From: Rubrivirga sp. SAORIC476
Lineage (GTDB): Bacteria; Bacteroidota; Rhodothermia; Rhodothermales; Rubricoccaceae
Direction of reading: 5' to 3'
Assembly: GCF_002283555.1 (NCBI RefSeq)
Contig: NZ_MVOI01000003.1
Span: 518,536-582,535, forward strand
Length of the DNA stretch: 64,000 bases
Below are positions 1 to 64,000 of this stretch, in pieces. Both the position numbers and the translations under genes were made by a program. Positions within the stretch are counted from its first letter, which is position 1. Every line of letters starts with the position of its first letter. The notes beneath the pieces were generated by a model. The model had not been told where the DNA came from. It searched no databases and saw nothing but the letters and a program-made list of their open reading frames with translations.

Positions 1-455
1 TCTCCGTAGAGCAGGTACTCGATGGTGTGGAAGCCGCGGAGCGTCGCCTCCAGCCCGGCGACCGTCGCGGGGGTCAGGTCCGACGACGAGGCCAGCACGG
101 CGTCGAGGTCGGTCCGGTTGACGGGCCAGCTGTCGAGCGACGGGTCCAGGCCCTCCGTGTCGACGGGTCCGAAGAGGAAGCCCTCCGAGAGCTCCCACGG
201 GGCCCGCGTGTCGCGCCACTGCTGGCGGGCCGCCTCGAGCCGCCCCGCGCTGCGATCGTCCGCGAACGCACCGACGGCCGTCACGAGGTCGGCCGCCTCG
301 GCGGCCAGGTCGGCGTAGGTGGCCGTGATCACGTCGGTGGCGACGTTGGAGAGAACCGGCGCGGCGTCGGACTCGCTCTCGGGACCGGTCGACGAGTCGC
401 AGGCGGCGAGGGAGAGGCCGAGGGCGGCGACGAGGAGGGTGCGGGACAGGGTCAT
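1..455 (-). CDS. Imelysin (M75) family lipoprotein, C-terminus beyond the window
   Basis: Read on the minus strand from the ATG at 455. It starts with a lipoprotein signal peptide (lipobox LAAC, Cys19), followed by a helical imelysin-type domain. The hallmark GxHxxE motif is present as GFHTIEYLLYG (His143, Glu146). Imelysin proteins (IrpA, EfeO-like) are periplasmic or surface proteins linked to iron uptake. The frame is still open at base 1, so about half of the usual 350-400 residues is missing. It is the last visible gene of a minus-strand operon, 14 nt after the barrel protein and downstream of the TonB receptor, which supports an iron role. The family call is firm; the substrate is inferred. 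Confidence 0.85.
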   Translation of the reverse strand, partial: MTLSRTLLVAALGLSLAACDSSTGPESESDAAPVLSNVATDVITATYADLAAEAADLVTAVGAFADDRSAGRLEAARQQWRDTRAPWELSEGFLFGPVDTEGLDPSLDSWPVNRTDLDAVLASSSDLTPATVAGLEATLRGFHTIEYLLYG

Positions 456-469
456 GGGGGTGGGATGGG

Positions 470-1702
470 TTAAAACTCGAAGCCGAGGCCGAGCGAGGCC
501 GTGTTCTCGACACGGTCCTCCGTCGTCCCCAGCAGCCGGTGGCTCCAGTGCGCCTTCAAGACGACGGGGCCGACCGGGCGCCAGTTGAGGCCGGCGGTGT
601 ACGTGGTGCGCTGCCAGCGCGGGTTGTCGAACACGTCGCCCGTGACGGACGCCATCGTGTCGTAGGTGTCGATCCGCCCGAACACGTCGAGGCGGTCGCC
701 CACGCCGCCGAGCGACGGCACCAGCCGGACCAGGTCGACGCCAGCCTCGATGCCGGCCCCGTAGGCCTGGCTGCCGACGGGCGTCCGGCGCACGCCGAGG
801 GCGTTGGGCAGATTGCGGTTGGCGCGCGACACGGCGTCGGCGTTGCCGAGCCAGCCGACGAGGGCCGCCCCGCGGACCGTCAGCGGACCGCGCTCGACCT
901 GCCCGTGTACGTCCACGATGCCGACCACCGCCGAGCCCTCCAGGTCGGGCCGCGGCCGGTTGTCGGCGCTGTCGCCGACGTAGCCGCTCACGCCGACGCT
1001 CGTCTCGTCGGCCAGCGCCACGTCGAGGCGGGCGTGGACGGCGAGGTTCTCGGCGGTCACGGTCTCGAACCGGCTCTGCCCGCCCCGCTGGACCCAGTTG
1101 GCCGAGCTGAAGCCGCTCGAATCGAGCCCGTTGACGACGGACAGCACGTAGGCGAACGCGCCGGCCCGGCCGTACGCCTGGACGCCCACCTCGTACCAGT
1201 TGCTCGGGATCATCGTGGCCTCGGCCTCGGCCCGCGTCGTGGTGTAGTACTCGTTCGGCTCGTCGTTGACGGCCGCCAGGCCCATCGGCACCTTCACCTT
1301 GCCGACGCGGACGCCGAACGACGGGCGGACCGCGAAGTCGACGTTCAACTGCTCCAGCACGACCTCGCCGCCCGCTTCGATCTCCTGCTCGAACTCGCCG
1401 AACTCCTCCTGCACGTCGAACTCCAGCGTCGAGCCGGTGCCCGCGTGCTCGATCTCGAACTCGGCCCGCAGCGTCACGCGGTCGGCCAGGCGGACCGACG
1501 GGTAGAGCACCAGTCGCTCCACGTCCATCGCCGTCCGCCGCGCCGGGTCGGTGTCCCAGTCGTACGCCGCGTAGTTGACGACGCCGTAGCCGCGCACCTC
1601 GAAGCGTGCGGAGGACTCGGAAGCGACCGACGCGGTGTCGGCCGGGAGGCCCTGGGCGTGGGCGGCACTCGCCAGAAGGGCGAGCAGGAAGGCGGATCGC
1701 AT
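470..1702 (-). CDS. Outer-membrane beta-barrel porin (OprO/OprP-like)
   Basis: A 410-residue protein with a cleavable signal peptide (ends ASAAHA at about residue 16). The rest is alternating beta-strand sequence and ends in FEF, a C-terminal aromatic typical of outer-membrane barrels. The stretch GVRVGKVKVPMGL around residue 135 resembles phosphate-selective-porin/OprO-type barrels. It lies 25 nt downstream of the TonB-dependent receptor and 14 nt upstream of imelysin, so it is probably co-transcribed with them. It could be a passive channel or a structural partner of the receptor; the ligand cannot be read from sequence. Confidence 0.8.
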   Translation of the reverse strand: MRSAFLLALLASAAHAQGLPADTASVASESSARFEVRGYGVVNYAAYDWDTDPARRTAMDVERLVLYPSVRLADRVTLRAEFEIEHAGTGSTLEFDVQEEFGEFEQEIEAGGEVVLEQLNVDFAVRPSFGVRVGKVKVPMGLAAVNDEPNEYYTTTRAEAEATMIPSNWYEVGVQAYGRAGAFAYVLSVVNGLDSSGFSSANWVQRGGQSRFETVTAENLAVHARLDVALADETSVGVSGYVGDSADNRPRPDLEGSAVVGIVDVHGQVERGPLTVRGAALVGWLGNADAVSRANRNLPNALGVRRTPVGSQAYGAGIEAGVDLVRLVPSLGGVGDRLDVFGRIDTYDTMASVTGDVFDNPRWQRTTYTAGLNWRPVGPVVLKAHWSHRLLGTTEDRVENTASLGLGFEF

Positions 1703-1727
1703 GGTCGGGGTCGAGGAGAGAGGCAGG

Positions 1728-4226
1728 CTACCGGCCCAGGCGAGCGCGGAGACCGACCGTGACCGTCCGCGGGAGGCCCGGACGAAGGCCCGCCGGCCGA
1801 CGCGCCACCAGGTAGGCCTCGTCGGTCAGGTTGACGACGCGGCCCGTCAGCGACAGCCCGCCGGGGAGTGGGGCCTCGGCGACGAGGTCCAGGATGGCGT
1901 GCGCTCCGATCCGCTCGGTGTCCGGGATGGTCCCCTGCCCGGCGACGGCCCGCATGTCCGAGACGGCGTTGGCCAGCAATGCCAGCGCCCACCCGTCGCG
2001 CTCGACGCCCGCCCGGACGTAGAGGCGGTGGCTCGCCTGGTACGGCAGTTCGTCGCCGACGGCGACCGTGCCCCACGGGCCGAAGTCGCTCTCGAAGGCG
2101 CTCTGGAAGCGCGCGTCGGTGTAGGTGTAGGCGACGCGCACGGGCACCGACCATGCGCTGCGGCGCACGACACGGGCCAGATCTGCGGAGGCGCCGACTT
2201 CGAGGCCCGACACGTCCACGCGCCCCCCGTTGAACTGGTCGGACGTTCCGCCGCCGCCGGACGCGGCGAGGTCGCTGCCGAGCAGGTTCCGGTAGGCGGT
2301 CCGGTAGGCCGCCACCTGGACCTCGATGGCCGGGCCGCCGTAGCGCACGCCGATCTCGCCGTTGACGCTCGACTCGGGCTCGGTCTCCGAACGGCTGTCC
2401 GGGGGCGCGAAGCCGCGGTGGAGGCCTCCGAACACGCGCCAGCCGTCGGCCACCTCCACGATGGCCCCGAGGCCGGGGATGAGGGCCGTCACGTTGTTCT
2501 CCCGCTCCGTGAGGTCGGCGCCGGTTCGCGTGACGTCGGCCGTGCCGAAGTCCTCACGGCGGAGGCGCACCGACTCCAGGCGCAGGCCGGGCGTCAGGGT
2601 GAGCGGGCCCCACTGGGCGTCCGCCTGCACGAAGCCGGCCACGGCGCGGGCACGGTCGACCCGGTTGGCGTCGGTCCCCGGCTGCCCCTCAGAGACGAGC
2701 GCCATCTGCCCCCCGTCGATGCTGTAGCCGTCCACCCACTGGAAGAAGTCGATGTGGTCGGCGTGGAGGCGCAGGCCCGCCTCGACGAGCGCCCCGGCGC
2801 CCTCGCGGCCCAGGCGGACCCCGGCGACGGTCTGGACGCCCTCGCTGAGGTACGTCCGGTTGTTGGCCTTCACGGCGAGCGTGCCCGTCGCCTCGCCGCG
2901 GACGACCGCCAGTTCGTCGGCGTAGGCGTCCGGGTCGTCCAGGAGCGACGCGATGCGGACCGCGCTTCCAGCGGCGGTCACGCGGTCGAGCTTGTACCAG
3001 TTGCGCGCGAAGTCGTTGCGGTAGACCGTCGTCGTGAGGTCGAGGCGGTCCGAGAAGACGGCCACGTGGCGGGCGCGCAGCGCCGCGTGCTCGGCGTTCA
3101 TCTCGTCCCGCTGGCTGGCCGCGTAGCGGGTGTACGGGGTCGCCGCGAAGTCCGCCTCGGTGAGGCCGAGGTAGGTCTCGTCCGAGACCTCGTCGGTGCG
3201 GCTCGCGGTGAGCGTCAGGCTCTGGAAGACCGACGCATCGGGGGCCGTCGCGAGGCGCACGCGCCCGAACAGGTCCACCTTGTCGAAGCCCGTCTCGAAC
3301 GCCTCCCCCCCCGGCCGGACGAGGGCGGTCCCCCCCGGCCCGGTGACGGTCTTGAACCCGTCGACGTTGTCCGAGCGGACCTCCGCCACCACGCCGACGC
3401 CCAGGCCGCCGAGCCAGTTCGCCGAGGGCGTCGACGAGCCGACGCGCGCATGGAGCGTCCGCTGGTCGTTCGGCCCCAGCACCACGTCGCCCTGCGCGGC
3501 GGTGCCGTCGGGGATGCGCGCCGCGAGCAGGTTGATGGCGCCGCCGGTGGTCTGCGGGCCGTACTTGATCTGGCCCGCGCCGGTCCGCACCTCGACGCCG
3601 TCCATGCGGCCGACCGAGGGGAAGTAGTAGGCGGCCGGGGCGGCGTAGGGGGCGGGCGCGATCAGCACGCCGTCCTCCATCAGCGTGATCGTGCTGGAGC
3701 GCTCGGCGCCGCTGCCGCGCAGGCCGATGTTGGGCCGAAGGCCGTAGCCATCCTCCTCCTGGATCGTGACGCCGGGCACCTCGCGCAGCACACGGTGCAC
3801 GTCGCTACCGCCGATCTGCTCGATCGCGCGGGGCCCGATGTAGTGGCCGGAGCCGGGCAGGTCGAGCGTGCCGCGCCCGGTCAGCGTCTCGCGCGCCGTG
3901 ACCACGACTTCGCCCGCGTCCAGCGTCGCCTCGGCCAGCACCAGGGTCACCTCAGTCCGCTCGCCGCGAGTCAGCGTCACGCGCTCGCGGGCGGTGGTGT
4001 AGCCGATCAGCGTCGCGACGACCTCGACGGTTCCGTCACCGAGGCCGACGATCTCGAAGCGACCGTCCCGGTCGGCCGCGGCACCACGCGTGGTGCCGTC
4101 GAGGACGACGCTGGCACCAGGGAGGGCGCCCCCGTCGGTACCGACGACGCGGCCGGCGAGGGTGGCCGTCTGCGCGCTGGCGCCGAGGGCCAGCAGCGAG
4201 AGGAGGAGGCAGAGGGAGAGACGCAT
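1728..4226 (-). CDS. TonB-dependent outer-membrane receptor, FecA-like
   Basis: An 832-residue receptor: signal peptide (to about residue 19, ASAQ), a carboxypeptidase-regulatory-like beta domain (about 22-100, [20 protein letters not shown]), then plug and a 22-strand barrel. The plug signature [17 protein letters not shown] followed by [22 protein letters not shown] is characteristic of FecA-type (ferric dicitrate/siderophore) receptors. I chose the ATG at 4226 because it begins the hydrophobic signal peptide; an ATG nine codons upstream would overlap the operator described at 4240-4280. It is first in an operon with a barrel protein and imelysin. Iron import is inferred from family and neighbours. 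Confidence 0.88.
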
Positions 4227-4239
4227 GAGAGAGGCTGTC

Positions 4240-4281
4240 TGGACTGAGTCCAAACTAGTCGGCTATCTGGATCCGGTCCAG
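4240..4281 (-). promoter_or_regulatory. Tandem palindromic operator upstream of the TonB receptor
   Basis: Two 13-bp inverted repeats of the same pattern, TGGACTGAGTCCA (4240-4252, perfect arms) and TGGATCCGGTCCA (4268-4280), start 28 bp apart. The first lies 14 nt upstream of the receptor start codon. Position and symmetry suggest a dimeric repressor, plausibly a Fur/DtxR-type metal sensor given the iron-uptake operon it precedes. The regulator's identity is inference. Confidence 0.5.
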
Positions 4282-4340
4282 ACAAGCCGCAGCCTCCCGC
4301 GTGTCTTCACTCTCGGCGTGGCCCTGGGCGCCAGCGGACC

Positions 4341-4375
4341 AAAAAAGCGGGCCCATCCCGAAGGACGAGCCCGCC
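4341..4375 (-). terminator. Rho-independent terminator after clpP
   Basis: On the minus strand a GCGGGC/GCCCGC stem (4369-4374 with 4347-4352), extended by weaker pairing inside, is followed directly by six T residues (4346-4341). It lies 21 nt past the clpP stop codon and separates clpP from the receptor operon. It is the clearest T-tract terminator in the window. Confidence 0.8.
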
Positions 4376-4395
4376 TGGGTCGGAGCGCGGGTGCG

Positions 4396-5136
4396 CTAGG
4401 AGGCGTCGGGCGTCTCCCCGCTGGCCTCCTCCATCGTCTCGATGTTCTCCGCCGGCTCGCCGGTACCCGCCCCGAGGACGGCGTCGATGATGCCGTACTC
4501 CTTGGCCTGCTGCGGGCTCATGAAGTTGTCCCGGTCGGTGTCGCGCTCCACCTTGTCGACCGGCTGGCCGGTGTGGTGCGAGATGACCTCGTTCATCCGC
4601 TTCTTGATGTAGAGGATCTCCTCGGCCTGGATCTGGATGTCGGAGGCCTGCCCCTGCGCGCCGGACGACGGCTGGTGGATCATGATGCGGCTGTTGGGAA
4701 GCGCGGCGCGCTTGCCAGCGGCCCCGCCGAGCAGAAACACCGATCCCATCGAGGCCGCCAGCCCGACGCAGATCGTCGCCACGTCGGGCTTGACGAACTG
4801 CATGGTGTCGTAGACCGCCATGCCGGAGTAGACCTGGCCGCCGGGCGAGTTGACGTAGATGTTGATGTCCTTCTCCGGGTCCTCGGCGGCGAGGAACAGG
4901 AGTTGGGCCACGGCGAGGTTGGCGGTCGTGTCGTTGACCGGCGTCCCGAACAGGATGATGCGGTCCTTCAGCAGGCGGCTGAAGATGTCGTAGGAGCGCT
5001 CGCCGCGCGTCGTCTGCTCGACGACCATCGGGACGAGGGCGTTGATGGGCGCGTTCTGCTGCGGCCCGGAGTAGATGTCATCCGGGAGCGAGGTGAGGCT
5101 CCGGGAGAAGGTGACGAAGTCTTTGATCTGGCTCAT
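4396..5136 (-). CDS. clpP: ATP-dependent Clp protease proteolytic subunit ClpP
   Basis: A 246-residue serine peptidase of the ClpP family, which forms the tetradecameric chamber fed by ClpX/ClpA unfoldases. The catalytic triad is visible: Ser129 in GLAASMGS, His154 in IMIHQP, and Asp in ERDTDRDNF (about 201-203). Compared with the ~200-residue norm it has about 32 extra N-terminal residues before the conserved [19 protein letters not shown] block and an acidic C-terminal tail. It follows tig in the same direction, the common tig-clpP order. No clpX follows; a terminator does. Confidence 0.97.
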
Positions 5137-5212
5137 GCTGGGGTCTCGCGGTGCGAAAGGGGATCGGTCGCTGGCACCCGGCCGCGCGGGCGCGGTTCCG
5201 GCCGAACGCGAC

Positions 5213-5244
5213 GGCGCCCTCCCCCATCGCTGGGAGAGGGCGCC
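5213..5244 (-). other. Intercistronic hairpin between tig and clpP
   Basis: GGCGCCCTC (5213-5221) pairs with GAGGGCGCC (5236-5244), and CCCA/TGGG extends the stem inside one C/A mismatch, leaving a four-base loop. No T-tract follows on the minus strand. It may moderate read-through or processing between tig and clpP. Confidence 0.5.
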
Positions 5245-5322
5245 GCTCGGTCGGCCTCGGGACCGAGGTGGGATGGGCAGGACCTCCGGGCGGACGCCGT
5301 CCGCGCGGATGCGCGCCGCCCC

Positions 5323-6750
5323 CTACGCCTCCTCGTCGGCCGCGTCTTCGTCCTCGGTCTCGAAGGTCGGCGTCAGCTCGACGGGCGCGTTGGCCTGGGC
5401 CTCGGCGAGCGCGGCACGGCGGGCCTCCGCCTCCTCGCGGATCTCGTCGGCCGACTTCTCGACGACCTCGAAGCGGCTCTCCATCGCCCCGAAGAGGCGC
5501 TGGTTCATCAGCTGGTCGCCCATCTGCTCCATCATCTGGGGCTGCGACTCGAAGTACTGCTTGATGAGGGCCATGTCGGCACCCTCCCCGGCCAGCTTCT
5601 CGAACTCGGCCTCGAAGTCCTCGTTGGTCAGCTCCAGGCCCTCGTCCTCGATGAGGCGGTCCTTGACGAGGAGCCAGCGGACCTGGTCCTCGGCCTGCTG
5701 GCGGTTCTCGTCGCGCCAGGCGTCGTAGTCGAACGTCGGCGGGATCTCGCCCTGGAACTGCTTGCGGACGTCCTCGAAGAGCGCGTCCAGCGAGGCCTCC
5801 GTGAGCGTCTCGGGGACGGCCACTACGTCGCGGTGGGCGAGCACGAACTGCTCGACCATCTTCTGCTCCAGCGCCTGGTTGGCGCGGTTGGCCCACGACG
5901 TCTCAAGCTCCTGGCGGATGTGGGCGTTGAGGCCGTCGAGATCCTCGGCCTCGCCACGCGTCTGCGCCTTGATGAAGTCCTCGTCGACCTCCGGGAGGAC
6001 GCGCTCCAGCACGTCGACGACGGTCAGCAGGTAGCGGTCGACGTGGTCGTCGTGGTCCGTCTCCTCGTCGTGGGCGTGGAGGTGGGGCAGCGCGACCGGC
6101 GCTTCGTCGCCGACGGTGAGGCCGGTGAGGGCCTCGACCATCTCGGGCCGGAGGTCCGGGTTGGCCATCACGATGCGCGCGGCGTTCTGCTTGACGCCCG
6201 ACGGGTTGCCGTCCGCGTCGACCGGCTGGATGTCGATCATCGCGACGTGCTCGGACGTGATCGCGGTGCCCTCCGGCGTGTCCTCCTCCTCGGCGGCGAG
6301 GTCGCGGCGGCGCTGCACGTCCGCCTCGATGTCCTCGTCGGTGAACACGCGGACGACGCGCGTCACGGGCACGTTGGACAGGTCGGCGAGGTCGAACTCG
6401 GGGCGGACCCCGAACTGGACGACGGCCTTGAGCGGCTCCTCGGGCTTGTCGAGGTCGAAGTCCAGCTCCACGAGGCGCGGCTGGCCGATCGGCTCGTACT
6501 CCTCGTTCTCGGCGACGGCCGTGCGGTACGCCTCGCCGATGGCCCGCTCGGCGACCTCGATCGAGACCTGCGGGCCGACCATCTTGCGGACCACGTTGAG
6601 CGGCACCTTGCCCGGGCGGAAGCCCTTCAGGTTCATCTGGGCGCGCTCGCGCTTGAGCGCGGCGTCGATCTGGGGCTGGAGGTCTTCGGCGGGGACGGTC
6701 ACGTCGAGGACGTAGTCCACGTCGTTGACGGCTCGGACGTCGGTCTGCAT
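5323..6750 (-). CDS. tig: Trigger factor, ribosome-associated chaperone/prolyl isomerase
   Basis: A 475-residue trigger factor. The N-terminal ribosome-binding domain carries a GFRPGKVPLNVV signature (the family's GFRxGKxP loop). The middle is a PPIase/FKBP-like insertion (about 150-260) and the C-terminal arms run about 270-440, followed by a short acidic tail. It assists nascent-chain folding at the ribosome exit tunnel. The ATG at 6750 is preferred over one nine codons upstream because homologues begin a few residues before the conserved beta-strand. It is followed by clpP on the same strand after a 186-nt gap that holds a hairpin. Confidence 0.94.
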   Translation of the reverse strand: MQTDVRAVNDVDYVLDVTVPAEDLQPQIDAALKRERAQMNLKGFRPGKVPLNVVRKMVGPQVSIEVAERAIGEAYRTAVAENEEYEPIGQPRLVELDFDLDKPEEPLKAVVQFGVRPEFDLADLSNVPVTRVVRVFTDEDIEADVQRRRDLAAEEEDTPEGTAITSEHVAMIDIQPVDADGNPSGVKQNAARIVMANPDLRPEMVEALTGLTVGDEAPVALPHLHAHDEETDHDDHVDRYLLTVVDVLERVLPEVDEDFIKAQTRGEAEDLDGLNAHIRQELETSWANRANQALEQKMVEQFVLAHRDVVAVPETLTEASLDALFEDVRKQFQGEIPPTFDYDAWRDENRQQAEDQVRWLLVKDRLIEDEGLELTNEDFEAEFEKLAGEGADMALIKQYFESQPQMMEQMGDQLMNQRLFGAMESRFEVVEKSADEIREEAEARRAALAEAQANAPVELTPTFETEDEDAADEEA

Positions 6751-6777
6751 CGGTTCGCTTGGGGTCTGGAAATGCAA

Positions 6778-6879
6778 CGTGCGCGGCGCCTCGGACGGGC
6801 ACCGCGCACGGGGGGATACGAGAACGTACCCGATTCGCTCCCCCGAGGGGGTGAGGAAGGCGTGAGGCTAGCGGGTACG
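6778..6879 (-). terminator. Double hairpin between the peptidase-barrel fusion gene and tig
   Basis: Two inverted repeats lie in the 153-nt gap. CGTACCCG (6825-6832) pairs with CGGGTACG (6872-6879) around a small C5/G5 hairpin. CGTGCGCGG (6778-6786) pairs with CCGCGCACG (6802-6810). On the minus strand the second is followed by a weakly T-rich stretch. They probably end transcription of the upstream gene and sit in the tig leader. Confidence 0.5.
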
Positions 6880-6903
6880 AGGGACTCGCGGACCTCCTGC
6901 CGA

Positions 6904-9900
6904 TCAGAAGTCGAGCCCGACCGAGAAGTACAGCCGCCGCTCGCCGAACTCGGTGCCCTCGAACGGCCAGCCCCAGTCCACGCGGACCGGGTAGCCGAGC
7001 ACCAGCGTCCGCAGGCCGACGCCGGCGCCGAGGAGCACATCGTCGAAGGAGCGCACCTCCACGTCGGGCGTCCCCGGGTCGCCGTCGGCGTCCACGAGGT
7101 CCGTCTTCCAGACGTCGAGGCCGCCGTTGGCGATCACGCCCGCGTCCACGAAGGCGACCGTCTGGATGTTGTAGAGCGGCGCGAGCGGGATCGGGCCGGG
7201 CAGGAGCGCCGCGATGAGCGGCACCCGCGCCTCGGCGTTGACGAGCGCGAAGCGGTCGCCCGCGGCCTCGTTGAACCCGAACCCGCGAACCGGCAGCACA
7301 GGCGTCGCGAACACGAAGTCGTCCGGCCCCTCCACCGGAAGGCTGTCGAACTCGGTCTGGACCCAGTTCTGGACGCCCGCGGCGTAGAACCGCTGCGGGT
7401 TGGGCCCGAGGCTGAGGCCCGCCGAGCCGCGGAGCGCGACCGCGTAGCCCGGCCCGACCGACCAGTAGCGTCGCCCATCCGCGAGGACGGTGGCGAAGGC
7501 GGCGTCCGGCCCGGGCGACCCCGACAGGCTGGCGGCCCAGCGGGCGCCCGAGCGCGGCCCGAGGAAGCCCGGCACCGTCTGGTCGACGGTGTAGGTCACG
7601 CGGGGGACGGCGAAGAGGCGGCTCCGGGCGCGCTCGCCGAGGTTGGAGAGGTCGGTCAGCGAGACGCCCAGCAGGCCCACCTCGGCATCGACGCGGCGGA
7701 ACTTGTCGAGCGGGTAGCGCGCCGTCCCGACGAGGCCGTAGTTGCGGTACCGGTAGATGGTCGCGTTAGCCGGGTCGCGGAGTTGGCGCGCGAGGTGGAA
7801 GCCCTGCACGCCGAACTGCGTCCGCCGGGAGCGGTCCTGGTAGGACAGCACGTAGTCGGCGTTGCGGAGGTCGAGGACGAGGTTGGTGGACAGCCCGATC
7901 CGGTGGTTGCCCAGCATGTCCGAGAACAGCAACTGGGTCACGCTCTGAACGCCGTAGATGGTGTCGTAGCCGCCGGCCGCGTAGACGAGGTCGAGCGTGA
8001 AGCGGAGCTTGTAGTCGCGGGCGAGCAGCGCGCCGGTCGAGTCGCGGTTGAAGGCCGGGCGGAACGGGTCCTCGGGGGCGCCGGTGCGCGACCGCTGGCC
8101 GTCGTCGAAGGCGTCGGAGAAGGTGTACTCGCGCACGTCGACACGCGGGCCGCGGGACGGATCGGCGGGGTCGAGGACGAGCGTGTCGGCGGAGGCGAGC
8201 AGGTCCGGCGGTGGACCGAGGAGGGCCAGCACGGAGTCGGCGAAGGCCAGCTCTTCGGGCGTGGGCGGGCCCGCGCGGCGCGGCGGCGGCATCGGCGGGC
8301 GGCCGTCGGCAGCGTCGCGGAGGAGGGGGTTGCGCTCGCGCGTGGTCTGCGAGGCGAGTTGGAGCGCCGGAGCGGCTCCCCTCGCCCCGGTCCGCCGCTG
8401 CGCCCAGATGGTCGGCGTGAGCGTCTCCGGCAGGTCGTCGCGGCCAAAGGGATCGCGGAGGAAGAAGACGCTCGGCGTGCCCTCGTCGAGAGCGAGGAAG
8501 ACGGCGCGGCTGCCGTCGGCCGAAAGCGACACGTCGAGGACGCCCGTCTGGAGGTCGGTCAGTGGGCGTTCGGCGCCGGTCGCGAGGTCTTTCGCGTACA
8601 GGTTGGGGATGCCGTTGCGGTCACTGACGAACAGCAACCGGGCGGTGCTGTCGGAACCGGTCGCGAAGGCGGCGTCGGTCTCGTCCCAGACCGGATCGTC
8701 GGTGAGGCGCGTCAGGCGGCCGGGCGCGTCCAGATCCAGGCGGTAGAGGTCGAACGACGAGCGACCGAGCGTCCGGGCGTCGAAGGAGCCACGGAAGGCG
8801 GCGGGGGCGGTGGCGAGGCCGGGCACGAGCGCGCCGCCGCGGTCGGAGTGGAACACGAGCGAGCGGCCGTCGGGGCTCCAGGCGGGCGCGTGGTCCGAGA
8901 ACAGGTCGCGCGTCAGGTTGGCGACGTTGCCCGTCGCCAGGTCGACGGTGTAGAGGTCGGAGTGCGCCCCGGCGGTGCCCTCGAAGGCGAGGCGCGTGCC
9001 GTCGGGGCTCCAGGCCACCGACACGACCGCGTCGACGCCCGCCGGGCGGACGGTCTCGACCTCGCCGGTACGGACGGTGACGAGGGCGATGCCATCCTGG
9101 CCGCGGCTGGTCAGGGCGACGGCGAGGCGCTGGCCGTCGGGGCTCCACGCGAGGCCGGGCGAGAGGATGCGGAGGCTCTCGAACTGGACGTTGTCCTGCC
9201 CGTCGATGACCTTCCGCGGCGCCCCCCGCCCGGCGGTCGGCGCGACGTAGACGTCGAACAGGCCGTCCTCGGTGGCGATGTAGGCGACGCGGTCGCCCTG
9301 GGGCGAGAGCGCCGGGCTCGCGTGGTAGCCTGCTCCGCCGACCTCGCGCGTGGCGAGGGGCCGGGCGACGGCGTCGGTGGCCTCGCGGGCGGCGACCTCG
9401 GGGTAGTAGACCGTCCGCAGGGTCCGCTTCCAGCGGTCCGAGAGGTCGTCCAGGCCGAGGCCGGTGGCGCGTCGGAAGGCGCCGTCGACGCTGCGCCCGA
9501 GGCGGATGCGGTCGAGCACCTCGGTGACTTTCTCGCGGCCGTACTCCTCGGCGACGAAGTCCCACACGCCCTGCCCGCCGCGGTAGGCGAAGTAGCCGCC
9601 GAGGCGCGGGATGTCGGGCAGGCGGTCCTCCAGGATCGCCTCGCGGACGTACATGTCGGACTGCGTGTCCCAGCCCTGGGCGCTGTACTCGGCGAGGCCT
9701 TCGTTGAACCAACCGGGAATGCGGAGCCGGTTGCCGCTGCGGATCAGGCTCTGGACGGTGCCGCCGTAGTAGAGGTCGTTGATGACCGCGTGGACCAGTT
9801 CGTGGTGGACGACGCGCCGAAAGTCGCGCCAGTCGCCCGTGAACGGGATCGCGATCCGGTTCTTGAACAGCTCCGTGACGCCGCCGATGCCCTCGGAGTA

Positions 9901-10236
9901 GATCGGCAGGTCGACGGCGTTGGTGACGGCGAAGTCGCTGTGCGTCGGATAGACCAGCATCGGGATGCGCCGGGCCACGTCGGTGCCGAACAACGCCGAG
10001 ACCTCGCGGTAGGCCTCCTCGGCCGCCTCGGCGGCGAACTCGGCCAGGACGCGCCCGCCCGGCGCCGCGTCGCGCTCGTAGAAGTAGACGTCGAAGTGGC
10101 TCGTGCGGACCGTCTGCCAGTCGGCCTCGCGGTACTGGACCCGGTTCTTGCCGAAGCCGAAGTACTGCGCGTGGGCGGGCGCCACGCCGACGGCGGCGAG
10201 CGTCAGCAGGGCGAGCAGGCGCAGGGCGCGGGGCAT
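6904..10236 (-). CDS. Peptidase MA-like / TolB propeller / Omp85-type barrel fusion protein
   Basis: A 1110-residue exported protein (signal peptide to about residue 23). Residues 40-300 form a gluzincin-type zinc peptidase domain: HELVH (145-149) with a downstream Glu in GWFNEGLAEY (Glu179) as probable third ligand. Residues about 320-640 are a PD40/TolB-like beta-propeller with repeated AWSPDGxRL motifs. Residues about 720-1110 look like an Omp85/BamA-type surface-antigen barrel ending YFSVGLDF. The start is set by the signal peptide at 10236. The protein would span outside to periplasm: barrel in the outer membrane, propeller and peptidase periplasmic. The function is unknown; assembly or quality control of outer-membrane proteins is plausible. 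Confidence 0.8.
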   Translation of the reverse strand: MPRALRLLALLTLAAVGVAPAHAQYFGFGKNRVQYREADWQTVRTSHFDVYFYERDAAPGGRVLAEFAAEAAEEAYREVSALFGTDVARRIPMLVYPTHSDFAVTNAVDLPIYSEGIGGVTELFKNRIAIPFTGDWRDFRRVVHHELVHAVINDLYYGGTVQSLIRSGNRLRIPGWFNEGLAEYSAQGWDTQSDMYVREAILEDRLPDIPRLGGYFAYRGGQGVWDFVAEEYGREKVTEVLDRIRLGRSVDGAFRRATGLGLDDLSDRWKRTLRTVYYPEVAAREATDAVARPLATREVGGAGYHASPALSPQGDRVAYIATEDGLFDVYVAPTAGRGAPRKVIDGQDNVQFESLRILSPGLAWSPDGQRLAVALTSRGQDGIALVTVRTGEVETVRPAGVDAVVSVAWSPDGTRLAFEGTAGAHSDLYTVDLATGNVANLTRDLFSDHAPAWSPDGRSLVFHSDRGGALVPGLATAPAAFRGSFDARTLGRSSFDLYRLDLDAPGRLTRLTDDPVWDETDAAFATGSDSTARLLFVSDRNGIPNLYAKDLATGAERPLTDLQTGVLDVSLSADGSRAVFLALDEGTPSVFFLRDPFGRDDLPETLTPTIWAQRRTGARGAAPALQLASQTTRERNPLLRDAADGRPPMPPPRRAGPPTPEELAFADSVLALLGPPPDLLASADTLVLDPADPSRGPRVDVREYTFSDAFDDGQRSRTGAPEDPFRPAFNRDSTGALLARDYKLRFTLDLVYAAGGYDTIYGVQSVTQLLFSDMLGNHRIGLSTNLVLDLRNADYVLSYQDRSRRTQFGVQGFHLARQLRDPANATIYRYRNYGLVGTARYPLDKFRRVDAEVGLLGVSLTDLSNLGERARSRLFAVPRVTYTVDQTVPGFLGPRSGARWAASLSGSPGPDAAFATVLADGRRYWSVGPGYAVALRGSAGLSLGPNPQRFYAAGVQNWVQTEFDSLPVEGPDDFVFATPVLPVRGFGFNEAAGDRFALVNAEARVPLIAALLPGPIPLAPLYNIQTVAFVDAGVIANGGLDVWKTDLVDADGDPGTPDVEVRSFDDVLLGAGVGLRTLVLGYPVRVDWGWPFEGTEFGERRLYFSVGLDF

Positions 10237-10322
10237 AGACGACGTCGGGGACGAGACAGGGTAGGCCCGAGCACGGGCGGCGGCAAGCGAGAACGCCCCC
10301 ACTGCCGCCGCCGTGCCTCGGA

Positions 10323-11177
10323 TCAGAACGTGTACCCGACTCGCGCGCCGATGGGCGCAAAGCCGACGACGGTCTCGAAGTCGGTCGCCACGAAGCCGAT
10401 CACGTCGAAGGCAAAGCGGTCGCCGAAGAAGCGGACGCCGGGCAGGACGAGCAGGCCGGAGTCGCCCTCGCCGAAGCCCGCGAGGGTCTCGACGAAGATC
10501 TTGACGCCGTTGTTGAGCTGCTTCTCGGCGCCGAGCCCGGCCACGACGAGGTTCGCCAGTTCGATGTCCGCGCCCCCCAGATCGCCGCCGAAGAAGCCGC
10601 CGACGCCCACCGTGACGGCCTGCGTCTCGTCGCCGAAGGTGCCGACCACGTAGGGCACGCCGACGAAGGCCCCGTCGGTGTCGTCGCCGAAGGCGAACAG
10701 CGCGCTCACGCCGCCCGCGATCTGGGCCGTCTCGGTGGAGAGGAGCTGGCCCTTCAGCCCGATCAGGGGCGTCGCGACGGCGCCCTCGCCGATGGTCACG
10801 AAGCCCGACGCCAGCAGGTCGACGCGGTCGCTCAGGCCTGCCGTCACGGACGGGTAGAAGTACGTCAGGTCGCCGCGGAACTCGCCGCCGCCGAGCGTCC
10901 GCGCGGTCGGGGCGATGAAGAAGCGCGTGCGGACGGGGTCGGTACGGTAGAAGCGGCCGTTGATGAGCGGCAGGATGTCGGCCACCTGGTCGCGTGCGAA
11001 GCGCCGCTCGATGCCGTCGCTGGAGCGGACCACGATGGGGTCGCTGTCGCCGTCGATCACCACGCCGACGTACACGTCGCCATTGACGAGGAGGATGCGC
11101 TGCGGCTCGGGCGTCTGGGCCTCGGCAGCCGTGGCGAGGACGACCAGGAGCAGAAACAGCGAGAGGAAGCGAGCCAT
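10323..11177 (-). CDS. Outer-membrane beta-barrel protein of unknown function
   Basis: A 284-residue protein with signal peptide (cleavage after ATAAEA, about residue 19). A short domain follows in which RILLVNGDVYVGVV and EGRRFARDQV-like strands resemble an N-terminal SH3-like module. The rest is glycine/aromatic-rich alternating strands, with an end (GARVGYTF) typical of barrel insertion signals. It lies 86 nt upstream (in transcription) of the peptidase/barrel fusion on the same strand, possibly co-transcribed. I do not recognise the family. Confidence 0.65.
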   Translation of the reverse strand: MARFLSLFLLLVVLATAAEAQTPEPQRILLVNGDVYVGVVIDGDSDPIVVRSSDGIERRFARDQVADILPLINGRFYRTDPVRTRFFIAPTARTLGGGEFRGDLTYFYPSVTAGLSDRVDLLASGFVTIGEGAVATPLIGLKGQLLSTETAQIAGGVSALFAFGDDTDGAFVGVPYVVGTFGDETQAVTVGVGGFFGGDLGGADIELANLVVAGLGAEKQLNNGVKIFVETLAGFGEGDSGLLVLPGVRFFGDRFAFDVIGFVATDFETVVGFAPIGARVGYTF

Positions 11178-11287
11178 GGACCAGGGAGAGTGTGTGGGAG
11201 AGCCAGCCGCGAGCGGCGGACGCAGAGTATCACCCGGCACGGCGGGCGCCCTGAATCGTTTGCACTATCTGCACCGGCGCGTTCCCC

Positions 11288-12286
11288 CTACAGCCACCCC
11301 TCCGCCCGGTACCACGCCACCGTCGCCGCGAAGCCCTCGGCCAGCCCCACCTCGGGCGCGTACCCGACCATCCCGGCCGCCTTCTCCGACGAGCACACCC
11401 AGGCGTGCCGCGCCGCCTCGGCCTTGTCGCGCGTCAGCGGCGGCAGCGTCCCGACGAGCCCGCCGCCCCACTCGGCCAGCGCGCCGACCGCGCCGATCAC
11501 GCGCCCCGGGATCGGCAGCGTGAGCGTCTTCCGCCCGACCGCCGCCTCGACGGCCGCACGCACCTCCGCCCACGAAAAGCCCGGCGTCCCGACGAAGAAC
11601 GTCTCTCCCGCCGCCTCGGGCGCCTCGGCGAGGTCGGCCATGCCGCGCACGAGATCGGCCACGTAGACCATCGACACACGCGGCTGGTGCGCGTCGCCGA
11701 CGATGGGAAACAGGCCGCGGGCGGCGCCCTTCACCATCTCGTACAGGTCGGCCTCGCGCGGGCCGTACACGGCGGGCGGGCGGACCACCGTGACGCCGAG
11801 GTCGGCGAAGTCGCGGCGGACCACGTCCTCCATACGGGCCTTGCTGATCCCGTACATCGAGATCGGCTGCGGGGCGTCGGCCTCGGTGGCGGGCACGGGC
11901 GTGCCGTCGGGGCGGAGCCGGTTGGGTCCCATCGCCTCCAGGCTGCTCGTCACCAGCACACGCGGGATGCCGGTGTCGCGGACCGCCTCCAGCACGGCGC
12001 GCGTCCCCTCCACGTTGGCGTGGTCCAGGGGCTCCTGCGTGCGGGCGCGCGTCATCCCGGCGACGTGCGCCACGAGATCGGCCCCGTCCATGCCGCGTCG
12101 GAGGGCGTCGGCGTCGTGGAGCCCGCCGGGGACCGTCTCTACGTCCAGGCCGTCCAGCCACTTCGGGTCGCTCCGCACGAGCGCGCGGACCCGGTAGCCG
12201 CGCCGGATCAGTTCCTCGGCGAGGTGGCTGCCGACGAAGCCCGTGCCGCCGGTGACGAACGCGAGCGGGGCGGCAGAGTCGGACAT
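11288..12286 (-). CDS. NAD-dependent epimerase/dehydratase (extended SDR)
   Basis: A 332-residue extended short-chain dehydrogenase. The Rossmann dinucleotide motif GGTGFVG is at 13-19, the active-site YGISK (Tyr145, Lys149) with upstream VTSS at 112-115, and RPPAVYGPRE follows. Such enzymes act on nucleotide sugars, or on flavonoid- or 3beta-hydroxysteroid-like substrates; the substrate here is not readable. The ATG at 12286 is preferred over one 13 codons upstream since the Rossmann fold starts within ten residues. The strong hairpin at 12295-12336 lies just upstream of the start. Confidence 0.88.
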   Translation of the reverse strand: MSDSAAPLAFVTGGTGFVGSHLAEELIRRGYRVRALVRSDPKWLDGLDVETVPGGLHDADALRRGMDGADLVAHVAGMTRARTQEPLDHANVEGTRAVLEAVRDTGIPRVLVTSSLEAMGPNRLRPDGTPVPATEADAPQPISMYGISKARMEDVVRRDFADLGVTVVRPPAVYGPREADLYEMVKGAARGLFPIVGDAHQPRVSMVYVADLVRGMADLAEAPEAAGETFFVGTPGFSWAEVRAAVEAAVGRKTLTLPIPGRVIGAVGALAEWGGGLVGTLPPLTRDKAEAARHAWVCSSEKAAGMVGYAPEVGLAEGFAATVAWYRAEGWL

Positions 12287-12294
12287 AAACGAAG

Positions 12295-12336
12295 CAGGAG
12301 TCGGGGCGGCACAGACGCTGTGCACCCCGACTCCTG
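12295..12336 (-). terminator. 12-bp stem hairpin after yceI
   Basis: CAGGAGTCGGGG (12295-12306) is perfectly complementary to CCCCGACTCCTG (12325-12336). On the minus strand it follows the YceI stop codon by 35 nt and ends about 9 nt before the epimerase start; the T-richness after it (CTTCGTTT) is modest. It most likely terminates yceI or attenuates into the epimerase gene. Confidence 0.6.
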
Positions 12337-12371
12337 TTTCCGACGAACGGATTTCCGGCGGACGGACTCCG

Positions 12372-13061
12372 TTACTCGGCGACCGTCGTGTCGGCCGGGG
12401 CCTCGGCGGCGGCGCCGTCGGCCTCGACCTCGATCATCAGGGTGACCGTGTCGCCGACGAGGGCCTCACCGGCCTCGTTGGTCTCGGCCCACGTCAGACC
12501 GAAGTCCTGGCGGGTGATCTCGCCGGTCGCCGTGAAGCCGACCTTCGGGGTGCCCATCATGCTCGACGAGCCGACGTACTCGGCGGCCAGCTCGACCGGG
12601 CGCGTGACGCCGTGCATGGTCAGGTCGCCGAGGAGCGTGAATGCGCTGCCCTCGCCGGGGCGAACGCCGGTGCTCGTGAACGTGATCTCGGGGTACTGGG
12701 CGACGTCGAAGAAGTCGGGGCTCTGGAGGTGGCCGTCGCGCTGGTCGTTGCCCGTCGAGATGGTCGAGGCGTCAATGGTGGCGGTCGTCGCGAGCGAGCC
12801 GAGGCCGTCGGTGACGGTGACCGTGCCGTTGACGCCGTCGAAGCGGCCGGTGACGGTCGAGATGCCGAGGTGCTTGACGCGGAACTCGGCGCGCGAGTGC
12901 GACGCGTCGATGGTGTAGGTGCCCGCCGGGACGGCAGGGGCATCCTCGAAGGAACCGGCGACGGAGACGTCGCCCGTCTCGGAGGCAGGAGCGTCGGTCT
13001 CGGAGGCGCAGGCGGCGAGGCCCAGCGCGAGGACGCCGACGAGCAGAGTGCGAGTGATCAT
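12372..13061 (-). CDS. YceI-family lipoprotein
   Basis: A 229-residue protein: lipoprotein signal (lipobox LAAC, Cys18), an acidic linker, then a YceI lipocalin-like beta-barrel from about residue 50. It shows the family opening YTIDASHSRAEFRVKHLGIS and the later LTMHGVTRPVEL strand. YceI proteins bind isoprenoid or amphiphilic molecules in the periplasm and are often induced by stress or base. The ATG at 13061 is chosen because the signal peptide starts there. There is no Shine-Dalgarno sequence: the 18 nt upstream are pyrimidine-rich. A 16-bp element shared with the old yellow enzyme gene lies 64 nt upstream. Confidence 0.9.
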   Translation of the reverse strand: MITRTLLVGVLALGLAACASETDAPASETGDVSVAGSFEDAPAVPAGTYTIDASHSRAEFRVKHLGISTVTGRFDGVNGTVTVTDGLGSLATTATIDASTISTGNDQRDGHLQSPDFFDVAQYPEITFTSTGVRPGEGSAFTLLGDLTMHGVTRPVELAAEYVGSSSMMGTPKVGFTATGEITRQDFGLTWAETNEAGEALVGDTVTLMIEVEADGAAAEAPADTTVAE

Positions 13062-13124
13062 GATCAAGGGGGGTGAGGTGAATGCAGTCGGGCCGCGCCC
13101 AGCGGGGTGCGGAGACGGTCCGCA

Positions 13125-13140
13125 TATCTGTTGCAACAAG
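13125..13140 (-). promoter_or_regulatory. Shared palindrome-centred element upstream of yceI
   Basis: Read on the minus strand this is CTTGTTGCAACAGATA, containing the perfect 10-bp palindrome TGTTGCAACA (13129-13138). The identical 16-mer occurs once more, in the same orientation to its gene, at 43527-43542 upstream of the old yellow enzyme. It is probably an operator or conserved promoter element for one regulator. Confidence 0.55.
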
Positions 13141-13199
13141 CAAAGTTCCCGGCCCGCCGTATCCCTCACAGGAACAGGACCTGCCGCGTCCCCCCGCCC

Positions 13200-13213
13200 C
13201 CTCGGCGCCGAGG
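13200..13213. repeat. CCTCGG/CCGAGG palindrome
   Basis: CCTCGG(CG)CCGAGG, 25 nt past the rlmD stop codon. One member of the family of GC palindromes found after many stop codons in this window. Confidence 0.45.
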
Positions 13214-13238
13214 GAGACCGGGCCGCACGCGCGCTCCG

Positions 13239-14711
13239 CTACGCCAGCCGCAGGCCGACCACGCTCTCGACGTGGTGCGTGTGCGGGAACATGTCGACCG
13301 GCTGGACCGCTTCGATGGTGTAGGCCGCGGCCTCCTGGAGCATGGCGAGGTCGCGCGCCTGCGTCTGTGGGTTGCAGGACACGTACACGATCCGCTCCGG
13401 ACGCAGGTGCGCGATCTGTCCGACCACCTTCGGGTGCATCCCGGCACGCGGCGGGTCCACGATCAACACGTCCGGGCGGCCGTGCTCGTCGATCAGTTCG
13501 GGCTTGAACAGCTCCAGCATGTCGCCCGCGACGAAGGTGCAGTTGTCTACCCCGTTCGCCTCGGCGCTCGCGCGGGCGTTCTCGACCGCCTCCTCCACCA
13601 GTTCCACCCCGACCACCTTCTCGACCGCGTCGGCCACGAACAGCGAGATCGTCCCGGCGCCGCAGTAGAGGTCGTAGACCACGTCGGTCGGCTGCAGGCT
13701 GGCGAAGTCCTTCGCGACCGCGTAGAGCGCCTCGGCCGCGACCGTGTTGGTCTGGAAGAAGGCGTTCGACGCGATCTCGAACGTGTGCGGCCCGATCCGG
13801 TCGCGCACGAGGCCCGGCCCGAAGATGGTGTGCACCGCCTCGCCGTAGGCCGTCTGCGCGACGCCCGAGTTGATCGTGTTGACGAGCGTGGTGACCTCGG
13901 GGAAGTCCGCCTTCAGGAAGTCCGCGAAGGCGGCCATGCGTTCCTCGTCGTAGTGCGACGTGACGAGGTTGACCATCTTGTCGTCCGTGTGCGCGGGCGT
14001 CCGCAGGCCGAGGATCTTGAGGTAGCCGGAGTGCTCGCGCGGGTGCAGCGGCGCCCAGTGGTGGCGCTTCGCGAACGCGCGGACGCCATTGACGAGCCGT
14101 GCGCTCCACTCGCTCTGGAGGTAGCACGCCTTCAGATCAAGCACCTTGTCGAACCGGCCGGGCACGTGCAGGCCGAGCGCGAAGTCCTTGTCGTGCGCCT
14201 CGCCCGAGGCGATCTCCCAGTCCGTCAGCCAGCGCATGGCGGAGAAGGAGAACTCCATCTTGTTGCGGTAGAAGTAGACCCCGCCCGAGCCGTCGTGATC
14301 GGCGGCTCCCATCGGCGGGCGCACGTCGGCGGCGCCCAGGTCCAGCCCGGCGCGCGTCAGCGCCGAGACGGCGGCCTCGCCCTTCATCGCCAGTTGGGCC
14401 GGGTACTGGACATGCTGCCACTTGCACCCGCCGCAGGCGTCGAAGTACTCGCAGCGCGGCTCGGTGCGGAGGTCGCTGCCCTCCAGCACCTCCAGCAGGC
14501 GCGCCTCCGCGAACCCCTTCTTCCGCTTGATGACGCGGGCGCGGACGCGGTCGCCGGGGACGGCCCCGGCCACGAACACGACGTAGCCGCGTCCGCCGTC
14601 CGGCCCCGCCACGCGGGCGAGGCTCTTGCCGCGGTCGGCGAAGGCCTCCAGCGTGAGCACGACCTCCCGGCCGCGCTTGAGATCGGACGGGATGAGGGGA
14701 GCGGTGGACAT
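13239..14711 (-). CDS. rlmD: 23S rRNA (uracil-C5)-methyltransferase, RlmD/TrmA family
   Basis: A 490-residue SAM-dependent methyltransferase with an N-terminal TRAM domain (about 10-75). A 4Fe-4S cluster site CEYFDACGGCKWQH (Cys87, 93, 96) pairs with a later Cys in LKACYL. The catalytic domain has YDLYCGAGTISLF (SAM binding), a DPPRAG motif and the nucleophile in YVSCNPQT. These features fit RlmD-type enzymes that methylate U1939 of 23S rRNA, though paralogues (RlmC, TrmA-like) share them. The ATG at 14711 places the TRAM domain at the N-terminus. It is divergent from the histidine kinase across 211 nt. Confidence 0.9.
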   Translation of the reverse strand: MSTAPLIPSDLKRGREVVLTLEAFADRGKSLARVAGPDGGRGYVVFVAGAVPGDRVRARVIKRKKGFAEARLLEVLEGSDLRTEPRCEYFDACGGCKWQHVQYPAQLAMKGEAAVSALTRAGLDLGAADVRPPMGAADHDGSGGVYFYRNKMEFSFSAMRWLTDWEIASGEAHDKDFALGLHVPGRFDKVLDLKACYLQSEWSARLVNGVRAFAKRHHWAPLHPREHSGYLKILGLRTPAHTDDKMVNLVTSHYDEERMAAFADFLKADFPEVTTLVNTINSGVAQTAYGEAVHTIFGPGLVRDRIGPHTFEIASNAFFQTNTVAAEALYAVAKDFASLQPTDVVYDLYCGAGTISLFVADAVEKVVGVELVEEAVENARASAEANGVDNCTFVAGDMLELFKPELIDEHGRPDVLIVDPPRAGMHPKVVGQIAHLRPERIVYVSCNPQTQARDLAMLQEAAAYTIEAVQPVDMFPHTHHVESVVGLRLA

Positions 14712-14922
14712 GGGCGCGGAGGAGGAACAACCTGCAAGATCCTGCCCGGCGAGGGCGCGGCGGGTGAGGAACGCGGGAGTCTGGTACGGCGACCGGCCGG
14801 GCGCGGCGTCCGGCACCGCCTCCGGTGTGGACCGGCGTTTGCCACACCGTCTGTGGGCTCACCCCATCCCCTCCGCGGGGCCGGACGGTTACCAAATCGC
14901 CCGGTCTGCTCCGAAACACCCC

Positions 14923-17358
14923 GTGCCGACCGACGCCTCCTCGCTCCCTCTCTGGATCTACCGTGTGCTGCTGTTCGTCGGCGGCGCGGCGCTGGTGGGC
15001 ATCGGCTGGGTGTACCAGTTCGGAGCGCCCGAGGCCGTCGACCCCCGCGCGGGGCGCCTGGCGATCGGCCTGTCGGCACTGTCGCTCGGCGTGCTGACGT
15101 TCACGAGCGCGACGGTCCGCCGCCGGGCCTACCTGCTCGTCTACGCCCTCTTCTTCGCGATCTCGGCGTGGCAGATCACGGTCGCCACCGCGAGCGGCCT
15201 CACGCCGACGGCGGCGTTCGGAATGCTGCTGGTGTTCCTAGGGTGCTCGGCGGGGATCCAGACGCCTCGTCTGCTGGCCGCCTACACTGTCGTGTTCGTC
15301 AGCGCGTCGGCCGTGGGCGTGTACTCGATCGGGAGGCCGGGCGTCCCACCGGGGGCCTTCCTGGCCACCCTCGGCACCCTCGGGGCGCTCGGGGTGTTCG
15401 TGTCCCGAGCGCGCCAGGAGTCAATCCAGACCCTCCAGGACGCCAAGGAGACGGCGCTGGCCGCCGCGCGCGCCAAGTCCGAGTTCCTGGCCGCGATGAG
15501 CCACGAGATCCGGACGCCCCTCAACGGCGTCATCGGCATGACCGACGTGCTGGCCACGACGGCGCTCTCGTCGGACCAGCGGGACTACGTCCACACCATC
15601 CAGGCCTCCGGGCGCGCCCTCCTCGGCGTCATCAACGACGTGCTCGACTTCTCGAAGATCGAGGCCGGGCGGTTAGACCTGGAGGCCGAGCCCGTCGCCC
15701 TCCGCGCCCTCGCCGACGACGCCGTGGCGGTGGTCGCACAGGCGGCCACCCAGAAGGGCGTCGAGGTGGTCTGCCACGTGGAGCCCGACGTCCCCGCGGT
15801 GGTCCTGGCCGACGGTGCCCGCCTCCGACAGGTCGTCCTCAACCTCCTCTCCAACGCGGTCAAGTTCACCGAGGCGGGCGGGGTCACCCTCCGGCTGGAC
15901 GCCCGCACCCGCCGCGGCCTCACCGACCTGACGATCCGCGTCTCAGACACCGGGATCGGCATCCCGGAGGCGTACCAGCCGTTGCTCTTCGAGTCGTTCA
16001 CCCAGGTCGACGCCTCCACCACGCGGCGGTTCGGGGGGACGGGGCTCGGGCTGGCCATCTCGAAGCGACTCGTCGAACAGATGGGAGGAGCGGTCCAGGT
16101 CGAGAGCGCCGTGGGCGCCGGCTCGGCGTTCACCGTGACCGTCCCGCTGCCCGAGGTCCAGGGGCCGCCCCCGCCCCCGGAGGTCTCGGCGGGGGTCCTG
16201 CTGCTGGTCGACCCGCACGCCGACGCCCGCGAGGCGGTCACCGCGCTCGGAGAGGAGTGCGGCTTCACGGTCTACCCCGTCGCCACCCCAGACGAGGCGC
16301 GGGCGTGGCTGGCCGACGGCGGCCGGTACGATCTCGCAGCCATCGCGCTGGCCGACGGCGCGGTCCGCCTCGCCGACGACCTCCGCGCCGACATCGCGCG
16401 CGGGGGGCGCCCCATCCTGCTGCTCGCCCCGCTCGGAAGCCACGTCGTCACGGCGGGCCTCTTCGACGCGGTGCTGACCAAGCCGGTCCGGTCGGATCGA
16501 TTCCGCGACGTGACGACCCGGCTGACCGGACTGGCCGAGGACGTACCCGAGGTGCGGGCGTCGCGGCCCGACACCGGCCCCGTCCGCGTGCTGCTGGTCG
16601 AGGACCACGAGGTCAACCGAAAGGTGGCGGTGGGCCTGCTCTCCCGCCTCGGCGTCGTCCCCGACGTGGCCGAAGACGGCCAGCAGGCCCTCGACGCGCT
16701 CGACCGCGCGACCTACGACCTCGTGCTGATGGACCTCCAGATGCCCGTGCTGGACGGCCTCGAAGCCACCCGGCGGCTCCGCGCCACGCTCCCCCCCGAG
16801 CGCCAGCCCGTCGTCGTCGCGCTGACAGCCAATGCCTTCGCCGAGGACCAGGCTCGCTGCCGCGAGGCAGGCATGGACGGCTTCCTCTCCAAGCCGGTCC
16901 GCCTCGACGATCTTCAGGAAGCCATCGACCAGGCCCGGCACGGGGAGGTTCGTGGCGGCGAGGACGCGCATCGTCCGGCGCCCTCCGCTCTCCCGGAGCC
17001 CGGCCCCGGCGCGCTCCGGCCCGACGCCCCCACACCGGAGGCCATCGCCGACCACCTCCGCGCCCTCGCCGATGGCGACGGCGCCCTCGCCGCGGAGATC
17101 CTGGACGCCTACCTGCGCACCGAGCCCACGCTCCGGGACGAGTTGGCCGGGGCGGACCCGGCCCCGGCGGCGCACAAACTGAAGGCCGCTTTCGGGACGC
17201 TCGGTGCAGACGCGCTCGCCCATGCGGCGTTCGAGATCGAGCGTCGCGGACGCGCGGGCGAGGACGTGACGGACGCACGCGATGCGCTCCTCGACGCCCT
17301 CGATCGGTTCCACGCGACGGCCGAGGCCGCCCTGGCGCTTCTCGCCGCTCCGGCGTAG
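14923..17358 (+). CDS. Hybrid histidine kinase with two receivers and HPt domain
   Basis: An 811-residue phosphorelay protein starting at GTG 14923. Residues 10-160 hold about six membrane segments with no large periplasmic loop. Next come HisKA (His194 in [11 protein letters not shown]) and HATPase (N-box [11 protein letters not shown] 307-317, [17 protein letters not shown]). A first receiver (about 424-530) lacks the phospho-acceptor Asp (Ala475 at that place) but keeps Lys520. A second, canonical receiver (about 554-670) has Asp604 and the KPV Lys. A C-terminal HPt carries His751 in [12 protein letters not shown]. Internal transfer His194 to Asp604 to His751 is likely. No cognate response regulator adjoins it. 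The start is chosen because it begins right before the first membrane helix. Confidence 0.9.
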
Positions 17359-17565
17359 CCGACCCGGCCTCAGGAGTCGCCGTCGGCCCTCTGTCGAGGC
17401 GGGATTGCGCCTGAGACGCACGTCTCACGATGGGATCGCGCGCCGAACACCTGGGCCCAGCGTCACGCCAGTCCGGACAAATCCGGCGACCGGAAGGTGT
17501 GTACCGGATGTGGGCACCGGTTTCTCAATGGGGGTGCTCGTTCCTCCGATACTCCCTCCGGACTG

Positions 17566-17811
17566 ATGCCCACCGCCTCCCTCTCCCCCATCGTGACTCC
17601 TGCCCGCTCCGTGTTCGTGCACCGTGGCTTCGAGCTCCGGCTCCGCGCTGCCGAGGACGCGTTCGCCTTCGAGATCGGACATCACGACCTGATGCTGCAC
17701 GCGTCCGACGCGGGCTATCGCACGCCACACGCCGCCGAGCGCGCCGGTCGCCGCTTCGTCGACGACGCCCTGGGGGCGTTCGATGTCGCCTCGGCACGTC
17801 TCGCCGCCTGA
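17566..17811 (+). CDS. Small hypothetical protein
   Basis: An 81-residue soluble protein with no signal peptide or membrane segment. It has a beta-rich first half and a C-terminal helix AAERAGRRFVDDALGAFDVA. I do not recognise the family. An in-frame ATG 23 codons upstream exists, but the intervening sequence looks non-coding. It is followed by a strong bidirectional terminator. Codon use matches neighbours. Confidence 0.55.
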   Translation: MPTASLSPIVTPARSVFVHRGFELRLRAAEDAFAFEIGHHDLMLHASDAGYRTPHAAERAGRRFVDDALGAFDVASARLAA

Positions 17812-17910
17812 TCTCGCCTTCGGGCAGTGCAGAGCGGTCATGGGAGACGACTGCGGCCCTGCACGCGAACAGAGGCGACGCGTCGGGCGCCAGCCCCTGT
17901 CGTCCAGACA

Positions 17911-17951
17911 GCGACGAGCCTCCGGTCCACCACGGACCGGAGGCTCGTCGC
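17911..17951. terminator. 18-bp perfect-stem bidirectional terminator
   Basis: The arms 17911-17928 and 17934-17951 are perfectly complementary over 18 bp around a five-base loop. It lies between the convergent 81-residue protein gene and the DUF2795 gene. A short T-rich run (CGTTTA) follows on the plus strand. Confidence 0.75.
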
Positions 17952-17976
17952 CGTTTAGCGAACCGGGAGACGACGA

Positions 17977-18195
17977 TCAGTCGTCCTCGAAGTAGAAGTC
18001 GTCGTTGTGGGTCGGGTAGTCCGGCCAGACTTCCTCGATGCTCTCGTAGGGGGCGCCGTCGTCCTCCATCTCTTCGAGGTTCTGGATGACCTCCGCGGGC
18101 GCGCCCGTCCGGTCGGCGTAGTCCACGAGTTCATCCTTGGTCGCCGGCCAGGGCGCGTCCTCCAGCGTCGCGGCCAGTTCGAGCGTCCAATACAT
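17977..18195 (-). CDS. DUF2795 small protein
   Basis: A 72-residue acidic protein of the DUF2795 type. TKDELVDYADRTGAPAEVIQNLEEMEDD is the conserved helix pair, and the PYESIEEVWPDYP stretch near the C-terminus is also characteristic. These abundant small cytoplasmic proteins have no established function; homologues are common in Bacteroidota relatives. The tail is DDFYFEDD. It stands alone between a terminator and a 285-nt gap. Confidence 0.85.
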   Translation of the reverse strand: MYWTLELAATLEDAPWPATKDELVDYADRTGAPAEVIQNLEEMEDDGAPYESIEEVWPDYPTHNDDFYFEDD

Positions 18196-18436
18196 ACGGA
18201 TCTAAGGGGTCAGGAGAGGGGAATACGTCGGCGGGGCACGATAGACCCGAGCCCGCGGAAATGCAACGGCGCAGGCTGGGAAGGTTCCTGCGGAACGTGC
18301 GAAGGCTGGCGCGCCCGCCTCGCGCATCGTCTGAACACTGGCGGTCGTCCGTCCTCGGAACGGAGGGGAGGCCGAGCGCTCCTGCTGGGCTGTGCCGCGC
18401 AGATGTGCGTCTCGGAGCGCCCTCCTCGATGCGAAA

Positions 18437-18457
18437 GCCGAGGCCGAGCCCCTCGGC
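18437..18457. repeat. CCGAGG/CCTCGG hairpin after the M23 peptidase gene
   Basis: GCCGAGG (18437-18443) pairs with CCTCGGC (18451-18457), 24 nt beyond the M23 stop codon. The arms match those of the other 3' palindromes, in inverse order. Confidence 0.45.
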
Positions 18458-18480
18458 CCGGCCCCGTCACTCGGACGACG

Positions 18481-19464
18481 CTAGTCGAACGAGATGGTCT
18501 GGGAGCGCGCCGCCTCGACGAGTTCGCGGTACTGGGCCGGCGTCACGTCCGGCACGAACGTCGAGACCGGGTTGATGGGCGTCCGCTCCTCGTTGAGCAG
18601 GCGGACCTCGTAGTGCAGGTGCGGCGCCGTCGAAAGGCCGGTGTTGCCACTGTAGGCGACGGTCTGGCCGCGGCGGACGAGCGAGCCCTCGCGGATGCCG
18701 TCGGCGGCACGCGAGAGGTGGGCGTAGCGCGTCACCTTGCCCGCGAGCGGGTGGTCGATCTCGATCACGTTGCCGTAGCCGCTCTTCGTGCCGACGAAGC
18801 TGACCCGGCCGTCGCCCGCCGCGTAGAGGGGCGTGCCGACGGGCGTCGGGAAGTCGACGCCGGCGTGCATGCGCGAGACGCGCAGGATGGGGTGGAAGCG
18901 CATCCCGAAGCCGGACGTGAGCCGCGCGCCCTTGAGGGGCAGGATGGCGGGCTGCTGGCGCAGGACGGCATCGCGCTGGCTGGCGAGCGTCCGGATCTCC
19001 TGGTAAGAGCGGCTCTGGAGCTGCAGCTGACGCTCCAGGCGGTCGAACGTCTCCGCGGTCTCCGTGAGCAGCTCGGCGGTGGGCGTCGAGAAGCGGGCGA
19101 AGCGCGAGTCCTCTGCGCCGCCGACGCCGAGCTGGAACTCGTCCTCCGAGATCGGCTCCGCGTTGAGGACGGTGCGGTAAATCTCGCGGTCGGTCTCGGC
19201 GAGGTCCTCCAGCTCATCCGAGAACGACGTCAACTGCGAGTGCGCCGAGGCGAGCTGGCCGCGCAGCGCGTCGATCTCCTCGGCCTGGGCGACCTCCGCG
19301 GGCGAGGTGGTCACGGTGGAGAGCACTCCGATGCCGACGGCGCTCAGCACGAGCGAGAGGCAGAGAATGGCGCCGGCCTTCAGCCACAACCCTTTCCGGC
19401 TGGGCTCGACCTCGACGAAGGTGCAGGCGTCGTGGTCGTAGTAGAAGAAGCGGTTGTCGGGCAT
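18481..19464 (-). CDS. M23-family membrane-anchored peptidoglycan endopeptidase
   Basis: A 327-residue protein with a short cytoplasmic N-terminus, one transmembrane helix (about 30-52) and a periplasmic coiled coil (about 58-170). The C-terminal LytM/M23 domain carries zinc ligands His200 and Asp204 (MHAGVDF) and HLH (282-284). The complete ligand set suggests an active D,D-endopeptidase rather than a degenerate activator. The start ATG 19464 is clear, since upstream sequence is a long hairpin. It probably acts in cell-wall elongation or division. Confidence 0.93.
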   Translation of the reverse strand: MPDNRFFYYDHDACTFVEVEPSRKGLWLKAGAILCLSLVLSAVGIGVLSTVTTSPAEVAQAEEIDALRGQLASAHSQLTSFSDELEDLAETDREIYRTVLNAEPISEDEFQLGVGGAEDSRFARFSTPTAELLTETAETFDRLERQLQLQSRSYQEIRTLASQRDAVLRQQPAILPLKGARLTSGFGMRFHPILRVSRMHAGVDFPTPVGTPLYAAGDGRVSFVGTKSGYGNVIEIDHPLAGKVTRYAHLSRAADGIREGSLVRRGQTVAYSGNTGLSTAPHLHYEVRLLNEERTPINPVSTFVPDVTPAQYRELVEAARSQTISFD

Positions 19465-19490
19465 GCGGACGAGTGGGAGGCGGTGGTGGC

Positions 19491-19533
19491 TCCCCAGTGC
19501 GGCCCCTCGCCGGGGGAGGGGCCGTACTGGGGA
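19491..19533 (-). promoter_or_regulatory. Very stable hairpin in the leader of the M23 gene
   Basis: The arms 19491-19508 and 19516-19533 pair over 18 positions (17 Watson-Crick, one G-U) with a seven-base loop. The stem begins 27 nt upstream of the M23 start codon. No T-tract follows on the minus strand, so it is more likely a leader structure, attenuator or processing site than a plain terminator. Confidence 0.55.
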
Positions 19534-20008
19534 GAGTGTGCGCGTCCGTGCACGCGCTTCCGAAACGCAACAACCGGGCCGAGACCCGGGGTGGAGCGCT
19601 CGGGCGGCCGGGGGAGGCCACTCCGGGTGGGGAAAGCGCTTCACAGCGGGGGCAAACATAGAGGGAGAGCCAGGCATTCCACAACTCCTCCCCCCGGGAT
19701 TCCCTTATCTCTCCATCATCCCCGGTGTCACGGGGTCAATTCGTAATACCCCGTCCGTCCTTGAATCGCTGGATGTTGGCGCCGCTCGCTCGCATGTGCG
19801 GCCGCTTCCCCGCTCGCCTCGACGACGGGCCGAGGGGGGACTCCATCCGTTCCCTCCACGCCCGATGATCAGGTTGAGAGCGCTCGGCGTGCGGTCGGCT
19901 GGGTGCGTCCCAGAACGTCGGCCGGATGCGAGCCTCGGCGGCGGTGTCTGCGCCTGAGCAGCGGCGGCGAGAAACGGAACGAGGGCGTACAGAGTGCCCC
20001 CCCCTGCC
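19534..20008. other. Non-coding gap with no recognised feature
   Basis: About 475 nt between the M23 leader hairpin and the 3' end of icmF. The open frames here are short, proline/arginine-rich and show no family resemblance. I see no tRNA, repeat or clear promoter, but the promoter of the M23 gene should lie within it. Confidence 0.4.
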
Positions 20009-20022
20009 CCTCGGGGCCGAGG
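20009..20022. repeat. CCTCGG/CCGAGG palindrome abutting the icmF stop
   Basis: CCTCGG(GG)CCGAGG ends at the base next to the icmF stop codon (20025-20023). It belongs to the family of 3' palindromes and could terminate icmF, although no T-tract follows. Confidence 0.45.
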
Positions 20023-23000
20023 TCACATGTTCCTCCGGTACTGCCCGCCGACCTCGAAGAGCGCCGCCGTGATCTGCCCCAGCGACGCCACGCGGACCGT
20101 CTCCAGCAGCGACTCGAACACATTCTCCCCCTCCCGGGCCACGCGCTGCAGCTCGGTGAGCGCCGCCGCCGACTCGTCGGCGTGGCGGCGGTGGAAGCGG
20201 GCGACGCCGTCGAGCTGGCGCTGCTTCTCGGCGTCCGTGCCGCGCATCAGCTCCACCTCGGTGGTCGTCTCGGCGCCCTCGGGCGGGAGGAACGTGTTGA
20301 CGCCCACGACCGGCAGCTCGCCCGAGTGCTTGCGGTGCTCGTAGAGCATCGACTCCTCCTGGATCTTGCCGCGCTGGTACATCGACTCCATCGCGCCGAG
20401 GACGCCGCCGCGGTCGGAGATGCGCTCGAACTCCATCAGTACGGCCTCCTCCACGAGGTCGGTGAGTGTGTCGATGATGTAGGCGCCCTGGATCGGGTTC
20501 TCGTTCTGCGCCAGCCCCAGCTCGCGGTTGATGATGAGCTGGATCGCCATGGCCCGGCGGACGCTCTCCTCGGTCGGCGTCGTGATGGCCTCATCGTAAG
20601 CGTTGGTGTGCAGCGAGTTGCAGTTGTCGTAGATCGCCAGCAGCGCCTGGAGCGTCGTCCGGATGTCGTTGAACTGGATCTCCTGCGCATGGAGGCTGCG
20701 GCCCGAGGTCTGGATGTGGTACTTGAGCTTCTGGCTGCGCTCGTCGGCCCCGTAGAGCTCCCTCATGGCGACCGACCAGATGCGCCGGGCGACGCGGCCG
20801 ATGACGGCGTACTCGGCGTCCATGCCGTTCGAGAAGAAGAACGACAGGTTGGGCGCGAAGGCCGCCACGTCCATCCCGCGCGCCCGATACGCCTCGACGT
20901 AGGTGAAGCCGTTGGCCAGCGTGAACGCCAGCTGCGAGATCGGATTCGCGCCCGCCTCGGCGATGTGGTAGCCCGAGATGGACACCGAGTAGAAGTTGCG
21001 GACGCCCTCGTCGATGAACGCCTGCTGCACGTCGGCCATGCAGCGGAGCGAGAACTCAGTCGAGAAGATGCAGGTGTTCTGGGCCTGGTCTTCCTTCAGG
21101 ATGTCGGCCTGAACAGTCCCGCGCACCGACTGCAGCGCCCGCGTCCGGATGGCCTGGTATTCGTCCTCGGAGAGCAGCCCCCACGTCACCAGCTCCGCGC
21201 CCGACGTGCCGAGCAGGCCGAGGCCCGTCCCGTCGTGCCCCTCGGGCAGGCCCGCCCCGGCGCCGGAGTCGGCCGCGTCGTCGGCGACGTAGGGCGTGTA
21301 GTGCGGCCGGTCGTCACCCAACTCGTCGGCGATCCGCGCCGCCGCGGCCTCCCACCGCCCCTCGGCCTTGAGGAACGTCTCGACCTGCTGGTCGACGGCC
21401 GTGTTCATGAACATGGCCAGGATGGCCGGGGCCGGGCCATTGATCGTCATCGAGACGCTCGTCGTCGGCGCGCACAGGTCGAAGCCCGAGTAGAGCTTCT
21501 TCATGTCGTCCAGCGTCGCGATGCTCACGCCCGACGTGCCCACCTTGCCGTAGACGTCGGGACGCGGGTCGGGGTCGCGGCCGTAGAGGGTGACGCTGTC
21601 GAAGGCCGTGCTGAGACGCTTCGCGGGCAGCCCGAGGCTGACCAGGTGAAACCGCTTGTTGGTCCGCTCCGGCGTGCCCTCGCCCGCGAACATGCGGGTC
21701 GGGTCCTCGCCCTCGCGCTTGAGCGGGAAGACGCCCGCGGTGAAGGGGAAGTGGCCGGGCAGGTTCTCGAGCAGCGCGTAGCGGAGCCGCTCGCCCGGGT
21801 CCTCGCTCCGGGGCAGCGCCACGCGCGGCACCTTCGTCCCGCTCAGCGTCTCGCGCGTCAGCGGCTGGCGGATGTCGCGCCCGCGGACGGTGTAGACCAG
21901 CTCGTCGCCCGCGTACTGCGCGGCGACGGCGTCCCAGTTCTCCAGGATGGCGCGGCTGCGCGCGTCGAGGCGGCCCCACCAGTGGTCCGCCATCTGCCCG
22001 AGGCGGGCCTCCAGCGCGTCGCGGTCCTCGGGGCCCCAGGACGCGACCTGCTTCTGGGCGCCGACCGCCTGGCCCCACTTGCGGGCCGTCGCCACCTCGG
22101 CCTCGGCCCAGCCGCGGTAGGTGCGGCACGTGTCGGCGATCTCGGCGAGGTAGCGCTGGCGCGCAGGCGGGATGACGGCCAGCTCGGACGGGTCCAGTTC
22201 GGGCAGCGTGGCGGCGTCGAACAGCGACGAGGTCCGGTCGAAGCCGTGGGCGCGGAGCTGATCCAGGAGGGCGAGGTAGAGCGCCGACACGCCCGGGTCG
22301 TTGAACTGCGCCGCCATCGTCGGATAGACCGGCATGTCGGCGGGCGGCGTCGAGAACTGGCCGCGGTTGCGCTGGACCTGCTTCTTGACGTCGCGGAGGG
22401 CGTCCTGCGCGCCGCGCTTCTCGAACTTGTTGAGCGCCACCAGATCGGCCACGTCGAGCATCCCGATCTTCTCCAGCTGCGTCGGCGCGCCGAAGTCGGA
22501 GGTCATGACGTAGAGCGACACGTCGACCAGCTCGGCCACCTCGGTGTCGGACTGGCCAATGCCGGCCGTCTCGACGATGACCAGGTCGAAGCCCGCCGCA
22601 CGGCACACGTCGACGGCGTCGCGGAGTGCGCCCGAGGTGGCGCGGTGCGCCTGGCGCGTCGCGAACGAGCGCATGTAGACGCGGTCCGCGTGCTCGCCGT
22701 ACAGGCTGTTCATCCGGATGCGGTCGCCCAGGAGCGCGCCGCCCGTTCGCCCGCGCGTCGGGTCGACGGACAGGACGGCGACGTGCACGTCGTCGAAGTC
22801 GTTCAGGACGCGCCGCACCAGTTCGTCCGTCAGCGTCGACTTGCCCGCGCCGCCAGTGCCGGTGATGCCGAGGACGGGGACCGTCGTGCGTGGGGCGTCG
22901 GGCGTGGGCTGCACCGCCGGCACCGCGCCGTCGCCGGTCGGCTCGGCCGCACGCTGCTCCACGGCGGTCAGCGCCCGAGCGACGCTCTGCACGTCCGTGG

Positions 23001-23511
23001 CGCGGGCCGCGGTCGTCGCGACCCCAGGCTCGTCGGCGTTCTGCTCGTTCTCCGCTCCCCACCCCCCGGTCCCCGATCCGCGCAGCGGGTCGACGTCGCA
23101 TGCCTCCACCATCGACGCGATCATGCCCTCCAGGCCCATCCGCATGCCGTCCTCCGGGGAGAAGATCTTGGCGACGCCGTAGGCCTCCAGCTCCTCGATC
23201 TCCTCGGGGACGATGACGCCGCCGCCGCCGCCGAACACCTTGACGTGGCCCGCGCCCCGCTCGCGGAGCAGGTCCACCATGTATTTGAAGTACTCGACGT
23301 GGCCGCCCTGGTACGACGAGATCGCGATGCCCTGCGCGTCCTCCTCGATGGCCGTGCGAACGACATCGTCCACGCTCCGGTCGTGCCCGAGGTGGATCAC
23401 CTCGACGCCCTGCGCCTGCAGGATCCGCCGCATGATGTTGATGGCCGCGTCGTGGCCGTCGAACAGGCTCGCGGCGGTGACGAAGCGGACGGGGTGCGTG
23501 GGGGTGTACAT
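20023..23511 (-). CDS. icmF: Fused isobutyryl-CoA mutase IcmF
   Basis: A 1162-residue fusion enzyme that interconverts isobutyryl-CoA and n-butyryl-CoA with adenosylcobalamin and carries its own G-protein chaperone. Order: N-terminal B12-binding domain (DGHD at 18-21), a long Gly/Ala/Pro-rich linker (about 140-210), a MeaI-type GTPase (Walker [13 protein letters not shown] about 214, [18 protein letters not shown]), then the mutase domain. Substrate-pocket residues fit IcmF rather than methylmalonyl-CoA mutase: Phe in GVFPLK (about 587) and Gln in AQNTCIF (about 808) replace Tyr and Arg. It is somewhat longer than the ~1090-residue norm because of the linker. The start ATG 23511 directly precedes the B12 domain. 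Confidence 0.95.
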
Positions 23512-23633
23512 CGGGGCGTCGGAAGGGCTTCCGAAAGGTAGGCGGGCGGGCGGTCCACTCCGGTGAACGCGCCGGGAATGGGGGCGTTCGGCCGTCCCTT
23601 CCGTCACCGCCGTTTCGTCCGCCCGGAGGCCCG

Positions 23634-24368
23634 CTACGCCTCCGCCTCGATCCCGAACCGGTAGCCCCGCCCCCGGACGGCCTCGAAGGGGTTCGCCACC
23701 CCGTGCGCCGCCAGCCGACGCTTCAGGTGGTGAACGTACACGTCGACGAGGTTGGTGCCGGTCTCGAAGGTGTAGCCCCAGACGCCTTCCAGCACGCTGT
23801 CTCGGGAAACGCACTGGCCGCGGTGGGCCACGAAGAAAGCCAGCACCTCGAACTGGCGGGGCGTCAGCGGCAGCGAGGCGGCCCCCACTCGCGCCTGCCG
23901 GGCGGGCCAGTCGATCACGAGCGCGCCCGAGGCGGTCGGCTGGTCGCGCGACCATGCCGGGCGATCCGGCGTCGGGCGATGACACCCGGCCCGTCGGTGC
24001 GCGACCACCTGGGCGCGGAGCAACGAGAGGTCCACCGGGAGCGCGTGGTAGCGGTCCGCCCCGACCGCGAGCGCGGGGCCGTGCTCGACGGCCGCGTCGG
24101 CGCCGACGGCGACCAGCGGAGCGCGCTCGGTGCGCCCCCGCGCGAGGGACCCGATGGCGGGCGCGCGGTAGAGGTCCCACTCGACCAGCACCGCGTCCGC
24201 CTCGGCGATGGCAGCCATCAGCCGGTTCGAGGGCCCCGTCCCGTCGGACACCGCGTCGAACGGATGGTGACTGACCGTGTGCGGCGAGGGGAAGGAGCGC
24301 CGGACTGCATTGACGACCTCGGGCGAGTCGGCGACGAGAATGGTGCGGAGGGACGAGGAGCCAGTCAT
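23634..24368 (-). CDS. OmpR/PhoB-type transcriptional regulator with degenerate receiver
   Basis: A 244-residue protein. The N-terminal receiver-like domain (about 8-125) has lost key residues: Glu63 stands where the phospho-acceptor Asp should be (DAVLVEWDL) and Leu110 replaces the conserved Lys before Pro. The C-terminal winged-helix domain (about 150-240) is canonical: [44 protein letters not shown], and RGRGYRF. It is likely phosphorylation-independent, with Glu as possible phosphomimic. It is divergent from the lipoprotein gene at 24620; 21-bp-spaced direct repeats lie between them. There is no adjacent kinase. Confidence 0.88.
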
Positions 24369-24432
24369 AGATGTGGTGAGAAAACGACGACACGCACCCT
24401 CGGCGAAGGGAGAGCATACGGCTTAACCCCGA

Positions 24433-24471
24433 CTCCATCCTCTCTAATCCACTCGTCATCAACTCTAATCC
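24433..24471 (+). promoter_or_regulatory. Direct repeats, candidate site for the OmpR-type regulator
   Basis: CTCTAATCC occurs at 24442-24450 and again at 24463-24471, 21 bp apart (two helical turns), preceded by the similar CTCCATCC at 24433-24440. PhoB/OmpR-family regulators bind such phased direct repeats. The site lies between the regulator gene and the divergent lipoprotein gene. Confidence 0.45.
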
Positions 24472-24619
24472 TGGCTCCATGCGACGCATGTTCGTGACAG
24501 CGGACCTTTGCATCACGACGAGGACACAGACATGCCACCCCGGCACCTGCACTCCTCGGACGGTCGGCTCCCGCCGACATTTCTCTCGATGCCGTCGGTT
24601 CTGCCGACCCCCTTCTCAG

Positions 24620-25561
24620 ATGATTCGTCTGACTCGCACCTTCGCGTTCGTCGCGATCCTCGCTCTCTCCGTCACCGCGTGTGACACCGCCGGCCCCGAC
24701 GCCGCCTCCAGCGCGTCGCCTGCCTTGGCCCAGTCGGCCCCCTCGACCCCGTACATGGTGTTCTCGTCGCAGGCCGCGTTCGACGAGGCGTATCAGAACC
24801 AGGCCAAGCTCTCGGCCGACCAGGCCTCCGCGACGATCCCGAGCGGCGGCACCCCGAGCCAGACCAGCTTCGGCGCCGCCGCGTCCTTCCTCTCGATGGC
24901 CGGTGCGGAGATCGCCGACGTGGAGGCCCTGGAGCGTGGCGAGATCAAGGAAGAGCAGGTGCGGGTGAGCATCGTCGAGGACACGTACCTCGCGTCGATG
25001 CTGTCGCCCACCGGCGTCATCCAGATCGGGTCGGCCGTCTACAAGATCGGCGAGACGAAGGTCTTCAGCGGCACCACCGCCAGCGTGGCCGATTTCAACA
25101 CGAAGACCGAGGCGGAGTTGGGCAGCCGCTACGAGTCCGCCCCCATCCAGCGGACGACCACGGCGTCCAGCGCGAGCGCCTTCCAGCTCCGCTGCAGCAG
25201 CGCCTTCAGCGCGGGCGGCAAGTCCTACAAGACCTGCGGCACGTCGTTCATCACCAACTGGCCCTGGGTCCTGCACTCGGCGGGCGCCTCCACGAAGGTC
25301 CTCAAGAAGTGGTGGTTCCTCTACCTCCCGACGAAGGGTGACGCGCTCGTGCTGACGGGCACCCACCGCGTCGTCGCCGGCGGCGGCGCCCTCCCGGCGG
25401 CCACCACGGTCACCCACACCGCCTCCAACTCGTACATCCTCCTCCGGATCTACAAGGCCGCGGCGGGTGGCTCGGACTTCCGCGGCACGGTCTCCGCGAC
25501 CCACCGCGGCACCGAAGGCGGCGTCCAGGCGACGACCTCCACCTCGGTCTCGCTCCCGTAG
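24620..25561 (+). CDS. Lipoprotein of unknown function
   Basis: A 313-residue protein with a lipoprotein signal (SVTAC, Cys21), then Ser/Ala-rich sequence, a helical segment (about 45-110) and a Thr/Ser-rich beta-sheet half. CSSAFSAGGKSYKTCGTSF holds a possible Cys pair and WVLHSAGASTKVLKKWWF follows. I do not recognise the family. The start is the ATG immediately before the hydrophobic signal, 141 nt inside a longer open frame. Regulation by the divergent OmpR-type protein is inferred from layout. A strong hairpin follows the stop. Confidence 0.75.
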   Translation: MIRLTRTFAFVAILALSVTACDTAGPDAASSASPALAQSAPSTPYMVFSSQAAFDEAYQNQAKLSADQASATIPSGGTPSQTSFGAAASFLSMAGAEIADVEALERGEIKEEQVRVSIVEDTYLASMLSPTGVIQIGSAVYKIGETKVFSGTTASVADFNTKTEAELGSRYESAPIQRTTTASSASAFQLRCSSAFSAGGKSYKTCGTSFITNWPWVLHSAGASTKVLKKWWFLYLPTKGDALVLTGTHRVVAGGGALPAATTVTHTASNSYILLRIYKAAAGGSDFRGTVSATHRGTEGGVQATTSTSVSLP

Positions 25562-25583
25562 CGCCCCCGCCTCGACCGGTTCT

Positions 25584-25616
25584 GCGGCCGTCCTCCCATC
25601 TCGGGGGGGCGGCCGC
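25584..25616 (+). terminator. Terminator after the lipoprotein gene
   Basis: GCGGCCG (25584-25590) pairs with CGGCCGC (25610-25616), extended by about seven further pairs including G-T wobbles; the sequence GTCTGTTTC follows. It starts 23 nt after the stop codon. Confidence 0.6.
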
Positions 25617-25764
25617 GTCTGTTTCGGGGGCCCCGTCTCAGGCGCGACGCTGCGGGGGCGAGGGCCCCGTCGGGGTGGAAGCGGCGAGGGCGTTCAGGAG
25701 CGGAACCTGTCTCCGCCGGGCTCGCTAGACCCGGACCCATCCCCCGATCCCGAAGACTCGATCC

Positions 25765-26943
25765 ATGAAGCGGTTTCGCACGGTTCTGTTCTGGTGCCAT
25801 CTCGTCGTCGGGGTGGGGGTCGCGGCCATCGTCCTGATCATGTCCGTGACGGGCGTTCTGCTGACGTACGAACGCCAGATGATCGACTGGGCGGATACGC
25901 GCGGCCTGGACGCGGCGCCGCCGACGCCCGAAGCCACCCTCCTGGACGCGGGCGACCTCCTCCAGCGCATCGCCGAGGCGGACCAGCGGCAGGGCCTTGA
26001 TCCCGCCTCGCCGTCCGCCCTCACCTGGCGCGCCGACCCCGACGCGCCGGTCGCCGTCGCCTACGGCCGAGACCGGACGCGCTTCGCGAATCCCTACACC
26101 GGCGCCGTGCTGGGCGAGGGAGACGCGGGCACCCGGGCGTTCTTCGACGCCGTCACGGGCTGGCACCGTTGGCTGGGCGCCGGCGACGACGGACGACGCG
26201 TCGGGCGGGCCATCACGGGCGCCTGCAATCTGGGCTTCCTGTTCCTCGTCCTGAGCGGGTTCTACCTGTGGTGGCCCCGGAACTGGACCCGCAAGGTGCT
26301 CCGCAACGTGACGTGGTTCCGGCGCGGGCTCTCGCCGAAGGCCCGCGACTTCAACTGGCACAACGTGATCGGGCTGTGGTCGGTCCTGCCGCTGGTGGTG
26401 ATCGTGGGCTCCGGCGTGGTCATCTCGTACCCGTGGGCGAGCGACCTCGTGTACGCGGTCGTCGGCGAGAACGGCCCGGCTGGGCCGGGACAGCCCGGCC
26501 CTCCCGACCCCGGCATGGCGCCCGAGGTCCCCGACTCCACGCAGGCCGAGGCCACCCTCGCTGTGTTCCTCGCACGGGCGGACGCGCGCCTGCCCGGCTG
26601 GCGGCGCCTCACCCTCCAGGTGCCTGCCGAGTCCGACTCGACGGTCACACTGGACCTCGACCGCGGAACCGGCGGCCAGCCCCAGCACCGGGCCGAACTC
26701 GTCGTGGACCGCCGGACGGGGGCGGAGGTCGCCTGGGAGCCCTTCGAGGCCGAGTCTGCGGCGCGGCGGGCACGCGTCATCCTCCGATTCGCCCACACGG
26801 GCGAGGTGCTCGGGGTCGTCGGCCAGACCGTCGCCGGGCTCGTCAGCCTCGGCTCGGCGCTGCTGGTGTGGACGGGCCTCGCGCTCTCGTGGCGGCGGTT
26901 CCGCGCGTGGCGCCGCCGCCGCCGACGGCTCGCGAGCGCCTGA
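25765..26943 (+). CDS. PepSY-associated membrane protein (PiuB-like)
   Basis: A 392-residue inner-membrane protein of the PepSY-TM family, often annotated as iron-regulated membrane protein. The first helix (about 15-37) is followed by a periplasmic PepSY segment (about 60-130), the conserved TGWHRWLG and FYLWWPRNW motifs with helix 2 (about 150-170), helix 3 (about 207-227, NWHNVIGLWSVLPL), a second periplasmic segment and a final helix (about 350-372). Histidines near the helix ends could bind heme or reduce ferric chelates. It precedes the dioxygenase on the same strand with a palindrome between. Confidence 0.88.
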   Translation: MKRFRTVLFWCHLVVGVGVAAIVLIMSVTGVLLTYERQMIDWADTRGLDAAPPTPEATLLDAGDLLQRIAEADQRQGLDPASPSALTWRADPDAPVAVAYGRDRTRFANPYTGAVLGEGDAGTRAFFDAVTGWHRWLGAGDDGRRVGRAITGACNLGFLFLVLSGFYLWWPRNWTRKVLRNVTWFRRGLSPKARDFNWHNVIGLWSVLPLVVIVGSGVVISYPWASDLVYAVVGENGPAGPGQPGPPDPGMAPEVPDSTQAEATLAVFLARADARLPGWRRLTLQVPAESDSTVTLDLDRGTGGQPQHRAELVVDRRTGAEVAWEPFEAESAARRARVILRFAHTGEVLGVVGQTVAGLVSLGSALLVWTGLALSWRRFRAWRRRRRRLASA

Positions 26944-26953
26944 ACGTAGCCCA

Positions 26954-26977
26954 GCCCACCTCGGCGCCGAGGCGGGC
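26954..26977. repeat. CCTCGG/CCGAGG hairpin after the PepSY gene
   Basis: GCCCACCTCGG (26954-26964) pairs with CCGAGGCGGGC (26967-26977) with one mismatch, 10 nt after the stop codon. Confidence 0.45.
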
Positions 26978-27013
26978 ACGGTCCTTCGTGACGCCTCTCC
27001 CCGCCCCGATCCC

Positions 27014-27733
27014 ATGCACGACCATCCACATCCTCTCGGCCACGGCGACGTCGGCTCGGTGCTCACACGCCGGGAGGCGCTCGGCCTGTTCACGACCCCG
27101 TTCCTGCTCGCCTTCGCCGGGTGCGAGGAGACGACGGCTGGCGAAGACGAGCCTCTCTCCGGCTCGTGCGTCGTCCGCCCGGAGCTGACCGAGGGCCCTT
27201 TCTACGTCGACGCAGAATTGCTGAGGAGCGACATCCGCGAGGACCGGGCGGGCGTTCCGCTGGCCCTGGCGTTCAGCGTCTCGCGCGTCGCGGGGTCCGC
27301 CTGCGAGTTGCTTCCTGGTGCCATCGTGGACGTCTGGCACGCCGACGCGTCGGGCGCCTACTCCGGGGTGGGCAGCCAGAGCGGCACCCGCTTCCTGCGC
27401 GGCAGCCAGCAGACCGGCGCCGACGGCGCGGCGCGGTTCACGACGATCTACCCCGGCTGGTACGCAGGCCGCACGCCCCACATCCACTTCAAGGTGCGGT
27501 CCCCGGCCCCGTCTGCCTCGGCGTACGAGTTCACGTCCCAGCTCTTCTTCGACGATGCCCTGTCGCGGGAGATCTACACGTCCGCGGCGCCTTACGCCAC
27601 ACGCGGGGTGCAGGACCGCTCCAACGCCAGCGACGGCATCTACCGCCGGGGCGGCGCGCGGATGCTGCTCGACGTGTCGGAGACGGATGGCGCCTACACG
27701 GCTGCGTTCGACATCGCACTGCTCATCGACTGA
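27014..27733 (+). CDS. Intradiol ring-cleavage dioxygenase family protein, exported
   Basis: A 239-residue protein with twin-arginine TRREALGLF (18-26), a hydrophobic stretch and a possible lipobox AFAGC (Cys37), so Tat-exported and perhaps lipid-anchored. The dioxygenase fold shows the ferric ligands: Tyr116 (SGAYSG), Tyr150 (PGWY), His156 and His158 (TPHIH). Family members oxidise catechol-type rings or related compounds such as protocatechuate. Exported versions are poorly characterised, so the substrate is unknown. It is followed by two consecutive hairpins. Confidence 0.9.
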   Translation: MHDHPHPLGHGDVGSVLTRREALGLFTTPFLLAFAGCEETTAGEDEPLSGSCVVRPELTEGPFYVDAELLRSDIREDRAGVPLALAFSVSRVAGSACELLPGAIVDVWHADASGAYSGVGSQSGTRFLRGSQQTGADGAARFTTIYPGWYAGRTPHIHFKVRSPAPSASAYEFTSQLFFDDALSREIYTSAAPYATRGVQDRSNASDGIYRRGGARMLLDVSETDGAYTAAFDIALLID

Positions 27734-27735
27734 CC

Positions 27736-27802
27736 GGCCCGCCTCGGCACCGAGGCGGGCCGAACGAAGACGGGGGAGCCGGGCGCGGTGCCGGCTCCCC
27801 CG
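27736..27802. terminator. Two consecutive 12-bp hairpins between convergent genes
   Basis: GGCCCGCCTCGG/CCGAGGCGGGCC (27736-27761, two-base centre) is followed by CGGGGGAGCCGG/CCGGCTCCCCCG (27771-27802, eight-base loop). They separate the dioxygenase (plus) from the symporter (minus), as expected for a bidirectional terminator. The first is the longest member of the CCTCGG palindrome family. Confidence 0.7.
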
Positions 27803-27823
27803 TACGGATCTCGCAGGCGCAGC

Positions 27824-29428
27824 CTACCAGAACATGGCGTAGAGCACCGCCGTCACGCCCAGGATGGCGAACGCCGAGACCAGGAAGACGGGGTCCTTGC
27901 CGCGGTCTACGTCGGCCACGCGGATGGCCTTGGGGCTGTCGGCGCCCTTGCCCTCGATCAGCGAGATCACCACGATCAGCGCCACCGAGAGCAAGAACAC
28001 GTAGCCCATCCGGTTCAGGAACGGCATCGCCGGCAGCAGCACCTTCGCCAGCGCCGAGAGCGGGATCGAGAGGACCGCCGTCACGAGCGCCGCGTTGGCC
28101 GTCGCCTTGCGCCAGAAGAGGCCCATCATGAAGACCGCCAGCACGCCGGGGCTGATGAAGCCGGTGTACTCCTGGATGTACTGGAACGCCTGGTCGATGG
28201 CGCCAAGCAGCGGGTACGCCGTGATCGCCGCGATGGTGATGGCCGCCAGGCTCACGAGCCGCCCGATGGTGACCAGCTTCGTCTCCGACGTGTCCGGGTT
28301 GCGGGACTTGTAGAGGTCGATGGTGAAGATGGTCGCCGTCGAGTTCATCATCGACGCCAGGCTGGAGACGATGGCCGCGGCCAGCGCGGCGAACGCCAGG
28401 CCCTTCAAGCCGGGCCCGATGTAGGTGCCCAGGAGCCACGGGTACGCCTGGTCGGCCTTGTCGATGGGCGCGTCCAGGCCGAACGCCACGATGCCCGGGA
28501 TGACCACGATCAGCGGCAGGATCATCTTGAGCCCGCCCGCGAACGCCAGCCCGCGCTGGGCCTCCTTGAGCGACTTGCCCGCCAGCGCGCGCTGGATGAT
28601 GTACTGGTTGCAGCCCCAGTAGAACAGGTTCGCGACCCACATCCCGCCAAGCAGCACGCCCAGGCCGGGCAGCAGTTGGTAGGCGTCCTGCGCCGCGCCC
28701 GCGTCGTCGTTGTAGATCAACTCGCCCGGCCCCAGGATCATGTTGAACCGCTCCGGCAGATCGGTCACGAGCTTGCCGAAGCCCGCGATCGCGCCGCCGC
28801 CATCACCCGCGTAGGCGTCCAGGGCGAGGACTGTCGTCAGCAGGCCGCCGCCGATGAGCACGAACACCTGGACCACATCGGTCCACGCGACCGCCTCCAG
28901 GCCGCCGTAGATCGAGTAGACGGTCGCGAAGATCGCCAGCCCGGCGATGCCCCAGAACAGCGGCACGCCCATGATGCCCTCCAGCGCGAGCGCGCCCAGG
29001 TAGAGCACCGCCGTCAGGTTGACGAACACGTAGACGAGCAGCCAGAAGACCGCCAGCAGCGTCCGCACGCGGCCGTCGAACCGCTTCTCCAGGAACTGCG
29101 GCATCGTGAAGATGCCCTTCTGGAGGTAGATCGGCAGGAAGAAGTAGGCCACCACCAGCAGCGTCACCGCAGCCATCCACTCGTACGTGGCGATGGCCAG
29201 GCCCAGTCGGAAGCCGGAGCCCGACATCCCGATGAACTGCTCGGCGGAGATGTTGGACGCGATCAGCGACGCGCCGATGGCCCACCACGGCAGCGACTTG
29301 CCCGCCAGGAAGTAGTCCTCCGAGTCCTTGACGTGGCCGTCCTTCTCGCGCGAGACCCAGAGGCCCACGCCGATGATGAGCGCGGCGTAGGCCGCGAAGA
29401 CGACATAGTCGATGAGTGCGAAGTCCAT
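27824..29428 (-). CDS. Sodium/solute symporter (SSS, SGLT-type)
   Basis: A 534-residue inner-membrane carrier with about 13-14 helices. SSS signatures: DYFLAGKSLPWWAIGASLIASNISAEQ near the N-terminus, VYSIYGGLEAVAWTDVVQ around 170-190, the FYWGCNQYIIQRALAGKSL motif, and AAIVSSLASMMNSTATIFTIDLYK, whose serines and threonines form the Na2 site. The pattern is closest to vSGLT-like sugar transporters rather than proline or pantothenate carriers. The substrate is inferred only as a sugar or polyol. It is divergent from the Coa1-like gene. Confidence 0.9.
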   Translation of the reverse strand: MDFALIDYVVFAAYAALIIGVGLWVSREKDGHVKDSEDYFLAGKSLPWWAIGASLIASNISAEQFIGMSGSGFRLGLAIATYEWMAAVTLLVVAYFFLPIYLQKGIFTMPQFLEKRFDGRVRTLLAVFWLLVYVFVNLTAVLYLGALALEGIMGVPLFWGIAGLAIFATVYSIYGGLEAVAWTDVVQVFVLIGGGLLTTVLALDAYAGDGGGAIAGFGKLVTDLPERFNMILGPGELIYNDDAGAAQDAYQLLPGLGVLLGGMWVANLFYWGCNQYIIQRALAGKSLKEAQRGLAFAGGLKMILPLIVVIPGIVAFGLDAPIDKADQAYPWLLGTYIGPGLKGLAFAALAAAIVSSLASMMNSTATIFTIDLYKSRNPDTSETKLVTIGRLVSLAAITIAAITAYPLLGAIDQAFQYIQEYTGFISPGVLAVFMMGLFWRKATANAALVTAVLSIPLSALAKVLLPAMPFLNRMGYVFLLSVALIVVISLIEGKGADSPKAIRVADVDRGKDPVFLVSAFAILGVTAVLYAMFW

Positions 29429-29655
29429 GCGTGTGGGAGGGTGAGGGGCGAGACGAGGGCAGCGACGCGGAACCGCTACCGGGTGGAGCCAGGCGCTCGA
29501 GGCGCCGCCCTAGAATAGCGAGGAGTTCTCTGGATGGTGCAGCGAGGTCTCGCTCCGTCTCGGCGCCTCCGCCCGCCTCGGCTCTCCCCTCCGCGGACTC
29601 GAAACCGACGGTCTGGCCGCGCGCCCTATGTTGCCCCTTCACGACCGGCTGACCG

Positions 29656-30069
29656 ATGCGGAACGTCCTCGGGGTGCTGATGGCGATCGTCGGGTTCGCG
29701 CTCTTCATGAGCGTGATCTGGGCAGGCTGCGGCGCCTTCCTCAAGAACAACGAGGCCTACGAACGCGGCCTCGCGACCGCCCTCGCCGATCCTCTCGTGC
29801 AGGAGACCCTCGGGGGCCCCGTCCGGGAGAGTTGGTTCCTCAACGGCGCCATCGAGGGCGACGGCGGCACGACCCGCGGCTCGTGGTCCACGCGTCTCCG
29901 AGGCGAGGCGGCGTCCGGGACGCTCTACATCGTTGGCTTCAAGCAGAACGGCCGCTGGGGCGTCGTCGGCATGTCGCTCACGGCCGCGGGCGCGACCTAC
30001 ACGTACCGCGCCGGCCAGGGCTTCGTCCGCGCCGACCCGGAGGCGCTGCCGGCGTACGACATCCTCTGA
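29656..30069 (+). CDS. Coa1/Tim21-like membrane protein
   Basis: A 137-residue protein with one N-terminal transmembrane helix (about 5-25) and a soluble domain whose ALADPLVQETLGGPVRESWFLNGAIEG pattern matches the cytochrome-oxidase-assembly-factor Coa1 family. A GTLYIVGFKQNGRWGVVGM strand pair follows. In mitochondria Coa1 aids complex IV assembly; bacterial relatives are uncharacterised and no oxidase gene is nearby. Confidence 0.75.
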   Translation: MRNVLGVLMAIVGFALFMSVIWAGCGAFLKNNEAYERGLATALADPLVQETLGGPVRESWFLNGAIEGDGGTTRGSWSTRLRGEAASGTLYIVGFKQNGRWGVVGMSLTAAGATYTYRAGQGFVRADPEALPAYDIL

Positions 30070-30072
30070 CCC

Positions 30073-30113
30073 CGCCTCGGTCCCGCGACGCCCCGCCTCA
30101 TGCCCGAGGCGGG
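30073..30113. repeat. CCTCGG-family hairpin after the Coa1-like gene
   Basis: CCCGCCTC (30092-30099) pairs perfectly with GAGGCGGG (30106-30113) over a six-base loop. An additional CGCCTCGG copy lies at 30073-30080, so alternative pairing with the same right arm is possible. It starts a few bases after the stop codon at 30069. Confidence 0.45.
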
Positions 30114-30137
30114 CGACCCTGACGGCCCGCAAAAGCC

Positions 30138-30161
30138 GGAGGGACGATACGACGCCCCTCC
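30138..30161 (+). promoter_or_regulatory. GGAGGG/CCCTCC hairpin in the leader of the next lipoprotein gene
   Basis: An imperfect hairpin (GGAGGG with CCCTCC, one inner mismatch) ends 18 nt before the start codon at 30180. A closely similar element, including the preceding AAGCCGGAGGG, occurs at 45424-45447 in front of another lipoprotein gene. Confidence 0.4.
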
Positions 30162-30179
30162 CTCCTCCCCTGCCTTCCC

Positions 30180-30809
30180 ATGCGTCCCTCTTTCACCCGA
30201 CTGCGCGCGATGGCGGCGCTCCTGGCCGTCGGCCTGCTCGGCCTCGCCTGCGGCGACGCCCCCGACACCCCGACGCCCGACGCCGACCCGGTCGCCGAGG
30301 CCGCGCCCGCCTCCGGAGACCAGCTGTTCGACACCCAGTTCGGGCAGGTCTGCCGGGGCACCGGCCAGCCCGCCGCCGCCGAGTTCGTCGCCGGCCCGGG
30401 CGTCCACCCGGTCCTCTTCCTCTACACCGACGACGGCGCCGCCTACCACAGCCGCAGCGTGACGCTCCCCGAGGGCTGGAGCGCCGCCTGGCCCGACCTC
30501 GCACGGACCCAACTGGTGACCTGCATCCAGCGCCTCTCTGCCACCCCCGGCCAGGTTTGCGAGGGCTACGAGGACGACGACAGCGGCCAGGAATGGACCG
30601 TCCAGATCCACGACGCGACCTACGAGTACGTCGTCCGCAACGCGCGCACGGCCGACGTGATCGACAAGCAAACGTTCGAGGTGCCCGCCGGGCGGTGCCC
30701 GATGTTCTCGTCGTTCCGCGAAGGCGACCCGCAGCCGAAGCCGTACTTCCCGAGCGTCGGCAACGGGCAGGTAGAGCTGTTCGTCCGCCGGCACGTGACG
30801 GGAAGCTGA
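30180..30809 (+). CDS. Lipoprotein of unknown function
   Basis: A 209-residue protein with a lipoprotein signal (GLAC, Cys24) and a Pro/Ala-rich linker. A compact globular part (about 45-205) has four cysteines (CRGTG, TCIQRL, VCEGYED, RCPMFSS) that could form disulfides in the periplasm. No recognised domain. A WTVQIHDATYEYVVRNARTADVI strand pair suggests a beta-sandwich. It is convergent with the NTF2-like gene. Confidence 0.75.
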   Translation: MRPSFTRLRAMAALLAVGLLGLACGDAPDTPTPDADPVAEAAPASGDQLFDTQFGQVCRGTGQPAAAEFVAGPGVHPVLFLYTDDGAAYHSRSVTLPEGWSAAWPDLARTQLVTCIQRLSATPGQVCEGYEDDDSGQEWTVQIHDATYEYVVRNARTADVIDKQTFEVPAGRCPMFSSFREGDPQPKPYFPSVGNGQVELFVRRHVTGS

Positions 30810-30815
30810 CCCCTC

Positions 30816-30858
30816 GCCTCGGTCGCCTCACCGACCTACCCGGTTGCGCCGCCGAGGC
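30816..30858. repeat. CCTCGG/CCGAGG inverted repeat between convergent genes
   Basis: GCCTCGG (30816-30822) pairs with CCGAGGC (30852-30858) across 29 nt, with an inner GGTCG/CGACC pair. Its right arm overlaps a 50-bp block shared with the 3' end of ndvB. Confidence 0.4.
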
Positions 30859-30884
30859 GGACCGTCACGGCGTGCGCGGCGCCG
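30835..30884 (-). repeat. 50-bp near-copy of the ndvB 3' end
   Basis: This block matches 33266-33315 at 44 of 50 positions, including 21 identical bases in a row. Read in one minus-strand frame it encodes AAHAVTVRLGGATG then a stop, against AAHAVTVRLGGAPG-stop at the NdvB C-terminus. The NTF2-like gene ends inside it in a different frame. Confidence 0.6.
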
Positions 30885-31383
30885 ATCCGTAGATCGTGGT
30901 GTGCATGCCCGCGATTCTCCACTCGCCGTCCACCTTCTCCATCAGTCTGGACTCCCGCTTTCGTCCCTGGTCGGCGTCCTCCTGCTCGTAGCTCACCCAC
31001 GCGCCCTCCCCGTAGAGGCGCACGTCGGCGCTCTCCAGAGTGGGCGGCAGCGGCTCGGGGTCGGGATGGGCCTCGATGTAAGTCCTGACGAATGCATCCA
31101 CCCGGTCCCAGCCTCTCGTCTCGGAGAAGCTGCTGTCCACCATGTTCATGTAGGTCTTCTGCACGTACGACGCATGGACCCAGTGCTCTCTCCAGCCCTC
31201 GTAGTCACGGCTGAGCGCGTCCCGCGTCTCTGCGTTGAGCACGCCGAGGATTCGCGCCGTCTCCTGATCGAGGGCGGACGCCTCATGGCCCGCGACGGGG
31301 GAGCGATCCGGCGGCCTTTCGGCGCAGCCGAGCAGGGAGAGCGTGGTGGCAAGACATGCCGTGAGGAAGGAGAAGGTCCGCAT
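30865..31383 (-). CDS. NTF2/SnoaL-like lipoprotein
   Basis: A 172-residue protein with a lipoprotein signal (SLLGC, Cys20) and a domain resembling DUF4440/SnoaL-like NTF2 folds: an initial helix (VLNAETRDALSRDYEGWREHW), and the strand pattern ending VSYEQEDADQGRKRESRLMEKVDGEWRIAGMHTTIYG. Such domains are often small-molecule binding or catalytic pockets; the role is unknown. The last residues (SAPRTP) are read from a block that duplicates the ndvB 3' end in another frame, so the original C-terminus may have been altered. Confidence 0.8.
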   Translation of the reverse strand: MRTFSFLTACLATTLSLLGCAERPPDRSPVAGHEASALDQETARILGVLNAETRDALSRDYEGWREHWVHASYVQKTYMNMVDSSFSETRGWDRVDAFVRTYIEAHPDPEPLPPTLESADVRLYGEGAWVSYEQEDADQGRKRESRLMEKVDGEWRIAGMHTTIYGSAPRTP

Positions 31384-31436
31384 CGGGAGCGCGTGGTGTG
31401 GTGTTCGAACGAGTCGTCTTGCCGGGAGGTCGTCGG

Positions 31437-32474
31437 CTAGCCGGCGGTGTCTCCAGCGGTCCCGAGGTGATCCCATACCGTCATCGCACTGAACGCCTCG
31501 AGCATGCCGTACGGATAGGCTGGGAGCCCCGGCGCGCTCGCCTGGCCCAACGCGGCGAGGTCGGCCTCGGTGAGAGACAGCGAGGTGGACGCGAGGACGT
31601 CGGACAGTTGGACGGGCGTGCGGGCACCGAGGAGTACCGACGCGACGCCCGGCCGGGACAGGAGCCATGCCACCGCCACCTGCGCCATCGTCCGGTCGTG
31701 CCGCTTCGCCACTGCCGAGACCACCTCCAGCACCCGCCACGTCGCCTCCGTGTTGCGCGTGTCGTAGGCCTCGACGCCACGGTCCGGGTCCTCGCCCAGC
31801 CGCGTCGCCCCGGTCGGCCGCTCGTCGCGGGCGTACTTGCCCGTCAGCCAGCCGCCGCCGAGGGGCGACCACGGCGTGATGGCGAGCCCCTCCTCCAGCG
31901 CGCACGGCAGGACTTCCACCTCGATGGACCGGTCCAGCAGGTTGTACTGGGGCTGCACCACGGTCGGGACGACGTACCCGCCCAGCCGCGCTGTCGTCAT
32001 GATCCGGGCGAGTTGCCAGCCCGTCACGTTGGACCAGCCGATGCTGTGGAGTTTTCCCTTGCGGGCCTCGGCGCTGAGCGCGTCCAGGGTCTCCTCGACC
32101 GGCGTGTCCTCGTCCCAGCCGTGGACGAAGTAGACGTCGACGGCGTCGACTCCGAGGCGGTCGAGGGACGCGTCCAGGGAGCGCACCAGCGAGCGGCGGG
32201 AGGCGCCTCGGGAGCCCGGCGGCGGTGCGAAACGCCCCTTGGTCGCCACCAGCACGTGGTCGTGCCGACGGTCGGCGAGCCAGCGGCCGAGGATTCGCTC
32301 GGACGCCCCGTCGCCGTAGACGTCGGCGGTGTCGATGAGCGTCCCCCCGGCCTCGACGAACGCGTCGAGTTGGGCATGAGCGTCCGCCTCCGGCGTTTCG
32401 ACGCCGAAGGTCATGGTTCCGAGGGCGAGACGGGACACGACCGGCCCTCGGGGCCCGAGTTGCGCGGTGGTCAT
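31437..32474 (-). CDS. Aldo/keto reductase
   Basis: A 345-residue NADPH-dependent oxidoreductase of the AKR superfamily (Tas/YajO-like). The catalytic tetrad is complete: Asp48, Tyr53 (DTADVYG), Lys79 (ATKGRF) and His118 (YFVHGWD). NADP-binding loops include WSPLGGGWLTGKY and VLLGARTPVQL. The aldehyde or ketone substrate is unknown. It lies 90 nt downstream of a Crp/Fnr regulator on the same strand, suggesting co-regulation. Confidence 0.93.
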   Translation of the reverse strand: MTTAQLGPRGPVVSRLALGTMTFGVETPEADAHAQLDAFVEAGGTLIDTADVYGDGASERILGRWLADRRHDHVLVATKGRFAPPPGSRGASRRSLVRSLDASLDRLGVDAVDVYFVHGWDEDTPVEETLDALSAEARKGKLHSIGWSNVTGWQLARIMTTARLGGYVVPTVVQPQYNLLDRSIEVEVLPCALEEGLAITPWSPLGGGWLTGKYARDERPTGATRLGEDPDRGVEAYDTRNTEATWRVLEVVSAVAKRHDRTMAQVAVAWLLSRPGVASVLLGARTPVQLSDVLASTSLSLTEADLAALGQASAPGLPAYPYGMLEAFSAMTVWDHLGTAGDTAG

Positions 32475-32564
32475 CGGCGTATGGTCCAGACGGTGGATCG
32501 GCAGAGGCCGACAGGGTACGGACCGCGGTCGGACCCGGCCTTGACCTAGATCAACCGGCCCGAG

Positions 32565-33158
32565 TCAGTCGAGCCGGCCGAGCGCGCGAATGCGACTGAG
32601 CGTGCTCGGGTCGATGCCGAGAAACGAGGCGACGTCCTTGAGCGGGACCTGTTCGACGAACTCGGGCCTCACGCGCAGGAGGCGAGCGTACCGCTCGGGG
32701 GCCGGGTCGTGGATGTGCGACAGGAGGTGGCCCTTCAGGTCGGTCAGGATGTGCTCGGCGACCCGCCGGGCGAGCCGCTCCACGGCCGGACGCGCGAGGG
32801 AGAGGGCCTCGAGATCGGCATGGGTGAGATAGAGGAGTTCGGTGTCGCGGGCCGCCTCGACGAACTCGAGCGACGGCTCGCGCGAGTAGAAGCTGAGGAC
32901 CTCGGTCGAGACCATGCCCCTGACCGTGAGCCACCCCGTCCGCTCCTCGCCAGTGTAGGAGACGTTGTAGGTGCGGAGGGCGCCGCGCGTGAGCACGCCG
33001 AGGTAATCGCACACGTCGCCCTGACGGAGCAGAAACCCGCCTGCGGGCACCCGACGGACGCGGAGGCAGTCGTCGATGGCGTGCCAGTCCTCGGCGTCCA
33101 GCGGGGAGAGAGCCGCGAGCACCTCGCGGGTGAGATCACGGGAGGTGGTGTTCGCCAT
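32565..33158 (-). CDS. Crp/Fnr-family transcriptional regulator
   Basis: A 197-residue protein with an N-terminal cyclic-nucleotide-binding-type beta-roll (about 25-115; PAGGFLLRQGDVCDYLGVLTRGALRTY) and a C-terminal helix-turn-helix (about 165-190; PLKDVASFLGIDPSTLSRIRAL). It has no Fnr-type cysteine cluster, and the usual phosphate-binding RxS of cAMP-responsive CRP is not evident. This subtype is common in Bacteroidota relatives and often controls a neighbouring oxidoreductase, here the aldo/keto reductase. Confidence 0.88.
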   Translation of the reverse strand: MANTTSRDLTREVLAALSPLDAEDWHAIDDCLRVRRVPAGGFLLRQGDVCDYLGVLTRGALRTYNVSYTGEERTGWLTVRGMVSTEVLSFYSREPSLEFVEAARDTELLYLTHADLEALSLARPAVERLARRVAEHILTDLKGHLLSHIHDPAPERYARLLRVRPEFVEQVPLKDVASFLGIDPSTLSRIRALGRLD

Positions 33159-33265
33159 CGGGCTCGTCTGGAGACACGAAGTGGGGAGGCCGCTGCCGAC
33201 GGAGTCGGAGGGCTTGCAAGATGCCGACGACCCGAGGAAGGATCCGCCCAGGTACCCCTCGGTTC

Positions 33266-33315
33266 CCTACCCCGGCGCTCCCCCGAGGCGGACTGTCACG
33301 GCGTGCGCGGCGCCG
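33266..33315 (-). repeat. ndvB 3'-end block duplicated at 30835-30884
   Basis: This contains the last codons and stop of ndvB and a CCGAGGC arm. 44 of 50 bases are shared with 30835-30884, about 2.4 kb away, in the same orientation. Confidence 0.6.
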
Positions 33316-36300
33316 TCGGACACGAGCGGGATGCGGGCGGTGCCGCCCTCGACCGGAGCGCCCACCCCATCTGCCTCGGCGGACGTGGCGCCTCCCGGAC
33401 CGTCGCGGACCACCTGGACCACGTAGACCGTGCCCCGGCTGTCGGTGCGGTAGCGGAGCGTGTACCCGTCCCAGTCGTCCGGCACGCGGGGCGTGAGGAC
33501 CAGCGCGTCCGCCTCACGGCGGAGGCCGAGGACCGACTCGACGGCCACGCGCCACATCCACCCGGCCGAGCCGGTGTACCACGTCCACCCGCCGCGCCCG
33601 ACGTGGGGCTCGACGGAGTACACGTCCGCCGCGACGGCGAACGGCTCGGTCTTGTAGCGATCGGCGGCGGCCTGCGAGCGGGTGTGGTTGACCGGCAGAA
33701 TCATCCGGAGCAGGTCCAGCGCGCGGCCCGGCCGGCCGCCCTCGGCGAACGCGCGGACGGCCCAGAGCACGCCGTGCGTGTACTGCCCGCCGTTCTCGCG
33801 GACGCCCGGCAGGTAGCCCTTGATGTAGCCCGGGTCGTGGTCGGTCACGTCGAACGGCGGGGTCAGCAGGCGGATCATCCCCGCGCGCTCGTCGACGAGG
33901 TACCGGTCGACGGCGTCGAGCACCTGGTCGGTGCGGTCGCCCGCGACGCCCGACAGGATCGACCAGCCCTGGGCGATGGCGTCGATGCGGCACTCGTCGT
34001 TCTGTGCCGAGCCGAGCGGCGTGCCATCGTCGTAGAACGCGCGGCGGTACCACGCGCCGTCCCACCCGTCGGCGTCGAGGGCGCGGACGAGATCGGCGCG
34101 GTAGGCCGTGTAGCGCTCGGCGCGCTGGCGGTCGCCGCGGGCCTCAGCGATGGGGATGAACCGCTCCAGGATGTGGGCCAGGAAGAAGCCCAGCCAGACC
34201 GACTCGCCCTCGCCCTCATTGCCGACCCGGTTCATGCCGTCGTTCCAGTCGCCGGAGCCCATCAGCGGGATGCCGTGGCGGCCGGCGGTGAGGGAGATGT
34301 CGAGGGCGCGAGCGGCGTGCTCGTACACCGAGCCCGTCTCGCCGGACGGTTGGGGTGTGAGAAACACCTCGTCTTCGCCCGGCTCCAGCGCGCGCGCGGT
34401 GAGGAACGGCGCCTCCTCGTCGAGGAGCGTCTCGTCGCCGGTGGACGCGAGCGTGAAGGCGACTGCGTAGGGCAGCCAGAGGAGGTCGTCCGAGAAGCGG
34501 GTCCGGATGCCCGCGCCGGTGATCGGGTGCCACCAGTGGAGCACGTCGCCCTCCTCGAACTGGTTGGCGGCGTTGATGAGGATCTGCGCCCGCGTGAGGT
34601 CGGGGCGGGTGTAGACGAGCGCGAGGCTGTCCTGGAGCTGGTCGCGGAAGCCATAGGCGCCCCCGCTCTGGTAGAACGCCGAGCGGCCCCATAGGCGGCA
34701 CGACAGGTTCTGGTAGAGCAGCCAGCCGTTGACGAGCACGTCGAGGTCTGGCGCGGGGGTCTCGATCTGGACGGCGCCGAGGGTCTCCTCCCAGAACGCG
34801 GTCACGTCGGCGAGCGCGAGGTCAGCCGCCTCGGGCGTCGCGTAGCGGGTGACGAGCGTCCGCACGTCGGCGACGGTCTTGGCCTGCCCGAGCAGGAAGA
34901 CGACCTCGCGGGTCTCGCCGGGCGCCAGCGCCAGCGGCACGCGGACGGCGGCGCACGGGTCGAGGTCGGTGTCGAGAGAGCCGTCCAGCGGTCCGCCCGC
35001 GACCACCGAGGCGGGTGCACTCGCGTGGCCGTTGCGCCCGAGGAAGGCGCCCCGCCGCGCGGTCACCGAGTCCACCTCGGCGCCGGCCACGGCGACGAAC
35101 GCCAGCCGGTTGCCGAACGTCTGGTTGTACGGGTTGTGCGCCAGGAGCGCGCCCGAGTCGCGGTCGCGCTCCACGATCACGTACGGCGCGTTGGGCTCGC
35201 GCCGCTCGCCCAGCACGAGTTCGGCGTAGCGATACAGCGACAGGCTCCGCTCGACCTCGGTCCGGTTGGTGATCCGCAGGCGGACCAGCTTGACGGGGTC
35301 GCGGCGCGGCACGAAGGCCGTCGTCTCGGTCTCCAGGCCGCCCCAGGCGGTCGTCCACGACGTGAAGCCCCAGCCGTGGCGCGTCTCGATGGGCGCGGGG
35401 GCGGGGGCCGGGCGCGGCGTGGGCGTCCAGAACACGTCCGCGTCGTCGTCGCGGAGGTAGAGCGCCTCGCCCGCCGGGTCGGTGACGGGGTCGTTGGACC
35501 AGGGCGTGAGCTTGTTCTGCTGCGAGTTGCGAGCCCACGTGTAGCCCTCCCCACTCTCGGTGGCGGTGAAGCCGACCGCCGGGTTGGCGACCACGTTGAT
35601 CCATGGCAGCGGCGTCCGCGTCGTCGCCTCGCCGCCGGTCTGGCGGACGATGTAGCTGCGGCCGTCCTCCGAGAACCCGCCGTAGCCGTTCTCGAACTGG
35701 AGCGACTCCGGTGCCGGCGTGACCGCGGCCGATGGAAAGCGTGCCGCGGCCATGCGCTCGTCGGCGGCCGGGTGGGTCGCTGGAACCGCATCGGAGAGCA
35801 GTTGGGCGGCGCGGTCGTCCTGCTCCACTTCGTGGGCCTCGGCCACCGCGTCCCCCTCCCCGACCGTCGCGGAGGTCAGCAGCGAGGGCACCTCGCCGTG
35901 GAAGACGGCACGCGCGGCGGTGAGCAGCAGCGTCACGTCCTCCTCCGGCATCCCGTCGGAGCGGCGCAGGAAGACGCCGCCGCGCTGGCCAATGAGTCCG
36001 CGCAGCGGCGAGCCCTCGACGGCCTGCGTGAGCGCTTCCTGCAGCGAGTCGGCGTAGCTCGGCGGATGGTCGTTCAGGATCACGACGTCGACCTCTAGGC
36101 CGCGGCGGCGCCAGAAGGCGTGCATTCGCAACAGCCCGCGGACGGCGTCCAGTTCCTCCATCTTCGAGAGGCGGAACAGCAGGATCGGGAGGTCGCCCGA
36201 GATGCCGTACGCCCACAGGCCCGACTGGGGGCGCGTGTTGCGGTCGCGGACACTCGCGGGCGCGGCCACGCGCGGGTCGCCGTAGAGCAGGCGGCTCGCG

Positions 36301-39300
36301 ATCTCCTGCGCCGCGAGCGCCTCCTCGCCCGTCATGCCGAGGTGGCTCAGCTCGACCAGCCCGTAGGTGGACGCCAGTTCGAAGGCGCGCTGTGCGGCGT
36401 CCGGGTGGTCGTAGCGCTCGGCCAGCCGCTCGGCCTCCTCGCGGGAGTCGGCCACGGCGAGCGAGAACACGACCTGCACGCTCTCCTTCGGGCGCAACTC
36501 CACGACGCGACGGAGCGAGACGATGGGGTCCAGGACAGCCCCGGCGGTGCGCGAGAGGCGAGCGCCGGGGTCGAGCGCCGCGGGCGCGTCGAGCGTCCGC
36601 CCCCGGCCGACGAAGCGCATCCGGTCGGTCTCGTACTGGAGCTGCGTGCGGGGGGAGCGGACGGCCCGTGCCAGGCCCTTGTCGGCCACGGCATGGACGA
36701 GCCATCGGCGCACGTCGTCTTCCGCGCGCGGCCGGCGCGTCGCCAGGAGCGCGTTGTTCTTGGAGAGGTACTCGGTCTCGACGAACAGCTTCGAGAAGGC
36801 CGGGTGGCCGAGGTCCGCCGCGGCCGACTGGAGGACGACCTCGGCGTAGCTCGTCAGCTCGATGGTGCGCGGACGGTCGGCGTAGTTGGTCAGCGTCACG
36901 CGGCGGACCTCGACGTTGTCCTCCGGCGACACGACCGTCTCGGTGAACGTCTCGATCCAGTCGTCCACGCGGGCCGTCTCGACCTTGTTGAGGTGGACCC
37001 ACACGTCGTAGCGGTCCGGCGGCTGCGCCGAGGTGACCGGCTGCTCGGCGCTCGACCAGACGCGCCCGGACTCCACGTCGCGGACGTAGATGAACAGGCC
37101 GTCGGCGTCGCGGGTGCGGTCGCCATGCCAGCGGGTCAGCGCGACGCCGTCGAGGCGGGAGTAGCCGGTGCCGGAGGTCGTGAGCAGCGTCGAGTACCGG
37201 CCGTTGGAGAGGAGCGCGCCGTGCGGCATCACGTCGGCGGTGCTGTCGCGGCCGAAATGCTCCACGCGCGCCTCGACCGGCGTGATCTCGACCGCGTCCA
37301 CCTCGGCGTCGTCGAGCGGGTGCGGGTCGATCTTCTCGACCACCGTCGGCACGCGCTCCTGGAGCAGGATCTCGACCGAGCGGACGAGCGGGTCGCGGTG
37401 GAAGCGCGCCTGGAAGCGCCCGCCGTCCAGCACGTGGGCCAGCGCGAGCAGCCCCATCCCCTGGTGGTGGGCCATGTACGAGTTGACGAGCGAGAACGAC
37501 GCCCCCTCCTCCGCAGCCGCCACCCGCCCCGGCGTGTAGTCGATGGCCTCCATGTAGCCGAAGCGCCCGAAGGCGCCCGTCGCGTCCAGCTTCGTCAGGT
37601 TGGACAGGGCGCGCTCGGGGCGGATCAGCAGCGCGAGCAGCGTCGAGTACGGCGACACCACGTAGTCCTCCCCCAGCCCGCGCTTCAGGCCCAGGTAGGG
37701 CACGCCGAAGGCGCGGTACTGGTACGTCAGGTGGAGGTTGAGGAGCGAGTAGCCGCTCTCCGAGATGCCCCACGGGCGGTCCTTCGCGCGCCCGTAGATG
37801 CGCTGCAGCGAGACCGCGTTGTAGCACGCGTCGTAGAGCAGCGTCCGGTCGTAGAGGCGCGTGTAGAGGACCGGCATGAGGTACTCGAACATGGTCCCGC
37901 TCCACGAGAGGAGCGCCCGGCGAGCCCGCGTGACGCGCGTCGGGCGCGAGAGGTGGAACCAGTGCTCGGGCGGCACCTCGCCCTTGGCGATGGCGAGCAG
38001 CGAGGTCAGCCGCGCCTCGGACGCGAGCAGGTCGTAGGTGAACGGGTCCTGCCGCGCCATGCCCGCGTCGTAGCCGATGCGAAAGAGGTCGCGCTCGGGG
38101 TCATAGAGCGGCCGGAAGTCCATGTCGCGCACCAGCTGGTCGGCGCGTGCGGCGAGGCCAGCAGCGTGGTCGATGAGCCATCCGACGGTGGCCTGGGCCT
38201 CGGCGAGCGCCGCCCGCGCTTCGGCGCCGAGGTCGTCGTCCAGCGCCGTCGCCAGCCGGCCGGCGAGGGCGCCGAGCGAGGTGCACGCGTCCAGGTCGGC
38301 GGCGACACCGGGCGTCAGCGCGACGCCGTCGCGTAGCCACGGGGCGACCGCCTCCACCTCGGCGACGTAGAGCGCCGCCTGGGCCACGAACTCGGCCGCC
38401 GGGTCTCGCACCGCCTGCGGCTCCTCGGCGACGGCGTCGGCGAGCGCCTGCCCGGCGGCGAGCAGGCGGGTGACGCGGGCGTGCCACGCCGCGATGCCGC
38501 GGGGCGCCCGCTCGGACAGGACCTGGGCGACCGTGTCGCGGGCGTCGCGCGCCGGGCCGGTCGCGAACTCGGGCACCTCGGCGAGCGTGTCGCGGAACCC
38601 ATCCAGCACCCGCAGTCCAGGCCACGGCGCGTCGGCGGTTTCGAGAAGCCCCTGCTTGAGCGTCACCAGCGCCCCCGCGAGGTTACCGGAGTCGACCGTG
38701 GACACGTAGCGCGGCGCCATCACGGCGCCCGTCTCGGTGCTGTACCAGTTGTAGAGGTGCCCCTGGTAGCGCTCCAGGCTCTCGACCGAGTCCAGCATCG
38801 TGCCGAGGCGGACCAGCTCGTCGCCGCGCGGGATGTAGCCGAGGTCGCGCGCCGCCTGGACGGCGTTGAGCGCCAGGCCGATGTTGGTCGGCGACGTGCG
38901 GCGGGCGAGGCCCTGCGCGGGCTGCACCTGGAGGTTGTCCGGCGGCAGCCAGCGGTCGCGTTCGGTGAGGATGGTGTCGAAGAAGCGCCACGTCCGCCGG
39001 GCGACCGTCCGCAGGCGGATGCGGTCGTTCGTCGTCAGCGTGTACTCGTCCCGGTCGATGTCGCGGCTGACGTACCGCGCCACCCAGGGCGCCGCGATCC
39101 AGGCCGCCGCGAAGGGCAGCGCGGTGAACCACGCGATGGGCTCGGTGAGCGTCACCGACGCCAGCACGACCGCGCCCCACGCCACCGACGCCCACATCGA
39201 GTGCGGCACGTCTCGGGTCGACTCCTCGGCCTGCTGGGCGGTCGTCCACTCCAAGAGGTTCTTCTTCGACACCGCCGTCCGCCAGAGCGTCCGCCCGATG

Positions 39301-42002
39301 GCATCCAGCATGACCACCGACTGGTGGGCCAGGAAGACGACCGACAGGCCGATCTGGCGGGCGTGCATCTGGACGTCCGCCCAGACCACGCGGAGCCAGC
39401 TCGACGTGACCGTGTCGGGCGGCTGAAACAGGAAGCCGTGCGCGGCGGGCGCGTAGATCGGGAACGCGAGCACGAACAGCGCAATCAGCGTCCACACGAA
39501 CGGCGAGCCGGGCAGGACCGTCCACGCGAGCAGCAGGAAGACGAGCAGCGCGGGCGGCGTCAGGCTCCGGCGGAGGTTGTCGAACAGCTTCCAGCGGCCG
39601 ACGACCGAGAGCGGGTTCTTCCGCTTCGTGCCCGCGGCGTCGCGGACGCGCGGCATCAGCCACGGCAGCAGCTGCCAGTCGCCGCGCACCCAGCGGTGCT
39701 GGCGGAGCGCGAACGAGGCGTAGCGCGACGGAAAGTCGTCGAACACTTCCACACCGGTCGCGAGCGCCGCGCGGGCGTGGTTGCCTTCCAGGAGGTCGTG
39801 CGAGAGCACCGTGTTCTCGGGCAGCGCCCCGTCCAGCGTGTGGCGGAACGCGTCCACGTCGTAGAGCCCCTTGCCGGTGTAGATGCCCTCGCCGAAAAGG
39901 TCCATGTACGCGTCCGACACGGCCGTCGTGTACGGGTCGACGCCCGGCCGGCCGGCGTAGATGCGGGCGAAGAGCGTCGTGCGGCCGCTCTCGGGCGAGA
40001 TCGAGACGCGCGGCTGGAGGACGCCGTAGCCGCGGGTCACCCGGCCCCGGTCGGCCGAGTAGCGGGGTCGGTTGAGCGGGTGCGCGGCCGTCGCCACGAG
40101 CGCCCGCGCACCGTCGGGCGTCGTCCGCGTGTCGGCGTCGAGGGTCAGGACGTAGCGGATGGCATCGCCCTCGGTGGCGGCCCGGAGGTCGCCCTCGATG
40201 TCCGTGTAGCTGGTCTGCGCGTCGGGGTCGCGGAGGAGTTCGTTGAACTCCTCCAGCTTGCCGCGCTTGCGCTCCCAGCCCATCCAGACGCCCTGGGCTT
40301 CGTTCCACAGGCGCTCGCGGTGGAGCAGGAAGAAGCGGTCGCCGCCGGGCGCTCCGTCCCCCTGCGCCCGGGCGGCGCGAGATCGTTCGTTGAGCGTACG
40401 GATGGCCTGGCGCGCGGCGTCGAGCGTGGCCTCGTCGCCGGGCACCTCCTTCGCCTCGGCGTCGGCCCAGTCGGTCAGGAGCGCGTAGCGCAGCGCGGCG
40501 TCGGGGTTGGCGAGCGCGTGGACCTCCAGCCGCTCGACCATCTCCCGGCTGTGCGCGGGCGACGTGATGAGCGTCGGCACGACGACGAACGTCTGGTGCT
40601 CGGCGGGCACGCCGTCCTCGAAGGCGAGGCGAGGCAGCTGGCGCGGCGGCAGGAAGCGGACCACGTTCCAGTTGACGAACGTGACGGCGAAGTCGAGCAG
40701 CGGCAGAAATGCCGCCGCGACGGTCAGCGCGAGCCAGTTGGCGGTCGCCCCGCCCGCGTCGGCCACGAGGACGGCCGCGAGCAGCCCGAGGCCGGTGACC
40801 GCGGCGATGCTGCCCAGGTACACGGCGGTCGGGTGCCGCTCGGCAGTCCAGTAGAGGCGGCGCGACAGCTTCGGCCGGTACCCCGCCGCCTTGCCGAGCG
40901 TGCGGACGCCCGGCCCGAGGAGCCAGTAGCCGACGTGGTCGGCCGCAGCGTCGGCGTCGTCCTGGGTGGCCGCCTGACGGGCCAGCGCCAGCGCGCGCTC
41001 GGCGACGCCGAACTCGGTCTCGGGCGAGCGTCGCGCGATCCGCTCGGTCACGTGTCGGTACGCGTCGCGCGTCCCCTCGCTCATCGCGGCGTACACCCCT
41101 GCGGGGTCCTCCCGGAGGGTGTGCTCGACCGCCGAGAGGTCCTCGACGATGTCCACCCAGTCGGTGTCGGCGGCTGCGCGGAGGGCGAGGACTGCGTTGG
41201 CGATGGAGCCGCGCCACTGCGTCTCGCGCTGCGTCTCGATGCGCTCGACATCGTCCAGGGTGAGGCGACGCGCCCGGAGGCGGTGCTCCAGCCACTCCAT
41301 CGCCGTGCCCCGGCCGCCGGCCGCCGGGAGGGCCGCCGCGAAGGTCATCGCGAACGGACCGGAGAGGGGCGCCTGCTCGCGCGCGATGGCCGCCAGGTCG
41401 GCGCTGACCTCGGCCGGGTCGTCGTGGGCGGCCAGCGTCTCCGCCCAGGTTGCGGCGGACAGCCGGTCGGCCCGCGCCTCGCGGAGGGGACGCGCGAGCG
41501 CGGCCACACGCTGCGCGAGCACGACCCGCAGGAGGAGCGGCAGCGCCCACAGCTCGGCCAGCGTCAGCAACTCGACCTCCTGGTACCCGGCCACGAACCC
41601 ACGCAGGTGCTCGACGCTGAGGTCGTTGTCGGTCAGGTCGGCCAGGTTCTCGACCAGCTCGTAGGCGCGTGGCAGACCCTGGTAGGGCCCCGCGGTGAGC
41701 TTCGGGAGGACGCGGTAGTAGGCGCGCGGCATCGCTGCCTCGGCCTCCCGCGCCTGGTCGCGGACGATGTGGTAGTTGTCGAGGAGCCACTCGGCGGCGG
41801 GCGTCAGCGTCTCGCCGGCCCGGCCCGCCTCGGCGAGGTCACGGTAGGCCGCCGTCAGGTCGCCCAGCGCGTCGCGGACCAGCGGACGCAGCGGGCGCCC
41901 CCGCGACGGCTCCGTCTCGACGGCCTGGGTCCGGGCGAGTCGGCGAGCGTGCTCCGCGAGGTGGGTCGGCTTGAAGAGGCTCTCGACGGACGATCCGGGC
42001 AC
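33267..42002 (-). CDS. ndvB: Cyclic beta-1,2-glucan synthase (NdvB/ChvB family)
   Basis: A 2911-residue inner-membrane enzyme, full-length for the family; GTG start, with an N-terminal LFKPTHLAEHARRLA block like that of homologues. Order: helical N-terminus with membrane helices near 400-450; GT84 glycosyltransferase (about 480-830; DxD-type LDADTRT near 617, RQHRWVRGDW near 770); more helices to about 1010; a glucoamylase-like/GH144-like segment (about 1060-1560; YNWYSTE near 1086); and two GT36/GH94 phosphorylase-like halves with the catalytic-site GSGDWNDGMN near 2586. It initiates, elongates, sizes and cyclises beta-1,2-glucan from UDP-glucose in rhizobia. The product in this organism is inferred; a stand-alone GH144-like enzyme sits directly upstream. 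Confidence 0.94.
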   Translation of the reverse strand: MPGSSVESLFKPTHLAEHARRLARTQAVETEPSRGRPLRPLVRDALGDLTAAYRDLAEAGRAGETLTPAAEWLLDNYHIVRDQAREAEAAMPRAYYRVLPKLTAGPYQGLPRAYELVENLADLTDNDLSVEHLRGFVAGYQEVELLTLAELWALPLLLRVVLAQRVAALARPLREARADRLSAATWAETLAAHDDPAEVSADLAAIAREQAPLSGPFAMTFAAALPAAGGRGTAMEWLEHRLRARRLTLDDVERIETQRETQWRGSIANAVLALRAAADTDWVDIVEDLSAVEHTLREDPAGVYAAMSEGTRDAYRHVTERIARRSPETEFGVAERALALARQAATQDDADAAADHVGYWLLGPGVRTLGKAAGYRPKLSRRLYWTAERHPTAVYLGSIAAVTGLGLLAAVLVADAGGATANWLALTVAAAFLPLLDFAVTFVNWNVVRFLPPRQLPRLAFEDGVPAEHQTFVVVPTLITSPAHSREMVERLEVHALANPDAALRYALLTDWADAEAKEVPGDEATLDAARQAIRTLNERSRAARAQGDGAPGGDRFFLLHRERLWNEAQGVWMGWERKRGKLEEFNELLRDPDAQTSYTDIEGDLRAATEGDAIRYVLTLDADTRTTPDGARALVATAAHPLNRPRYSADRGRVTRGYGVLQPRVSISPESGRTTLFARIYAGRPGVDPYTTAVSDAYMDLFGEGIYTGKGLYDVDAFRHTLDGALPENTVLSHDLLEGNHARAALATGVEVFDDFPSRYASFALRQHRWVRGDWQLLPWLMPRVRDAAGTKRKNPLSVVGRWKLFDNLRRSLTPPALLVFLLLAWTVLPGSPFVWTLIALFVLAFPIYAPAAHGFLFQPPDTVTSSWLRVVWADVQMHARQIGLSVVFLAHQSVVMLDAIGRTLWRTAVSKKNLLEWTTAQQAEESTRDVPHSMWASVAWGAVVLASVTLTEPIAWFTALPFAAAWIAAPWVARYVSRDIDRDEYTLTTNDRIRLRTVARRTWRFFDTILTERDRWLPPDNLQVQPAQGLARRTSPTNIGLALNAVQAARDLGYIPRGDELVRLGTMLDSVESLERYQGHLYNWYSTETGAVMAPRYVSTVDSGNLAGALVTLKQGLLETADAPWPGLRVLDGFRDTLAEVPEFATGPARDARDTVAQVLSERAPRGIAAWHARVTRLLAAGQALADAVAEEPQAVRDPAAEFVAQAALYVAEVEAVAPWLRDGVALTPGVAADLDACTSLGALAGRLATALDDDLGAEARAALAEAQATVGWLIDHAAGLAARADQLVRDMDFRPLYDPERDLFRIGYDAGMARQDPFTYDLLASEARLTSLLAIAKGEVPPEHWFHLSRPTRVTRARRALLSWSGTMFEYLMPVLYTRLYDRTLLYDACYNAVSLQRIYGRAKDRPWGISESGYSLLNLHLTYQYRAFGVPYLGLKRGLGEDYVVSPYSTLLALLIRPERALSNLTKLDATGAFGRFGYMEAIDYTPGRVAAAEEGASFSLVNSYMAHHQGMGLLALAHVLDGGRFQARFHRDPLVRSVEILLQERVPTVVEKIDPHPLDDAEVDAVEITPVEARVEHFGRDSTADVMPHGALLSNGRYSTLLTTSGTGYSRLDGVALTRWHGDRTRDADGLFIYVRDVESGRVWSSAEQPVTSAQPPDRYDVWVHLNKVETARVDDWIETFTETVVSPEDNVEVRRVTLTNYADRPRTIELTSYAEVVLQSAAADLGHPAFSKLFVETEYLSKNNALLATRRPRAEDDVRRWLVHAVADKGLARAVRSPRTQLQYETDRMRFVGRGRTLDAPAALDPGARLSRTAGAVLDPIVSLRRVVELRPKESVQVVFSLAVADSREEAERLAERYDHPDAAQRAFELASTYGLVELSHLGMTGEEALAAQEIASRLLYGDPRVAAPASVRDRNTRPQSGLWAYGISGDLPILLFRLSKMEELDAVRGLLRMHAFWRRRGLEVDVVILNDHPPSYADSLQEALTQAVEGSPLRGLIGQRGGVFLRRSDGMPEEDVTLLLTAARAVFHGEVPSLLTSATVGEGDAVAEAHEVEQDDRAAQLLSDAVPATHPAADERMAAARFPSAAVTPAPESLQFENGYGGFSEDGRSYIVRQTGGEATTRTPLPWINVVANPAVGFTATESGEGYTWARNSQQNKLTPWSNDPVTDPAGEALYLRDDDADVFWTPTPRPAPAPAPIETRHGWGFTSWTTAWGGLETETTAFVPRRDPVKLVRLRITNRTEVERSLSLYRYAELVLGERREPNAPYVIVERDRDSGALLAHNPYNQTFGNRLAFVAVAGAEVDSVTARRGAFLGRNGHASAPASVVAGGPLDGSLDTDLDPCAAVRVPLALAPGETREVVFLLGQAKTVADVRTLVTRYATPEAADLALADVTAFWEETLGAVQIETPAPDLDVLVNGWLLYQNLSCRLWGRSAFYQSGGAYGFRDQLQDSLALVYTRPDLTRAQILINAANQFEEGDVLHWWHPITGAGIRTRFSDDLLWLPYAVAFTLASTGDETLLDEEAPFLTARALEPGEDEVFLTPQPSGETGSVYEHAARALDISLTAGRHGIPLMGSGDWNDGMNRVGNEGEGESVWLGFFLAHILERFIPIAEARGDRQRAERYTAYRADLVRALDADGWDGAWYRRAFYDDGTPLGSAQNDECRIDAIAQGWSILSGVAGDRTDQVLDAVDRYLVDERAGMIRLLTPPFDVTDHDPGYIKGYLPGVRENGGQYTHGVLWAVRAFAEGGRPGRALDLLRMILPVNHTRSQAAADRYKTEPFAVAADVYSVEPHVGRGGWTWYTGSAGWMWRVAVESVLGLRREADALVLTPRVPDDWDGYTLRYRTDSRGTVYVVQVVRDGPGGATSAEADGVGAPVEGGTARIPLVSDGAAHAVTVRLGGAPG

Positions 42003-42129
42003 GGGGCGTGGAGGTGGGAGGCTCCCTCAACGCCGGGCATCGCCGCGCGGTCCCGAAGCACGCGCACCGGAGCCCAGGTGGGGAGAACCGCCAGGGGCAG
42101 GGCAGCGGCGGAGCACGGCGCTGCTCGCC

Positions 42130-43443
42130 TCACTCCAGCCAGCCCCCCTCGAAGCCGCATCGGCGGAGACCGTCCACCAGCGGAGCGCACGTCCGCATGA
42201 GGTCCCAGATCTGGCCCGAGCGGTGGTTCTCGATGGCGAGCACGATGGGACCCTGGTTGAGCGCGTAGTGATGATCCGACACCCACCCGAGGTCCTCGTC
42301 GCCATTCGGGAAGGAGGGGTTGTAGGACGCCTCGAAGCCGAACCGGTCCTCACGGCTGGCGTGCGACACGGCGAGGCCCGCGAGGCACTCCAGCACGGCG
42401 TCGGGGGCGAACGGCAGGCTGGCGAGAGCGGCCCAGGGCGCCAGCGTCCCGTCGTCCGGACCGAACGGGACGCCGCGGGCGCGGTAGCCCCAGAACCGCT
42501 GCGTCTCCCTATCGAGGGTGCGGACGGCCGGACCGGGGCCGTCGCTCGCCGTGAGGCCCCACGCGGTCGGGCCGTAGCCCACGAAGCCGCGCGGGTTGCG
42601 GACGGCGTACTCGCGCTGGATGAGCGTCGCCCGACGGCTGTTCTCGAAGTAGTCCGTCGGCGCCCCGAGGCGGGCGGACTGGGCGCGCATCGCGGCGTCC
42701 TGGATGCCCCGAAAGTCGATCCACAGGTGCGAGAACTGGTGGATGAACAGCGGCCCGGCGTACAGCACGTCGTGACCGTAGATCCGCTTCCACTTGTAGG
42801 TGCGCGTCGTCGCCTCGAAGGCGGACGCCGGGATCGGGTGCGTCGGCGAGCCGACTGCGAGGGCGTACAGGATCAGCGCCTCCGTGTAGCCTTCCCAGCG
42901 GTAGCGGAGGAAGCCGCGCTCGGGGGTCCACCCCATCGTGACCGTCTCTCCTTCGTCCATCGCCCACTCCCAGTCGACGGCGTGGTAGAGGGCGTCGGCG
43001 CCGTCGCGGATCTCCGCCTCGTGTGCGTCGTCGGGGTCGTCGAAGAAGGCGGCGGCGCAGAGGAGGCCCGCGACCAGGAGCGCCGTGTCGATGGTCGAGA
43101 GCTCGCTCGTCCAGGCGCGGCGGCCATCCACCATGTCGAGGAAGTGGTAGAAGAAGCCCCGGTGCCCGACGCCGTCTTTCGCGCCGTCCTGGGGCGCGTC
43201 GCGGAAGAAGCGGACCGCAGCAAGCGCGATCTCGCGGGCGGCCTCGCGGGACACCCATCCTCGCGACACGGCGATGGGCAGCGCCGAGAGGCCGAAGCCG
43301 ACCGCCGCGATCGACGCGGGGCTGTCGGGCATGGTGCTGTCCACGACGAGCCCGTTCGCCCAGTTCGTCTTGCGCGCGAAGTAGGCGAACGAGGCGCGGT
43401 GGACGGCGTCGAGCAGGTCGTCGGAGGCGGTGGGGTCGGGCAT
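42130..43443 (-). CDS. GH144-like glucoamylase-family protein, probable endo-beta-1,2-glucanase
   Basis: A 437-residue (alpha/alpha)6-type protein of the glycoamylase-like family (PF10091/GH144). Conserved stretches include FRDAPQDG, HRGFFYHFLDMVDGRR, ELSTIDTALLVAGLL, WKRIYGHDVLYAGPLFIHQFSHLWIDFRG and the C-terminal LGWVSDHHYALNQGPIVLAIENHRSG. GH144 enzymes cut beta-1,2-glucan. There is no signal peptide from the ATG at 43443, so it appears cytoplasmic. It is transcribed just ahead of ndvB (127-nt gap), consistent with processing or turnover of the glucan made there. It is divergent from the old yellow enzyme. Confidence 0.88.
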   Translation of the reverse strand: MPDPTASDDLLDAVHRASFAYFARKTNWANGLVVDSTMPDSPASIAAVGFGLSALPIAVSRGWVSREAAREIALAAVRFFRDAPQDGAKDGVGHRGFFYHFLDMVDGRRAWTSELSTIDTALLVAGLLCAAAFFDDPDDAHEAEIRDGADALYHAVDWEWAMDEGETVTMGWTPERGFLRYRWEGYTEALILYALAVGSPTHPIPASAFEATTRTYKWKRIYGHDVLYAGPLFIHQFSHLWIDFRGIQDAAMRAQSARLGAPTDYFENSRRATLIQREYAVRNPRGFVGYGPTAWGLTASDGPGPAVRTLDRETQRFWGYRARGVPFGPDDGTLAPWAALASLPFAPDAVLECLAGLAVSHASREDRFGFEASYNPSFPNGDEDLGWVSDHHYALNQGPIVLAIENHRSGQIWDLMRTCAPLVDGLRRCGFEGGWLE

Positions 43444-43526
43444 GGCCGGAGACGGTCGGCGCGGAGGAACGGCGCGCTGCGCGACGGGGTCCGCGGGTCC
43501 GGAACCAGGGTGGCGGCATCGCGTTA

Positions 43527-43542
43527 CTTGTTGCAACAGATA
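43527..43542 (+). promoter_or_regulatory. Shared palindrome-centred element upstream of the old yellow enzyme
   Basis: CTTGTTGCAACAGATA with the perfect palindrome TGTTGCAACA at 43529-43538, ending 10 nt before the start codon. The identical 16-mer, in the same orientation to its gene, lies upstream of yceI (13125-13140). So close to the ATG it could act as operator. Confidence 0.55.
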
Positions 43543-43552
43543 CCCCTCTCCC

Positions 43553-44668
43553 ATGGCTCTCCTCTCCCCGTTCGCCCTCGGCCCGCTGGCCCTCCCCAAC
43601 CGCATGGTGCTGGCGCCGCTGACGCGCAGCCGCCACGTGGACCAGATCCCGACGGACCTCGCGCCGACCTACTACGCCCAGCGTGCCTCGGCGGGCCTCC
43701 TCATCGCCGAGGCGACGCAGGTGATGCCGCGCGGCCAGGGCTACCCGCAGACGCCCGGCATCTACACCGACGCGCAGGTGGCGGCGTGGCGGCGCGTCAC
43801 CGACCTCGTCCACGCCGTCGGCGGGCGGATCGCGCTCCAGCTGTGGCACGTCGGCCGCGTGTCGCACTCGGCGTACCACGACGGGAAGCCGCCCGTGGCC
43901 CCCTCGGCGATCCCCGCGACCGGCAAGGCGATGACGCCCGACTTCCAGTTCGTCGACTTCGAGACGCCGCACGCGCTCACGGCCGACGAGATCGCCGAGA
44001 CCGTCGAGGCCTACCGCCTCGGCGCGCGCAAGGCCAAGGAGGCCGGGTTCGACGCAGTCGAGATCCACGCGGCCAACGGCTACCTGATCGAGCAATTCCT
44101 GTCGTCGGGCTCCAACCAGCGGACGGACGGCTACGGCGGCTCGGTCGACAACCGGCTCCGCTTCCTCCGCGAGGTCACCGAGGCGGTGCTCTCCGAGTGG
44201 GACGCCGACCGCGTCGGCGCGCGCCTCTCGTTCGGCGCCGGGATCAACGGCGTCGTGGACGAGGACCCGCAGACCACGTTCGCGGCGGTCGCCGAGACGC
44301 TCTCGAAGGCCGGGCTGGTCTACCTCCACGGCATCCGCTCCAACGACCGGATGGGCGCGGCGGCCTCCTTCGACCCGATCCAGCTCATGCGCGACCACTT
44401 CGACGGCGCGGTGATCGCCAACGGCGGCTACGGCCGCGAGGACGGCGACGCGGTCATCGAGGCGGGCACGGCGGACCTCGTGGCCTACGGCCGCCCGTTC
44501 CTCGCCAATCCGGACCTGCCGATCCGCTACGCCGCTCAGGCTGCCGGCCTCGGCGCGCCGCTCAACGAACCCGACTCGGACACGTTCTACGGGGGCGGCG
44601 CCCACGGCTACACCGACTATCCGGTCTGGGACGGACAGGAGGCGAACGTGCCCGCGGAGGAGGCGTAA
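43553..44668 (+). CDS. Old yellow enzyme family alkene reductase (NemA-like)
   Basis: A 371-residue FMN-dependent ene-reductase. It begins MALLSPFALGPLALPNRMVLAPLTRSR, the usual barrel start. The substrate-binding pair His172/Asn175 and proton-donor Tyr177 lie in EIHAANGYL, followed by SNQRTDGYGGSVDNR, and FMN-phosphate strands ANGGYG and VAYGRPFLANPDLP near the C-terminus. Such enzymes reduce quinones, enones, maleimides and nitro compounds with NADPH, often as electrophile-stress defence. No Shine-Dalgarno is present. Confidence 0.95.
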   Translation: MALLSPFALGPLALPNRMVLAPLTRSRHVDQIPTDLAPTYYAQRASAGLLIAEATQVMPRGQGYPQTPGIYTDAQVAAWRRVTDLVHAVGGRIALQLWHVGRVSHSAYHDGKPPVAPSAIPATGKAMTPDFQFVDFETPHALTADEIAETVEAYRLGARKAKEAGFDAVEIHAANGYLIEQFLSSGSNQRTDGYGGSVDNRLRFLREVTEAVLSEWDADRVGARLSFGAGINGVVDEDPQTTFAAVAETLSKAGLVYLHGIRSNDRMGAAASFDPIQLMRDHFDGAVIANGGYGREDGDAVIEAGTADLVAYGRPFLANPDLPIRYAAQAAGLGAPLNEPDSDTFYGGGAHGYTDYPVWDGQEANVPAEEA

Positions 44669-44716
44669 CCCCCTGGTCCCTGCCCGTGTCGGGCGGAGGC
44701 CGCTTCCCTGCTCGCC

Positions 44717-45394
44717 ATGCGTCTGCTCTGCCTCGCCCTGCTCGTCGCCCTCGGCGCCTGCGCCCCTGACCCGGAGTCGCCCGCTGCCGAGACGGCTCCG
44801 CGGGCGGACGGCCCGACCGAGCAGGCGGTCGCCATCGACGCCGAGGTCGCCGCCAACCGCGCCCTCGGCGTCGGCGACCGCGCGCCCGACTTCGCGCTCC
44901 CGGACGCGACCGGCGAGACGGTCCGCCTGAGCGACCTGCTGCTGGACGGGCCCGTCGTGGTGACGTTCTACCGGGGCGCGTGGTGCCCTTACTGCAACAC
45001 CCAGCTCCGCGACTACCAGCAGGCGCTGGGCTCGTTCGAGGCGACCGGGGCCCGCCTCGTCGCCATCTCCCCGCAGGCGCCGGACAGCTCGATGTCGATG
45101 GCCGAGCGCAACGCCCTCGCCTACTCGGTCCTCTCTGACACCGGCGGGCAGGTTTCTCAGCAGTACGGCCTCGTCTTCCGGGTCGATGCCGAGACGCGGG
45201 CCCGGTACGAGGCGGTCGGCATCGACCTCGCGCGCTACAATGGCGGCGACACCGATGCCGCGTGGGCGCTCCCCGTCCCGGCGACCTACGTCATCGACCC
45301 GTCTGGCATCATCCGCGCCGCCTTCGTCGAGGCCGACTACACGCAGCGGGCGTCGCCCCGCCAGGTCCTGGAAGCGCTGCAAGAGGTGGTATAG
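44717..45394 (+). CDS. Peroxiredoxin-like (AhpC/TSA) lipoprotein
   Basis: A 225-residue lipoprotein (LGAC, Cys15) with a thioredoxin-fold AhpC/TSA domain (about 50-220): DRAPDFALPDATG, then the active site YRGAWCPYCNTQLRDYQ with Cys90 and Cys93. The CxxC arrangement and Trp before it resemble peroxiredoxin-like family 2 proteins. It would act as a periplasmic or surface thiol peroxidase/reductase. It follows the old yellow enzyme by 48 nt on the same strand, so both may be one oxidative/electrophile-stress unit. Confidence 0.88.
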   Translation: MRLLCLALLVALGACAPDPESPAAETAPRADGPTEQAVAIDAEVAANRALGVGDRAPDFALPDATGETVRLSDLLLDGPVVVTFYRGAWCPYCNTQLRDYQQALGSFEATGARLVAISPQAPDSSMSMAERNALAYSVLSDTGGQVSQQYGLVFRVDAETRARYEAVGIDLARYNGGDTDAAWALPVPATYVIDPSGIIRAAFVEADYTQRASPRQVLEALQEVV

Positions 45395-45423
45395 CGGGGT
45401 CGGCGGTCCGAGGCCAGTAAGCC

Positions 45424-45447
45424 GGAGGGGCGCTGCAGCGTCCCTCC
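45424..45447 (+). promoter_or_regulatory. GGAGGG/CCCTCC hairpin in a lipoprotein-gene leader
   Basis: GGAGGGGCGCTG pairs with CAGCGTCCCTCC over 12 positions (one G-T wobble), with no unpaired loop in the palindrome. It ends 22 nt before the GTG at 45470 and resembles the element at 30138-30161, including the flanking AAGCC. It may instead terminate the peroxiredoxin-like gene, which ends 29 nt before it. Confidence 0.45.
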
Positions 45448-45469
45448 TCCCGTCCTCTTACCCTGCCCC

Positions 45470-46318
45470 GTGATCCGTCTCCTCCCGCTCGTCGCCCTCC
45501 TGTTCGCTGTCGGCTGTGGGCCCGACCTCGCCGCGCCGTCTGACCGGGAGGTCAAGGCGCGCGTCGCCGACGCCGAGGCCCGACTGGCGGCGAGCGCGGG
45601 CGGCCAGCTCGTGGCCCAAGCCATCGAGGCGCATGGCGGACTGGCCGCGTGGTACCGCACCGGTCCGCTCCGCTACCGCTACGCCTACACCCGCCTCGAC
45701 AGCCTCGGCGAGCCCGCGGGCGACGCCCTCGACACGCGCCAGCTCGTCGACACGTGGTCCGCGCGGGCCGTCCACACGCTCGCAGCCGACCCGTCGGTCT
45801 CGTTCGGGTGGACCGGTGCCGAGGCCTGGGTGCGCCCGGCAGGCGCCGACGTGCCCACCAACCCCCGCTTCTGGGCACTGACGCCCTACTACTTCGTCTC
45901 CATGCCGTTCGTGTTCGCCGACCCCGGCGTCACCCTGACGCTCGCCGATCCCGACTCGCTAGAGGGCCGCCCGGTGGACGTGGTCCACGCGACGTTCGCC
46001 GCGGGCACGGGCGACGCGCCGGACGACTACTACGACCTCCTGCTCGACCCCGAGACGCACCGCGTCCGCGGCCTCCGCTACGTGGTGTCGTACGCCGCCT
46101 TCAACCCGGACGGTGGGCACACGCCGGAGACGCTCATGATCTACGACGGCGAGCAGACGGTCGGCGGGGTGACCCTCCAGGAGGGCTTCCGCTCGTTCCT
46201 CTCGGCGACCGGCCAGCCGAAGGCGCGCGGCACGGTGACCGAGGTCGCATCGGCGCCGGAAACCCTCGACGCCGCGTTCGGCACCCCCGCCGACGCCGAG
46301 GTCCAGCCGGAGCTCTGA
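45470..46318 (+). CDS. Lipoprotein of unknown function
   Basis: A 282-residue protein with GTG start and lipoprotein signal (FAVGC, Cys16). A helical stretch (KARVADAEARLAASAGGQLVAQAIEAHGGLAAW) is followed by a predominantly beta part that resembles LolA/LppX-like outer-membrane-lipoprotein carrier folds in pattern: AHGG-type start, then concave strands, with DVVHATF and YYDLLLDPETHRVRGLRYVVSY. That fold assignment is tentative. It is preceded by the leader hairpin and followed by a CCTCGG palindrome. Confidence 0.75.
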   Translation: MIRLLPLVALLFAVGCGPDLAAPSDREVKARVADAEARLAASAGGQLVAQAIEAHGGLAAWYRTGPLRYRYAYTRLDSLGEPAGDALDTRQLVDTWSARAVHTLAADPSVSFGWTGAEAWVRPAGADVPTNPRFWALTPYYFVSMPFVFADPGVTLTLADPDSLEGRPVDVVHATFAAGTGDAPDDYYDLLLDPETHRVRGLRYVVSYAAFNPDGGHTPETLMIYDGEQTVGGVTLQEGFRSFLSATGQPKARGTVTEVASAPETLDAAFGTPADAEVQPEL

Positions 46319-46321
46319 CTC

Positions 46322-46347
46322 GGCCCGCCTCGGTCCCGAGGCGGACC
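46322..46347. repeat. CCTCGG/CCGAGG hairpin between convergent genes
   Basis: GCCTCGG(TC)CCGAGGC at 46327-46342, with imperfect extension to 46322-46347, 3 nt after a stop codon. It lies between the convergent lipoprotein and DinB-family genes. Confidence 0.5.
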
Positions 46348-46357
46348 GCCCCCTCGG

Positions 46358-46894
46358 CTACTGCATCGACGAGGGCGGCGTGATCCCGTTCATCCGCATG
46401 TAGGTGACGAGGTTGCCGTAGTGCTCGAAGTTGTGCGTCGAGTTGAAGGCCAGGATGCCCGACGCGGCCATGTCGTTGCCGAAGAAGGACCGCACGGTGG
46501 CGCCCTGCGCGTCCGTCATCGCGTCGTAGACGCCCTCGCAGTACGCGAACGCAGCGCCGAGCGCGGCGACGATGTCGGCCTTCGTGGTGGCGGCCTCCTC
46601 GATGTTCTGCGTGTTGGGGTTCTCCTCCCCTGCTGCCGACGAGCAGAACATGTACTGAGCGTTGGCGACGTGGGCGAGCAGCCCGCCCACGGTGCGCACC
46701 TCCTCGGTCGGCCGGTAGGCGTACAGGTCTTCGTCGAGCATCTCGGCCGTACGCATCAGGTTGGTCGCCGTGATGCCGTGCAGCCCCTTCAGGCTCGCCA
46801 TGACGGGGTCGGTGGGCGCGTCCTGGGCCAGCGCGGTGCCCGTGAGGAGAGCGAGCAGAAGGGCGGAGCGGGTGAGGATGCGGAGCGGGGTCAT
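46358..46894 (-). CDS. Exported DinB-family protein
   Basis: A 178-residue protein with a signal peptide (cleavage after ALA, about residue 23) and a DinB-like four-helix bundle. Family metal ligands are suggested by HVANAQYMFCSSA and the later NFEHYGNLVTYMR. DinB-fold proteins are often thiol-dependent transferases; an exported one is of unknown role. The ATG at 46894 starts the signal peptide. It is convergent with the lipoprotein gene at 45470. Confidence 0.85.
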   Translation of the reverse strand: MTPLRILTRSALLLALLTGTALAQDAPTDPVMASLKGLHGITATNLMRTAEMLDEDLYAYRPTEEVRTVGGLLAHVANAQYMFCSSAAGEENPNTQNIEEAATTKADIVAALGAAFAYCEGVYDAMTDAQGATVRSFFGNDMAASGILAFNSTHNFEHYGNLVTYMRMNGITPPSSMQ

Positions 46895-46968
46895 GGGCTC
46901 GGAGGCGTGAGGAGGAGAGCAGCGACGACTCAAAGTAGGCCCTCGCGTCGGAGGCGCCCAAGCCAGAC

Positions 46969-47004
46969 GCGGCCTCCGCCCCTCGCGAGAGAGACAGAGG
47001 CCGC
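46969..47004 (-). terminator. Hairpin after the beta-propeller lipoprotein gene
   Basis: GCGGCCTC (46969-46976) pairs with GAGGCCGC (46997-47004) across a 20-base loop, 17 nt past the propeller stop codon on the minus strand. There is no T-tract. Confidence 0.4.
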
Positions 47005-47021
47005 AGACCCGGAGGACCGGT

Positions 47022-48251
47022 CTACTGGGCTGCCACGCCGCGGGCCGTCGCCGGGACCGCCACCGTGCCGACGGGCGTCAGGCTGCCGTCCGCTTCGATG
47101 CGGAAGGCGTCCAGCTGCTCGTCGCTCTGGGCGTAGACGAAGCGCAGCGTGATGTTGAGGTCCCGCGGGTTGGGGCCCGTGGTGGCCGTCACGCCGTCGT
47201 CGTCGAGGATCTGGAGCGAGCCGTCGGGCTGGATCCGGAAGCCCGTGATGGTGCCGCTGGCCGTGTTGGTGACGTAGAGGAGGTCGCCGAGCGTGCGGAC
47301 CCAGCAGGCGGCCGTCTCGGTGGTCGGCACGGCGCCGTCGATCACGGAGAGCGCGGTCCCGCTGAGGCTGTACGCCGACACCGTCGAGCCGTCGGCGACG
47401 GGCCCGGCGGGCGCGTTGGCGTCGCTGACGAACAGCCGTCCGAACCGGTCGAAGTCGAAGCCGAACGGCGTCACGCCAGCCGACGGATGGACGACGGGCG
47501 CCCCGGGCGTCCCATTCGGGCGGACCGGGTAGACCACGATCTGGTCCGACGGGCGGTCGGTCACGACGAGCGTCCGTGCCTTGGGCGAGAAGCCGATCTG
47601 CGGCGGCCCGCCGATGCCCGCGGGGAGCGGGGCCGTGCCGCCGGCGAGCGCCGAGAGCCGCCCGTTGCCGAGGCGCCGGAAGCCTGCGATGGAGCCGCCG
47701 TCGCCCGTGTTGAGCACGTACACGAGCCGCTGGCTGACGGCGAGGCTGAGCGGACCTGCGCCGCCTGAGGGGACCACCTCCACGAGCGTCAGCCCGGAGC
47801 CGGTGACGCGGAAGACCGAGATGTCGTCGCTGCCGCGGTTGATGGCGTAGAGGAAGCGGCCGTCGGGGCTCAGCACGACGGGGTCGGTGGCGGCGCCGAG
47901 GCCGCCCCCGGAGCCGGTGCCGCCGGTGGCGACGCGGCCCGCCTCGGTGAGCGCACCGCTCGCGTCGCGGGAGAAGACGAGGACCTCGTTGGCGCCGGCC
48001 GCGTCGCTGAGCGTGTAGACGGCGCCGTTGGCGCGCGTCTTCAGCGGGCCGCCGATGCGGTCGAGCGCGGCCTGGAGCGGCAGGCTGGCGAGGAGGGACT
48101 CGCCGAGGACGGACGCGTCGAGCATCCGGTCGGCCGACATCGCCACATCGGCCGTGGCGGGGGCGTCGTCGAGGGCCGGTTCGGAGGCGTCGCAGGCGGC
48201 GAGCGTGAGCGCCAGCGCGGCGACGGTGAGCAGAGACGAGAATCGAGACAT
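47022..48251 (-). CDS. Beta-propeller (lactonase/YVTN-like) lipoprotein
   Basis: A 409-residue lipoprotein (LAAC, Cys20) with seven-bladed-propeller repeats such as DPVVLSPDGRFLYAINRGSDDISVFRV, LVYVLNTGDGGSIAGFR, GDLLYVTNTASGTITGFRI. The pattern matches the 6-phosphogluconolactonase/YVTN group. Enzymatic activity is uncertain, as many exported members are structural or ligand binding. The ATG at 48251 begins the signal peptide. Confidence 0.88.
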   Translation of the reverse strand: MSRFSSLLTVAALALTLAACDASEPALDDAPATADVAMSADRMLDASVLGESLLASLPLQAALDRIGGPLKTRANGAVYTLSDAAGANEVLVFSRDASGALTEAGRVATGGTGSGGGLGAATDPVVLSPDGRFLYAINRGSDDISVFRVTGSGLTLVEVVPSGGAGPLSLAVSQRLVYVLNTGDGGSIAGFRRLGNGRLSALAGGTAPLPAGIGGPPQIGFSPKARTLVVTDRPSDQIVVYPVRPNGTPGAPVVHPSAGVTPFGFDFDRFGRLFVSDANAPAGPVADGSTVSAYSLSGTALSVIDGAVPTTETAACWVRTLGDLLYVTNTASGTITGFRIQPDGSLQILDDDGVTATTGPNPRDLNITLRFVYAQSDEQLDAFRIEADGSLTPVGTVAVPATARGVAAQ

Positions 48252-48376
48252 GACGAGAGGGCGCAGAGCGCGGCAGGGAAAAAGGGTCCCGCGCCCGATG
48301 TCGCCGGGTGCGGTCCCACAGGGTCCCCCGCGAGGCCCCCTCAAGTCCTCTCGAAACGGTCACATCGGACGGCTCG

Positions 48377-48874
48377 CTACAGGCGCTGCTCGACGCTCGA
48401 CGCCCGCCGGACAGTCCCGCCCACGACCAGCCCCGCCGCGATCAAGACGATGTTCTTGACGATGTACTGGCCCTCCAGCGTCAGCGCGAACACGTCCAGG
48501 GGTGACGTGAACGGCCACACGGAGAAGCAGACCGCGGGCAGCACGAGGAACGGCAGGAACGTGCCTGGCATCTGGAGCGCCAGCAGCAGCAGCGCCCCGC
48601 GCGTCAGCGGCCGGATCAGCAGCATCACCCCGATCAGGATCTCCCAGACCGCCAGCACCGGGTAGAACAGGTCCGCGTCCACGAACGGGACCGTGGCCTT
48701 GACCAGCGCTTCGGCGGGGCTCAGGCCGGGCACCAGCTTCAGCGCCCCGAACCACACGAACACCACCCCGACGGCATAGCGCAGCAGGCGGACCCCGTGG
48801 CGTCGCATGAACCGAGCGACCCGGTCGTCGAAGGTGTCAAGGGCAGTGTGCGGGAGGCGGGTGAAGTCGGCCAT
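48377..48874 (-). CDS. DoxX/YkgB-like membrane protein
   Basis: A 165-residue four-helix membrane protein of the DoxX/DUF417 type. After a short soluble N-terminus come YAVGVVFVWFGALKLVPGLSP (helix 1, characteristic), FYPVLAVWEILIGVMLLI (helix 2), LLLLALQMPGTFLPFLVL (helix 3) and IVKNIVLIAAGLVVGG (helix 4). DoxX relatives take part in quinone-linked redox or sulfur stress; this member's role is unknown. The ATG at 48874 is preferred over an upstream start that would add an Arg-rich stretch. Confidence 0.85.
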   Translation of the reverse strand: MADFTRLPHTALDTFDDRVARFMRRHGVRLLRYAVGVVFVWFGALKLVPGLSPAEALVKATVPFVDADLFYPVLAVWEILIGVMLLIRPLTRGALLLLALQMPGTFLPFLVLPAVCFSVWPFTSPLDVFALTLEGQYIVKNIVLIAAGLVVGGTVRRASSVEQRL

Positions 48875-48967
48875 GGCGGAACGGAGCAGAGACCCAACGA
48901 CGCGCTCCCTCCGCCCCCGCCGCAGACGCCCGGTGAAAAGCACGTCGAGGGTCGACGAACCCGCTCG

Positions 48968-48980
48968 CCTCGGTCCGAGG
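48968..48980. repeat. CCTCGG/CCGAGG palindrome after the mutase gene
   Basis: CCTCGG(T)CCGAGG, ending 11 nt from the mutase stop codon. A member of the 3'-palindrome family. Confidence 0.45.
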
Positions 48981-48990
48981 TCGGTCGAGG

Positions 48991-50574
<1,584 letters not shown>

Positions 50575-50725
50575 GCGGAGCGTCGGCGGGGAGGCTCGCC
50601 TACGCCCCGAGGCGGGCGGGGTGCCAGCGCTCCGCGTGGAGAGCGCGGAAGGAGCGTCGGCCTGGCCGCTCAGGCGGGGAGGCCCTTCGCCGCGACCCGT
50701 CGTGCTCGCGTCCTCGACCGGGGCC

Positions 50726-51043
50726 TCAGACTCCCTCGTTCTGGGGCGCGTACTTGCTGCCGCGCAGCACCTCCACGTTCTGGAGATAGAGGATCACCGA
50801 GTAGTGAGCGAAATACCGGTCCTCGACGTGCGTCGCGATCCGCTCGGCGACTGCCTCCGTCACGATGGTCTCGATCTTGACACTCGGCCCGCCGCGCGCC
50901 ACGCGGACGCCCCGAGACCCCTCGCCGTGGATGTCCGAGAGCGTGTGCCCGGACGCGCCGAGGTCGTGGATGGCGTCGATGATCCGGTCGCGCAGGCTGC
51001 GCTCGGTGACGATGGTGACGAGGCGGAGGGTGACGGTCTGCAT
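50726..51043 (-). CDS. sbtB: PII-like protein SbtB, partner of SbtA
   Basis: A 105-residue PII-fold signalling protein. It has a ferredoxin-like start ([25 protein letters not shown]), a T-loop region after GEGSRGVRV, and a closing strand [19 protein letters not shown] typical of SbtB rather than GlnB. The redox CGPxGC loop of cyanobacterial SbtB is absent. SbtB binds adenyl nucleotides and gates the bicarbonate transporter SbtA. It starts 10 nt after the sbtA stop, so translational coupling is likely. Confidence 0.88.
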
Positions 51044-51053
51044 GATCGGGGTC

Positions 51054-52010
51054 CTAGCCGAGCCACTGGGCCATCGCGAGGTAGATCGGGATGCCGAGCG
51101 TCAGGTTGAAGGGGAAGGTGATGCCGAGCGAGGCCGTCAGGTAGTACGCCGGATTGGCCTCCGGGAGCCCGACCCGGATGGCCGCCGGGGCTGCGATGTA
51201 GGATGCGCTGGAGACCATCGCGCCGAGCACGGCCGCGCCCCCGACGGACAGCCCGACCTCGTGCCCCACGAACACGCCGAGGGCGCCGTGGACGATCGGC
51301 ATCAGGATGCCGAAAGCGACGAGGAACGGTCCGACGGCCCGCAGGTCGCGGAGCCGCCGCGCAGCGGTCATCCCCATGTCCAGCAGGAAGAGCACCAGCG
51401 CGCCCTGGAAGCCCGACACGAAGAACGGCGCCACCTTGGCCGTCCCTTGCTCGCCCGCGATCCACCCGATGGCCATCCCGCCCACCAGGAGGACGATGCT
51501 GCGGCCCGTCGCCACTTCGCGGAGCGCCTCCTTCCACGAGCCCGCCCGCTCGCCGCGCGCGTACGCGATCATCAGCCCGACGATGATCGCGGGCACTTCG
51601 AGGACGGCCACCAGCGCAGGCATGAAGCCCTCCGACGGCGTCCCGGCGTAGGCGGCCACCGACTGCGCCGCGATGAACGTCACGGCCGAGACCGAGCCGT
51701 AGTGAGCCGCCAGCGCCGCCGCGTTCGTCCGGTCGATCCGTCCCAGCCGCCGGAGCACGTTGTACGCGATCAGCGGGGTCAACACGCCGAGGGCGAACGT
51801 GCCCAACACTGGCCCGGCGACCTCGACCAGGGGGGTCTTGCTGAGCGCCACCCCGCCCTTCAGCCCGATCGCGAGGAGGAGGTATATCGAGAGCGCCTGG
51901 TACAGTGGCTCTGGGATCTCCAGATCGCTCTTGATGGCGACCGCCAGCGCCCCCAGCACGAAGGCCAGCACGACCGGGGACAGCAGGCTGGCGAGCAGGA
52001 TCTCGATCAT
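51054..52010 (-). CDS. sbtA: Sodium-dependent bicarbonate transporter SbtA
   Basis: A 318-residue inner-membrane protein with about ten helices in two inverted halves. Family features include YLLLAIGLKGGVAL, the first-half HYGSVSAVTFIAA motif, GALVLFLLDMGMTAARRL, and VSSASYIAAPAAIRVGLPEANPAYYLTASLGITFPFN near the end, all hallmarks of the SbtA (DUF897) family. It imports HCO3- with Na+. The ATG at 52010 is used; two codons upstream a TTG gives no advantage. It is in an operon with sbtB. Confidence 0.92.
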   Translation of the reverse strand: MIEILLASLLSPVVLAFVLGALAVAIKSDLEIPEPLYQALSIYLLLAIGLKGGVALSKTPLVEVAGPVLGTFALGVLTPLIAYNVLRRLGRIDRTNAAALAAHYGSVSAVTFIAAQSVAAYAGTPSEGFMPALVAVLEVPAIIVGLMIAYARGERAGSWKEALREVATGRSIVLLVGGMAIGWIAGEQGTAKVAPFFVSGFQGALVLFLLDMGMTAARRLRDLRAVGPFLVAFGILMPIVHGALGVFVGHEVGLSVGGAAVLGAMVSSASYIAAPAAIRVGLPEANPAYYLTASLGITFPFNLTLGIPIYLAMAQWLG

Positions 52011-52067
52011 CGGCAAGGGGAGGGCGCGCCCGAAACTAGCGCCCCTCCTCTCTGGCCGGCGACCGCG

Positions 52068-53522
52068 CTACTCGCCCTGCGCCAGCGAGTAGGCCCGTTC
52101 GCCGTCGAACGTGTAGAGGTTCTCCGTCTTGATCACGTCCAGCCCGGCCTCGACGAGGCGGCCCTGCAACGCGACCACCTGCGCGGCGCTCACAGCGTCG
52201 CCCGTGGCGACGTAGCGGCACCGCCAGTGGTCGGTCCAGAACGTCTCCGGGAGGCCGCCGGGGTAGACCTTCACGCCGCGGTTGGTGATCAGCTTCAGCC
52301 GGAGCCCGTCGCCGCCGAGAGCGTCCAGGCGGGCGCCGAGGGTGTCGGGGCGGCGGCCGTCCTCGTCCCAGTCCAGGAACACGTCGACGCCCACGAGCGC
52401 CTTCTCGGCCCGCGGGGTCGGCCGGACGGTCACGGAGACCTCGGTGTCGGTGTACCGCGCCTCGGTCAGCGTCTGGGGACGCTCGCCGAGCCGCTCGATG
52501 ACGGCATCGGCGAACTCAGACGTCGAGACTTTCCGCGTGCTCGACGCGCCGTACACGTCGGCCGTGTGGATGCCCGCCTCCAGCGTCGCCAGCCACGCGT
52601 TCTCGACCGTCTCCGCGACGCGGTCGAGGTTCAGGTGGTCCAGCAGCATGAGCGCGCCGCGCAACAGGCCCGACGGGTTCGCGATGCCCTGCCCGGCGAT
52701 GTCCGGCGCGCTCCCATGGACGGCCTCGAACATCGCGATATCGGTTCCCACGTTCGAGGAGCCCGCCAGCCCGACCGACCCGGACGCCTCCGCGGCGATG
52801 TCGGAGATGATGTCGCCGTAGAGGTTCGGCGCCACGATCACGTCGAACATGTCGGGCCGGGCGCCGACGAGCGCCGCGCCGATGTCGATGATCCGGTGCT
52901 CGGCCTCGATCTCCGGGTACTCCGCCGCGATCTCGTCGAACACGCGGTGGAAGAGCCCGTCGGTGAGCTTCATGATGTTGTCCTTCGTCATACAGGTCAC
53001 GCGCGAGCGCCCCTGGGCCCGTGCGTACTCGAACGCGTAGCGGACGATGGCCTCCGACCCCGGCCGCGTGATCAGCTTGAGGGTCTGGGTGACCTCGGTC
53101 GTCTGCCGGTGCTCGATGCCCGCGTACGTGTCCTCCTCGTTCTCGCGGATGATGACGAGGTCCATGTCCGGGTGCGGCGAGGCCACGTAGGGCGCGTAGC
53201 TGCGCACCGGCCGGACGTTCGCGAACATGCCGAGCGACTTCCGCAGCGTCACGTTGAGGCTCTTGTAGCCTCCTCCCTGCGGCGTCGTGATCGGCGCCTT
53301 GAGCAGGAGGCGATGCGAGCGGATCGTGTCCCACGTCTCGGGCGCGATTCCCGACGTGTGGCCGGCGCGATAGACGTTCTCCCCCACCTCGACGGTGTCG
53401 TACCGGAGCGGGGCCTCGGCGGCGTCCAGGATCCGGAGGGTGGCCTCCATGATCTCGGGGCCGATGCCGTCCCCGTGGGCGACAGCGATCGGGGTGCGGG
53501 AGTCGGTCGTGGCGTCAGGCAT
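52068..53522 (-). CDS. icd: Isocitrate dehydrogenase, Thermus-like long form
   Basis: A 484-residue decarboxylating dehydrogenase. The catalytic core covers about 1-340: AHGDGIGPEI, substrate-binding KSLNVTLRKSLGMFANVRPV, IRENEEDTYAGIEHR, Tyr/Lys region TKDNIMKLTDG and metal-binding PNLYGDIISDIAAE. A C-terminal extension of about 140 residues (KALVGVDVFLDW onward) matches long bacterial ICDHs such as that of Thermus rather than the ~415-residue E. coli type. It makes 2-oxoglutarate and CO2 in the TCA cycle; NADP preference is probable but not certain. It lies 57 nt upstream of sbtA on the same strand. Confidence 0.93.
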   Translation of the reverse strand: MPDATTDSRTPIAVAHGDGIGPEIMEATLRILDAAEAPLRYDTVEVGENVYRAGHTSGIAPETWDTIRSHRLLLKAPITTPQGGGYKSLNVTLRKSLGMFANVRPVRSYAPYVASPHPDMDLVIIRENEEDTYAGIEHRQTTEVTQTLKLITRPGSEAIVRYAFEYARAQGRSRVTCMTKDNIMKLTDGLFHRVFDEIAAEYPEIEAEHRIIDIGAALVGARPDMFDVIVAPNLYGDIISDIAAEASGSVGLAGSSNVGTDIAMFEAVHGSAPDIAGQGIANPSGLLRGALMLLDHLNLDRVAETVENAWLATLEAGIHTADVYGASSTRKVSTSEFADAVIERLGERPQTLTEARYTDTEVSVTVRPTPRAEKALVGVDVFLDWDEDGRRPDTLGARLDALGGDGLRLKLITNRGVKVYPGGLPETFWTDHWRCRYVATGDAVSAAQVVALQGRLVEAGLDVIKTENLYTFDGERAYSLAQGE

Positions 53523-53593
53523 GGATCTGGAGCGAGCGGGAGGAGGTGAATACATACACCCCCTGCCCGCGCGAAGACCCCTGCCCGCCGTGG

Positions 53594-54673
53594 CTAGAAT
53601 GCGATCTGCCCTTGAAGAATCACCAGATGGGCGTCGGGCACCGCGTCGCCGTCGCGGAGCTGGTAGGCCAGCGTCAGGCGGGCCCGCTGGTAGGGGCCGC
53701 CGAGCGCGGCGCTGGGGCTGTAGCTCAGCCCGGCCGTGAGGTAGCGATCGGTCACGCGGCTGGAGGTGTACTGCTCGCCGCGCACGAACACCTCGCCCGC
53801 CCCGAGCACCCGGACCGCCCCGAGCGCCGAGACGCCGGCGTCCTCCTGGACGCCCGCGCCGTCGTCCGCGTACCGCAGCGCGAGCGCGTCCAGCTTGAGG
53901 CGAACCGGCTGGCTGCCCGGCTCGGCGCCCCAGTAGAGGTGCCCCCCGCCCGTCACGTAGGCCCGCCCCCCGTCGCCCCGGTCCGTCCGGGCCGGGGCAG
54001 CCCCGTTGACGCTCCCGAATGCGCCCACCTCGACGCCCGCCCCGAGGTGGACGGCTACGGCCGCGGACCCCGCCACCCCGGCCGTCTCCGGCCCGTTGAT
54101 GAGGTCGGGGCTGGACAGGCCCTCCCGGTAGTTGCCCTCCGCCCTCCCGAACGTGCCCGCGCCGTTGTGCAGCGCCACCGTCGCGAGAGCCGGGCCGCGG
54201 GAATACGTCACGTCGACCCCGAGGTCGCGGCCGTCGCCTCCGAGCGTCCCTCCGAGCCACCGCTCGACGACGGCCGCCCGGTCGACGGCGTCGAGCACGA
54301 TGTACGGCGTCAGGACGCCGCCTCGCGGCTGGGCCATGGGGAAGTAGCCCACGCGCATCTGTACGCCGTCGGCGAGCGTGGCGAAGGCGAACAGGTCGAC
54401 ACTCTCGACCGACCCGGACGCGCCGTCGACGTCGTACTCGACGCCCGCACGGTCGCGGTAGAGCACCCGCGCCTGGATGCGCGCCCGCCGGAGACCGGTC
54501 CCGTAGCGGACGGCATCGCCGCCGGGTGCTTCCTGGACACCCAGCGAGACGCGAGGCTGGACGCCCCCCGCCAACTCGAGGTCGAGGTCAGGGGCCAGTG
54601 CGATCCGCTGCGCGCTGGCGGACGAGGTCAGGGCCAGGACGGCGGCAGCCAGGAAAACGGTCAATCGGTACAT
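53594..54673 (-). CDS. Outer-membrane porin-like beta-barrel
   Basis: A 359-residue protein with signal peptide (ASAQ, about residue 22) and barrel strands throughout. RRARIQARVLYRDRAGVEYDVDG and MRVGYFPMAQPRGGVL are typical of OprP/OprO-like or DUF3138-type porins, and the protein ends LQGQIAF. It stands between isocitrate dehydrogenase and carbonic anhydrase on the same strand. A role in anion or bicarbonate passage would fit that context but is speculative. Confidence 0.78.
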   Translation of the reverse strand: MYRLTVFLAAAVLALTSSASAQRIALAPDLDLELAGGVQPRVSLGVQEAPGGDAVRYGTGLRRARIQARVLYRDRAGVEYDVDGASGSVESVDLFAFATLADGVQMRVGYFPMAQPRGGVLTPYIVLDAVDRAAVVERWLGGTLGGDGRDLGVDVTYSRGPALATVALHNGAGTFGRAEGNYREGLSSPDLINGPETAGVAGSAAVAVHLGAGVEVGAFGSVNGAAPARTDRGDGGRAYVTGGGHLYWGAEPGSQPVRLKLDALALRYADDGAGVQEDAGVSALGAVRVLGAGEVFVRGEQYTSSRVTDRYLTAGLSYSPSAALGGPYQRARLTLAYQLRDGDAVPDAHLVILQGQIAF

Positions 54674-54690
54674 GGGTCGAGGGGAAATGC

Positions 54691-54724
54691 GACGGCCCGG
54701 ACCCTCAGGAGAGCCCGGGCCGTC
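54691..54724 (-). terminator. 10-bp stem hairpin between carbonic anhydrase and porin genes
   Basis: GACGGCCCGG (54691-54700) pairs with CCGGGCCGTC (54715-54724) over a 14-base loop, between the carbonic anhydrase stop (54752) and porin start (54673) on the minus strand. No T-tract, so partial termination is likely. Confidence 0.5.
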
Positions 54725-54751
54725 GGCACGTCGAGAAGCGGGCAGTGCGGG

Positions 54752-55507
54752 CTAGAGCGTTTCGGCCGTGATCATGGACTCCTCCATAAAGAGGACCTCG
54801 CCGGTCGCGACGTCGTGCATCGCGCCGATCACGATCAGCTTGCCTTCCTCCACGAGGCCGTGCATCACCGGGCTCCGCTCGACCATGTTGCGGACCGTCA
54901 TCTCCACGTTCTCGTGCGCCACGGCCTGGACGTAGTCCTTGTTGGCCGACGAGCGCTCCCCCGGGATCAGGTCGCCGACGGCATAGACCGCCGGGGCGAT
55001 GTTGGCGAGGGTGCTCGTCAGGTTGCCGAGTTCGACGTGGTCGCAGGCGCCCTTGACCGCGCCGCACTCGGTGTGGCCCAGCACCACGATCACCTTCGAG
55101 CCAGCCGCAGCCGTCGCGAACTCCAGCGAGCCGAGGATGTCGGTGTTGACGAAGTTGCCCGCCACGCGCGCCGAGAAGATGTCGCCGACGCCCTTGTCGA
55201 AGATGATCTCGTGCGGCACGCGGCTGTCGATGCAGCCCAGGATGGCCGCCATCGGGAACTGGCCGCCCGCCGTCTCGCGGACCTGGCCGAGGAAGTCACG
55301 GGAGACGGGAGTTCCGGCGAGGAAGCGCTCGTTGCCGTCCTTCAAGGCCTGAAGGACGTCCATCGGGGTCAGGGCGGCCTGCGTCTCCGCCGTCAGCGCG
55401 ATGGCGGGGTCACGCTCGCTCGCCAGCGTGGACGTCTGCGCACAGGCTGTCGTGCCGACGAGGAGGAGCGCGAGGAGGGGGAGGGTATGGAAGAATCGGG
55501 AGGTCAT
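54752..55507 (-). CDS. Exported beta-carbonic anhydrase lipoprotein
   Basis: A 251-residue protein with a lipoprotein signal (TTAC, Cys22) followed by a beta-class carbonic anhydrase. The zinc ligands are Cys92 and Asp94/Arg96 of LGCIDSR, and His145 and Cys148 of GHTECGAVKGACDH. It hydrates CO2 to HCO3-. Lipidation places it at the periplasmic face or cell surface, where it would feed the SbtA transporter encoded 2.7 kb downstream on the same strand. Cytoplasmic forms are usual, so the exported location is notable. Confidence 0.94.
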   Translation of the reverse strand: MTSRFFHTLPLLALLLVGTTACAQTSTLASERDPAIALTAETQAALTPMDVLQALKDGNERFLAGTPVSRDFLGQVRETAGGQFPMAAILGCIDSRVPHEIIFDKGVGDIFSARVAGNFVNTDILGSLEFATAAAGSKVIVVLGHTECGAVKGACDHVELGNLTSTLANIAPAVYAVGDLIPGERSSANKDYVQAVAHENVEMTVRNMVERSPVMHGLVEEGKLIVIGAMHDVATGEVLFMEESMITAETL

Positions 55508-55682
55508 GACGGAAAGGGGTGGGCGCACTCCGGCCGGAGCGCGAGGGTTGTGCCGGTCGACACGAGGGGACACCCGTGCCGACCGGCACGGGCAGGAATA
55601 CCACAGGCGGACGCCTCGCCTCCGAGCGCACGACTCAGGGCAACGGCATCCTGGGGAAGGGCTGCGACGTGCGAGCCCGGGC

Positions 55683-55958
55683 CTAGCGCGGGGGCGGGAC
55701 CGGCGGAACCGCCCGTCGTGTCGCGGCGGTGATCGACGCGGAGCGCACCACGCCCTGCTGGGTCGATGCCAGCAGCCGGTCAGAGTCGACCGCTTCCTCT
55801 TCTTCGGCCTCCTCGAACGACACGTCACCCGGCAACGGGGTGTCGCTCGTGACGGGCACCTCCACGGCGACCGGGTCCACCTCGCCTGTCCACACGAGCA
55901 CCCCTCCACCGATGGCGGCGAGGAGCGTGAGGACGAGCAGAGGAATCCAGCGCTTCAT
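55683..55958 (-). CDS. Small membrane-anchored hypothetical protein
   Basis: A 91-residue protein with an N-terminal transmembrane helix (about 5-27) and a periplasmic tail rich in Glu (SFEEAEEEEAVDSDRL) ending in prolines and arginines. No family recognised. It is divergent from the DinB gene across 69 nt that hold a palindrome. The short hydrophobic-then-acidic layout supports a real gene, but this is less sure than its neighbours. Confidence 0.5.
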   Translation of the reverse strand: MKRWIPLLVLTLLAAIGGGVLVWTGEVDPVAVEVPVTSDTPLPGDVSFEEAEEEEAVDSDRLLASTQQGVVRSASITAATRRAVPPVPPPR

Positions 55959-55961
55959 GGA

Positions 55962-55976
55962 AGGGCTTCAAGCCCT
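55962..55976. promoter_or_regulatory. Palindrome between divergent genes
   Basis: AGGGCTT(C)AAGCCCT, 3 nt upstream of the small membrane-protein start codon and 51 nt before the DinB start. Perfect 7-bp arms in a divergent intergenic region suggest an operator. Confidence 0.4.
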
Positions 55977-56027
55977 CAACCGTATCCTCGTTCCAACGAC
56001 CTTTCCGGCTTCGCCGTCCCTTCGAAC

Positions 56028-56516
56028 ATGACTCGTCCTCCCACCGGCCTCGGCGCCGACGCTCGCCTCCGACACGAACTGGTCGCCCTCCTGCGTGGGG
56101 GTCAGGCCCACGTGGGTCTGCACGCCCTCGACGGCCTCCCGCCCGAGCGCGTCAACGAGCGCGTCGACGGCCTCCCCCACTCGCTGTGGGACCTTCTCGA
56201 ACACCTTCGCTTCTCCCAGGCCGACATCCTGGAGTACGCCGTCGACCCCGGCTACCAGAAGAAAGACTGGCCGGATGCCTACTGGCCAGACTGGGAGGCT
56301 CAGCCGGTCGAGTGGGACGCCGCGCTCACCAACTTCCGCGCCGACCTCGACGCGCTGGTGCGCCTGGCCGAGACCGCCGACCTCACGGCCGAGTTGCCGC
56401 ACGCGCCCGGCTACACGATGCTCCGCCAGATCCTGGTCGCGGCCGACCACAACGCGCACCACCTGGGGCAGGTCGTGAGCCTGCGGCGCCAGTTGGGGCT
56501 GTGGCCGCCGGGCTGA
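56028..56516 (+). CDS. DinB-family protein
   Basis: A 162-residue cytoplasmic four-helix-bundle protein of the DinB_2 type: DGLPHSLWDLLEHLRFSQADILEY holds the first metal-ligand His, and AADHNAHHLGQVVSLRRQLG the later histidines. Related proteins are thiol-dependent transferases or damage-inducible proteins. The ATG at 56028 is preceded by TTCGAAC without a Shine-Dalgarno. The M14 peptidase gene follows after 53 nt. Confidence 0.88.
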   Translation: MTRPPTGLGADARLRHELVALLRGGQAHVGLHALDGLPPERVNERVDGLPHSLWDLLEHLRFSQADILEYAVDPGYQKKDWPDAYWPDWEAQPVEWDAALTNFRADLDALVRLAETADLTAELPHAPGYTMLRQILVAADHNAHHLGQVVSLRRQLGLWPPG

Positions 56517-56569
56517 CGCCCCGCAGGGGGGCGTGTGGCGATAGGTTCTGTCCGTCTCCCCTCTCGCCC

Positions 56570-59092
56570 ATGCCCCGCCTCGCTCTCCTCCTCGCCCTCC
56601 TTGCCGTCGCCGCGAACGCCCAGCCGGCGGTGCCTCTCGCCATCGACTACGCCATCGACGGGACGGCGTCCTACGACCCGGCGATCCCGACGCCCGAGGA
56701 CGTGCTCGGCTACACGATCGGCGAGCGGCACACGCGGCCCGAGGAGGTCGTCCGCTACGTCGAGGCCGTCGCGGCGGCGTCGCCGCGCGTGGCGCTCGGC
56801 TTCCACGGGACGACGTATGAAGGGCGGCGGCTGGTCCACGCCATCGTCACGACGCCCGCCAACCACGCCCGGCTGGACGCCATCCAGGCCGCCAACGTCC
56901 GCCTGAGCGAGGACCCGGGCAGCGTCTCCGACGCCGAGCTCGCCGCGATGCCGATCGTGGTCTACCAGGGGTACTCGGTGCACGGCAACGAGGCGTCCGG
57001 GACCGAGGCGGCGCTCGTGTGGCTCTACCACCTCGCTGCGGCGCAGGGGCCGGAGATCGACCGCCAGTTGGCCGAGGCGGTGGTCCTCCTCGATCCGATG
57101 CTCAACCCCGATGGCCGCGACCGCTTCGTGGACTGGGTGAACGGCTGGCGCGGCACCACGCCCGTGGCCGACGGCGCCGACCGCGAGCACCGCGAGGTCT
57201 GGCCCGCCGGACGCACCAACCACTACTTCTTCGACATCAACCGCGACTGGCTGCCGACGGAGTTGCGCGAGAGCCGCGGCCGGATGGCGTGGTGGCACAC
57301 GTGGCGCCCCCAGATCTCGACCGACCACCACGAGATGGGGCCCGAGGCGACGTTCTTCTTCCAGCCCGGCATCCCGTCCCGCAACAATCCCAACACGCCC
57401 GCGGCGACCGTGGAGCTGACCGGCGCCATCGCCACGTATCACGCTGCCGAGCTGGACCGCATCGGAAGCCTCTACTACTCCGAGGAGAGCTTCGACGACT
57501 TTTACTACGGCAAGGGCTCGACGTACCCGGACATCAACGGCGCGGTCGGCATCCTCTTCGAGCAGGCGTCGAGCCGGGCGCTGCTGCGCGACACGGACGA
57601 GAACGGGCGGCTGACGTATGCCTTCACGGTCCGCAACCAGCTCGCGACCTCGGTCTCGACGCTCCGCGCCGCCGTCGCCCTCCGCGACCGGATGCTGCGC
57701 CACATGCGCGGCTTCTACGCGGACGGGCTGAACGGCGCCTACGTGATCGCCCTCGACCGGCACCGGACGCGCGGGCAGGCGCTCGCCCAGACGCTGGCCC
57801 GAAGCCGCGTCCGCGTCCACGCCCCCGCCGAGGCGGTCCGCGTGGACGGGCGGACGGTCCAGCCGGGCGACGCGCTCGTGGTGCCACTCGACCAGCCGCA
57901 GGGGCGCCTCGTGCGCGCGGCCATGGAGCGGACGCTGACCTACACCGACAGCCTCTTCTACGACGTCTCGGCGTGGACCTTCCCGCTCGCCTACGGCGCC
58001 GAGGTGGCCGAGATGGCCCGCTCTCCCCGCCTCGGCGCCGAGGTGGACGTGGTGATGGACGGCGGGCGGCTCGTCGGCGGCCGGGCGGACGTGGCGTATG
58101 CCATCCGCTGGGACCGCTACTTCGCCCCCCGCGCGCTGGCACGGATCCAGGCCACCGGTGCCCGCGTGCGGCTGGCGCAGTCGCCCTTCGAGGCCCCGTC
58201 CGGCGGGGCGGTGCAGCGGTTCGACCGCGGGACGCTGATCGTGGCGGTCCGCCAGTCCGGCGTCGACGCCGAGGCGGTTCATGCGGCCGTGCGGGAGGCT
58301 GTCGCCGAAGACCACGTCGAGGTGCTTGCGCTCGCGTCGGGTTCCACACCCTCGGGCGCGGACCTGGGGAGTCGTTCGTGGCCGGTCCTGCAGGCGCCGC
58401 GCATCGCGCTGCTGGCGGGCGAGGGCACGTCGCCCTACGGAGTAGGCGAGGTGTGGCACCTGCTCTCGGAGCGCTTCGGGCAGCCGGTCTCGCTGATCGA
58501 CCCGGCGGCGCTGCCGTCGCTCGACGGCTACACGACCCTGATCCTGGCCGAGGGCGGCTACGGATCGCTCGACTCGACGGCCACGGCGCGCGTCCGCGCC
58601 TGGGTGCGCGGCGGGGGCGTGCTGATCGGCATCCAGGGCGGCGCGCGGTGGGCGGCGCGGGAGGGCTTCCTGGCCGCCCCCCTCCGCGACACGCCGGCCG
58701 ACTCGACGCGCTACGACTACGCCGACCGCGACGCGGCACGCGGTGCGCAGGCTCTCGGCGGCTCCATCCTCGACCTGACGCTCGATCCCACGCACCCGCT
58801 CACGTACGGCTACGGGCCGTCCGTCGCCGTCTTCAAGTCGGGCACGGCGCTGTTCGAGCCCGCCGAGGCGGGAGCCAGCACCGACGTAGGCGTCTACGCT
58901 GCGACGCCGATGCTGAGCGGCTACGCGTCGCGGCAGACCCTGGCCCGCCTGCCGGGTGCCGCCGGGCTCAAGGCGGGGCGCCTCGGCGCCGGGCGCGTCG
59001 TGCTGATGGACTTCAACCCGGCCTTCCGCGCCTTCTGGTACGGCACCGACGGGCTGCTGCTCAACGCGGTCTACCTGGGCGGGACGTTCTGA
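56570..59092 (+). CDS. Exported M14-family zinc carboxypeptidase-like protein
   Basis: An 840-residue secreted protein (signal peptide to about residue 17, NAQ). The M14 domain (about 50-400) has zinc ligands His138 and Glu141 (GYSVHGNEASG), FDINRDW for substrate carboxylate binding, and His253/His254 in STDHHEMG; GILFEQASS around 340 may hold the catalytic Glu. The remaining ~450 residues include a class-I glutamine-amidotransferase-like fold (APRIALLAGEGTSPYGVGEVWHLL, LILAEGGYGSLD, RGGGVLIGIQGGARW). Peptidoglycan or peptide hydrolysis is the family expectation. Confidence 0.9.
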   Translation: MPRLALLLALLAVAANAQPAVPLAIDYAIDGTASYDPAIPTPEDVLGYTIGERHTRPEEVVRYVEAVAAASPRVALGFHGTTYEGRRLVHAIVTTPANHARLDAIQAANVRLSEDPGSVSDAELAAMPIVVYQGYSVHGNEASGTEAALVWLYHLAAAQGPEIDRQLAEAVVLLDPMLNPDGRDRFVDWVNGWRGTTPVADGADREHREVWPAGRTNHYFFDINRDWLPTELRESRGRMAWWHTWRPQISTDHHEMGPEATFFFQPGIPSRNNPNTPAATVELTGAIATYHAAELDRIGSLYYSEESFDDFYYGKGSTYPDINGAVGILFEQASSRALLRDTDENGRLTYAFTVRNQLATSVSTLRAAVALRDRMLRHMRGFYADGLNGAYVIALDRHRTRGQALAQTLARSRVRVHAPAEAVRVDGRTVQPGDALVVPLDQPQGRLVRAAMERTLTYTDSLFYDVSAWTFPLAYGAEVAEMARSPRLGAEVDVVMDGGRLVGGRADVAYAIRWDRYFAPRALARIQATGARVRLAQSPFEAPSGGAVQRFDRGTLIVAVRQSGVDAEAVHAAVREAVAEDHVEVLALASGSTPSGADLGSRSWPVLQAPRIALLAGEGTSPYGVGEVWHLLSERFGQPVSLIDPAALPSLDGYTTLILAEGGYGSLDSTATARVRAWVRGGGVLIGIQGGARWAAREGFLAAPLRDTPADSTRYDYADRDAARGAQALGGSILDLTLDPTHPLTYGYGPSVAVFKSGTALFEPAEAGASTDVGVYAATPMLSGYASRQTLARLPGAAGLKAGRLGAGRVVLMDFNPAFRAFWYGTDGLLLNAVYLGGTF

Positions 59093-59124
59093 AGCCCGGT
59101 GGCCTGGGCGGAGGGTGGCGCGCT

Positions 59125-59598
59125 CTACCCTCCGCTCATCAGGGCCGCCAGCGCGCCTGCGAGCGCGAGCAGCGCCGCCGCGATCGCGACCACGATGGAG
59201 GCCTTCGGACCCGCCGGAGCGTCCTCAGGCAGGATCACCTCCTCGACACGGACCGCCCCCGAGGCGCCGTACACCTCGCCGATGACTCGGAGCGTCTCGT
59301 ACGCGACCCGCTGGCGGTCGGCACGGGTCGGCGTCGAGGGCCACTCGCGGCGCCACATCGTCGTGGCATCGTCCCAGCCGCGAGCGCGGAGGGCCTCCTC
59401 CTGCTCCGGCGAGAGCTGCGCTTCCGGCGGCAGGTCCTCGTTGCCGACGATGTCGGCGGTGAGCCCCTCGCTGCCACGGTCCGCCCAGAACTCGGCGTAG
59501 AGCCCGTCTCGTCCGTCGACCGAGACCACGACCGCGCTGGTCCCCCGGTGCGCGTAGATCGTGTCGAGGGCGTCGAGCAGGGCGTCGAGGTCGGCCAT
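59125..59598 (-). CDS. TY-Chap-like domain protein with C-terminal membrane helix
   Basis: A 157-residue protein. Residues 1-125 resemble TY-Chap (type III chaperone-like) domains: AEFWADRGSEGLTADIVGNEDLPPEAQLSPEQEEALRARGWDD and a WPSTPTRADRQRVAYETLRVIGEVYG helix. A single transmembrane helix (about 132-153) ends the chain. Last in a four-gene minus-strand cluster, 4 nt after the stop of the preceding small gene. The role is unknown. The family call is from memory of the pattern. Confidence 0.65.
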   Translation of the reverse strand: MADLDALLDALDTIYAHRGTSAVVVSVDGRDGLYAEFWADRGSEGLTADIVGNEDLPPEAQLSPEQEEALRARGWDDATTMWRREWPSTPTRADRQRVAYETLRVIGEVYGASGAVRVEEVILPEDAPAGPKASIVVAIAAALLALAGALAALMSGG

Positions 59599-59602
59599 GG
59601 CG

Positions 59603-59911
59603 CTAGTTGAGGCTGGGGGCGCCTCCGCCCGCGCCGTCACCGCTCGGGCCGGAGGGCGTCTCGGGGGCGTAGTCGAGCAGGCGGAGCGGACGCTCCTGCA
59701 AGCCCTCGGCCATTCGCTTCAGCTCGTCGTGGACGTCTGAGGCGGCCTCGCCGCACGGCCGCGCAGGCTCCCGGGCGATCCCGAGCACGCCCTCGCGGTC
59801 ATCGTAGTAGGTCTCGTGGACGAAGAACGTCCCGTCGGGGTGGACGACGAGGCGGTAGCCCCAGAATGCGATCGCCGCCAGCCCCTCAGGCGAGTCGACG
59901 GTCGTGGTCAT
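59603..59911 (-). CDS. Small conserved-looking hypothetical protein
   Basis: A 102-residue protein from ATG 59911. The core AFWGYRLVVHPDGTFFVHETYYDDREGVLGIAREPARPCGE, then a helix and PLRLLDY, resembles a small uncharacterised family found near diverse enzymes. Earlier in-frame ATGs at 59953 and 60004 exist; the chosen one gives the cleanest domain. No signal peptide. It lies between the SMC-like ATPase gene and the TY-Chap-like gene (gap 4 nt), so it is likely in their operon. Confidence 0.7.
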   Translation of the reverse strand: MTTTVDSPEGLAAIAFWGYRLVVHPDGTFFVHETYYDDREGVLGIAREPARPCGEAASDVHDELKRMAEGLQERPLRLLDYAPETPSGPSGDGAGGGAPSLN

Positions 59912-60013
59912 GAGATCAAACCCGCAGGGCGGGGTGAAGGCGTTGCGGAGCATGAGATCGAGAGCCAGGGGTCGCAAGGTCGGGCATTCCCCCACGCCGT
60001 GCACGCGGGACCG

Positions 60014-63000
60014 TCAGGCGGCGACCGCGTCGTTGCGCTGGCGGATGCGGGCGAGGACGGCGAGAGCGTCGTCGAGGGCGCCCGGCGGCCCCGCCTCGGC
60101 GACGCGTCGGCGGATCTCGTCGTCGGAGAGCCGGTCGTCGGGGGTGAGGTAGCCCTCCTCCAGGAGGAACGTCTCCAGGCGCTCGACCTGGCGCGACTGA
60201 AAGCGCTGCACGTCGCCGTTCTGGAGGCACGCCACGAGCGCCTCGGCGTCGCCGTCGCAGTCCCCACAGAGAGCCGTCACGTCGTCGATGAAGGCGCTGG
60301 AGACCGCGCCCGAGGCGTCGAGGACGGCCCGGTCCACACGCCGCCCCCTCCCCTGCCGCCACGCGGCCTGCCACGCAGCGATGGCGCGGGCCCGCTCGCG
60401 GGCGTGGGCCACATCCGCCAGGGGCACGTGCTTGCCGCGCTCGACGGCGGCGCGAAGCTGGCCCCAGGTCGCGTAGCCGCGGCGGAGGCACGCCTCCAGC
60501 TCGGCGGGGGTGTCGAGCAGGTACCAGAGGTGGAGCGCGTCCAGGGCGTCCCAGCCGCTCCAGGGCGCCACGCCGACGGCGTCCGCATAGGCGTCCATCG
60601 AGAGCCCGTCCGCCTCGGGGACGCGGCGGGTGGTCTCGGCGGTGGGGGTCGCCTCCAGGTCGATGGCCACGAGCGCGGAGGCGTCCGGGAGGCCCACGAA
60701 GCGGCAATCCACGTCCGGGTGGTCGTCGGCGAGGCGCCGCCACTTGGCGACCTCCTCGGCCTGGGCGGTGAAGTAGAACACCTGCCGCCCCTGGCGGCAC
60801 AGCCGGAGGACGGCGTCCACGATGGCCCCCGCGCGCTCGTCGTCCGAGTTGGCGAGCGCCTCGTCCAGCAGCAGCGGCAGCCGGACGCCGACCTCCTGCT
60901 GCTCGGCGAACGCGAGGCGGACCGCCAGGAGCAGCTGCACTCGCGTCCCCGACGACAGCTCGTCGAGCCCGAAGCTGCGCCCCTGCGCCGTGTCGAAGGC
61001 ACGGAACGAGCCGTCGGCGAAGTCGAGGCGGAAGCGGTCGTCGGTGATGTCGGCCAGGACCTCGCGAGCGCGCTTGAAGACCTGCGGCAGGTGCTGATCG
61101 CGCGTCTCCGCGGCTACGAAGTCGGCCAGGGCATGGCCCACGAGGGCGTCGGCCTGCTCCTCGTAGACGGCCTCCAGGGCATCGAGCGCGTGGGCATGCT
61201 CGGCGTGGGCGACGGCCATCTCGTTGCCGCTGCGAGCCTGGGCGACGAGCGCCTGCGTGCGGGCGCGCTCTTCGAGCCACTCGTCGCGGCGTCCGGCGCG
61301 GGCCTCGTCCTTCGCGCGGGCGTCGGCGAGTTCGGCGGCCGAGAGCGCGGCCTCCTCCTCGGCGTAGCGGGCGTGGGCGCGCGCCCGGGCGGCGGCCTCG
61401 TCGGCCAGCGTGCGGGCGCGGGCGGCCTGCTCGACGGCGGCGGTGTAGGCGGGCAGGTCGGCACAGAGGGCGGCGACCTCGTCGCTGGCGGGCTCGGCCA
61501 GCCCGAGACGGGCGAGGAAGGCGTCGCGCGCGGCCTCGGCCTCGGCGAGCGTCTCGGCAGCCACCCCGGTGGCGTCGTCGAGGCGGGCCACCTCGGCGCG
61601 GAGGCGGGCGCGCTCGGCGGCCTCCCGTTCGAGGCGGGCCACCACGCCGGCTGCGGTGGGTGCGTCCGTGGCGGGCTCCACCGGGACCCCGTCGAGGATG
61701 TGGGCAAACAGGTCGAGCGCGGTCGCCAGGGCACCGCGCGCGCGGTCGCGCTGCGCGTCGGCGACGCCGAGGTCGCGGGCGGCGACCTGCCACGCCTCGA
61801 TGTTGCGCGAGAGCAGCAGGAGGCCGTCGGGGGACTCGGGAACGGCCAGGCCGAGCGCGTCGCCGAGGCGGGCCCCCTCGGCGTCCAGCGCCGACCGGTC
61901 GTCTTCGAGCGCGACCAGCGCGCGGTCGATCTCGTCGACGGCGTCCTGCCACAGCAGGCGCTCCTTCTGCGCGACGGTCTGGCGTTCGATCTCGTCGAGT
62001 CGCTTCTGGACGACCGGAATGGACCACTCGGACGGCTCGGCGACGGGCATCGCGGCGAACGCCTGGCGCGCGGCGGCAGCGGGGCTCTCGACGCTCTGCA
62101 CGGTCCGCCCCAGCGCGACCGCCACCACGGCGAGCGCCAGCACGCCGAGCAGCAGCCAGTACGCGCCCGGCGTCAGGAAGACGCCCAGCGCGAGCGCGAC
62201 GACGGCCAGCACGGCGGCGCCGACCCATACCGGGAACGGGGGGAGGCCGGTCGGCATCCGCTCGATCTCGGTGGTGTTCGCCAGCCAGCGGCGCAGCAGG
62301 TCGGCCGCCCGCGCCAGTTCGTCGGCGTCGTGGAAGCGGATGGCGTTGAGGCGTGCCTTTGCAGCGAGCCGCTTGCCCTCGAACTCCTCCACCTTGCCGC
62401 GGACGCGCCCGGCGCGCTGGGCGAAGGCCGCGATGTCGCCGAGGGCGGCGAGGTCGACCGTCGGCGCCGTCTCGACGTGGCCGCCGAGGGCATCGCGGGT
62501 GCGGCGCTCGCGCTCGGCGGCGGCGGCGCGGGCCTGGTCGGCCACCTCCAGCCCGCGCGTGGCGGCCTCCACGTCGGCGGCGCGGGCGCGCAGCTCGGCC
62601 TCTTCGGGGAGCGTGACCGCGTCCCAGCCGTGCTCCGCGAGGGCCGCGCGCGCCTCCTCCCGCTTCGCGCCCACGTCCGACAGCCGCGCCTCGGCCTTGC
62701 GGACCGCGATGCCGAGGTCGTCATACCGCTCCTGGGTGTCGGGTGCGACGGCGGCCAGCGCGTCGGGGAACTCAGCCACCATGCGGGCGGCTGCTTCGGC
62801 GGAGGCGGCCGCGGCTGCGGCCTCTTCGAGCAGGCGGTACAGCTCGGCCCGTTCGGCGGCGTCGGTCGCCTCGGTGGCGCGGTCGGCGAGGTCGGCCAAG
62901 TCCTGCTCGCGGCGGCGGAGCGCGTCCAGCTCATGCTGGCGGCGCATCACGGCGGCGGCGGCCTCCTCGGCCTGGACTGTCTCCTTCTTCCGCTTCGACG

Positions 63001-63448
63001 GCGCAGCCATGAAGCCGAGGCGCTCGCGCGCTGCGTCCAGGTCCACGCCCCCGGCGGCGTCGCGGCGGACCACGTCGGCGAAGGAGTCGCCGTCGGCCAG
63101 GAGGAGGTCGGCGAGGGAAAACTCGTAGCGGTCGCGGTACGACTTGTCGGGCAGGGGCAGGCGGTCTGCCGGGTCGCCCCCGCGGCGGTAGCGCGCCACG
63201 CCGCTCTCGATGTCCACCTGCCAGTCGTCGCCGCCGAAGTGGAACGCGGCCGTGTAGGTCGGCCGGTGGGTCTCGACCGTCTCAGGCCAGAGGACGCCGT
63301 GGATGGCGCGCGCGAGCGTCGTCTTGCCCTGCCCGTTCGGCCCGTAGACCACGTTGACGCCGGGCCCCAGGTCGGGCGCGGCGATGCCTGTCTGCGGGTG
63401 CCCGTAGAACGTGCGGACGGTGACGGCGGTCAGCTCGAAGCGGTCCAT
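60014..63448 (-). CDS. SMC/RecF-like AAA ATPase with membrane hairpin (YhaN-like)
   Basis: A 1144-residue ATPase. It has Walker A GPNGQGKTT (36-44), long Ala/Glu/Arg-rich coiled coils, a two-helix membrane hairpin near 401-447 (the coiled-coil apex), a second coiled-coil arm, the ABC signature LSSGTRVQLLLA, and Walker B LPLLLDEALANSDD. About 220 further residues follow (from about 905), with DALHLWYLLDTPAELEACLRRGYATWGQL, not usual in SbcC or YhaN. The partner gene upstream looks like the C-terminus of an SbcD/YhaO-type phosphoesterase. DNA end processing or repair at the membrane is the family inference. Confidence 0.87.
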   Translation of the reverse strand: MDRFELTAVTVRTFYGHPQTGIAAPDLGPGVNVVYGPNGQGKTTLARAIHGVLWPETVETHRPTYTAAFHFGGDDWQVDIESGVARYRRGGDPADRLPLPDKSYRDRYEFSLADLLLADGDSFADVVRRDAAGGVDLDAARERLGFMAAPSKRKKETVQAEEAAAAVMRRQHELDALRRREQDLADLADRATEATDAAERAELYRLLEEAAAAAASAEAAARMVAEFPDALAAVAPDTQERYDDLGIAVRKAEARLSDVGAKREEARAALAEHGWDAVTLPEEAELRARAADVEAATRGLEVADQARAAAAERERRTRDALGGHVETAPTVDLAALGDIAAFAQRAGRVRGKVEEFEGKRLAAKARLNAIRFHDADELARAADLLRRWLANTTEIERMPTGLPPFPVWVGAAVLAVVALALGVFLTPGAYWLLLGVLALAVVAVALGRTVQSVESPAAAARQAFAAMPVAEPSEWSIPVVQKRLDEIERQTVAQKERLLWQDAVDEIDRALVALEDDRSALDAEGARLGDALGLAVPESPDGLLLLSRNIEAWQVAARDLGVADAQRDRARGALATALDLFAHILDGVPVEPATDAPTAAGVVARLEREAAERARLRAEVARLDDATGVAAETLAEAEAARDAFLARLGLAEPASDEVAALCADLPAYTAAVEQAARARTLADEAAARARAHARYAEEEAALSAAELADARAKDEARAGRRDEWLEERARTQALVAQARSGNEMAVAHAEHAHALDALEAVYEEQADALVGHALADFVAAETRDQHLPQVFKRAREVLADITDDRFRLDFADGSFRAFDTAQGRSFGLDELSSGTRVQLLLAVRLAFAEQQEVGVRLPLLLDEALANSDDERAGAIVDAVLRLCRQGRQVFYFTAQAEEVAKWRRLADDHPDVDCRFVGLPDASALVAIDLEATPTAETTRRVPEADGLSMDAYADAVGVAPWSGWDALDALHLWYLLDTPAELEACLRRGYATWGQLRAAVERGKHVPLADVAHARERARAIAAWQAAWRQGRGRRVDRAVLDASGAVSSAFIDDVTALCGDCDGDAEALVACLQNGDVQRFQSRQVERLETFLLEEGYLTPDDRLSDDEIRRRVAEAGPPGALDDALAVLARIRQRNDAVAA

Positions 63449-63522
63449 CGGGCGGTACAGGGTACGGGGGGCAGGAGTCGGGACGGCCGGAGGACACGCG
63501 CCTCTCGATCTCCCGCAAGCGA

Positions 63523-64000
63523 TCAGTCCGAGGCGCCCGCAGAGGCGGTCGGCGTCTGGGCGAGGGCCTCCTCCAGCAGCCGGAACGTCTGGCGGCGGAG
63601 GCGGAGGACGGCCTCCTCTCGCAGGTCCTCGGGAAAGCGGCCGGAGCGGCCGAGGGGGGTGAAGACGCGCGCCCGGCGGGCTTGCTGGAGCGCCTCGACA
63701 CTGCGGCGGATCAGCGCGAGGTCGCCTTCGGACGGCGTGCCCGCCTCCAGCCGACCGGCGAGGGCCGCCAGCGTGGCCACCGGGCCGCTGCCCTCGGCCA
63801 GCCCGTCCAGGTCGAGCGCCGGGCGGGCGCGCTCCTCGACGCGGTCCACGGAAACCGTTAGCCCGGACGCCGCCGTCTCGACGGTGTCGAGCAGTTCGCT
63901 CGCGACCGCCTCGACGGATCGGTACGCGGGCGTCCGGCCGCGCAGTGTCAGGCGGACCACGGCGCGGCGGAGCGCCGGGTTCTCGTCGCGGAGCGCGTCG
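63523..64000 (-). CDS. C-terminal part of an SbcD/YhaO-like DNA repair exonuclease
   Basis: The frame is open from the right edge to the stop at 63523, giving about 158 visible residues (starting DALRDENPALRRAVVRLTLRGRTPAYRSV). The stretch SVDRVEERARPALDLDGLAEGSGPVATLAALAGRLE resembles the cap/C-terminal region of YhaO-type metallophosphoesterases. The catalytic domain would lie outside the window, so the call rests on this and on the ATPase partner 74 nt downstream. Confidence 0.6.
   Translation of the reverse strand, partial: DALRDENPALRRAVVRLTLRGRTPAYRSVEAVASELLDTVETAASGLTVSVDRVEERARPALDLDGLAEGSGPVATLAALAGRLEAGTPSEGDLALIRRSVEALQQARRARVFTPLGRSGRFPEDLREEAVLRLRRQTFRLLEEALAQTPTASAGASD

Follow-up and report, generated by a model that had tools for sequence, protein, structure and literature searches.

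A predicted MarR-type operator shared by yceI and an old yellow enzyme gene in Rubrivirga sp. SAORIC476

Do yceI and an old yellow enzyme (OYE) gene, situated 30 kb apart in the Rubrivirga sp. SAORIC476 genome, belong to one regulon, and which transcription factor would control it? The question arises from an identical 16-bp word, CTTGTTGCAACAGATA, found before both genes in the window, i.e. the whole stretch of 64,000 nucleotides that was analyzed. A preliminary description tentatively ascribed this word to a single electrophile- or redox-sensing regulator, for example of the MarR, TetR or HxlR type.

The repeated element in the window and in the genome

The two described placements of the word, 13125-13140 (minus strand) and 43527-43542 (plus strand), proved to be exact, and both elements lie upstream of, and point at, yceI and the OYE gene (Table 1). 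No further match with up to three mismatches was found in the window; 100 dinucleotide shuffles of the window yielded a mean of 0.01 match, and two matches were obtained in none of them. In the genome (4,480,430 bases in 19 contigs, 97.5% complete), the word occurs twice, both times inside the window, and its backwards-read control is absent. Thus, the 16-mer is not spread throughout coding sequence, the case that had been named as an argument against a regulatory role.

The palindromic centre reported earlier is present; however, the true unit is not the 16-mer but an 18-bp palindrome with two 9-bp arms, TAYTTGTTNNAACAARTA. Its two central bases vary among relatives, and therefore the arms of the palindrome matter rather than the exact 16-mer. 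The core TGTTGCAACA is found at five places genome-wide, and the free-centre pattern TGTTNNAACA at nine, compared with one for the control. The top three matrix-scored sites of the genome are located upstream of yceI, the OYE gene and a nitroreductase gene. In the window, the OYE site has the highest score (30.5) and the yceI site the second highest (27.1), the next-best position reaching only 3.9.

Table 1. Predicted operators, their downstream genes and the candidate regulator gene
Feature	Position	Strand	Details
yceI, YceI-family lipocalin, 229 aa	12372..13061	-	PF04264, E 4.7e-50
Predicted operator TGCTTGTTGCAACAGATA, 18-bp palindrome	13125..13142	-	exact match; 63 bp before yceI ATG (13061)
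Predicted operator TACTTGTTGCAACAGATA, 18-bp palindrome	43525..43542	+	exact match; 10 bp before OYE ATG (43553)
Old yellow enzyme (N-ethylmaleimide-reductase-like), 371 aa	43553..44668	+	PF00724, E 1.3e-75
AhpC/TSA-type thiol peroxidase	44717..45394	+	PF00578, E 2.9e-34
Candidate regulator, MarR-family protein, 154 aa	C3:2060759-2061220		PF01047, PF12802

Conservation of the motif and its target genes

The search for the strict pattern in 114 genomes of the order revealed 17 places, compared with none for the control. Fourteen of these (the count leaves out G014:C238, G037:C8 and G059:C210, the last lying 13 bases from the end of a contig) precede the following targets: (i) yceI in six cases, (ii) DoxX in three cases, and (iii) WrbA, a dioxygenase with an esterase, a nitroreductase, OYE and a SnoaL-like gene in one case each. 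A search among 40 relatives gave 41 matches, compared with 11 for the control. The genes found behind the motif in relatives also include an aldo/keto reductase, and the dioxygenase is of the glyoxalase fold. In Rhodothermus marinus, the genes that follow it encode DoxX, a dioxygenase and YceI.

For yceI, whose product has a probable lipoprotein signal as predicted from its sequence, the upstream 300 bp gave sites scoring at least 12 at 20 of 9,000 positions, as against 2 of 97,116 positions elsewhere. A matrix trained without the yceI sites found matches in 19 of 30 YceI upstream windows, whereas only 3 of 306 other windows and 10 of 600 shuffled ones contained them. OYE orthologues are preceded by a site, before the gene itself or its operon, in 8 of 15 cases. 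Thus, contrary to the second case named against a regulatory role, many orthologous promoters retain the element, but not all of them. The best NCBIfam model for the OYE is N-ethylmaleimide reductase (352 bits, under the cut-off of 403). The peroxidase gene is probably co-transcribed with the OYE gene, since the two are separated by a 48-bp gap on the same strand; in one relative (G004), an AhpC/TSA gene stands directly before the OYE gene, and the site is upstream of the AhpC/TSA gene.

Some matches do look like coincidence. Translated in one frame, the word gives LLQQ, and seven matches in relatives fall inside DNA polymerase III delta-type genes (L022, L024, L025, L026, L040, L043 and L044), one of them confirmed by Pfam; these and other matches inside genes were excluded from the argument. 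Four TGTTNNAACA places in the genome with other centres score below 2 and were treated as chance matches, three being inside ORFs and one (L242) in no called ORF. As a general explanation of the matches, chance or codon coincidence deserves hardly any credence given the strong enrichment of the site upstream of YceI, and for the two window sites it is already refuted by the shuffled and reversed controls, which covered the window, the genome and the 114 order genomes.

Outside the order, the strict motif was found at 28 places in 16 of 130 genomes, and control matches in 3 genomes. Reading one locus per genome (n=16), we observed a matching target in seven: four esterases, one YceI, one SnoaL-like protein and one MarR of the same subfamily as the candidate regulator described below, the motif being 69 bp before that MarR gene (L343). 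The other 9 of 16 loci (L328-L332, L338-L341) have no matching target, and five outside-order loci of one family (f16) look like chance.

The candidate regulator and competing explanations

The likely regulator of the motif genes, as judged from comparative sequence evidence, is a MarR-family protein encoded at a distance from the genes of the window (Table 1). Its winged-helix domain is recognized by PF01047 (35.8 bits, cut-off 24.6) and PF12802 (35.4 bits, cut-off 27), its top PDB sequence match is 3u2r, "regulatory protein MarR" (E 5.2e-27), and its top NCBIfam model is HpaR (57 bits, below the cut-off of 121). Orthologues of this MarR (E < 1e-40, a limit fixed in retrospect where the list leaves a gap between 2.2e-42 and 2.0e-32) occur in each of the 15 order genomes that carry the strict motif and in 21 of the 99 others (Fisher p 2.7e-9; the Fisher tests ignore shared ancestry, and several of the loci belong to a single genus). 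Rhodothermus marinus also has an orthologue. The sites follow the same division. Where the genome has the MarR orthologue, the site precedes yceI at 17 of 21 loci, compared with 2 of 9 where the orthologue is lacking; for OYE, the numbers are 7 of 9 and 1 of 6. The counter-cases are the remaining four yceI loci and the OYE genes of G039 and G019, which have no upstream site although the MarR orthologue is present.

The promoter of the MarR gene itself contains a weak site in the own genome, TGTCGGAACA (score 2.8). In the order, 7 of 30 orthologues have an own-promoter site scoring at least 5, a proportion given without a computed background, and in most the site is weak or absent.

A thiol-switch regulator of the HxlR (DUF24) family, of the YodB/QsrR kind, was considered as the owner of the operator because the motif, near or exact, is situated between an HxlR gene and DoxX in Rhodothermus-like genomes (L084, L086, L087; L121). 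YodB, CatR and QsrR, which are known to sense quinones, are described as controlling quinone reductases, nitroreductases and dioxygenases (PMC6798810). However, among 40 relatives, HxlR is present in 10 of 12 genomes with the motif and in 16 of 28 others (p 0.16), strong HxlR matches are present in 8 and 14 of these genomes, respectively (p 0.49), and two genomes with the strict motif (G034, G037) have no HxlR match. Moreover, the only HxlR found in the own genome resides in a 3.3-kb locus without the site. HxlR, whose occurrence does not follow that of the motif, was for this reason dropped as the general regulator, and we regard this attribution as highly unlikely; the Rhodothermus-like site suggests that another regulator may share some of the sites.

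Somewhat less remote, yet still unlikely, is an operator belonging to another MarR group or another family, e.g. TetR, that merely co-occurs with the named MarR. MarR-domain proteins occur in all 40 relatives, the own genome has nine PF01047 matches, and a different MarR group adjoins yceI in two relatives (G005, G012). This group (L185, L189), which we take to be MhqR-like, was at first considered to be the regulator and was set aside, its loci lacking the motif. A TetR-type protein, MgxR, is described as controlling a yceI-containing operon in Burkholderia (PMC4349456). By contrast, the named MarR combines the presence pattern with adjacency to yceI in several phyla, and in other lineages its own promoter carries the motif palindrome. 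Among the three families initially suggested, MarR is the one that fits, the comparison by co-occurrence covering MarR and HxlR. The proposal of one regulator for both yceI and the OYE gene is well supported by motif conservation, MarR co-occurrence and MarR-yceI adjacency.

Proposed regulation, known systems and the wider MarR subfamily

Beyond what is directly seen (the sites and their conservation, the target genes, the MarR co-occurrence and the recurring MarR-yceI adjacency), we consider it probable that the element is the operator of this MarR, acting as the repressor of a regulon for quinone/electrophile detoxification. A MarR dimer would bind the palindrome where it overlaps the promoter or the transcription start. 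The genes so controlled would be yceI, the OYE gene together with the adjacent peroxidase gene, the nitroreductase gene and perhaps one for an MFS transporter; binding at its own gene would be weaker. The bound protein would presumably keep these genes off rather than activate them. From the target genes, we infer that a quinone, an electrophile or a similar reactive compound may inactivate the repressor, so that the reductases and the YceI lipocalin would be made together.

The best reading of this putative regulon, by analogy, is that it works like MhqR. MhqR of Bacillus subtilis and Staphylococcus aureus is a MarR-type repressor with a 9-9 bp inverted-repeat operator, and its targets include ring-cleavage dioxygenases, phospholipase/carboxylesterase, and nitro- and quinone reductases (PMC6798810). 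The likeness concerns the regulator type, the 9+9 bp palindrome and the kinds of targets. In S. aureus, the MhqR operator is reported to lie at about -6 to +12 relative to the transcription start. All four target kinds were observed behind the motif in relatives: a glyoxalase-fold protein with Abhydrolase_2 (L114), WrbA (L122) and nitroreductase (L017, L051); in the own genome, the targets observed were limited to nitroreductase and OYE. Unlike the MhqR set, the present one adds YceI, OYE, DoxX, SnoaL-like and aldo/keto-reductase genes. The predicted 18-bp binding site falls within the range of 16-20 bp given for palindromic operators of MarR dimers (PMC6798810).

Other known systems resemble only parts of this scheme. 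The YodB, CatR and QsrR regulators have similar targets and belong to another protein family. In Escherichia coli, the electrophile-responsive regulator NemR controls nemA, an OYE of the N-ethylmaleimide-reductase type; the target is alike, whereas NemR is a TetR-family protein. MgxR (Burkholderia xenovorans Bxe_B3018) is described as a repressor of a yceI operon inactivated by the electrophile methylglyoxal, but it belongs to the TetR family, has another operator sequence and controls a putative efflux operon (PMC4349456). BcnA/LcoA of Burkholderia cenocepacia (a YceI lipocalin with cytochrome b561) illustrates the role of YceI in defence against reactive compounds; in the accessible part of that source, ubiquinone-8 is bound in most solved YceI structures, and neither a MarR regulator nor an operator is mentioned (0 occurrences of the term MarR) (PMC9113575). 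The accessible text of the open-access literature searched, mostly outside subscription journals, yielded no account of a MarR-YceI or MarR-OYE-YceI regulon, and a search with the motif letters gave, among the matches listed, only unrelated titles. The switch would be of a familiar kind, with a new example in this bacterium and its relatives. It supplies a regulator, an operator and a set of genes that can be put to the test for a stress response in a lineage so far little studied, and it connects YceI lipocalins, which are widespread, with ene-reductases, nitroreductases and quinone reductases.

A broader suggestion, which we advance tentatively and at slightly less than even chances, is that one very widespread, apparently unnamed MarR subfamily is a dedicated regulator of YceI and a changing set of quinone/electrophile enzymes, acting via variants of one palindrome, TANTYGTTNNAACRANTA. 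Its proposed range includes Bacteroidota, Rhodothermales, Acidobacteriota, Planctomycetota and Gemmatimonadota. If true, the quinone-binding lipocalin YceI, whose role is debated, would belong to the core of the defence that bacteria mount against reactive quinones and electrophiles. Since MarR and yceI are paired repeatedly, in several phyla, the annotation of many genomes could profit from a single binding study. In other phyla, YceI is encoded within 3 kb of genes of the candidate MarR subfamily in 30 of 80 named loci. A generalized palindrome, widened at one position after part of the loci had been seen, is found up to 160 bp upstream of the MarR gene at 20 of 75 loci outside Rhodothermales, compared with a mean of 0.58 and a maximum of 4 for permuted palindromes.

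The palindrome in the SAORIC476 genome

The preliminary description had reported one identical 16-mer before yceI, a YceI-family lipocalin gene, and before the old yellow enzyme (OYE) gene, and exact matches at both places bear this out. These are the only places in the window, even with up to three mismatches allowed, and the genome-wide search proposed there (4,480,430 bases) found the 16-mer only at these two places, not throughout the genome, and its reversed control nowhere. The core of the surrounding 18-bp palindrome, TGTTGCAACA, occurs at five places in the genome, all of them promoters or intergenic regions by our reading of ORFs (Table); with the centre freed (TGTTNNAACA), nine places were found versus one for the control.

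Table. Features at and around the TGTTGCAACA places, and the candidate regulator gene elsewhere in the genome; scores are for the whole 18-bp sites, by a matrix (maximum, 33.9) whose training set took in the OYE, yceI, and nitroreductase sites
Feature	Location	Strand	Score
16-mer before yceI	window 13125-13140	-	27.1
yceI	window 12372-13061	-	
16-mer before OYE	window 43527-43542	+	30.5
OYE gene	window 43553-44668	+	
Putative glucoamylase gene (PF10091)	window 42130-43443	-	
2,911-aa ORF	window 33267-42002	-	
Core 45 bp before nitroreductase-family gene (PF00881)			27.1
Start of MFS transporter gene (PF07690)	L018 (G000:C6) 6981-6998		13.6
Between receptor-like ORF and sensor histidine kinase gene (PF06580)	L016 (G000:C3) 6221-6238		17.2
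Candidate regulator gene (MarR, 154 aa)	C3:2060759-2061220		

The nitroreductase-family gene scores 267 bits against the malonic semialdehyde reductase model (cut-off, 152). The MFS transporter ORF opens with a TTG that falls within the palindrome, and no alternative start codon of the usual kinds was seen ahead of its conserved part; thus, the operator may overlap the translation start. The copy beside the kinase gene is a weaker version of the motif.

Sites and target genes in the Rhodothermales

In 40 relatives, YTTGTTGCAACAR gave 41 matches versus 11 for the control. Part of these matches are intragenic, the word encoding LLQQ, in particular in seven DNA polymerase III delta-type genes (one confirmed by Pfam); others precede yceI, OYE, nitroreductase, glyoxalase-fold dioxygenase, and aldo/keto-reductase genes. 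Since near-matches with other central bases were found, the constant part of the motif is its arms. The strict pattern TAYYTGTTNNAACARRTA was found at 17 places in 15 of the 114 genomes of the order (reversed control, 0). Among the 14 places with named targets, it precedes yceI at six, DoxX with a divergent HxlR gene at three, and, at one place each, WrbA, a glyoxalase-fold dioxygenase together with an esterase, a nitroreductase, OYE, and a SnoaL-like gene. The dioxygenase and esterase presumably resemble MhqO and MhqD. A pirin gene lies behind yceI in genome G006.

Upstream regions of yceI were scanned in the 30 loci available among the matches in 50/60 relatives; several of these loci come from one genus and are non-independent. 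Matrix scores of at least 12 were observed at 20 of the 9,000 positions in the 300 bp preceding yceI versus 2 of 97,116 elsewhere. Because some yceI sites had gone into this matrix, a second one was trained on 11 sites located elsewhere than before yceI; scores of at least 10 were then obtained in 19 of the 30 yceI upstream windows, compared with 3 of 306 windows from other parts of these loci and 10 of the 600 shuffled windows. For 15 OYE orthologues (identity at least 55%), a site scoring at least 12 lies directly upstream of seven, the G002 site being degenerate (12.6); in G004 it precedes an AhpC/TSA gene followed by OYE, and no site was found before seven of the 15. The check proposed in the preliminary description, on orthologous promoters, therefore found the site kept before many but not all of them (19/30 YceI, 8/15 OYE).

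In the window, an AhpC/TSA gene directly follows OYE, and the operator lies in the intergenic region shared with the divergent putative glucoamylase gene. This divergent pair is also present in G003 (locus L060). The 2,911-aa ORF beyond the glucoamylase gene appears by eye to be cyclic beta-glucan synthase-like, and a similar ORF occupies the equivalent place in L060 (1-4563).

The candidate regulator

Orthologues of the MarR protein encoded elsewhere in the genome, delimited at E < 1e-40 by a gap in the match list, are present in 36 of the 114 genomes. MarR and HxlR proteins had both been suggested as regulators; the MarR option gains from the distribution of these orthologues, which are found in 15/15 strict-motif genomes versus 21/99 others (Fisher p 2.7e-9, shared ancestry ignored), whereas HxlR shows no significant co-occurrence with the motif within 40 relatives (p 0.16, versus 0.0027 for this MarR). 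The orthologue is distributed patchily. In each of families f5 and f13, 4 of 27 genomes carry it, and the sole motif genome of either family is among these four. The yceI site was found in 17 of 21 loci where the orthologue is present versus two of nine where it is absent, and the OYE site in seven of nine versus one of six. Families f9 and f4 combine more distant relatives of the protein with variant palindromes.

A search for MarR genes found them adjoining yceI in G005, G012, G019, G029, and G038, and OYE in G039; in the G038 pair (L176), the longest MarR ORF has at its 5' end an example of the f9 and f4 variant palindromes, TATGTGTTGAAACACATA. The MarR proteins of G005 and G012 were rejected as the regulator, as they belong to another group, which we take to be MhqR-like, and their loci lack the motif; thus, at least two types of MarR gene occur next to yceI. 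Both genes (L185, L189) stand directly before yceI, followed in L185 by an esterase gene (PF02230). In four loci of Rhodothermus-like genomes (L084, L086, L087, and L121), the palindrome separates DoxX from a divergent HxlR gene, with an NmrA-like ORF next in L084 and L086. This arrangement suggests that two quinone-type regulators meet at one promoter.

Named genomes from several phyla were scanned with the MarR alignment. In the best 80 of 586 loci, a YceI ORF was found in the 3-kb flanks of 30, in 25 of them at most 200 bp from the MarR gene. After exclusion of five Rhodothermales or near-Rhodothermales loci, TANTYGTTNNAACRANTA, one position of which was widened after part of these loci had been seen, occurs with up to two mismatches in the 160 bp preceding the MarR gene at 20 of 75 loci, whereas permuted half-site palindromes average 0.58 and reach at most 4. 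The same loci have matches at 20 of 11,961 upstream positions versus 24 of 422,059 others. Among 130 genomes of the class outside the order, the strict motif was present in 16, at 28 places, and the reversed control in three. One locus was examined for each of these 16 genomes. The motif is immediately followed by an esterase gene in four (L333-L336) and by a YceI gene in one (L342); in another, a MarR gene of the same subfamily lies 69 bp downstream (L343), and nine lack any such target. In L337 (family f17) the strict motif precedes a SnoaL-like gene 45% identical to that of G003 (L124); SnoaL-like ORFs, found in these two distant lineages, are a possible further regulon member.

Mode of control and relation to known regulons

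Operators and targets of this kind are already known from MarR regulons, as in that of MhqR. The TetR-type MgxR is described as controlling a yceI-containing operon in Burkholderia (PMC4349456). The open-access literature searched, judged at the level of titles and abstracts, yielded no description of a MarR-yceI or MarR-OYE-yceI regulon.

Since the OYE site stops 10 bp short of the start codon, an overlap with the transcription start or leader is probable. Given this position, and a 9-9 bp palindrome reported at -6 to +12 for S. aureus MhqR (PMC6798810), repression is the likely mode of control. The target genes, encoding ene-reductase, nitroreductase, WrbA quinone reductase, dioxygenase, esterase, peroxidase, aldo/keto reductase, pirin, YceI, and DoxX, point to quinone and electrophile defence; ubiquinone-8 is reported in most solved YceI lipocalin structures (PMC9113575). 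One MarR cysteine (residue 64-65 by alignment) is present in 30/30 orthologues of the order and in 36 of the best 80 of 586 wider loci, which makes thiol sensing a possibility for this lineage but not a general feature. A weak candidate site 54 bp before the MarR gene is the basis for proposing autoregulation in SAORIC476. Two congeners have TGTTGGAACA at -56 of this gene, and sites scoring at least 5 lie upstream of it in 7 of 30 orthologues.
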